This document shows positions 1-32,663 of a DNA stretch of 32,663 nucleotides, in pieces. The position numbers and the translations under genes were made by a program. The first letter of the stretch is position 1. Each line of letters begins with the position of its first letter. The notes below the pieces were generated by a model. That model was not told the DNA's origin. It searched no databases and was given only the letters and a program-made list of their open reading frames with translations. This DNA comes from a virus: IMG/VR virus record IMGVR_UViG_3300020385_000035, positions 1 to 32,663 of that record; one strand, 5' to 3'.

Positions 1-272
1 AAAATCCTGCTGAACACAAGTCTCATAACTTGATTGAGTTGGAGAATGGTCAATATGCACTCTATCCAAACAATAGATTACGCATTTATGACAATAGTTT
101 AACACCAATGGAACCAAAGATGCCTGATTTCAAGGTATCAACGCAGTATTACCAGGTAGAAAATGGATTTGACCGACTCGGAATGGGTCGTGAAGACGAA
201 TATTTCTGGAAAACTGCTAAAGAAAGAATAAATACTGAAAACGAGGAGGAAAATGGGGAACTCACCAGTTGA
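1..272 (+). CDS. 3' end of an unrecognised phage protein (partial)
   Basis: The reading frame is open from the left edge (frame starting at base 3) to the TGA at 270-272, so this is the C-terminal end of a gene that begins outside the window. A TTG at 30 could serve as a start, but the frame continues upstream without a stop, so I prefer a truncated gene. About 89 residues are visible. They include YALYPNNRLRIYDNSLTP followed by a proline-rich stretch and an acidic C-terminus (NEEENGE). There is no signal peptide or membrane segment in the visible part. Its position just before gp25 suggests a baseplate or tail-assembly role. I do not recognise the family, and the function is unknown. The last 20 bases overlap the next gene. 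Confidence 0.7.
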   Translation, partial: NPAEHKSHNLIELENGQYALYPNNRLRIYDNSLTPMEPKMPDFKVSTQYYQVENGFDRLGMGREDEYFWKTAKERINTENEEENGELTS

Positions 273-474
273 TAGAGACACTGAATACATGAAAAAGATG
301 TGGGGAACGACTTGTTTGACCACAGATCATTGGGCACCACTGGGTGAATCACCTCAAGATACTCCTTTAGAGTTAAAAGAAGTGGTAAATGATGAAGCAA
401 AACCTATCGATAGTGGTAAAAAGCAAGTGCTTTCGGAAGAATCAGGTTATGATTCAATTCCAAATCGCTACTAA
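253..474 (+). CDS. Small unrecognised protein, 73 aa
   Basis: This short hydrophilic protein starts at ATG 253. A strong purine-rich ribosome-binding sequence (gaggagga, 243-250) lies immediately upstream, inside the end of the preceding gene, and the two genes overlap by 20 bases, which suggests translational coupling. The N-terminal half contains MKKMWGTTCLTTDHW and the C-terminal half is rich in Glu, Lys and Ser, with no membrane segment. I recognise no domain. The gene is followed by a 36-base gap with a late-promoter-like box and then gp25, so it is probably the last gene of an upstream late unit. Its reality rests on the good ribosome-binding site and the tight packing. Confidence 0.6.
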   Translation: MGNSPVDRDTEYMKKMWGTTCLTTDHWAPLGESPQDTPLELKEVVNDEAKPIDSGKKQVLSEESGYDSIPNRY

Positions 475-478
475 CCAT

Positions 479-486
479 TATAGATA
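479..486 (+). promoter_or_regulatory. Late promoter box (TATAGATA) before gp25
   Basis: TATAGATA differs at one position from the T4 late promoter consensus TATAAATA. It lies 24 bases upstream of the gp25 start, in one of only four intergenic gaps over 10 bases in this window. In T4 such boxes are recognised by the phage sigma-like gp55 with the gp45 clamp. The call is inferred from sequence and position. Confidence 0.5.
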
Positions 487-510
487 GTATGTTGAAGTGT
501 ATCGGAACAG

Positions 511-909
511 ATGCCAACTAAGCGTTCACGTAGTTTTAGGGATATAAGTCTATCTTTTAAACGCCACCCTATTACAAACGATGTAACAATCCTCAAAAAC
601 GAGGATGCGATTAAAAAATCCATTGTAAATCTCGTCCGAACTCAAATCGGAGAGAGATTTTTTAACGATCTCTTAGGAACATCTGTTGGCGATTCACTTT
701 TTGAATTAAATACATTTGAAAATGATGTATTAAGGGAAGAAATTATTGCATTAGTGAAGAATTTTGAACCCAGAGTCGAATTGACCAATGTTTTTATCGA
801 AGGTCAAGACGATACTAACAACTTATTCATTCAAATTGAGTATGACATCGTTGGATTACCACTTCCCACACAAGCAATAGAGTTTATCTTACAACCTTCT
901 AGGGTATAA
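511..909 (+). CDS. 25: gp25-like baseplate wedge protein
   Basis: This 132-residue protein belongs to the GPW/gp25 family of contractile-tail baseplate wedge components, and its length equals that of T4 gp25 as I recall it. In T4, gp25 sits in the wedge next to gp6 and gp53 and contacts the start of the sheath; it resembles lysozyme in fold but has no known enzyme activity in phage. Visible support is an N-terminal FRDISLSFKRHPITND stretch, the central IVNLVRTQIGERFF helix, and the family hallmark EPR in NFEPRVELTNV (about residues 89-99). The downstream gp6 gene starts in the stop codon of this one (TAATG), which is typical of co-translated wedge partners. A late-promoter-like box lies 24 bases upstream. 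Confidence 0.93.
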   Translation: MPTKRSRSFRDISLSFKRHPITNDVTILKNEDAIKKSIVNLVRTQIGERFFNDLLGTSVGDSLFELNTFENDVLREEIIALVKNFEPRVELTNVFIEGQDDTNNLFIQIEYDIVGLPLPTQAIEFILQPSRV

Positions 910-2828
910 TGGCATTCAATCAGTTTACCAATCTCGATTTTAATGATATCCGAGAGCAGATAAAGGATTATCTGAGGTCGAATAGTAATTTTACGGACTT
1001 TGACTTTGAAGGATCTAATTTTTCGATCTTAATTGATACGTTAGCATATAATTCATACATTACTGCCTACAATACAAGTATGGCAGTGAACGAATCGTTC
1101 ATTGATAGTGCGACATTGAGAGAAAATGTCGTATCTTTAGCAAGAAATATTGGATATGTCCCCAGATCGAAGAAAGCAGCAGTTGCAAGGATCACTTTTA
1201 CCGTAGGTCCAACACCAAAACTCGGTAGATCCGTCACATTGAAGAAAGGTGTTGTTGCATTAGGCGCTGCAAACAATGCAAACTACATTTTTTCAATTCC
1301 AGAGGACATTACAGTAACTCCAAACTCTTCAGGAGTTGCAGTTTTCAGTAATATTGAGATTTTTGAAGGAAATGTACTGAAAAAGACATTCCTTGCCGAT
1401 GATTCTCAACCGGATCAGAAATATATCTTACCAAATAGCAATATTGACACCTCTACTATTCGTGTTCAGACAGTTGCGACTGCAATAGAGGAATATACGC
1501 CATATACAAACATTTTTAATGTCAAATCCGACACTCGTTTGTACCTTGTACAAGAAATTGCGGATGAAAAATACCAAATTCTCTTCGGAGACAACATTTT
1601 AGGTAAAAAACCACCCAATGGAAGCAAAATTGAGGTCACTTACCTTGAGACAAGTGGTGAGGCAGCAAATGGTGCAATCAATTTCACCTTTAGTGGTCAA
1701 TTAGTCCAAAGAACGGAAGGAAGAGACAAAAATGTAACTGCTGGTATCTCCGCTATAACGACCCTACAAGCGGCAGAACAGGGTGATGACATAGAAAGTA
1801 TTGATACCATCAAATACCTTGCTCCTAGGGTCTATGCATCGCAGTATAGAGCGGTTACTGCCAATGATTACACTAGTTTGATTCCCTCCCTATACCCTAA
1901 CGTCGAATCTGTATCTGCATATGGCGGTGAAGAACTTGATCCACCAGAATTCGGTAAAGTTTTTATTACAATCAAACCAAAGAATGGTGATTTCCTCTCT
2001 GACATAGCAAAAAACACTATCAAGAGTAAATTGAAGGAGTACACCATTGCTGGTATCAGACAAGAGTTCTTAGACCTGAAATACCTATTTGTGGAGTATG
2101 ACTCTACTGTTTCATATGATCCTGGAACTGTCACAAACACTCAGGATCTGTTCACAAGAGTTTCAAATGCAATTGTAAATTACTCCAAGTCAACTGATAT
2201 CAATTCTTTTGGTGGAAGACTGAAGTATAGCAAACTTCTTCGTCAAATTGATGATGTTGATGCTGGTATTACTTCAAATATCACTAATCTTGTAATGAGA
2301 AGGAATTTGGTCCCTGCATTTGATCAACTTGCCAATTATGAACTCTGCTATGCAAATCAATTCCATGTTGAGGTAGAAGGATTCAATGTTAGGTCTTCAG
2401 GATTCACAGTTGAGGGTATTGATGGAACTCTTTTCTTAACTGATGTACCTGATACCGATATTACCATTCCCGGAAGACCAGTTCAAGTGGCACCGACGAC
2501 TGGATCCATGTCAGTTATCAGATTAAACGATAGTAATCAAGTTACTACTGTTATTGAGAATGCTGGAACCGTCGATTATGTAAAAGGTGAGATTATTCTC
2601 TTCCCGATCAATATTACAACGACAGTTCTTGAGAATCGAATTGAAATTGGTGTTACACCAGAATCCAATGATATCATCGCAAAAGAGAACCTTTATATTG
2701 TCCTAGATACTACAGGAAAAAGTGTTTTAACATTAAAAGAAGATTTGATCACTTCAGGATCAAGTAGATCTGGTAGAAGTTACACACCTCCTTCAAGTTA
2801 CACTAGCAGCACGAAATTTACTCGATAA
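909..2828 (+). CDS. 6: gp6-like baseplate wedge protein
   Basis: This 639-residue protein is close to the T4 gp6 length of about 660. gp6 dimers form the inner ring that joins the baseplate wedges, and the family is related to the phage P2 J protein. The N-terminus, with FTNLDFNDIREQIKDYLRS, the FEGSNFSILIDTLAYNSYI segment (about residues 34-52) and NESFIDSATLRENVVSLAR, is characteristic of gp6/J-type proteins. The middle contains YQILFGDNILGKKPPNGSKI, also typical of the family. The C-terminus ends in a Ser-rich tail (GSSRSGRSYTPPSSYTSS). The start overlaps the gp25 stop by one base. The gp7-like giant gene begins 3 bases after the stop. Confidence 0.93.
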   Translation: MAFNQFTNLDFNDIREQIKDYLRSNSNFTDFDFEGSNFSILIDTLAYNSYITAYNTSMAVNESFIDSATLRENVVSLARNIGYVPRSKKAAVARITFTVGPTPKLGRSVTLKKGVVALGAANNANYIFSIPEDITVTPNSSGVAVFSNIEIFEGNVLKKTFLADDSQPDQKYILPNSNIDTSTIRVQTVATAIEEYTPYTNIFNVKSDTRLYLVQEIADEKYQILFGDNILGKKPPNGSKIEVTYLETSGEAANGAINFTFSGQLVQRTEGRDKNVTAGISAITTLQAAEQGDDIESIDTIKYLAPRVYASQYRAVTANDYTSLIPSLYPNVESVSAYGGEELDPPEFGKVFITIKPKNGDFLSDIAKNTIKSKLKEYTIAGIRQEFLDLKYLFVEYDSTVSYDPGTVTNTQDLFTRVSNAIVNYSKSTDINSFGGRLKYSKLLRQIDDVDAGITSNITNLVMRRNLVPAFDQLANYELCYANQFHVEVEGFNVRSSGFTVEGIDGTLFLTDVPDTDITIPGRPVQVAPTTGSMSVIRLNDSNQVTTVIENAGTVDYVKGEIILFPINITTTVLENRIEIGVTPESNDIIAKENLYIVLDTTGKSVLTLKEDLITSGSSRSGRSYTPPSSYTSSTKFTR

Positions 2829-2831
2829 GAA

Positions 2832-5800
2832 ATGTCAGATAGTAAAGTAAAAATCTCCAATATTCTGGAAAGTCAACTTCCAGAATTTATTTTAGATGAC
2901 AATCCACTCTTCAAAGAGTTTTTGGAGCAATACTATCTGTCTCAGGAACATGAGTACGGAACAACTTATCTTGCAGAGAATATTGCAGAGTTAAAGAATA
3001 TTGACAGTTATGTAGATCTTAAATTTACTGCAACTACACCAAAACTAGTCAAATCTATTGAAAACCTTGATGATACTATTGAAGTATCCAATCATTTAGG
3101 ATTTTTGCCTAAAAATGGACTTGTAAAGATTGGTAATGAAATTTTTACATATACTGGTAAATCAACCTATGCCCAGAAGGTCATGGGGTATGATGCGTCT
3201 ACCAATACCATCAAATTATCCTCCACTGTAGGTTTACAGTCGTTTAGATCTCAAACTATTACATTTTCGACTGCATTTTCAAATGTTGTTGCTGGTCAAA
3301 CGTATTTTGTCACCGAGGTTAAAGACTCAAACAACATCACAATCTCTGATGACCCTATTACTCTTGATGATGTATTGAATCTTGCTGTTGCTTCCCCTGG
3401 AACTGTAGGCGAGAAGGAAGCACTAGACAGATTCCTGACAGGCACTACAGCATTAAGTCAAGATCGTAAATTCGATCTCGAAGATCTCCCCAATGCAATT
3501 AATTTTGCATTTACTGGGTGCATCAGAGGGTTCTCAGGTATTGATAATGTCAGTGATGGCGAGTTCTTAAACTTCAATATTAGTCAAACTGCATCTCATG
3601 ATGTAGGAACACCTCTCACTAATCTTGGATTAGTATTCTTAGCAGAATTTTTCAAGAAGTTTAAGAAAATATTCTTACCTGGAATTGAAAATAGACAATT
3701 CCAAAGCGTTAACATTGATAATATTCTCTCAAGAGCAAGAGACTTCTATAGTTCAAAGGGAACTGACACTTCTTTGAAGATTCTCTTCTCTGTTCTTTTT
3801 GGAAAGTTAGTTGAAATTATAAAACCATTCGACAATACCATTCAGGCATCAACTGCTGATTTCTCACTTTCAGATGTCATAGTTGTCGAAACTATTAGTG
3901 GAAATACAACAAACCTAGGAGAAACGACTGTATTACAAGGAAATGTCGATAATCCAACTGCCAAGGGTATCGTTTCGAGAGTTGAACGCATACTTGTGGA
4001 CGGAAAGAATTTCCATAAGTTATACTTCCCCAAAGGCACTATTGAGAATAAGTTCAATGTCAGTAAAAAGACGAAAGTCTTAGGAGTTGGTTCTACAACT
4101 GGAACTCTGACCGTAGATTCAACTGTTGGATTCCCAGAAAAGGGTATATTCCTTACTCCAGACTTAGCAGAAGTTAGTTATGGACGTAAAAGTTATAACC
4201 AGTTCTTTGATTGTGTAGGACTGGTCAATACTCTTATTGAGAATGATCCTATTACTGATGGAAAGTATATTTTTGGTTACGAGGACAATGACATCAATAA
4301 ACTCGTTACAATGCGAGTTGTTGGCACCATTGTAGGAGTTTCAAGCAACAAAGATACCACCAGTCAGTTTAGGAAAGGAGATATTCTGACTGTAAAGCAT
4401 CTTGGAGATAAAGTAGAAGAATCAGATGTTAAATTTAATAGATGGTTCTATAACAATGTAGTAGTTACAGATGTTCTACCATTAACAGTCAATGGAAAAG
4501 ACATTGTAACTCCAGTTGATCACTTTTTGAACAAAAATGACAGAGTAGATATTATATTAGAAAATGATAAGAGTGTTGTAGAAACAAATGCTAAGGTCAA
4601 CGAAGTTTCCACCAGAAGAAACATTGCATTTACTGGTATTACTACCCTTAGCGCAAATACAAATTATCTTATCAAGAAAAAACTTGATTTTGTAAATTCA
4701 AACCTCAGCAATGGCGATATTTTATCAAATATCCAAAATACCTTTGTCGATAAAGATAAGAACGCATATGTTGCATTTTCGGGACTTCCTGGTTACGACA
4801 GTGTAGAACTTACTGATAGATCTAAGACATTTAATGATACCAATATAGATGAATCTACAGATACAATCACTATCAGTGATCATAATTTCAAAACTGGTGA
4901 ACAGGTATATTATGAGGTAACTTCTGGAACTTCTGGTATTGCGGAAGGAAACTATATTGTTTCCACAGTTGATGCCAACAATATTAAATTGTCATTTAGT
5001 TCTACTTCTCTTGATAAAGCAATTTTTGTTGACATTGCAAGTATTGGATCTTCTAGTACTCATAAACTAACTCCAAGTTCTTTATTTGGATCAAGTTTAT
5101 CTAATCAAAATAATTTTAAGAGAATCTTCAAAACTCCAAAACCAGCGACCAAACATAACGATATTGTTGGACCAATTGGTGTTGCTCTGAATGGTATTGA
5201 ATTTGAATCCCCAGTTTCAGAAGATTCAATTTTTTATGGTCAAATTGAGAAAGTCAATATTCTGAATCCTGGATCTGAGTTTGATATTGTAAATTCACCA
5301 CAAATCGGAATTGCAGATACTAACGGAAGTAGTGGTGCTGTTATTGTAGGTAACTTCTCTGGAAAAGTTGAGGATGTTATTGTTACTTCTCCTGGTTTCA
5401 ATTTTAAAGATACCCCTACTGTAAAAATTACCGGAGGAAATGGAACAGAAGCACTTGCTGAAGCAAGAATGAGAGGATTGACTTATTCTGAGTCTTTCGT
5501 TGATTCTGCACGAGGTAATCAACAATCAGATACGATTCAAATAGCAAATCACAGATTTTTAGATGGAGAAGAAATTATATACTCTTCCACTGGAAATCCT
5601 ATTGGTATTGGAAGTACTAATGTTGGATTTAGTACCGATAAACTGACATCTGGTGCAGTATACTTTATTGCAAAGATTAACGACAACGAAGTTTCACTTG
5701 CTGTCTCAAAAACGCTAGCGTTAAGCAAAACGAGTCTAATTGACATGAATGCTTTTGGAAATGGCGTTCATAAGTTCACATCAAGATTAAACAGAAAAAT

Positions 5801-8800
5801 TATTGATGACATTAATATCATTAGTTCTACTGATGATTTTGCAAACAAGAAAGTAATTGTAGATGCTGTAGCATGGCCACCGGCAGATCAAAGGAATCTT
5901 TATAGTTCTTTCGTTGGTGTCAATACACGATCTAATTACATCTATGCAAGAGATCACCATTTCAAAACTGGCGATAATATTGAATATTCATTTGATGGCA
6001 CTACTATTGCAGGATTATCGACAACAGCAAATTACAAAGTAACTGTCTTAGATAAAGATAGATTTGTTCTAAGCGAAGCAGGAACACCAACCGCTATCAG
6101 TAGTGTTAATTTCAACAATAAGGACTTTGTAAACATTACCAGTGTGGGTGTAGGTACACATACATTCCGGTATCCACCAATTGCCATCACAATCAATGGT
6201 CTTGTTTCCACTGGAGATACTAGTGTAACTGCCTCTTACTATAACGCTACTGGAGTTCCTGTGGTCCGTGGAAGTCTCCAGAGTGTATTCATCAGAAGTG
6301 GTGGTGTTGGATATGGTGTATCTGATATCATTAATTACCAAAAAGACATTGATATTAAAGTTGATACAGGAAAAGAAGGAATTATCAGAGTCATCATTGA
6401 AAATGGAATAATTACTTCAGCATATGTTGCAAATTCAGGTTCAGGGTATACCTCTCCACCATCAATTAATGTTGTTGGTACAGGTACATTAGCAAAACTG
6501 ACTGCTACTATTGTAGATGGTTCTATAACTGCAGTCACAGTTGCCAATGGTGGTAGTGGGTATGATTCAACAACGAGAGTTGACGTAATCCCGACTGGTC
6601 GTGATGCAAAATTAAATGCGGAAGTTCATGAGTGGAAATTGAATAATGTTGAGAGATACAGAGAAGCACTCCAACTTGATAATCCCGGAATACTCAAAAA
6701 AGACAGACTCAATAGAGAACTAGTTCAAACTAAATCTAGTGGTAGCACTAGTTCCAAGTTAGTTGGTTTTTACCCCGGAGCATTTTATCGTCAATTGTTG
6801 AATGATAATGTTGATGTTAACGCAGATGAAAATGTTAAAGATTTTTCACACTCCCCGATAGTTGGATGGGCATACGATGGTAATCCAATCTATGGTCCAT
6901 ATGGGCATGCAAATGCAATCTTTGATGGCGCTGCTACTGGTGGAAATAAAAAGATATTGTCAAGTTATGAACTTGATCCAGAAACCTCAAATGCATTGAG
7001 ACCATCAGGATTCCCTTCCAAAACATTCACTCAGGACTTTGTTTATAAAGCGAGTGGAGATCTGGATGAATTTAATGGAAGATTCTGCAAAACTCCAGAA
7101 TTCCCCGAAGGAACATATGCATACTTCTCGACATTAAATCTTTCTGGTGAACTTGTATATCCATATATTACAAAGTCACATTACAACGAAACTGACGCAT
7201 TTAACTATAATTCTTCTATTGATCAAAGAGATCTTGTCATAAATGATGGATCATATAAGAGGAATGTAACTCACCTTGGGATTAATGATTCATTCAGAGA
7301 TTATCCATTCATCTCTGAAACCATGATAGGAAAGGCAAGAGTTGATGTGGAATCGATTAAATCTTCCAGAATAAATTCCATCAATGTTCTCGAATCTGGT
7401 TTTGACTACAAAGTTGGTGAACAAGTTAATTTTAGTGCAACATCAATTGATGCAGAAATTGGCGAAGTTTTAGGTGATCCTATTATCTCCATAGGAACCA
7501 GCGAGACTGTACTAAAAAATACTATTTTTAGTGTAAGAGGTAATGTAGTAACCGGTGTTACTACAATTCCACATGGTTTCCTTGATGGTGATACCATTGA
7601 AATTTCTGGTATTGGTTCTGCAACTTATAAGAACATTGAAGGTTTCCCTGTGATTGGAGTGGGAACAGTTTTAACTGACATGAAAGTTGCTGTTGCTGCC
7701 ACTTCAGCAACAGGCATTAGTACGGTAATTTCATTAAGTGCTTCTACATTTACAGAAAAATTTGTACCTGATGATATTATCAAGGTTGGTAATGAGTTAA
7801 TGAAGATCGTTAGTATTGATACGGTCAACAACAGATATAGAGTTACAAGACTTGTCAACGATAGTACTGCTAGTACCCATAATGTGGGAGATTTAGTAGT
7901 TAAACAACCTGTAACCTTTAACTTCCTCATGAGTAAGAAGGTACAAAATAAGAACTTAACTATTCCATATAAACAAACCTTTGATATCTCTGCTGTTGGT
8001 ATTGGTTCTACTGCTAAGTCAGTTGTTGTTGGACAGATTGGAGATGCAGATCTTTCAGTTGATATTCCCGCTAGAGCGATTTTCCTACAAAATCACCAAT
8101 TCAAAACTGGTGATGAACTAAGTATTGTTTCTGTAGGAGGAACAATCTTTGCTTCTACAACTGCTGCATTGGGAAATGCTTATGATATTTCTACAGGTAG
8201 TCTCTTTGCAGTCAATGTAGGAACTGATTTCATTGGACTCGCAACTTCTAAGGCATTCGTTGGTATCAATTCCACTCTCTTCTTTACTAGCAGCAGTAGT
8301 GGAAAGAGTCATACATTAGCACAGGTGAAAGATAACATTACAGGTACTGTTAGAAAGGTAACTGCTAGAGTTGTAACTGAAAATAATCATAGATTACAAA
8401 AAGGAGATGACGTTAGATTCCATATAACACCCAATGCTGATCAAGAGTTTGTACTCAGGTTCAATCCAACTCTGAAGAAATTAGTTGTCAACCCCAAGAC
8501 TTTTGCTTCTGCTGGAATTGGAACTGATATTGCATTAGAAAATCATGGATTAAAAACTGGAGATCTTGTCGTTTATGTAAATGCTGTTGGTGTTGCAACA
8601 CCTCTGCAAAACAATAGACAGTATTATGCAATTAGGATAGATGATGATAGGTTTAGACTTGCAGATTCCAAAACTGATGCATTAGCATTCCCATTCCAGA
8701 ATATCACTATAACTGAACAAGGATCTGGAACTCATGAAATTTCAAAGGTAAATCCAAAGTTAGACGTCCTAAATGGCGGAAGAATAGTACTGAATGTTGA

Positions 8801-11800
8801 AGATACAAGTCTTGCAGGATTTGGTATCAGTTTCTACAATGATCAAACATTCCAATCCAAATATGAATCTACTCTGATTAAGAGTGAGGGACAAATTGGT
8901 GATGGTGCTTCTGGATCACGAATTCTAGTTGATGTAAACAAAAATACTCCACCTAGTTTCTACTACAGAATTGAAGGTAGGGATAACAAATTTACAGACA
9001 CACATCCATCATCTGTAGACGAATCCGTAGATAATTATTCTAACATCCGTATAGTGGACTCCAAGTTCAATCAGAACTATACACTCACATCGGTTGGTTC
9101 TACAGTCTTTAATTTTACTGTAGTTGGATCTGCTGAAACAACATCATATGTTCCTGCAGGATTTAGTACAGGATTCTATTCTACTAGTTCGTCAACTGCA
9201 TTTGGTGGAATTCATTCAGTCAAAGTGATAAATGCTGGTGTCAATATTCAAGATTTCCCAGCATACACATCTGTAGGAACTACTACAGGAATTGGTGCAA
9301 GGTTTGAATTAACAGACACAGACATCGGTGAAATTGTAGATGGAACAATTATTGATTCTGGTGTTGAATTTTCAGAGGATAATACTCTTAAACCAGAAGC
9401 AGATAGTTCGCTTGTTTTACAACTTGAAAACAATAGAACACTGGCAGAAGTTGGTATCGTCACTAGTGGAAGTAATTACAATGTCCCACCAACAGTAATT
9501 GCAATTGGAAATGATAGTATCGTTACAAAAGCGACACTTGAAGGTAATGCTGTTGGAAAGGTCGAAGTTATTTCCAGTGACAGTAATCTAAGAGAAGATC
9601 TTAGAATTATTGCAACTAATAACTCAAATGGAATTGGTGTTGTTAATGCTACTTCTAATTCACAGGTGAATGAACTCCAACTTAGATCACCTGATGCTGG
9701 TAATGGATTTGGAGCGAACTTCCCATTTGAATTAGGAGATGAAGTTTTTGTTGAAAATGTACAAATTACAAATGCTGGATCAGCAGATGGATATAATTCA
9801 AGTGATTATGGTTTCAGAACTTTTATTGTAACCGCTCGTAATACTTCTGCCGGAACTGAAAGTATTAGTTACTCAATTAATGGTATAGGCAATACTGGTG
9901 GTACTTACGATATCTCCCAAAGCGCACAATTTGGTAGAGTTATTAAAGTAAGTGATTTGGCAACATTTGAACCAAAATTCTCAGCAATACGATTTGCAGA
10001 AGGTGAAAAGGTTGTTGATATCGATAACTCAAAAAATAATACAGATATATCTGGTGTTGTAGCATCGAATGGTTTCAGTGAGGAATCTGGTATATTAAGA
10101 CTCAATGAAGTCAACGGAGAGTTCAAAAAAGGAACAGTCATTCGTGGCGTTGTGGGTAACTTCAAAGCAGTTGTCACTAAGGTCAATAAATTCGACTTCA
10201 ATTTAGATGTAGGAAGTACTGCAGGAGATTCTGGAGTATGGAAAGATGATGTTGGAAAATTAAGTGATAGTCTCCAAAGACTTCATGATAATGATTACTA
10301 TCAAAGATTCTCTTATAGTATTCGTGGTGAAGTCGAATTGGACAAATGGAAAGAGACCGTTGATAGTTTAAATCACACTGCTGGGTATAAAAATTTCTCA
10401 GATCTGCAGATCATTTCAACACCAGTCAAGAAAGCAGAAGTAAAAATCGGAGTTGGTGAGACTAACTTCAATGCTATCATCAATAGTTCATCATCAGTAC
10501 ATTCAAGATTGAGTTATGACCTTGCATCTGAAGACACAGAAGCAAGAAATCTCTCAAAAATTATCAAATTTGATTCTAAGGTGATCACTGACTTTAATGA
10601 ATCTAGAACTAATAAAGTTCTGCTTATAGATGACATTAGTCCTCAGTTTACTGGTGTTGGAAATAGTGCCGGTCAACTTGTTGGTTTAAGTACTTTCACT
10701 ATACTCAACCAGGGTAATAGTATTCTCCATCACGTTGTTAATCCTGAAACTGATATTAGTACTAGCACTCACATAATTTCAATTACAGATCACAACTTTA
10801 ACACTGGTGAAGAACTTGTATATGATGCAACTAACTCCGGTATTAATACTGGATCACCTATTACCATCAGTTCTATTAATGTTCCTGGTATTGGTGCCAC
10901 TACTATTCTCCCAGAAACGGTATTTGCAATCAATGACAACTCTAATGGTATAAAAGTTGCTGTCAGTAGAACAGATGCACTTGCAGGAACTTCTGTGACA
11001 TTTGTTAGTGTCGCAGGAATTGGGTCAACTCAATCCTTCTCAACAGAGGGTGAACTTGCAACTAGTAGAAGTATTATCACGATTGATAATATTATTCAAA
11101 GTCCCGTTGCAAGAAAACCAGTAGGGGTCGCCATTACTATGGTAGATGCCGTTGGAATTGGTTCAACTCAGATTAAAGTAAGTGATGTATCTAAGATTGG
11201 AGGTAAATCTTTACTTCGTTTCGGTGATGGAGAAATTGTTAAAGTGGATCTGGTGGGCGTAGGGGCGACCAATATTCTCAATGTTCAGCGTGGAGCAATG
11301 GGTACTGTTGCTGCTGCATACCCTGTTGGCACCGCTAGTAGCGTCGTCTCAGGGGACTATAGAATCAAACAGGGTAGGATTTATTTCAGTGATGTACCAT
11401 ATGGACCTACAGGAGTTGCTGGTATAACGACTACATCGACTTTCACTGGAAGAATCTTCTACAGACAGTCATATGTTGAAAATGTAATTCTTGACGATAT
11501 CTCAGAATCATTTGACGGTGCCACTGACCAGTTCCCTCTCATTAGTAGTGGTGTTGCAGTGACCGGTATCACTACTCACCATGGCGCTTTCTTGATTAAC
11601 AATATCTTCCAAAAACCATTCCTTTCACCGATTGGTGGTATTGCTGTTGCCGACTTCACACTTCAGAAGACTGATGATGGAGAGGATATTGATTTTACTG
11701 GAACACCAGTGGTCAGAGATCTTCCTAAGGGTGGCATAATTAATGAGTTTGTAGTTGGAGTTGGCAGTGGATATCAAGTTCCAACTCGTGCTATTGGTGC

Positions 11801-13535
11801 TGCAACAGTAAATGGTTCTGGTGTAATCACAGGAGTTACAGTTGGCGTTGGTAGTACTGGTTTAGTTGCTAGTGGTGCTGGTCACCTATTCCCACCAAAT
11901 GTTTCAATTGCTGATACGATTGGTGGTGGAACAGGTGCTGCAGTAACTGCAACTGTTGGTGCTGCGGGAACAATTACCGGATTCACTGTTGTATCGGGCG
12001 GAACTGGATATAGTCAGGCAGCACCACCTTTGGTATTCACAGATGAACCTGCACCATATAAAAATCTTACACTAATTGGTGGTAATGCTGGTATTCATTC
12101 TGCAACAATAGATGTTGTTGTTGGAACTGGTGGTAGCATAATCTCGTTCAACATGGTAAATCGTGGTCTTGGTTATAAAGAAGGTGATGTTCTTAAACTT
12201 GAAGGTCTTCCATTCAATCCAGCAGTTGGAGTAAGCACCGCTGATTTTACCGTCACTGTTAAGAACAAGTATCAGGACAAATTCTCTGGATGGGCGTTCG
12301 GTGAACTTCTTGAATTAGATGACTTCAGTAATCAATTCAATGGTGCTAAAACTCAATTCCTTCTTACTAGAACAGAAATCAATAAAGAATTCTACAGTAT
12401 TGTTGCCAAAAAAGGTACTGATCTTGTACTTCAAAACAATCTGTTAATTTTCTTGAATGACGTTCTTCAGTATCCAGGAAAAGATTATGAATTTAATGGT
12501 GGTACAAGACTTAAGTTCAAAGAAGCACCAAAAGCAGGAAGTAGTTTTAGAATCTATTTCTATAGTGGTTCTTCATCTGATTATGATGAAGTTGATGTTG
12601 ATCAGACAGTTAAACCTGGTGATAAGTTAAGACTCCAAACTCAAGGTCTTTTCTCCAGTCAAGATCCGAGAATCATTTATCAATTGATTGCTGCTGATAC
12701 AGTTCAGACTGAAACTTATACAGGTGTTGGTATTAATACTGATAACTCATTCTTGAGACCTGTAGAATGGACCAAGCAAACCTCTGATCTTATTATTGAT
12801 GGTGTCAATTTCTCCAAGGTAAGAAATTCCCTTGAACCATTGTATTTCCCAACAACCAATATTATTCAGTCTGTTGTACCTACAGATACTACAATACATG
12901 TTGAAGATGCATGGTCATTCTCACAAGTTGATAATCTTGGACAATCGATAAACAATGTTCAAGTTGTTGGACTTGGAACTACTGCAGTTGTTGAAACAAT
13001 CAATTCGCCCACATATGAAGGTGATTATGGAAAAGTGATTGGCATTGCAACCGATGCAACTGGAATTGGCACAGCATCACCAAGACTTATATTCGACTTC
13101 ATTCCAGATGAAGACATCTTCACACAAGCAGGTGCTCAGAATAAGATTCAATTTACCGGTATTTCTACAGGAGATTACTTTGTAATTAGGAATAGTGTTG
13201 TTGGTTCTGGTATTACTTCAATTGATGATCATGAGACCAATATTGTTGGTACAGGAACAAACTTCGTAGATAATGTTTATCGTGCTGCCTCGGTTGTTAA
13301 CATCGCTGGAACAGATGCAAAACGTGTATCTGCAAATATACTTTCTCTGGTAGGAATTAACACTAACGCTAATCTTGATACAGAGGATAAATTCTACGGA
13401 ACATTTAGTTGGGGTAAGATAAATATAGGAAGCAGAAATGGAAAATCGTTTACTTATCAAAGTAATGATCCACTTTCTGGTCTTAGTACTTCAGCACACA
13501 TTTCAAGAACCGCCCAACTGTCAACCTTCTATTAA
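2832..13535 (+). CDS. 7: Giant gp7-like baseplate wedge protein with YHYH domain, 3567 aa
   Basis: The frame is continuous for 10.7 kb, and its place between gp6 and gp8 is that of T4 gp7, the central wedge protein. Residues about 9-44 (LPEFILDDNPLFKEFLEQYY) and 300-325 (RARDFYSSKGTDTSLKILF, then VEI) match in style the C-terminal core of T4 gp7, which as I recall reads FYSTKG...LFKVLY...VEIE. The conserved core is therefore N-terminal here, followed by about 3200 extra residues. These include eight HxFxTGDxV-type repeats (residues about 684-2654), several GxGYxxPP blocks (about 807-877, 1151-1256, 2969-3125), a YHYH domain (about 1310-1450), an RGxxGTxA module (about 2765-2845) and three LDDISxxFxG modules (about 2596, 2885, 3161). 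T4 gp7 has about 1032 residues. No coiled coil or membrane segment was seen. The protein is probably a virion component projecting from the baseplate. The gp7 assignment is good on position and motif; the function of the extension is unknown. Confidence 0.82.
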   Translation: MSDSKVKISNILESQLPEFILDDNPLFKEFLEQYYLSQEHEYGTTYLAENIAELKNIDSYVDLKFTATTPKLVKSIENLDDTIEVSNHLGFLPKNGLVKIGNEIFTYTGKSTYAQKVMGYDASTNTIKLSSTVGLQSFRSQTITFSTAFSNVVAGQTYFVTEVKDSNNITISDDPITLDDVLNLAVASPGTVGEKEALDRFLTGTTALSQDRKFDLEDLPNAINFAFTGCIRGFSGIDNVSDGEFLNFNISQTASHDVGTPLTNLGLVFLAEFFKKFKKIFLPGIENRQFQSVNIDNILSRARDFYSSKGTDTSLKILFSVLFGKLVEIIKPFDNTIQASTADFSLSDVIVVETISGNTTNLGETTVLQGNVDNPTAKGIVSRVERILVDGKNFHKLYFPKGTIENKFNVSKKTKVLGVGSTTGTLTVDSTVGFPEKGIFLTPDLAEVSYGRKSYNQFFDCVGLVNTLIENDPITDGKYIFGYEDNDINKLVTMRVVGTIVGVSSNKDTTSQFRKGDILTVKHLGDKVEESDVKFNRWFYNNVVVTDVLPLTVNGKDIVTPVDHFLNKNDRVDIILENDKSVVETNAKVNEVSTRRNIAFTGITTLSANTNYLIKKKLDFVNSNLSNGDILSNIQNTFVDKDKNAYVAFSGLPGYDSVELTDRSKTFNDTNIDESTDTITISDHNFKTGEQVYYEVTSGTSGIAEGNYIVSTVDANNIKLSFSSTSLDKAIFVDIASIGSSSTHKLTPSSLFGSSLSNQNNFKRIFKTPKPATKHNDIVGPIGVALNGIEFESPVSEDSIFYGQIEKVNILNPGSEFDIVNSPQIGIADTNGSSGAVIVGNFSGKVEDVIVTSPGFNFKDTPTVKITGGNGTEALAEARMRGLTYSESFVDSARGNQQSDTIQIANHRFLDGEEIIYSSTGNPIGIGSTNVGFSTDKLTSGAVYFIAKINDNEVSLAVSKTLALSKTSLIDMNAFGNGVHKFTSRLNRKIIDDINIISSTDDFANKKVIVDAVAWPPADQRNLYSSFVGVNTRSNYIYARDHHFKTGDNIEYSFDGTTIAGLSTTANYKVTVLDKDRFVLSEAGTPTAISSVNFNNKDFVNITSVGVGTHTFRYPPIAITINGLVSTGDTSVTASYYNATGVPVVRGSLQSVFIRSGGVGYGVSDIINYQKDIDIKVDTGKEGIIRVIIENGIITSAYVANSGSGYTSPPSINVVGTGTLAKLTATIVDGSITAVTVANGGSGYDSTTRVDVIPTGRDAKLNAEVHEWKLNNVERYREALQLDNPGILKKDRLNRELVQTKSSGSTSSKLVGFYPGAFYRQLLNDNVDVNADENVKDFSHSPIVGWAYDGNPIYGPYGHANAIFDGAATGGNKKILSSYELDPETSNALRPSGFPSKTFTQDFVYKASGDLDEFNGRFCKTPEFPEGTYAYFSTLNLSGELVYPYITKSHYNETDAFNYNSSIDQRDLVINDGSYKRNVTHLGINDSFRDYPFISETMIGKARVDVESIKSSRINSINVLESGFDYKVGEQVNFSATSIDAEIGEVLGDPIISIGTSETVLKNTIFSVRGNVVTGVTTIPHGFLDGDTIEISGIGSATYKNIEGFPVIGVGTVLTDMKVAVAATSATGISTVISLSASTFTEKFVPDDIIKVGNELMKIVSIDTVNNRYRVTRLVNDSTASTHNVGDLVVKQPVTFNFLMSKKVQNKNLTIPYKQTFDISAVGIGSTAKSVVVGQIGDADLSVDIPARAIFLQNHQFKTGDELSIVSVGGTIFASTTAALGNAYDISTGSLFAVNVGTDFIGLATSKAFVGINSTLFFTSSSSGKSHTLAQVKDNITGTVRKVTARVVTENNHRLQKGDDVRFHITPNADQEFVLRFNPTLKKLVVNPKTFASAGIGTDIALENHGLKTGDLVVYVNAVGVATPLQNNRQYYAIRIDDDRFRLADSKTDALAFPFQNITITEQGSGTHEISKVNPKLDVLNGGRIVLNVEDTSLAGFGISFYNDQTFQSKYESTLIKSEGQIGDGASGSRILVDVNKNTPPSFYYRIEGRDNKFTDTHPSSVDESVDNYSNIRIVDSKFNQNYTLTSVGSTVFNFTVVGSAETTSYVPAGFSTGFYSTSSSTAFGGIHSVKVINAGVNIQDFPAYTSVGTTTGIGARFELTDTDIGEIVDGTIIDSGVEFSEDNTLKPEADSSLVLQLENNRTLAEVGIVTSGSNYNVPPTVIAIGNDSIVTKATLEGNAVGKVEVISSDSNLREDLRIIATNNSNGIGVVNATSNSQVNELQLRSPDAGNGFGANFPFELGDEVFVENVQITNAGSADGYNSSDYGFRTFIVTARNTSAGTESISYSINGIGNTGGTYDISQSAQFGRVIKVSDLATFEPKFSAIRFAEGEKVVDIDNSKNNTDISGVVASNGFSEESGILRLNEVNGEFKKGTVIRGVVGNFKAVVTKVNKFDFNLDVGSTAGDSGVWKDDVGKLSDSLQRLHDNDYYQRFSYSIRGEVELDKWKETVDSLNHTAGYKNFSDLQIISTPVKKAEVKIGVGETNFNAIINSSSSVHSRLSYDLASEDTEARNLSKIIKFDSKVITDFNESRTNKVLLIDDISPQFTGVGNSAGQLVGLSTFTILNQGNSILHHVVNPETDISTSTHIISITDHNFNTGEELVYDATNSGINTGSPITISSINVPGIGATTILPETVFAINDNSNGIKVAVSRTDALAGTSVTFVSVAGIGSTQSFSTEGELATSRSIITIDNIIQSPVARKPVGVAITMVDAVGIGSTQIKVSDVSKIGGKSLLRFGDGEIVKVDLVGVGATNILNVQRGAMGTVAAAYPVGTASSVVSGDYRIKQGRIYFSDVPYGPTGVAGITTTSTFTGRIFYRQSYVENVILDDISESFDGATDQFPLISSGVAVTGITTHHGAFLINNIFQKPFLSPIGGIAVADFTLQKTDDGEDIDFTGTPVVRDLPKGGIINEFVVGVGSGYQVPTRAIGAATVNGSGVITGVTVGVGSTGLVASGAGHLFPPNVSIADTIGGGTGAAVTATVGAAGTITGFTVVSGGTGYSQAAPPLVFTDEPAPYKNLTLIGGNAGIHSATIDVVVGTGGSIISFNMVNRGLGYKEGDVLKLEGLPFNPAVGVSTADFTVTVKNKYQDKFSGWAFGELLELDDFSNQFNGAKTQFLLTRTEINKEFYSIVAKKGTDLVLQNNLLIFLNDVLQYPGKDYEFNGGTRLKFKEAPKAGSSFRIYFYSGSSSDYDEVDVDQTVKPGDKLRLQTQGLFSSQDPRIIYQLIAADTVQTETYTGVGINTDNSFLRPVEWTKQTSDLIIDGVNFSKVRNSLEPLYFPTTNIIQSVVPTDTTIHVEDAWSFSQVDNLGQSINNVQVVGLGTTAVVETINSPTYEGDYGKVIGIATDATGIGTASPRLIFDFIPDEDIFTQAGAQNKIQFTGISTGDYFVIRNSVVGSGITSIDDHETNIVGTGTNFVDNVYRAASVVNIAGTDAKRVSANILSLVGINTNANLDTEDKFYGTFSWGKINIGSRNGKSFTYQSNDPLSGLSTSAHISRTAQLSTFY
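4866..10840 (+). repeat. Eight dispersed HxFxTGDxV modules in the giant gp7-like protein
   Basis: Eight copies of a degenerate module begin with patterns such as DHNFKTGEQVYY, NHRFLDGEEIIY, DHHFKTGDNIEY, PHGFLDGDTIEI, NHQFKTGDELSI, NHRLQKGDDVRF, NHGLKTGDLVVY and DHNFNTGEELVY, near residues 684, 907, 1042, 1580, 1755, 1852, 1904 and 2654. Most are followed about 20-40 residues later by a second element ending in a pattern like RFRLADSKTDAL or VSLAVSKTLAL. The copies are not tandem but spaced between other modules. This is a protein-level repeat and DNA identity between copies is low. Confidence 0.8.
6760..7180 (+). other. YHYH-type domain within the giant gp7-like protein
   Basis: The translation contains SPIVGWAYDGNPIYGPYG (residues about 1340-1357) and later GDLDEFNGRFCKTPEFPEGT followed by YAYFSTLN (about 1412-1440). 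These are the core signatures of the YHYH protein domain, found in bacterial secreted proteins and in large virion proteins of marine T4-like phages. The biochemical role of the domain is not established. The boundaries given are approximate. Confidence 0.8.
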
Positions 13536-13556
13536 ATGCAGAGTACTAAATTTAGT

Positions 13557-13564
13557 ATAAATAA
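13557..13564 (+). promoter_or_regulatory. Late promoter box (TATAAATA) before gp8
   Basis: This is a perfect TATAAATA, the T4 late promoter consensus, in the 47-base gap between the giant gp7-like gene and gp8. It lies 18 bases before the gp8 ATG at 13583. In T4, transcription starts a few bases downstream of the box, which would leave a very short leader here. It probably begins the unit gp8, DUF4815 protein and the 76-residue protein. Confidence 0.75.
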
Positions 13565-13582
13565 TCAAAAAATCGGACAGAC

Positions 13583-15115
13583 ATGCCTGCCATAATCACT
13601 GACCAATTTAGAATTTTGAATGCGGAGACCTTTGCTAAGTCAGTGACTGGCATTGGTACGACTTCAAACTTTTATTATACCTTTTTGGGTCATCCAGATC
13701 CTACTGCTCCAAATCTTGTAACTCTACCCGAGTATGGTGATGCCAACTGGCCTGTAGACCCAAGAGATTCTTTTGAGCAAGAGGATAGATATCACGACTC
13801 AATACTCTTCCTGAAGAAGATTGGAGTCAATGATTTTGCAAGAGTTGTACCAAGAAATACTTGGTCTGCTGGTATAACCTATGACATGTATAGAAATGAT
13901 TATGATATCACCAATGGAGCGCCACAAACTAATTCAAAGACTTTATATGAGTCTCGTTTTTATGTCGTAAACTCTGAATTTAAAGTTTACATTTGTCTTT
14001 TCAATGGTACAAATAAAAGTAATCCAAAGGGCAAACCATCACAAGAAGAACCAAATCATATCACAGTTGATCCACTGAAACTATCTGATGGATATGTCTG
14101 GAAGTTTCTTTATCAAATTGAACCAGCAGAGATTGTTAAATTTACAACAGATAATTTTATTCCACTTCCTGCAAATTGGGGAGACGCTAATACTGCAGCA
14201 GTAAAGACTGCCGCAGTTCGTGGAAGAATTGAAACGGTAGTCATTAAAGAACCAGGATCTGGTTACGATAATGGGACTACAGTACATAATATTCTTGGCG
14301 ATGGTAATGGGAGTGAAGTTTCTATTACTGTAAAGAATGGGGTAGTAGATGCTGTTGAAGTCACTAAATTCGGACAAGACTATACTAAAGGAATAATCAA
14401 CTTTGATCCTAACAATGGATCTGGTGCAGTATTTGAAGTTATCATTCCACCAAAGGGAGGTCATGGAGCAGATATCTATCGTGAGTTGGGTTCATATAGA
14501 GTGATGATTTACTCTAAGTATGATGCTTCTGCTGATTTTGTAACTGAAAATAGTTTTGCAAGAATCGGTATTGTAAAAAATCCAACTGAATTTGGAAGTT
14601 CAACTGCCATTCTAAATACTAATACTGCAACCAATCTTGGAGCATTGAAACTAAGACCATCAGGATCACCTGGAACGGGACAAACATCCCTTACCAATTA
14701 TCCGAAAAATGCCAAAATTCAACAAAGTGTTGGAATTGGTACTTCAGTTGCTTTTGGTTATGTTGCCTCATGGGATAAGAACACTGGAATTCTGAGATAT
14801 TATCAACCTGTTGGTTTATGTTCTGCGGTAACCGGGTTTCAAAATTTTGATTTTGAAGGCAATGGCAACCCCATAACTACTATCCCTTCCACTGATATAA
14901 CAGGAAGTCCATTAATTCCTGACATTGCATTTGATAATGTTTCTAGTGTAGTAAGTAGTGGAAAAATAATTGATTTGGGTCAGACCTTCACTTCAGGAAA
15001 AGCAAATCCAGAAGTTGAACCTTATTCAGGTGACATTATTTACATTGATAACAGAGCACCAATCAATAGATCTGCATCTCAAAAAGAAGAAGTAAAAATC
15101 GTAGTAGAGTTCTAA
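13583..15115 (+). CDS. 8: gp8-like baseplate wedge protein
   Basis: This 510-residue protein is longer than T4 gp8 (334 residues), which forms dimers in the baseplate wedge and binds gp7, gp6 and gp10. The N-terminal MPAIITDQFRILNAETFAKS and the FYYTFLGHPDP segment are, from what I recall, typical of the marine phage gp8 family. YVWKFLYQIEPAE (about residues 172-184) also fits. Residues about 219-296 contain an inserted glycine-rich block with EPGSGYDNG and FGQDYTKGIINFDPNNGSG, the same GxGY module seen in gp7, gp14 and the DUF4815 protein. This insert probably explains much of the extra length. The gene follows a perfect late promoter box and is separated from the next gene by 4 bases. Confidence 0.85.
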   Translation: MPAIITDQFRILNAETFAKSVTGIGTTSNFYYTFLGHPDPTAPNLVTLPEYGDANWPVDPRDSFEQEDRYHDSILFLKKIGVNDFARVVPRNTWSAGITYDMYRNDYDITNGAPQTNSKTLYESRFYVVNSEFKVYICLFNGTNKSNPKGKPSQEEPNHITVDPLKLSDGYVWKFLYQIEPAEIVKFTTDNFIPLPANWGDANTAAVKTAAVRGRIETVVIKEPGSGYDNGTTVHNILGDGNGSEVSITVKNGVVDAVEVTKFGQDYTKGIINFDPNNGSGAVFEVIIPPKGGHGADIYRELGSYRVMIYSKYDASADFVTENSFARIGIVKNPTEFGSSTAILNTNTATNLGALKLRPSGSPGTGQTSLTNYPKNAKIQQSVGIGTSVAFGYVASWDKNTGILRYYQPVGLCSAVTGFQNFDFEGNGNPITTIPSTDITGSPLIPDIAFDNVSSVVSSGKIIDLGQTFTSGKANPEVEPYSGDIIYIDNRAPINRSASQKEEVKIVVEF

Positions 15116-15119
15116 GAAC

Positions 15120-18100
15120 ATGACCCAGAACACCAACCTAAATGTTTCGCCTTATTTTGACGATTTTGATGAAGATAAGAATTATAATAAGGTATTGTTT
15201 AAACCTGGATTCCCAATTCAATCCAGAGAACTAACTACGCTACAATCTATCCTTCAAGGACAGATTGAAAGGTTTGGACAGCACTTCTTTAAAGAAGGGT
15301 CAATAATTGTCCCTGGCGGAACAATTTATGATTCAAATTATTTTGCAGTTAAACTTGATCCTAGTTTCTTAGATGTTCCTGTTTCTGTCTACACCTCATA
15401 TCTCAAAGATAACAATATTGAGATACAAGGTGAAATTTCTGGTGTTAAAGCAACTGTTGTCAACTGTCTCACTGCTGCGGAGTCAATTGATAATGTAGAT
15501 ACTATTTACGTTAAATATACTTCTTCTGGACTTGATGGTATTACACCAACATTTGCGGATGGTGAGACTTTAATTACATTAGAAGAAATTAAGTATTCCA
15601 ATACTGCTATTGCTCCAAATAATCCATTTGCAAGAACAATTGTATCTGAAGCAACATCAATTGGTTCTGCTGCTTCGATTAGTGAGGGAATATTCTTTAT
15701 TAGAGGATATTTTGTAAAAGTTCCTGCAGATACTGTAATTCTGGATCAGTATACAAATAGTCCTAGTTTCAAGGTTGGTCTTCGGGTTTCAGAAAATATT
15801 GCAGTTGCCTCTTCTGAGAATGAAGATTTATATGACAACGCCAAAGGATTTTCAAATGAATCTGCTCCTGGTGCAGACAGACTCCAAATAAGTGCATCCC
15901 TTGTTAAGAAATCACTCACAGATAACAATGATGCTAACTTCGTAGAACTGTTGCGTGTAGAAGAAGGACTTGTTCAGAGATTAGTCAACAGAAGTGATTA
16001 TAATATTTTCAAAGATGAACTTGCAAGAAGAACATATGACGAATCTGGTGATTACTATGTAAAGAGATTTGCTGTTGATATTAGAGAAACTTTAAATGAT
16101 AGACTTGGCAATAAGGGCATTTATGCACCAGGACAACTAACTCAGAGAGGTAACACTCCTTCTGATGATCTATTCACCCTTCAGATATCCTCAGGTAAGG
16201 CATATGTAAAGGGATATGAGGTTGAAAAAGTAGGATCAACTTCACTTGACAACAACAAACCAAGAACTACACAAAGAAAGGAAAATGTCAGTGTTCCAAT
16301 TAAAATTGGAAATACCATTCAAGTAGAAAATCTTTATGGCGCACCGACTATTGGTTTTAATAATACTTATACGGTACAACTGAAAGATCAAAGACTCGAT
16401 AATGATGGATTAACTCAGGGAAATGTCATTGGTAATGCTAGAGTTTATGATTTTAGTAAGAAAAATATAGCAGGAATTGGCACAGAGAGATTCGACTTAA
16501 GACTCTTTGATATTCAAACATTTACCACTTTAACACTTGGACTTGGTGTTAGTGCTGGCAATTCTGCATTTGTTAAAGGTGTATTCAGTGGAGCAACTGG
16601 TCACCTCAAGGATGCAGTTACAAATGCAACAACCCTCAATCTGTTAGATGTAACTGGTCAGTTCCAAATTAACGAACCAATTGAGATCAATGGAATTGTT
16701 GTGGGTAGAAACATCACAGCAGTTAGAGATAATGATATTCGTGATGTAAAGTCAATCGGTAGAAGTGTTGGTGTTTCTACTTTTGCATGTAACGTTGCAA
16801 TGCAACAGACCGAAAATCTTATAAAACCTGGTTCAGCATTCAAGATTGAAGCAGATGGAGGTTCGGGTAGTTCTGTAACATCACCATCTGTTGGGGACTT
16901 TAGAAATGTTCCGGTAAGAGTTAATGATGTTGTTTCGTTTACCATTCCAGGTCAAACCCTGCCTACATTCAACAGAGTAAGTGCAGTTGCTGCTGGTTCT
17001 CTTACCTTGGTTGCTGTTAGTGATGTAGTTGGAGTATGTACCGGTGGTACAGTAAAAACAGCTAATGGTGGTACTCTCGATAATGTTCAGAACTTAAATG
17101 TTACTTCTGGTATTTTAGAAAGAGGCAAAAATCCAGGAAAGATAGTCAATCTTCCTAACACATTTATTTCATCTATCAATCTTCTTGATAGTAGTTACAT
17201 TATAAGAAAGCAAGCATCAGTTACTGTTGGTGCAAATCTACAACTTAGTTTTGCCATAACTGATTTTGGTGATGATGCTCTATTCTTAGAACCATATACC
17301 CAATTTAATTATTCTTTGACTTATGGAGATGGACATAAAGAAATTATTCTTGATTCTCAAGTTACAATTTCTAATGATCTTAAAACAATTGATATTAGGA
17401 GTCTCAGTAAAGCCGGTGCTGCAACACTCACCATTACTTGTAAGAGAAGCACTTTATCATCCAAAGTAAAATCTATCGAGAGATGCAGAAATTTAGTCGT
17501 AGCAAGATCAGGAAGGACTGGATCTGGTATTGGTTCTACAACATTTGATGATGGACTAGACTATGGAGATGGAACTCATCCATATGGAACAAGAGTTCAA
17601 GATGAGAACATTTCACTAAATGTTCCTGATGTTACTAGAGTTTATGCTGTATTTGAATCTAATGACAATACTGCTCCAACTCTCCCGTCAATTATTGTTT
17701 CTAGTCAAAGTGATACATTCTCAAATAATGTAGTAATTGGTGAACAAATTGTTGGTTCAGAAACAGGAGCAGTTGCTCGTGTTGTTGATGTTGTATCTGG
17801 TAACCAAGTCAATTTTGTATACGAGAATGATAAGAAATTCCAAATATTAGAATCAATTTCATTCCAAAGTTCCAGTATTACTGCAAATATTAACACTCTA
17901 CTTATTGGTGATAGAAATGTAAGTAATGATTATGACTTAGACGCTGGACAAAGACCAGAGTTCTGTGATATTGCAAGAATCAATAGGGTAAAGGGTACTC
18001 CAGAACCAACCAGACAACTGAGAATTGTGTTTGATCGCCTTACTACTCAGGAGAGTTCAGGAACAGTAGAATCTGTCAGTAGTTACAATACTCTTGATTA

Positions 18101-21100
18101 TTCAAGAGAAATTCCAAGAACTCCAGCAGGAAGAGCATCAGACTTTATTGATCTAAGACCAAGAGTTAATGAGTATACTCTTTCTTCAACTGATTCACCA
18201 TTTGCATTTGAATCAAGATCATTCTCCAATTCACTATCTGAAACTGCTGTATCTGACACAACTCTCATTGTTGACTACTCACATTATCTTGGAAGAATTG
18301 ATAGACTTTATTTGACTAAGGATGGAGAGTTCATAATCAAAAAAGGAGAACCTTCAGAGTTCCCTAAATTACCAGTTGCAAATAGTGAAGGATTTGAAAT
18401 CGGTATTCTTAACCTAAGTCCATATATGTTTGATGCGACTTTGAATTCTAGATTGAAACTCATTCCCCATAAGAGATTCACCATGAAAGATATTGGTGTT
18501 ATTGAGGGTAGGGTTAAGAATCTTGAGGACTACACTACGCTTTCTTTACTTGAAACTGATACTAAGAATCTTTCAATTAAAGATCCTAATACTGGATTAG
18601 ATAAATTTAAATCTGGTTTCTTTGTAGATAACTTTAGAAGTCATAATGGTGCTAATCTGAGAGGTGAAGCAAGATTTGATATTGACTTGCAGCGTGGCGA
18701 ACTTCGTCCACGTTCTACTGAAAGAAATGTTACTCTTCAGTTTGAAACAGTATCAACTGAAGCAAATCCAACAAATGCTGATTATGCTTGGGCAAATGAC
18801 TTCTCTGATGTCAATGTAACCAGAAGGGGTCCTGGTCTGACTCTCAACTTTGAAGAAGTTCCTTTCATTGATCAACCTCTTGCAACTAGAACTGAAAACC
18901 TCAATCCATATCATATTGCATTGTATGCTGGATCAATTGATTTGGCTCCCGCTACAGACTACTGGATTGAAGAAGTTGTTCTTGCTACTCCCGATATTGT
19001 TCAGGTTGATTCTGTATTCAACGGTATGGCAGAGTTACTTGCAGTTGAAGACCGTGAGAATGGTGGAATGGCAGCAAGTTGGTGGAACTCTTCTGACTTC
19101 ACCTGGAATGGTGATGACAGAGTGTTTGATACCCAATTAATTAACAGTACTGTAATCGCGTCTTCAAGTGGCGGTAGCAGTAGCACTAGCACCAATACTA
19201 CATTCTCTGATTTTGTACCAGGTTTAGGTATTCAAGCAACTACAACAACTACTACCAGTAATAGTAGTTGGTCAAGCACCACATTTGAAGACGAATTTAG
19301 AGATACTGCATTTGAAACTGGTACTGAGAGTGTATTTGGTCTTGAACTCTCTTCGGGTAATGAAAGTATAAGTCTTGGAGATAGAGTTATTGGTATAGAG
19401 ACTATCCATAACTGTCGTTCCAGAAATATTCATGTAACTGGTACGAAGTTGAAGCCAAATACAAAGTATTATGTCTTCATGGAAAGTGTTGATATGAATG
19501 AGTTTGCTTTCCCCAAGCAATTACCAGTGATTATGAACAAAGGTTCATTCAAGACTGGTGATACTGTTAGTAGCATTGGTATACAGCAAGTTGGAGCAGC
19601 ACAGATTCGTTTCCGTGCAGCACAACACAATCATGAGATTGGTCCATTTAATGCTCCAACAACTGTACTTGATTCAACTAGTTCTTCTTATTCTGGAACT
19701 TCAGAATTTATCAATATTGACCTTGCAGATCTTTCCAATCAAACTCAACCAGCTAATCTTGGATATGTCAAGGAAGGAATGGTCCTCGTTAATTCTGATG
19801 GAACTGCAGAATGTACTATAGGTTCTACTCAACTGATGACTGATGATAAGGGTGAGATACAATTCTCACTTCACATCCCAGACCCAGTTGTTGCTGCTAA
19901 TCCTAAGTTTACTACTGGATCTAGCACAATTAGATTAACTTCATCTGCTATCAATTCACCTGTATTAGACCCAGGTGGTAGTTCTGCCGAAACTGATTAT
20001 CTGTCATCTGGATATGCCACAAGTTATGAGGAGCAAGTCCTTTCCATCAAACAACCAGAAATTGATAGAAGACTGGTTGAGACCCTGGATGCTGTCAGAC
20101 TCACACAGGATGAAAGATTTGAGACTAGAACTGAAACGGAATCTTCTTCTAGTTCCAATTCCAGCAGTGTTACTGGCGAATACTTTGACCCACTTGCACA
20201 ATCTTTCCTGATTACTGCTGAAAATAGTAATGGAACAAATTCGGATGGTGTGTATATAACCGGTGGTGAAGTATACTTCAAGACCAAAGATCCTTCAATT
20301 CCAGTTACAGTTCAGATCAGAACAATGAGAGATGGTACTCCAACAGTAACTGTTGTACCATTTGGTCAAGTTAATATTCAATCAAGAGATATTAATGTTT
20401 CCGATGACGGTAGTGTTCCTACAGAATTTAAATTCGATACTCCTGTTTATCTACAAACTGGATATGAATACGCTCTGACACTGGTTTCACCTACAGAGAA
20501 GTATCTGGCATTCATCACTAGAATGGGTGAAGAGGATCTTGCCCTGAAGGCAGTCTATAACAAGCAACCATATCTTGGTTCACTGTTTAAGTCACAGAAC
20601 CAGTCAACTTGGACTCCAAGTCAGTTGGAAGACCTTAAGTTTAAACTGAATAAGGCAAAGTTTGTAACTAATACTCCAGTTTCAGTTTCGTTCTATAATA
20701 GCGAACTGCCTAGAGTTGGTATTAGAAAGAATAATCCAGTTACTGCATTCTCTAAGAGACAGTCTGTTGGTATTGCAGCAACAGTTGAACCATTTGCATT
20801 TGGTAATGAAATTCAGCAAGGAACTAATAGTGGTAACATCTTTGCATTCGGTGGTCCTCTGAAAGTTGGTATGACAACTGCACTGGTTCAACCAACTGCT
20901 GGTGTTGGTCTAACTGACTCAACATTTAATGGTGTTGGATTTGAATCTCTCACTGGTTTCGGCGTATCCTGTACTGCAAATGTTACTGTTTCCGGTGGAG
21001 CAGTTACTCAAATTCAAATTGCTAATGGTGGTGCTGGATATCAGGTTGGAGACCTTCTGTTGATGAATCAACTTGGCAATACTGGAAGTGGTGTAAGAGT

Positions 21101-22511
21101 AACTGTTGGTGTTTCGACTCTAACTAACTTGCTTGTTGTTGATAATGTCAAAACTAACTTCACTGCTGGAAGTGGTTATAACTCATTTAACAGCAATGGC
21201 GTTGGCAAGGCAATGACCAACATTGAATATGTCAACGATGATCCAATCAGAGATGGTAAGACAATGAAGTTTGACCACTTCAACCATGGCATGCACTCAC
21301 CCCAAAACAAACTTAGAGTATACAATGTTGAAAGTGATGTAGCACCATCTACTCTGTCCGCTGCACTTGGTGATGATGATTCAGTTATCAATCTCGCTGT
21401 TGGAGGTGGAGCAGCATTTGCCAACTTTGAAGGAGCACCAGTTGGTGCTGCAAACACTGGTTATGTGTTGATTGATCAGGAGATTATTGCATATGAAACA
21501 ATCTCTGGCGATGTTATTACTATTGAAAGCAGAAACTTCAATAGTGCAGTTACAGGTAGTCTCCTATCAAGTCACAAACAAAACACAAATGTGTTCAAGT
21601 ATGAGGCAAATGACATATCTCTACTTAAAATTAATAAAATTCATGATATTGATCCAAGAGAAAGAACATTTAACAGTTACCATGTAAGTCTCTCTGATAC
21701 TACTAAGACATTCTCCACAACTAAAGCAATTGGTGGAGATAATGTTCAATTGACTCAGAACATTCCATTTGAATATATCAGACCAAGTATCAATCTTGTC
21801 AGTCCTTCAGGAACAACTATTTCTGCAAGAATTAAGTCAACTTCAGGATCAAGTATAGATGGAACTGAGGCATCTTTCTCAAATATTGGATACGAACCTA
21901 TCGTTATCAATCAATTGAATCGTCTTGATAGTCCAAGATTGATTGCATCTCAGGTAAACGAAACTCAACTTCTTGCTGGTGAAAAATCATTTGAACTTGA
22001 GATGTTATTATCAACTACCGACGAGAATGTATCTCCTATGGTTGATCTTGATACGACTAATATTACTATAATGAGCAACCTTGTCAATAATCCAACTATT
22101 GATTATACAACTGATAGTAGAATCAATATTCCTGGATTTGATCCTCATTCTGCAATTTATGAGACCAAGAGAATTAATCTTGAGTTTACTTCCAACTCTA
22201 TGTTTGTTCAGTTCGATGGACATAGAATGGGAGATTCAAACTTCAGAGTATTCTATAGGTTGTTTAGAAACGATGAAAATGAAACTGGTCAAACCTATGT
22301 TCCATTCAATACTGATGGTTCACCAGATAGATTTGTAAATCCAAATCAAAGTGAGAATGGATTCAGCGAGTATAAGTATACCGCAGAAAATACACCACAG
22401 TTCAATGGATTCCAACTCAAGATTGTCATGACATCTCCTGACCAATCAGAAGCTCCGAGAGTTAAAAATCTTAGAGCAATTGCCTTAAGAACATTTGATT
22501 CAGAAGAATGA
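15120..22511 (+). CDS. Giant DUF4815-type baseplate/fibre protein, 2463 aa
   Basis: The N-terminus (NVSPYFDDFDEDKNYNKVLF, then FPIQSRELTTLQSILQGQIE and HFFKEGSIIVPGG) is the signature of DUF4815, found in large virion proteins of T4-like phages. It stands where T4 has gp9 and gp10, so it may attach fibres to the wedge; that role is inferred. Later features are a Ser/Thr-rich stretch (about residues 1342-1390), a second poly-Ser run followed by FDPLAQSF (about 1671-1696), an adjoining beta-rich region with VYFKTKDPSIPVTVQIRTM, a GxGY module (about 1959-2020), a FDHFNHGMHSP motif, and a module with YVLIDQEIIAYETISGD. The C-terminus has FQLKIVMTSPDQSEAPRVKN followed by LRAIAL, which I recall as common at the ends of marine phage virion proteins. 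No membrane segment was seen. The stop overlaps the next start (ATGA). Confidence 0.82.
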   Translation: MTQNTNLNVSPYFDDFDEDKNYNKVLFKPGFPIQSRELTTLQSILQGQIERFGQHFFKEGSIIVPGGTIYDSNYFAVKLDPSFLDVPVSVYTSYLKDNNIEIQGEISGVKATVVNCLTAAESIDNVDTIYVKYTSSGLDGITPTFADGETLITLEEIKYSNTAIAPNNPFARTIVSEATSIGSAASISEGIFFIRGYFVKVPADTVILDQYTNSPSFKVGLRVSENIAVASSENEDLYDNAKGFSNESAPGADRLQISASLVKKSLTDNNDANFVELLRVEEGLVQRLVNRSDYNIFKDELARRTYDESGDYYVKRFAVDIRETLNDRLGNKGIYAPGQLTQRGNTPSDDLFTLQISSGKAYVKGYEVEKVGSTSLDNNKPRTTQRKENVSVPIKIGNTIQVENLYGAPTIGFNNTYTVQLKDQRLDNDGLTQGNVIGNARVYDFSKKNIAGIGTERFDLRLFDIQTFTTLTLGLGVSAGNSAFVKGVFSGATGHLKDAVTNATTLNLLDVTGQFQINEPIEINGIVVGRNITAVRDNDIRDVKSIGRSVGVSTFACNVAMQQTENLIKPGSAFKIEADGGSGSSVTSPSVGDFRNVPVRVNDVVSFTIPGQTLPTFNRVSAVAAGSLTLVAVSDVVGVCTGGTVKTANGGTLDNVQNLNVTSGILERGKNPGKIVNLPNTFISSINLLDSSYIIRKQASVTVGANLQLSFAITDFGDDALFLEPYTQFNYSLTYGDGHKEIILDSQVTISNDLKTIDIRSLSKAGAATLTITCKRSTLSSKVKSIERCRNLVVARSGRTGSGIGSTTFDDGLDYGDGTHPYGTRVQDENISLNVPDVTRVYAVFESNDNTAPTLPSIIVSSQSDTFSNNVVIGEQIVGSETGAVARVVDVVSGNQVNFVYENDKKFQILESISFQSSSITANINTLLIGDRNVSNDYDLDAGQRPEFCDIARINRVKGTPEPTRQLRIVFDRLTTQESSGTVESVSSYNTLDYSREIPRTPAGRASDFIDLRPRVNEYTLSSTDSPFAFESRSFSNSLSETAVSDTTLIVDYSHYLGRIDRLYLTKDGEFIIKKGEPSEFPKLPVANSEGFEIGILNLSPYMFDATLNSRLKLIPHKRFTMKDIGVIEGRVKNLEDYTTLSLLETDTKNLSIKDPNTGLDKFKSGFFVDNFRSHNGANLRGEARFDIDLQRGELRPRSTERNVTLQFETVSTEANPTNADYAWANDFSDVNVTRRGPGLTLNFEEVPFIDQPLATRTENLNPYHIALYAGSIDLAPATDYWIEEVVLATPDIVQVDSVFNGMAELLAVEDRENGGMAASWWNSSDFTWNGDDRVFDTQLINSTVIASSSGGSSSTSTNTTFSDFVPGLGIQATTTTTTSNSSWSSTTFEDEFRDTAFETGTESVFGLELSSGNESISLGDRVIGIETIHNCRSRNIHVTGTKLKPNTKYYVFMESVDMNEFAFPKQLPVIMNKGSFKTGDTVSSIGIQQVGAAQIRFRAAQHNHEIGPFNAPTTVLDSTSSSYSGTSEFINIDLADLSNQTQPANLGYVKEGMVLVNSDGTAECTIGSTQLMTDDKGEIQFSLHIPDPVVAANPKFTTGSSTIRLTSSAINSPVLDPGGSSAETDYLSSGYATSYEEQVLSIKQPEIDRRLVETLDAVRLTQDERFETRTETESSSSSNSSSVTGEYFDPLAQSFLITAENSNGTNSDGVYITGGEVYFKTKDPSIPVTVQIRTMRDGTPTVTVVPFGQVNIQSRDINVSDDGSVPTEFKFDTPVYLQTGYEYALTLVSPTEKYLAFITRMGEEDLALKAVYNKQPYLGSLFKSQNQSTWTPSQLEDLKFKLNKAKFVTNTPVSVSFYNSELPRVGIRKNNPVTAFSKRQSVGIAATVEPFAFGNEIQQGTNSGNIFAFGGPLKVGMTTALVQPTAGVGLTDSTFNGVGFESLTGFGVSCTANVTVSGGAVTQIQIANGGAGYQVGDLLLMNQLGNTGSGVRVTVGVSTLTNLLVVDNVKTNFTAGSGYNSFNSNGVGKAMTNIEYVNDDPIRDGKTMKFDHFNHGMHSPQNKLRVYNVESDVAPSTLSAALGDDDSVINLAVGGGAAFANFEGAPVGAANTGYVLIDQEIIAYETISGDVITIESRNFNSAVTGSLLSSHKQNTNVFKYEANDISLLKINKIHDIDPRERTFNSYHVSLSDTTKTFSTTKAIGGDNVQLTQNIPFEYIRPSINLVSPSGTTISARIKSTSGSSIDGTEASFSNIGYEPIVINQLNRLDSPRLIASQVNETQLLAGEKSFELEMLLSTTDENVSPMVDLDTTNITIMSNLVNNPTIDYTTDSRINIPGFDPHSAIYETKRINLEFTSNSMFVQFDGHRMGDSNFRVFYRLFRNDENETGQTYVPFNTDGSPDRFVNPNQSENGFSEYKYTAENTPQFNGFQLKIVMTSPDQSEAPRVKNLRAIALRTFDSEE

Positions 22512-22738
22512 GTAAATATTTGAAAGTTGAATCAGACACATCCCTTATTAGGGATGTGGACTCTGGTGCCATCATCAATACCAATAAAGGTGAGTATGAA
22601 AAGTTTATGAAACTTTCCAAAAGAAAGTATGAGGAAAAGCAAGAAATGAAAAATTTAAAGGATGATGTAGAAGGTATGAAATCTGATATTCAGGAAATAA
22701 AATCACTTCTGCTATCTATTGCAAAAAATGATTTATAA
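22508..22738 (+). CDS. Small coiled-coil protein, 76 aa
   Basis: This 76-residue charged protein overlaps the end of the DUF4815 gene (ATGA), so it is probably translationally coupled. Its N-terminus has SDTSLIRDVDSGAIINTN, resembling a small conserved protein I recall beside structural genes in other large myophages. The C-terminal half (about residues 28-70) is dominated by Lys and Glu with Leu, Met and Ile spaced as in a coiled coil (MKSDIQEIKSLLLSIAK). It may be a small virion or assembly factor, but I cannot assign a function. The stop codon lies inside the late promoter box of the next unit. Confidence 0.78.
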   Translation: MSKYLKVESDTSLIRDVDSGAIINTNKGEYEKFMKLSKRKYEEKQEMKNLKDDVEGMKSDIQEIKSLLLSIAKNDL

Positions 22739-22741
22739 ATA
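22734..22741 (+). promoter_or_regulatory. Late promoter box (TATAAATA) before the fibre cassette
   Basis: This is a perfect TATAAATA that overlaps the stop codon of the 76-residue gene and lies 29 bases before the ATG at 22771. It probably drives the unit of fibre genes plus gp13 and gp14. The match to the T4 late consensus and its placement in one of the four large gaps are the support. Confidence 0.75.
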
Positions 22742-22770
22742 CCAGTAGATAGATCTAACTGACTGTAGTA

Positions 22771-23109
22771 ATGGCAGCATATGTAAGCAACATTGTCATT
22801 GACGTTGGCGCAAACTTCGACCAATCGTTCAATCTTGAGACTAACGCAAATGCTCCAATGAATTTAACAGGATTTTCTGGTGCAGCGAAACTCAAAAAAT
22901 CAGCACAGTCATCAGCAACTGCTGCTACATTTACTGTATCATTCCCAGATCCCGTCAGTGGTCAATTGAAGATTTCTTTAACTTCAACACAAACTTCTGG
23001 ACTAAAACCTGGTAGATATGCTTATGATGTTCTATTAACTGATTCTTCCTCAATAAAATCTAGAGTTATTGAAGGTAGTGCTATTGTTACAGCTGGAGTT
23101 ACCACTTAA
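22771..23109 (+). CDS. Predicted small beta-sandwich virion protein, 112 aa
   Basis: This 112-residue protein begins MAAYVSNIVIDVGANFDQSF and ends with GRYAYDVLLTDSSSIKSRVI followed by EGSAIVTAG. The pattern of alternating strands, an early 'I..G..F...F' element, a middle 'NLTGFSGAAKLKKS' element and a late 'GRYAYDV...G.....EG...V' element resembles small baseplate/fibre domains of the BppU N-terminal type seen in many phages. It could be a collar or fibre-anchoring domain. It is the first gene of a fibre cassette with its own late promoter, 5 bases before the next gene. The call is by pattern only; the exact role is unknown. Confidence 0.75.
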   Translation: MAAYVSNIVIDVGANFDQSFNLETNANAPMNLTGFSGAAKLKKSAQSSATAATFTVSFPDPVSGQLKISLTSTQTSGLKPGRYAYDVLLTDSSSIKSRVIEGSAIVTAGVTT

Positions 23110-23114
23110 AACCT

Positions 23115-23339
23115 ATGGCAGATATTAAAGTTAGAGTTGGATCACAAAATGCTATTAAAGTTTTATCCTCCTTTGCTGGAGGCGGTGGAACTTTAGGTGG
23201 ATTGTCCGATGTTGACATATCAGGAGTTCAGAATGGTTCTGTTCTTGTGTATAACGGGACAACTAATAAGTTTGAAGCAACTTTAGAATTAACGCCTGGA
23301 ACAACCCAAAATTTAGATATCAACGGAGGAAACTTCTAA
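23115..23339 (+). CDS. Small fibre-associated protein, 74 aa
   Basis: This 74-residue protein contains LGGLSDVDISGVQNGSVLVY followed by NGTTNKFEA (about residues 30-58), a motif that I recall recurring in phage tail-fibre proteins. It ends in LDINGGNF, a tail similar to the C-terminus (LDGGTF) of the next, much larger fibre protein. The codons of this tail (ggaggaaac) provide the likely ribosome-binding site of the next gene. It may be a fibre tip, a fibre-assembly factor or a small fibre subunit; the sequence does not distinguish these. Confidence 0.75.
   Translation: MADIKVRVGSQNAIKVLSSFAGGGGTLGGLSDVDISGVQNGSVLVYNGTTNKFEATLELTPGTTQNLDINGGNF
23325..23330 (+). promoter_or_regulatory. Shine-Dalgarno embedded in a GGNF tail
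   Basis: GGAGGA, encoding the two glycines of the upstream protein's C-terminal GGNF, lies 12 bases before the ATG at 23343. It is the best ribosome-binding site for the 703-residue fibre gene. The same arrangement recurs at 25440-25445. Confidence 0.6.
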
Positions 23340-23342
23340 GCC

Positions 23343-25454
23343 ATGGCAAGTATTATAAGAGTAAAAAGATCTACGGGCACTGGCGCTCCATCGAGTCTCA
23401 ACTTTGGTGAACTAGGTCTTACCGTTGGAGTAGGAACTCACGGTAATAAAGGCGGAAGATTATTCGCTGGTGATAACGGATCAAACGCTCAAGTAGTTGG
23501 TGGTAGATACTACACCGACTTATTGAGTATTGCTCCTGGACTGGTCGCTAGTCAAGCAAACCCGACTACTGCAGCAAATGGATTTGTTGCAATTCTTGAT
23601 CAGAACAGAAAGGTCGATCAATGGAATGTAGATAACTTAACCTTAGATGGAAATACACTTTCATCTACAGATACCGATGGTGACATTAATATCGCTACCA
23701 ACGGAGCAGGTGAGATTGTCATTCCTGACGATACTTTCCTTACCTTCGGTTCATCTAAAGATGTAAAGATTGAATATGACGAAGCGACTAACGATAAACT
23801 TCAAATAACTGCTCCAAACGGTGCAAAGGTCATTGACTTTGCTGCCGATGTTACGGTTACCCTCTCTGACACTACTCAGTCTATCTCTAAAGATACTGGT
23901 GCTCTTGTAATTGAAGGTGGTGTTGGCATTGAGAAGAATCTCAATGTTGGTGGCGGTATGGTTATTACCGGTGTAACCACATTTTCAAACAACCTCGCTA
24001 TAACTGGCGATCTAGATGTAGACGGACATACAGAATTAGATAATCTAAATGTATCTGGTGTTTCTACATATCAATCTGCAGTTGATATTGACGCTGATTT
24101 AGATGTAGATGGTCTTACAAACTTAGATGAAGTCAATGTATCTGCTGCTGCTACTTTTGCTGATTTAGTTGATATTAATGGTGGACTCAACGCAAATACT
24201 GCGATAGTAGGAAACTTAAGTGAGAACAGAGTAGTTATTGTTGGTGCCACTAAGAATCTTGAAGACGATGCGAACTTTACCTTTGATGGAACTACCCTTA
24301 CTTTGGGTGGCAGTGCTAATCTAAGTGTCGCTGGAAACACCACTCTTACTGGTGATGTAACCACCAGTGCCAATTTCACTAACACTGGTATTGCTACATT
24401 CTCTGGAAGAGTTGAAGTTGACGCTATTGGTATTTCTTCCAATATCATTTCTACTATATCTGGTCATGGTGAAACACTCTTCATTGACCCATATCCTGAT
24501 GGTCTGAGCAATGAAGGTACGGTTATCATCAAGGGTGACCTGCAAGTTGACGGCACGACAACTACTGTTAACTCAACTGCTGTTAGCGTCAATGATGCAA
24601 TCTTCAGAATTGGTGATGTAACCAGTAATAGAACAATCACAGGAGCAGTTGCTTCTGGCGTATCTACTGTTACTCTCGATTCAGTTGTTGGTATTAATAC
24701 TGGGGACATACTTACAGTAACAGGTATTGATGCTTCTGGTATTGGTACTGTTGCGTCATACAATACATCAACTAAAGTTGTAACATATACCGGTACATCA
24801 TCTGCTACAATTGCAGCAACATCACAACTGGTTGTTACCCACGCATTTGATACTTCTACTGACCGTGGTATTTCATTTAATTATAATACTAGTTCTGGAA
24901 CTGCTAATAACAAAGTTGGTTTCTTTGGTTTCAACGATAGTGCTGGTGAAGGAAGTTCTGCTGTAGCAGGAGCATGGACATATATTCCAGATGCAACTAA
25001 CACTGCTAATGTGATAACAGGCACCAGAGGTTTCCTTGACATCAAGGGTATCTATTATCAGACTGGTGACTACAATACAAATGGTGTTGTATTCTTTGAT
25101 TCTGATGGATTACAGACATCCACTAATAATCCAACGACAGCAACAAATACACTAACTTCTACACAGATTTTAACTGCTGTTACTGAGCATACACTTGCTC
25201 TGGATGCTCCAATTACAGTTGCTGTCGGTGACTTAATAACACAACAAGGTGGTTCTACTGCTTTTGGTGTTGTCAAGACTGCAGGAACTGGTCTCAACTC
25301 AATCACACTTATTGGTGTTCAGGGGGATTTCACTAGCGTCTCTGCTGACCTAATTAAGAATGGCACTAACACAACTGTAGGTGTTACTGGAAAAACTGTG
25401 GTTTATACCAACAAACCAACTTGGACTGACACGTTAGATGGAGGAACTTTCTAG
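23343..25454 (+). CDS. Tail-fibre-like protein, 703 aa
   Basis: The protein begins MASIIRVKRSTGTGAPSSLN, then FGELGLTVGVGTHGNKGGRL and GGRYYTDLL (about residues 21-61), a recurrent N-terminal pattern of phage fibre and structural proteins. The middle is a repetitive beta-type region with GDLDVDG, ADLDVDG and GDLQVDG elements, including a 29-residue tandem duplication (residues 224-281). GDLQVDGTTTTVNSTAVSVN (about 398-417) is a pattern I recall from many T4-like fibres. The C-terminal third holds VASGVSTVTLDSVVGINTGD (about 435) and a GDLITQQGGSTAFGVVKTAG module, and the protein ends WTDTLDGGTF. It probably contributes to host contact, and fibre genes are expected to be variable. No chaperone or autocleavage domain was recognised. 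Confidence 0.82.
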   Translation: MASIIRVKRSTGTGAPSSLNFGELGLTVGVGTHGNKGGRLFAGDNGSNAQVVGGRYYTDLLSIAPGLVASQANPTTAANGFVAILDQNRKVDQWNVDNLTLDGNTLSSTDTDGDINIATNGAGEIVIPDDTFLTFGSSKDVKIEYDEATNDKLQITAPNGAKVIDFAADVTVTLSDTTQSISKDTGALVIEGGVGIEKNLNVGGGMVITGVTTFSNNLAITGDLDVDGHTELDNLNVSGVSTYQSAVDIDADLDVDGLTNLDEVNVSAAATFADLVDINGGLNANTAIVGNLSENRVVIVGATKNLEDDANFTFDGTTLTLGGSANLSVAGNTTLTGDVTTSANFTNTGIATFSGRVEVDAIGISSNIISTISGHGETLFIDPYPDGLSNEGTVIIKGDLQVDGTTTTVNSTAVSVNDAIFRIGDVTSNRTITGAVASGVSTVTLDSVVGINTGDILTVTGIDASGIGTVASYNTSTKVVTYTGTSSATIAATSQLVVTHAFDTSTDRGISFNYNTSSGTANNKVGFFGFNDSAGEGSSAVAGAWTYIPDATNTANVITGTRGFLDIKGIYYQTGDYNTNGVVFFDSDGLQTSTNNPTTATNTLTSTQILTAVTEHTLALDAPITVAVGDLITQQGGSTAFGVVKTAGTGLNSITLIGVQGDFTSVSADLIKNGTNTTVGVTGKTVVYTNKPTWTDTLDGGTF
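24012..24185 (+). repeat. Two tandem 87-bp (29-residue) fibre repeats
   Basis: Copy 1 (24012-24098) and copy 2 (24099-24185) encode LDVDGHTELDNLNVSGVSTY... and LDVDGLTNLDEVNVSAAATF..., aligned without gaps at 29 residues each. The nucleotide copies remain partly similar. Flanking sequence has shorter related elements (LNVGGGMVITGVTTFSNN before, LSVAGNTTLTGDVTTSAN after), suggesting a longer decayed repeat series forming a beta-structured shaft. Confidence 0.8.
25440..25445 (+). promoter_or_regulatory. Shine-Dalgarno embedded in a GGTF tail
   Basis: GGAGGA, encoding the glycines of the fibre protein's C-terminal GGTF, lies 13 bases before the ATG at 25459. It repeats the arrangement at 23325-23330 and favours the ATG at 25459 over the overlapping ATG at 25438 as the start of the next gene. 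Confidence 0.5.
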
Positions 25455-25458
25455 ACTT

Positions 25459-25626
25459 ATGAATAGTGATGTTGATGTGAATATCTTGATTAAGAATTAT
25501 CATTCTAAAATTTCTTCATTAATGAATCAAAATATTCTCCTAGAAGCAAAATTGGAGTCGTTAAAAAACGACTTCATTGAACTGCAAAACAAACTTAAAT
25601 ATCAGGAAGCAGGTATCGAAGAATGA
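25459..25626 (+). CDS. Small coiled-coil protein, about 55 aa
   Basis: This short protein begins MNSDVDVNILIKNYHSKISS and consists almost entirely of a predicted coiled coil: Leu, Ile and Met are spaced at heptad-like intervals through LMNQNILLEAKLESLKNDFI to the end. An in-frame ATG at 25438 would add seven residues and overlap the fibre gene by 17 bases, but it has no visible ribosome-binding site. The ATG at 25459 has GGAGGA 13 bases upstream, so I chose it. The stop overlaps the gp13 start (ATGA), implying translational coupling. It may be an assembly helper or a fibre-neck adaptor; no family was recognised. Confidence 0.7.
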   Translation: MNSDVDVNILIKNYHSKISSLMNQNILLEAKLESLKNDFIELQNKLKYQEAGIEE

Positions 25627-26444
25627 GCAAACCATCGACCAGACAAGAGTTGATCGATTATTCTCTTAGGAGACTTGGATATCCAGTTCTGGAAATCAAC
25701 GTAGATGATGATCAGATTGACGATCTGGTGGATGATGCAATTCAACATTGGCAGGATTATCACTTTGATGGTTATCAAAGAATGTTCCTAAAGCATAAAG
25801 TTACTAAAGCAGAAAAAGATATACTGAAGACTGGGATTACTACAACTACTGTAAGTAATCCTTCTTCAACTGGTGTGCAATCAGTGGCATGGGATGAAGG
25901 GCAAAACTACCTTCAACTCCCAGACCATATTATTGGAATCAATAAAGTTTTCAAGATGGACAACAGCACCATTTCTAGTGGTCTGTTTAATATCAAATAT
26001 CAACTGTTCCTGAATGATGTTTATTACTACGGAGCACTTGATCTCTTAAACTACTCAATGACCAAAACGTATCTTGAGGATTTGAGTAGACTTATAACTC
26101 CAGATACTCAATTAAGATTCAACAGAAAGAATAGCAGATTATATGTAGATATTGATTGGGGAGAATTTAATGAGGACAATTATCTCGTACTAGATTGTTA
26201 CAGATTACTTGATCCTGCAGATTCTGCATCAATCTACAATGATTGGTGGTTAAAGAAATATACTACTTCACTCATAAAAAGGCAGTGGGGTCAGAACTTA
26301 ATCAAGTTTCAAGGAGTAGCACTTCCAGGTGGAGTTCAACTTAACGGAAGACAACTCTATGATGATGCTGTAGCAGAATTACAGGTGTTGGAACAAGAAC
26401 TCAGAGAGACTTATGAAGAACCACCTTTCGATTTGATAGGTTGA
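25623..26444 (+). CDS. 13: gp13-like neck (head completion) protein
   Basis: This 273-residue protein is in the T4 gp13 position, just before gp14. T4 gp13 (309 residues) forms the neck ring below the portal together with gp14, closing the filled head so a tail can join. The N-terminus (STRQELIDYSLRRLGYPVLE, then INVDDDQIDDLVDDAIQHWQ) resembles the helical N-terminus of head-tail connector proteins. The region NDWWLKKYTTSLIKRQWGQN (about residues 216-235) and the C-terminal ETYEEPPFDLIG fit what I recall of marine phage gp13. It starts in the stop of the previous small gene and is followed after 6 bases by gp14. Confidence 0.87.
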   Translation: MSKPSTRQELIDYSLRRLGYPVLEINVDDDQIDDLVDDAIQHWQDYHFDGYQRMFLKHKVTKAEKDILKTGITTTTVSNPSSTGVQSVAWDEGQNYLQLPDHIIGINKVFKMDNSTISSGLFNIKYQLFLNDVYYYGALDLLNYSMTKTYLEDLSRLITPDTQLRFNRKNSRLYVDIDWGEFNEDNYLVLDCYRLLDPADSASIYNDWWLKKYTTSLIKRQWGQNLIKFQGVALPGGVQLNGRQLYDDAVAELQVLEQELRETYEEPPFDLIG

Positions 26445-26450
26445 TTTATC

Positions 26451-28412
26451 ATGCCATTAAATTCTTACTTTTTACAAGGATCCAAAGGAGAGCAGAGACT
26501 CGTCCAGGATCTTATTAACGAGCAACTAAAGATATTTGGACAAGATGTTGTCTATCTTCCAAGGAAGATGGTGAGTCAGGATGCAATCCTCAACGAAGCA
26601 ATTGCAACAGAATTTGATGACTCATTTAGGATGGAAGCATACCTAGCAAACTATGATGGTTTTGCAGGTAATGGAGATATTCTATCAAAGTTTGGTGTCC
26701 AATCAACGGATCAAATCACTCTTATAGTTTCAAAAGAAAGATACGAAGATTTCATTAGTCCTTTCTTAGAAGGAGAGGATGTTCTAGTATCATCGAGACC
26801 ACAGGAAGGAGACTTGATTTATCTCCCTCTTGACAATACCATTTTTGAGATCAAGTATGTAGAAGCAAAGAAACCATTCTACCAACTGAATAAGTTATTC
26901 GTCTATCAGTTGAGTTGTGAAGTCTTTGATGCTGCACTTGATGAACTGGTTGATACTGGAATCCAAGAAGTCGATGAGGCAGTATCCGACTTTATCTTCA
27001 CGACCAAACTTACAATGGTTGGTCTTGATGCTCAGCAGGCAACAGCAACAGTTCAACTTGCTAAAGATACTGGTGGTGGTCCTGGTGATTTTGCTGTAAA
27101 TAGCGTCGATCTCATCAATGATGGAACAGGTTATACAGTTCCACCTAGTATTGACTTTGAGGCACCAGGATCAGGTGGAATAACTCCAACTGCTATCGCA
27201 ATAATGACTCAAAGGACTGGTCAAGTAGGTCAGTCAATTGAAAGTATTCAAATCACTAATCCAGGAATTGGATATACACAACCACCAAAAATTACAATCC
27301 GTTCAGCAAATACATTTGGTACAGGTGCTGCTGCAACAGCAATTATTACTGAAGGTGCTCTTGGACCTGGAAACGTCACATTTGCTGGTGTTGGATATGG
27401 GGTAACACCTACTGTTTCTATTGAAAGACCTGATCCAGCCGCAACTGCAACCGCAACAGTGGGTGCTGGTGGAACTATTACAGCATTGAATTTAACATTT
27501 GGTGGTTTTGGATATGTTACTGCACCACCAGTAACTTTCTCTGCACCCTCAAGACCTGGTGCTATTAATTCAGCACAGAATCAAAGTAATGGTACAGGAT
27601 ATCAAGTTAATGATGAATTAACCATAGTAAAAAATCTTGCTGGTACTGCAGGCACAGAGGCAGTTCTTAAAGTTACAAGTATCAGTGGAGCGGGTGGTGT
27701 AACAGGATTTAATGTAGATTATAGTGGTTTTGGTTATGAAGCAAGTGATTTGAGCAATTCTAATGATTACTATGAAGCAAGGGGCGGAAATGGAAATGAC
27801 AACTTCCGTATCCAAATAGCATCAATTATAACTGCATCAGGAATAACCGCTGTTGGTGTTGCAAGCATAACTGCTGGAATTGTTACTTCAATTACATTAA
27901 CTAATCCTGGTACTGGATATAAGAAGGATGTTTCACCAACAGTCACAGTATCTAATGATGATTCAATTAAGGATCAAACTGTTCAAAGAGCAACTGCAGT
28001 TGCAATCCTATCTGTTAATGATACGCTTAGTGGTATTCGATACACTAATGCTGGTGCTGGATATACAGCAGCACCACCTGTCGTCATAGAGGTTCCAGCG
28101 TCTGGAATCAATACAGACAACTATTTACCTGGAGAACTCGTTAGAGGCGTTTCTACGGGCACTACAGCGCATATTCATAGTTGGGATGCATCTACTAACG
28201 TATTGCAGATTACAAATGCATCCAGTAATTTTGCACTTGGAGAAATCGTTGTAGGTATTGGAACTTCTAATCTTGGATCTGATGCTGCCAGAAGAATTGC
28301 AGCAATATCTGACCAAGATGAGTTCGATGAATTTGCAGATAATATCGAAATAGAATCAGAAGCAGACAACATTCTTGACTTTACTGAAAGGAACCCATTT
28401 GGAGAAATCTAA
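26451..28412 (+). CDS. 14: gp14-like neck protein with large GxGY-repeat insertion, 653 aa
   Basis: The first 180 residues carry the gp14 pattern: NSYFLQGSKGEQRLVQDLIN, DVVYLPRKMV, MEAYLANYDGFAGNGD, GDLIYLPLDNTIFEIKYVEA and FYQLNKLFVYQLSCEVF. The last 30 or so residues (ESEADNILDFTERNPFGEI) look like the conserved end. T4 gp14 has about 256 residues, so roughly 400 are extra. Residues about 216-550 hold at least seven GxGY-type repeats (DGTGYTVPPS, PGIGYTQPPK, GVGYGVTPT, GFGYVTAPP, GTGYQVND, GTGYKKDVSP, GAGYTAAPP). Residues about 560-615 hold a module of the form LPGELVRGVSTGTTAHIHSW. T4 gp14 works with gp13 at the head-tail junction. The insertion probably decorates the neck. Its purpose is unknown, but a carbohydrate or surface-binding role would be plausible. 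Confidence 0.85.
   Translation: MPLNSYFLQGSKGEQRLVQDLINEQLKIFGQDVVYLPRKMVSQDAILNEAIATEFDDSFRMEAYLANYDGFAGNGDILSKFGVQSTDQITLIVSKERYEDFISPFLEGEDVLVSSRPQEGDLIYLPLDNTIFEIKYVEAKKPFYQLNKLFVYQLSCEVFDAALDELVDTGIQEVDEAVSDFIFTTKLTMVGLDAQQATATVQLAKDTGGGPGDFAVNSVDLINDGTGYTVPPSIDFEAPGSGGITPTAIAIMTQRTGQVGQSIESIQITNPGIGYTQPPKITIRSANTFGTGAAATAIITEGALGPGNVTFAGVGYGVTPTVSIERPDPAATATATVGAGGTITALNLTFGGFGYVTAPPVTFSAPSRPGAINSAQNQSNGTGYQVNDELTIVKNLAGTAGTEAVLKVTSISGAGGVTGFNVDYSGFGYEASDLSNSNDYYEARGGNGNDNFRIQIASIITASGITAVGVASITAGIVTSITLTNPGTGYKKDVSPTVTVSNDDSIKDQTVQRATAVAILSVNDTLSGIRYTNAGAGYTAAPPVVIEVPASGINTDNYLPGELVRGVSTGTTAHIHSWDASTNVLQITNASSNFALGEIVVGIGTSNLGSDAARRIAAISDQDEFDEFADNIEIESEADNILDFTERNPFGEI
27095..28105 (+). 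repeat. GxGYxxPP repeat block inside gp14
   Basis: At least seven degenerate copies of a unit of roughly 40-70 residues, each with a turn G(T/I/V/F/A)GY, usually followed by PP and a short beta strand (for example TNPGIGYTQPPKITI and TNAGAGYTAAPPVVIEV). The intervening stretches are rich in Ala, Thr and Gly (ATATATVGAGGTITALNL). The same unit occurs in gp7, gp8 and the DUF4815 protein of this window. Confidence 0.85.
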
Positions 28413-28415
28413 ATA
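28408..28415 (+). promoter_or_regulatory. Late promoter box (TCTAAATA) before gp15
   Basis: TCTAAATA differs at one position from TATAAATA. It overlaps the gp14 stop codon and lies 25 bases before the gp15 ATG at 28441, in one of the four gaps over 10 bases. It is probably the start of the gp15-gp16-gp17 packaging unit. Confidence 0.5.
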
Positions 28416-28440
28416 GTTAGTATAGGTCAACCACGGTGTC

Positions 28441-29496
28441 ATGTTAGGACAGTATTATTATCATGAGATTATACGAAAGACTATCATATCTTTCGGTACT
28501 CTTTTCAACAGCATTGAACTCCGGCACACGAAGCAGGACGGATCTACTGAGTTTTCGAGAGTAAAGGTTCCTATTGCGTATGGTCCTGCTGAGAAGTTCA
28601 TTGCAAGACTAGAGCAGAAACCTGATCCAAGAAGAAGGGTATCGATAACTCTCCCTAGATTGGCATTTGAACTGACAGGTATTCAATATGACAATACCAG
28701 AAAGGTTTCCACAATGCAAACCTTCAAAACATTTACCAATAACGGCACTAAGTTAGCAAAGAAAGTCTACATGCCGGTTCCATATAATTTGGGATTTAGT
28801 TTGTCAATCTTGACTCAATATAATGAAGATGCGATGCAAATTATCGAACAGATTCTTCCGTTATTCCAACCAGCATTTAATGTAACAGTTGACCTAGTAG
28901 ATTCAATCGGTGAGAAGAGAGATGTACCACTGGTTCTAGAAAACATCAACTTCCAAGATAACTACACCTCTGGATACGAAGAGAAGAGAGTTATCATTCA
29001 CAACTTACAATTTACAGCAAAGACATACATATTCGGTGCTATTGCTGATAATAGTGAAGGACTTATCAAAAAAGTTCAGGTCGATTATCATACAACTACA
29101 AATACTAAGACTGCAAAAAGAGAACTCAGGTATGTTGCTGAACCTAGAGCACTCAAGGATTACAATGATGACAATGCAACAACACTTGCTGCTGATATTA
29201 ATGCAGAACAAACTCAGTTCCAAGTCACTAATGCATCAAGTTTCCTTGTAGATGGATACATTTACATCACTAACGAACTGATGCAAATCAGGGAAATAAG
29301 TGGTTCAACACTTCTAGTACATAGAGGAGTTGATGGAACTCAAGCAGATAGTCATATTACTGGAGCATCCATTGATGCAGTCACCAAGGCAGATGATGAT
29401 CTGGTCGAACCTGGTGATGACTTCGGATTCAGTGAAGAAAGATTTGACTTTGGTGATGGTAAAACATTTAGTCCTAGTAAAGGTATTGACATATGA
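28441..29496 (+). CDS. 15: gp15-like tail terminator / sheath stabiliser
   Basis: This 351-residue protein matches T4 gp15 (272 residues) in position and pattern. T4 gp15 forms a hexameric ring on top of the finished tail, stabilises the contracted or extended sheath and joins the tail to the neck. The N-terminus MLGQYYYHEIIRKTIISFGT, then FNSIELRH, VKVPIAYGPAEKFIARLEQ and RVSITLPRLAFELTGIQYD (about residues 66-84) are, as I recall, hallmark stretches of this family. Residues about 246-315 form an extra module (ITNELMQIREISGSTLLVHR, then GVDGTQADSH) also found in gp7 and, in weaker form, in the DUF4815 protein. This may explain the added length. It has its own late-promoter-like box and overlaps gp16 by 4 bases. 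Confidence 0.88.
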   Translation: MLGQYYYHEIIRKTIISFGTLFNSIELRHTKQDGSTEFSRVKVPIAYGPAEKFIARLEQKPDPRRRVSITLPRLAFELTGIQYDNTRKVSTMQTFKTFTNNGTKLAKKVYMPVPYNLGFSLSILTQYNEDAMQIIEQILPLFQPAFNVTVDLVDSIGEKRDVPLVLENINFQDNYTSGYEEKRVIIHNLQFTAKTYIFGAIADNSEGLIKKVQVDYHTTTNTKTAKRELRYVAEPRALKDYNDDNATTLAADINAEQTQFQVTNASSFLVDGYIYITNELMQIREISGSTLLVHRGVDGTQADSHITGASIDAVTKADDDLVEPGDDFGFSEERFDFGDGKTFSPSKGIDI

Positions 29497-29918
29497 ATAA
29501 CCAATTTGACAGTATAAATGATACCTTGGATGTTGAGGTTCAAGCAGGCGAAATTGTAAAGGAAACCAAGAAAGAACTCAAGAAAATCAGTGGTCAAGAA
29601 GACCATTTGAAAGATTATGAGTATACTCGTGGCAACCTGTATTCTTTGATTGAGAAGGGACAGGAAGCAATCAACGGTATTCTTGAATTAGCACAGGAAG
29701 GTCAACAACCCAGGTCATATGAGGTTGTCGGACAACTTATCAAGAGCGTTGGTGATGTATCTGATAAGTTACTTGACCTTCAACAGAAGATGAAGGATCT
29801 AAATAAAGAGGAGAAGGCATCTTCTCCAACAACGGTAAACAATGCATTATTCGTTGGTTCAACTGCTGAACTCCAAAAAATGCTCAAGGAAGGGTTGAAA
29901 AAGAATGAAAACCTTTAA
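29493..29918 (+). CDS. 16: gp16-like terminase small subunit
   Basis: This 141-residue, mostly helical protein sits where T4 gp16 (164 residues) does. The small terminase assembles into rings, recognises or holds concatemeric DNA and regulates the large terminase during headful packaging. Supporting features are the early acidic segment, YEYTRGNLYSLIEKGQEAIN (about residues 43-62), ILELAQEGQQPRSYEVVGQL and VSDKLLDLQQKMKDLNKEEK, forming two long helices, and a C-terminal helix. The start overlaps the gp15 stop (ATGA), and the last 14 bases overlap the next small gene. Direct DNA recognition cannot be read from the sequence. Confidence 0.87.
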   Translation: MNNQFDSINDTLDVEVQAGEIVKETKKELKKISGQEDHLKDYEYTRGNLYSLIEKGQEAINGILELAQEGQQPRSYEVVGQLIKSVGDVSDKLLDLQQKMKDLNKEEKASSPTTVNNALFVGSTAELQKMLKEGLKKNENL

Positions 29919-30099
29919 GCAATTTCAACATAATATCCAAGAGATTGATCAGAACCTGTTGGGTCCTGGTCTTGGTCTTATTCAAGTTGCCGGTAACATT
30001 ATTAAGGGTGTTGGCACAGCAGGAGCAGTTTTGAGAAACTTGTCATTGCGTGGTGATACTCCCGCACCAAAGGCAAAGAAAATTCCCAAGGTAAAATAA
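29905..30099 (+). CDS. Small basic protein, 64 aa
   Basis: This 64-residue protein begins MKTFKQFQHNIQEIDQNLLG, an opening common among small proteins of marine T4-like phages. It has a central Gly-rich, fairly hydrophobic stretch (GPGLGLIQVAGNIIKGVGTA, about residues 20-39) and a basic tail (PKAKKIPKVK). The central stretch is probably too polar for a confident membrane helix. The gene overlaps gp16 by 14 bases and is 2 bases from the next, so it is part of the packaging operon. The function is unknown. Confidence 0.7.
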   Translation: MKTFKQFQHNIQEIDQNLLGPGLGLIQVAGNIIKGVGTAGAVLRNLSLRGDTPAPKAKKIPKVK

Positions 30100-30101
30100 T
30101 C

Positions 30102-30698
30102 ATGCCAGCGGTATCTAAAGCACAACAAAGATTTATGGGCATGGTCCGTGCCACCCAGAAAGGTGAAATGGAAAATCCATCACAAGAAGTGTTGGATGCT
30201 GCTAAGTCTATGAAGAAAAAAGATGCGAAAGATTTTGCATCTACCAAGCATAAAGGTTTACCGGAGAAAAAAGAAGTGAAAGAAGCAAAGGGATACGGAG
30301 AAGAAAGATTCTGTGAACTTTGTGGTAAGATGGAGTACAAAGAAGAATGCAGTTATGGTCCCAAAATGTGGGACATGTTTACGATAAGAAACTTTAGTAA
30401 ATCTGTTGTAGTTCCAGGTAAAGCAACTTATGAGGAAGTCAATTGGAGACAAGAGATAGCAGAATCGTATCTTAGAATACAAGAAAGAGGTAGGACATAT
30501 ACTATTATCTTCAATTGGAGAGGAAGAACACTAAAGGTTCAAATGTTCTTCAACAAATTCTCCAGACCGACAAGGGAGGAAGTCCGTGCTGAACTGAGTA
30601 AAGTCTATCCCGGACCAATTGTGCTATACTATAACCCATCACAAAAAGAACCAACTTTACCTTATATGTTTGCAGGAGATGCAGGAGAAAATAAATGA
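30102..30698 (+). CDS. DUF3008-containing protein, 198 aa
   Basis: Residues 2-57 match DUF3008, which I recall as a short family common in phages and bacteria: PAVSKAQQRFMGMV at the start and FASTKHKGLPEKK at the end. After a Lys/Glu linker comes CELC (Cys71, Cys74) with another Cys at 83 (EECSYGPKMWD), possibly a partial metal-binding knuckle, though a fourth ligand is not obvious. Residues about 110-190 form a separate region with RGRTYTIIFNWRGRTLKVQM, FSRPTREEV and VYPGPIVLYYNPSQ. I do not recognise that region as a named domain. The function is unknown. The gene lies between the terminase subunit genes, and its stop overlaps the next start (ATGA). Confidence 0.8.
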   Translation: MPAVSKAQQRFMGMVRATQKGEMENPSQEVLDAAKSMKKKDAKDFASTKHKGLPEKKEVKEAKGYGEERFCELCGKMEYKEECSYGPKMWDMFTIRNFSKSVVVPGKATYEEVNWRQEIAESYLRIQERGRTYTIIFNWRGRTLKVQMFFNKFSRPTREEVRAELSKVYPGPIVLYYNPSQKEPTLPYMFAGDAGENK

Positions 30699-30874
30699 AC
30701 CTGGACCCAGACGCAATTGAAATCCAAAATCTAAACAAGAGTTTTGAGTATATCAAAATTGCAAGAGAGATTGATAATCTACAAGAAATAGAGAATTTAA
30801 AAAATGTAGCGAAGTGCTACGCTAAATTATATTTGAAGACACAAGAAACTGTAGCATCGTTAGGAAATTTATGA
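30695..30874 (+). CDS. Small helical protein before gp17, 59 aa
   Basis: Reading from ATG 30695 (overlapping the previous stop, ATGA) gives a 59-residue frame: MNLDPDAIEIQNLNKSFEYI, KIAREIDNLQEIENLKNVAK, CYAKLYLKTQETVASLGNL. It is helical and amphipathic with no membrane segment. The frame fills exactly the gap between the DUF3008 gene and gp17, and its stop lies 3 bases before the gp17 ATG. This makes a real, translationally coupled gene likely. I recall small proteins of this type beside gp17 in marine T4-like phages, but the function is not known to me. A role in packaging is inferred only from position. Confidence 0.75.
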   Translation: MNLDPDAIEIQNLNKSFEYIKIAREIDNLQEIENLKNVAKCYAKLYLKTQETVASLGNL

Positions 30875-30877
30875 ATC

Positions 30878-32524
30878 ATGGTTGATAATGTATATCTTGG
30901 CAATCCTAATCTAAAAAAAGCAAATACACCGGTTGAATTCACCGAAGAGAATATTATAGAATTTGTGAGGTGTAAGAATGATCCTGTGTATTTTGCAGAA
31001 AATTATGTCAAGATTGTGAGTTTGGATGAAGGTCTTGTCCCCTTCAAACCATACGACTTTCAGCGGAAGTTGATTTCTAACTTTCATGAGAATAGATTTA
31101 ATATTTGTAAGATGCCACGTCAGACTGGTAAATCCACTACATCTGTGTCATATCTTTTGCACTATGCAGTATTCAATGATAGTGTTAATATAGGCATCTT
31201 GGCAAACAAAGCAGCAACCGCAAGAGACCTTCTTGGAAGATTGCAGACTGCTTATGAAAACCTGCCCAAATGGATGCAACAGGGTATCATCGCATGGAAC
31301 AAAGGTTCATTGGAGTTAGAAAATGGCAGTAAGATTTTGGCAGCGTCTACGTCTGCAAGTGCTGTCCGAGGTATGTCATTTAACATCCTCTTTCTCGACG
31401 AGTTCGCCTTCGTCCCAAATCATATTGCTGACTCGTTCTTTGCCTCTGTTTATCCTACTATTACTTCTGGTAAAAGTACCAAAGTAATCATCGTATCTAC
31501 TCCTCACGGTATGAATCACTTCTACCGTCTATGGCATGATGCAGAAAAAAGTAAGAATGATTATGTTCCTACAGATGTTCATTGGTCTGAAGTACCTGGT
31601 AGAGATGATGTCTGGAAAGAACAAACTATTGCTAACACATCAGAGCAACAGTTCAAGATCGAGTTTGAGTGTGAATTCCTTGGATCTGTTGACACTCTGA
31701 TTGCACCAAGTAAACTGAGATCATTAGTATACGATAATCCAATGACCAGGAATGCTGGATTGGATATCTATGAAAAACCTGTGGAAGGTCGAGATTATGT
31801 CTGTACTGTTGATGTTGCAAGAGGAGTCAGTCTAGACTATTCTGCTTTTGTTGTTGTAGATATTACTGAGTTTCCACATAGAGTAGTAGCAAAATATCGG
31901 AATAATGATATAAAACCGATGCTATTCCCCAATATCATCTATGAAGTAGTAAGAAATTATAATAATGCATTTGTTCTGTGTGAAGTAAATGACGTTGGAG
32001 ACCAAGTTGCTTCTATTTTAAACTATGATCTTGAGTATCAAAATCTACTAATGTGCTCGATGCGTGGTAGAGCAGGTCAGATTGTGGGACAGGGATTCTC
32101 TGGTAAAAAGACACAACTCGGTGTCAAGATGAGTAAGACTGTTAAACAGGTTGGATCACTCAACCTGAAGACAATGATTGAAGAAGATAAAGTTATCTTC
32201 AAAGACTATGAGATTATATCTGAACTGACGACCTTTATCCAGAAGCGTAATTCTTTTGAAGCAGAAGAAGGTTGTAATGATGACCTTGCAATGTGTCTAG
32301 TAATCTATGCATGGTTGGTTCAACAGGATTATTTTAAAGAACTTACCGACCAGGATGTTCGTAAGAGATTATATGAAGAGCAGAAGAATCAGATCGAACA
32401 GGACATGGCACCTTTTGGATTTATGTCTGATGGTTTAGAAGAAACTAGTTTTGTAGATGCTGAAGGTGATCGATGGCATACTGATGAATATGGTGACAGA
32501 TCTTATATGTGGGAGTATCAGTAA
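30878..32524 (+). CDS. 17: gp17-like terminase large subunit
   Basis: This 548-residue protein is the ATPase and nuclease of the DNA packaging motor, which docks on the portal, translocates DNA and cuts headful lengths. Walker A is PRQTGKST (residues about 80-87, Lys85) and Walker B is ILFLDEFAF (Asp174, Glu175). The C-terminal RNase H-like nuclease shows VDVARG (Asp312), CEVND (Glu369) and NDDLAMC (Asp468/469). The 57-residue spacing between the first two acidic residues equals that of T4 Asp401 and Glu458 as I recall. It is shorter than T4 gp17 (610), mostly before the Walker A motif. All key residues are present, so it should be active. It overlaps the next gene by one base (TAATG). Confidence 0.96.
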   Translation: MVDNVYLGNPNLKKANTPVEFTEENIIEFVRCKNDPVYFAENYVKIVSLDEGLVPFKPYDFQRKLISNFHENRFNICKMPRQTGKSTTSVSYLLHYAVFNDSVNIGILANKAATARDLLGRLQTAYENLPKWMQQGIIAWNKGSLELENGSKILAASTSASAVRGMSFNILFLDEFAFVPNHIADSFFASVYPTITSGKSTKVIIVSTPHGMNHFYRLWHDAEKSKNDYVPTDVHWSEVPGRDDVWKEQTIANTSEQQFKIEFECEFLGSVDTLIAPSKLRSLVYDNPMTRNAGLDIYEKPVEGRDYVCTVDVARGVSLDYSAFVVVDITEFPHRVVAKYRNNDIKPMLFPNIIYEVVRNYNNAFVLCEVNDVGDQVASILNYDLEYQNLLMCSMRGRAGQIVGQGFSGKKTQLGVKMSKTVKQVGSLNLKTMIEEDKVIFKDYEIISELTTFIQKRNSFEAEEGCNDDLAMCLVIYAWLVQQDYFKELTDQDVRKRLYEEQKNQIEQDMAPFGFMSDGLEETSFVDAEGDRWHTDEYGDRSYMWEYQ

Positions 32525-32663
32525 TGGGATTCGACGAACAGTTTACTTTAGAACACTTACTGTTCAAGAAGAGAACTTGTCGAACCTGTAAAGAGAGTAA
32601 AGATCTAATAGAAGATTTCTATATGACGAGAAAGGGTAGAGGTGTACTCCCGTCGTCATATTC
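32524..32663 (+). CDS. 5' end of a CxxC protein, possibly endonuclease VII-like (partial)
   Basis: From ATG 32524, which overlaps the gp17 stop, the frame stays open to the window edge. Forty-six complete codons read MGFDEQFTLEHLLFKKRTCR, then TCKESKDLIEDFYMTRKGRG and VLPSSY. The CRTC pair at residues 19-22 followed by DLIEDFY resembles the N-terminal zinc-binding region of recombination endonuclease VII-like phage proteins (T4 gp49 type), which resolve branched DNA before packaging. The second cysteine pair and any HNH catalytic residues would lie outside the window, so the enzyme call is tentative. A plain zinc-ribbon protein is the alternative. Confidence 0.65.
   Translation, partial: MGFDEQFTLEHLLFKKRTCRTCKESKDLIEDFYMTRKGRGVLPSSY

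Follow-up and report, generated by a model that had tools for sequence, protein, structure and literature searches.

A GxGY module shared by baseplate and neck proteins of a marine T4-like phage is probably a protruding domain resembling Domain I of the T4 sheath protein gp18

Four virion proteins encoded in the DNA stretch analysed here (32,663 nucleotides, IMG/VR record IMGVR_UViG_3300020385_000035, in the following called the window), which is a fragment of a T4-like marine phage of the Kyanoviridae type, carry copies of one homologous module between their conserved cores. The module consists of units of about 40 residues with the pattern A.A.V..G.I..V.V.NGGSGY...P.V.I, with eight copies in gp14, at least five in gp7, two in gp8 and one, together with a degenerate partner, in the DUF4815 protein (Table 1). 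With a probability of about 0.6, we regard it as a protruding domain of the type of Domain I of the T4 tail sheath protein gp18, which probably docks fibres or touches the host.

Table 1. Module units and the surrounding parts of the proteins that bear them (iE, independent E-value with the module HMM)
Feature	Position (nt)	Strand	Support
gp7-type giant baseplate wedge protein, 3567 aa, at least 5 units	2832..13535	+	phrog_2885 baseplate wedge subunit, E 0; S-SM2 gp7 syntenic
gp7 degenerate unit candidate, GFNF replacing GxGY	5334..5456	+	iE 0.08, weak
gp7 unit GVGY1158	6246..6350	+	iE 5.9e-5
gp7 unit GSGY1203 (NSGSGYTSPPSINVV)	6384..6488	+	iE 3.4e-9
gp7 unit GSGY1241 (NGGSGYDSTTRVDV)	6489..6608	+	iE 6.4e-11
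gp7 weak unit GSGY2978	11724..11831	+	iE 0.38 only
gp7 unit GTGY3057 (GGTGYSQAAPPLVF)	11934..12053	+	iE 6.5e-9
gp7 unit GLGY3112, GYKEGD form	12102..12221	+	iE 1.2e-6
gp8 unit 1 (EPGSGYDNGTTV, GSGY225)	14192..14314	+	iE 9.6e-9; insertion vs RB43 gp8
gp8 unit 2 (VTKFGQDYTKG, GQDY264)	14315..14386	+	iE 0.0076; units 1+2 superpose on T4 gp18 99-186
DUF4815 two-unit domain: degenerate AGVGL1927, then GAGY1971	20898..21095	+	second unit iE 1.7e-8
gp14 conserved neck core, aa 1-175	26451..26975	+	Pfam T4_neck-protein 3.5e-28; fold matches T4 gp14 9mkb, 9lu5
gp14 eight-unit array, aa 210-552	27078..28106	+	eight HMM units, iE 1e-4 to 1e-12
gp14 C-terminal part: second shared module and conserved tail DFTERNPFG	28131..28409	+	gp14 alignment

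The window proteins contain 17 GxGY motifs (gp7 6, gp8 1, DUF4815 2, gp14 8), and none is found in the 14 other listed proteins. All peptides quoted in an earlier note, which was made from the letters of this DNA, are present in frame in the four proteins; its count of at least seven units in gp14 agrees with the eight called by HMM, while for gp8 it had seen the unit at GSGY225 and missed the one at GQDY264. A PP, which it described as often following the motif, stands in 6 of the 17 cases; a single Pro is the norm of the family. Another GSGY of DUF4815, at residue 2017 (nt 21168), does not belong to a unit.

None of 2000 composition shuffles reached the observed motif counts in gp7 or gp14 (shuffle means 0.93 and 0.24, respectively), and by itself the motif falls short of significance in gp8 (346/2000) and DUF4815 (142/2000); the units of the latter two were accepted all the same, because the HMMs settle both. 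An HMM built from gp14 only recovers gp7 (3.7e-14) and DUF4815 (6e-6), one built from gp7 only recovers gp14 (1.6e-9), DUF4815 (8e-6) and gp8 (0.002), and the best reversed decoy reached 0.06 with such one-protein HMMs; the recovery across proteins proposed as a check thus succeeded, and the claim of one homologous module, which lies between conserved cores, is supported. Independently made PHROG profiles cross-match the same regions of the window proteins, and phrog_26741 matches the isolated T4 Domain I (6e-5), the gp14 array (6e-7) and the DUF4815 insert (1e-4) at overlapping profile positions. Using the single gp8 insert as tblastn query, a second place was found in many cyanophage genomes (370 records, 610 places). 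A Gly-Tyr turn that arose by convergence or from composition, in segments otherwise unrelated among the four proteins, would agree with the motif statistics of gp8 and DUF4815 and with the direct hhalign comparison of the gp8 insert with gp18 Domain I, which stayed at noise level (probability 4, shuffles reaching 3) and, not being significant, is not taken by us as a sign of sequence homology; against the cross-recovery by one-protein HMMs with failing decoys, the PHROG cross-matches and the tblastn result, such a convergent origin is already largely refuted, and we consider it scarcely credible. Across the window and marine T4-like phages, the survey counted 159 copies, distributed over 35 proteins, and none in RB43 or Vibrio phage Va3. 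No family for the module emerged when the proteins of the window were searched against Pfam, NCBIfam and PDB. A Pfam Phage_GPL match on gp14 503-575 is regarded as due to chance, dropping to 0.085 with the array alone, and the only Ig-like Pfam match for the gp8 insert was EEP_ig-like (E 0.06).

The units occupy fixed sites between conserved cores, and at a conserved site they are cleanly present, absent or replaced in gp14, in gp8 (compared with RB43) and in DUF4815. Each of the nine marine phages in the gp8 alignment has the unit pair at one and the same position, and RB43 gp8 lacks it. At the DUF4815 site, homologues contain the module, a different module or nothing, the unit pair being present also in those of S-SSM7, S-SM2 and ACG-2014f. 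Related phages differ in their gp14 units from 0 to 8, S-SM2 having the array and P-RSM4 and S-CREM1 lacking it; the surveyed gp14 loci were chosen by similarity to a module-bearing gp14, and their 2 to 8 copies are therefore uninformative on the frequency of gp14 proteins lacking units. Within gp14, the modules diverge faster than the core (39 vs 58% identity). The parity of the arrays (even copy numbers) gave no clear pattern, since related loci are redundant with one another and unit 2 frequently escapes detection.

The likeness to T4 is based on structure and on profiles. In the AF2 model of gp8, which has a pLDDT of about 90 over the insert, residues 217-288 align to residues 99-186 of T4 gp18 (3foa) with Z 6.2 and an rmsd of 2.6 A over 71 residues; this Z, being below 8, supports a like fold without proving it, and a Z near 6 can reflect a common arrangement; two further gp18 structures follow (Z 5.8 and 5.3), and no other structure scored as high for the insert region. 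In the register of this alignment, GSGY225 of gp8 falls on GSNY107 of gp18. Paired motifs of the G.[GN]Y type about 40 residues apart are found in gp8 (225/264, the second being GQDY), T4 gp18 (107/148), the tailspike Dpo31 (457/501) and DUF4815 (1927/1971, the first degenerate). The Pfam model Gp18_dom_I gave seven sub-threshold matches in six of the whole cyanophage genomes searched, all on G.[GN]Y motifs, and five of the seven overlap previously called units, which cover 0.3 to 2.3% of a genome. The cyanophage units score 10 to 17 bits, below the curated cut-off of 27 bits for PF22639, and the window gave no listed match; because of these scores we term the module Gp18-Domain-I-like and do not call it a PF22639 member. 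An HMM of the GYxVGD subclass, which was selected after seeing T4, finds gp18 Domain I (2e-7 to 2e-3). The array of gp14, the other of the two proteins folded, was modelled with a pLDDT of 88-95 over 211-310 and mostly <50 over 371-460, and its module region has no gp18 match among the matches listed. EF-Tu matches of the gp14 structure start at 184 and end at 621; they look like the second module and not the GxGY array.

T4 Domain I (PF22639; 3FOA, 3J2M) likewise carries a pair of G.[GN]Y units, spaced by about 41 residues, and is inserted in a core domain; unlike the marine copies, it is present in a single copy, in the sheath protein only, and has an additional helix and a longer segment beyond unit 2. 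It protrudes, takes no part in sheath-sheath contacts and binds retracted fibres, and the substitutions G106S, S175F and A178V block fibre retraction (PMC3004832); G106, in Met-less numbering, is the first Gly of GSNY. Copies are also found in Straboviridae, in a podovirus and in some bacterial proteins, these being arrays in a few proteins of Planctomycetota and Bacteroidota (the genome contig scan used a single P-RSM4 array as query), so that the restriction to one phage lineage suggested in the earlier note is not supported. The podovirus copy is the D3* domain of Dpo31 (28LX, 28MG, 8CK1; phage Carin-1 of Cobetia), residues 434-536, an inserted domain that protrudes according to its description (PMC13317679) and carries the pair GAGY457 and GSGY501 (HMM 3.8e-7); in contrast to the marine copies, it belongs to a tailspike, lies beside a catalytic beta helix and is called Ig-like by its authors, and we liken it to the module by sequence. 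That the module is a surface domain, as was also suggested before, appears to be borne out by these two solved relatives.

On this basis, a GxGY unit would supply one half of a small beta domain, running from strand A through a turn to strand B and from there via the GxGY loop to the short strand C. Two such units, of about 40 residues each, would together give a compact domain of the gp18 Domain I type, 75 to 105 residues in length. Placed in exposed loops, or lined up in tandem arrays between the cores, of gp7, gp8 and DUF4815 in the baseplate and of gp14 in the neck, such domains would leave the core of the virion unchanged and decorate its outside, most likely as a docking or adhesion surface which holds fibres to tail and neck or weakly contacts the surface of the host. 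These contacts may be made via the GxGY loop region, as in T4 Domain I binding the retracted long tail fibres, and we infer that the marine copies do the same job.

The near-constant pitch of the tandem arrays (median 43 residues), the conservation of the Gly, Tyr and Pro positions with varying faces and the constancy of the gp8 site would also be expected of spacers or stiffeners, which set distances and stabilise the large baseplate and neck proteins without a partner of their own; we think this unlikely, since related gp14 proteins work with anything from 0 to 8 copies, the DUF4815 site tolerates full replacement, and T4 Domain I and D3* protrude rather than span. Quite improbable, in our estimation, is a lectin-like role, in which the unit pair would sample lipopolysaccharide or capsule of the host: no carbohydrate-binding Pfam family matches the module, and beyond the Tyr of GxGY, which sits in a structural turn, there is no conserved aromatic or acidic set, although D3* is part of an exopolysaccharide depolymerase whose activity its authors locate at or near the D3-D3* interface (PMC13317679), a LamG-like insert appears to interrupt the array of S-SSM7 gp14, and the array-bearing bacterial proteins carry Ig-like and passenger repeats. 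Returning to the docking domain, a more far-reaching version of it is put forward only tentatively: T4 sheath Domain I would belong to a large, unnamed family of docking domains, whose function the marine T4-like phages shifted from the sheath to tandem arrays, at the neck in gp14 and at the baseplate in gp7, gp8 and DUF4815. Six gp14 arrays would then form a collar which holds the folded tail fibres, replacing the whiskers and the sheath Domain I of T4, and the arrays would be matched in length to the fibre type.

The earlier note had further proposed a mobile or recombining module, of which insertion, loss and replacement at fixed sites are supported and current mobility is not. The nearest relative of a unit in another phage lies in the same protein for 321 of 332 gp14 and 64 of 65 gp8 units (385/397 jointly), so that exchange among proteins looks ancient and the module, judged from sequence comparison, would be an old and widely shared building block. 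Comparing copies within and between genomes, another check suggested beforehand, spoke against recent spread: mean best identity is 0.29 across proteins within a genome (a within-genome value of 1.00 probably stems from overlapping P-RSM4 loci) vs 0.70 for the same protein across genomes. Identity over 40 aa stays at or below 0.60 for every pair of a gp14 and a gp7-type unit, and long near-identical DNA repeats are absent; the five cross-label neighbours of the window's gp7, which was labelled apart from 'gp7-like', are no evidence of exchange. The differing unit numbers of gp14 and the replacement at the DUF4815 site would fit a cassette whose units are exchanged at present among gp7, gp14 and fibres and thereby shift host range, but this is already weakened by the positional orthology and the low identity between gp14 and gp7-type units, and appears very unlikely to us. 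Domain mosaicism as surveyed for phage structural proteins (PMC10684548) is similar in that domains are common to functional classes of tail and neck proteins; it differs in that the survey finds contemporary shuffling in receptor-binding and neck passage proteins, whereas here exchange looks old, and the GxGY domain is not named in the passages on mosaicism.

If the structural likeness holds, hundreds of repeats that lack annotation, in the giant proteins of baseplate and neck in abundant marine phages, would gain a fold and a role tied to published T4 mutants, and the T4 sheath Domain I, the tailspike insert and the cyanophage neck arrays would make up one probable family, of which Pfam covers the T4 form only. 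The profiles of PHROG 460, 701, 2885, 5342 and 26741 (head closure, virion structural, baseplate wedge, tail fibre and unknown, respectively) contain the module and cross-match the window segments, but they represent whole-protein families within which the module is undefined. The module may also be a source of misannotation, whole-protein profiles cross-matching through it; the gene at the gp7 position of HTVC008M, called head closure Hc2, has probably been misannotated in this way.

The motif GxGY occurs 17 times in the proteins of the window and is confined to gp7, gp8, the DUF4815 protein and gp14; compared with composition shuffles, its count is far in excess for gp7 and gp14, but not significantly raised for gp8 or DUF4815 alone. 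Unit HMMs are a stronger test than motif counting: the one made from gp14 only recovered gp7 at 3.7e-14 and DUF4815 at 6e-6, the one made from gp7 only recovered gp14 (1.6e-9), DUF4815 (8e-6) and gp8 (0.002), and reversed-protein decoys gave no match to either below 0.05. As PHROG profiles of independent making also cross-match the same GxGY segments, the proposal of the earlier note that four virion proteins share one module is borne out, and the HMM check it had suggested recovered copies across all four, gp8 at 0.002. The consensus unit has about 40 residues (A.A.V..G.I..V.V.NGGSGY...P.V.I.GGGG.G) with a median spacing of 43, and paired units recur as a single domain in gp8 and DUF4815 (see table). 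In the gp14 model, whose pLDDT is 88 to 95 at residues 211-310 and mostly below 50 at 371-460, each repeat runs from strand A (AATAIITEG) through strand B (IESIQITNP) and the GxGY loop to a short strand C.

Modelled by AF2 from 43 sequences (mean pLDDT 83.6), gp8 as a whole matches the T4 gp8 structure 1n7z with Z 18.9, and its insert (217-288) superposes on residues 99-186 of the T4 tail sheath protein gp18, which is Domain I (Z 6.2, rmsd 2.6, 71 residues); two other gp18 structures reach Z 5.8 and 5.3, and no other structure in the list scores as high in the insert region. GSGY225 of gp8 lies opposite GSNY107 of gp18, provided that the alignment starts without a gap, and the Domain I sequence (IDYTISTPGSNYAVGDKITV ... 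GKIKKINIPTGKNY) itself comprises two units, 41 residues apart. Direct hhalign against Domain I stayed at noise level. Kinship with Domain I is supported by two tests independent of our choice of sequences: the Pfam family Gp18_dom_I gave seven sub-threshold matches on six whole cyanophage genomes, every one on a G.[GN]Y unit and five overlapping previously called units, which occupy 0.3 to 2.3% of those genomes; and phrog_26741 is matched by isolated T4 Domain I, the gp14 array and the DUF4815 insert at overlapping profile positions. An HMM of the GYxVGD subclass, which was picked after the T4 sequence had been seen, matched Domain I of five phages at 2e-7 to 2e-3, with decoys at 0.08 or worse.

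A second solved relative is D3* (residues 434-536), the inserted, protruding domain of the Cobetia podovirus tailspike Dpo31 (PMC13317679). Residues 439-505 of Dpo31 were the only match of the unit profile in the PDB (E 0.1); on the protein itself, compared with ten shuffles and the reverse, the unit HMM reached 3.8e-7, with both units inside D3*. The domain type is already known from T4 (PF22639) and Dpo31, and it is generally recognised that structural proteins of phages share domains (PMC10684548). What is new is that Domain I and D3* are linked to the gp7 and gp14 tandem arrays, as judged from open PubMed Central papers; a prior account elsewhere is possible.

In the gp8 alignment, each of the nine marine phages, Pelagibacter phage HTVC008M among them, has the insert flanked by conserved blocks, and RB43 lacks it entirely. 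The gp14 units follow the neck core and precede the conserved C-terminal DFTExNPFG, so that the placement between conserved cores was rightly noted before; by alignment there are eight in the window and none in P-RSM4, S-CREM1, HTVC008M and RB43, and by HMM 2 to 8 in 74 complete genes from IMG/VR loci. The occupancy of the DUF4815 site also varies (see table). The module has thus been inserted, lost and replaced at fixed sites. Its spread seems to be old, with copies now evolving in place: among 663 units compared, 321 of the 332 in gp14 and 64 of the 65 in gp8 have their nearest relative from another genome in the same protein, within a genome the best match to a different protein averages 29%, and no long DNA repeats between units were found in the window. 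Of the "mobile or recombining" module previously suggested, insertion, loss and replacement at fixed sites stand, but present mobility is not supported.

Restriction to one phage lineage, as also supposed there, has to be given up. In tblastn, a P-RSM4 array returned 296 phage records, all from cyanophages, and no plasmid; a gp8 insert returned 370 records, often at two places per genome, which include Pelagibacter phages and one Xanthomonas phage. Among bacteria, the unit profile matched 12 of 199 genomes of Planctomycetota and 7 of 198 of Bacteroidota. In some of them a single protein holds 8 to 14 copies, in one instance together with passenger-repeat and Ig-like domains. Part of these bacterial matches may stem from prophages or from errors in binning; even so, the module is not private to one phage lineage. 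A Euryarchaeota MAG contig (PBHZ01000012), on which a gp7-type protein of cyanophage kind carries 16 units, is probably mis-binned phage DNA.

T4 Domain I protrudes from the tail without sheath-sheath contacts, binds the baseplate and, in the retracted state, the long tail fibres, and G106S, S175F and A178V inhibit fibre retraction (PMC3004832). These residues agree with the T4 sequence solely in Met-less numbering, in which G106 is the first G of GSNY. Because of this fibre binding and these mutants, we propose that the GxGY loop region would be a docking surface, a role carried over to the marine phage by inference from T4. Units are less conserved than cores in gp14 (39% versus 58% identity), as is the gp8 insert (37%; flanks 50 and 60%), although residues 346-475 of gp8 are as divergent as the insert. 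This rapid divergence relative to the cores, and the tolerance of varying copy number, are consistent with an exposed accessory surface.

The gene order of this IMG/VR virus record (32,663 bases) is gp25, gp6, gp7-type, gp8, DUF4815 (VrlC-like), small proteins, phrog_15769 protein, gp13, gp14, gp15, gp16 and gp17, as in T4-like cyanophages such as S-SM2, with nucleotide similarity to named phages confined to short stretches. The name gp7, based on phrog_2885 and synteny, is conventional, since T4 gp7 is said to be absent from pelagi- and cyanomyophages and apparently substituted by VrlC (PMC7029224). By its matches to several tail-fibre PHROGs, the C-terminal part of gp15 may carry a further added domain.

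Features within and around the GxGY-bearing proteins
Feature	Protein or site	Residues	Nucleotide positions
Paired GxGY units	gp8	225 + 264	
Paired GxGY units	DUF4815	1927 (degenerate) + 1971	
GxGY pair	DUF4815 site of window, S-SSM7, S-SM2, ACG-2014f		
Another module (second shared module), in place of GxGY pair	DUF4815 site of S-RIM2, S-CREM1, P-RSM4		
Almost nothing	DUF4815 site of P-HM2, HTVC008M		
Second shared module	gp14	561-617	window 28131-28300
Second shared module	gp8	350-440	
DHxFKTGExxxY copies	gp7		window 4875-4900, 5949-5974, 8088-8113, 10785-10810
YHYH domain (PF14240, 5e-25)	gp7	1337-1436	window 6840-7139
Tail-fibre PHROG matches	gp15	242-319	window 29164-29397
Phycobilisome (PF00502, 4.6e-12)	S-CREM1 giant gp7-type protein (L019 3219-17800)	4594-4694	
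GxGY units	HTVC008M gene at gp7 position		L013 33435-36485
Broken GxGY array	S-SSM7 gp14		L012 34704-36992

Proteins with GxGY units also contain the second shared module (F..GE.V.G..SGA.A.V..WD..T..L.V.N..G.F..GE.V.G; sites in the table), and the structure lists for its parts contain many EF-Tu/eIF2-gamma and F1-ATPase beta-barrel rows. In gp7 of the window, DHxFKTGExxxY is a further repeat, with four 26-nt copies at the DNA level (73-85% identity), and the YHYH domain shortly follows a three-unit GxGY array, an order also seen in P-RSM4 and S-CREM1 gp7. The Phycobilisome match in S-CREM1 comprises three stretches and is above the curated cut-off. The HTVC008M gene is annotated as head closure Hc2, a label probably derived from the shared module, given its GxGY units. 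The S-SSM7 array is broken by about 190 residues, which by alignment form a putative concanavalin/LamG-type domain.
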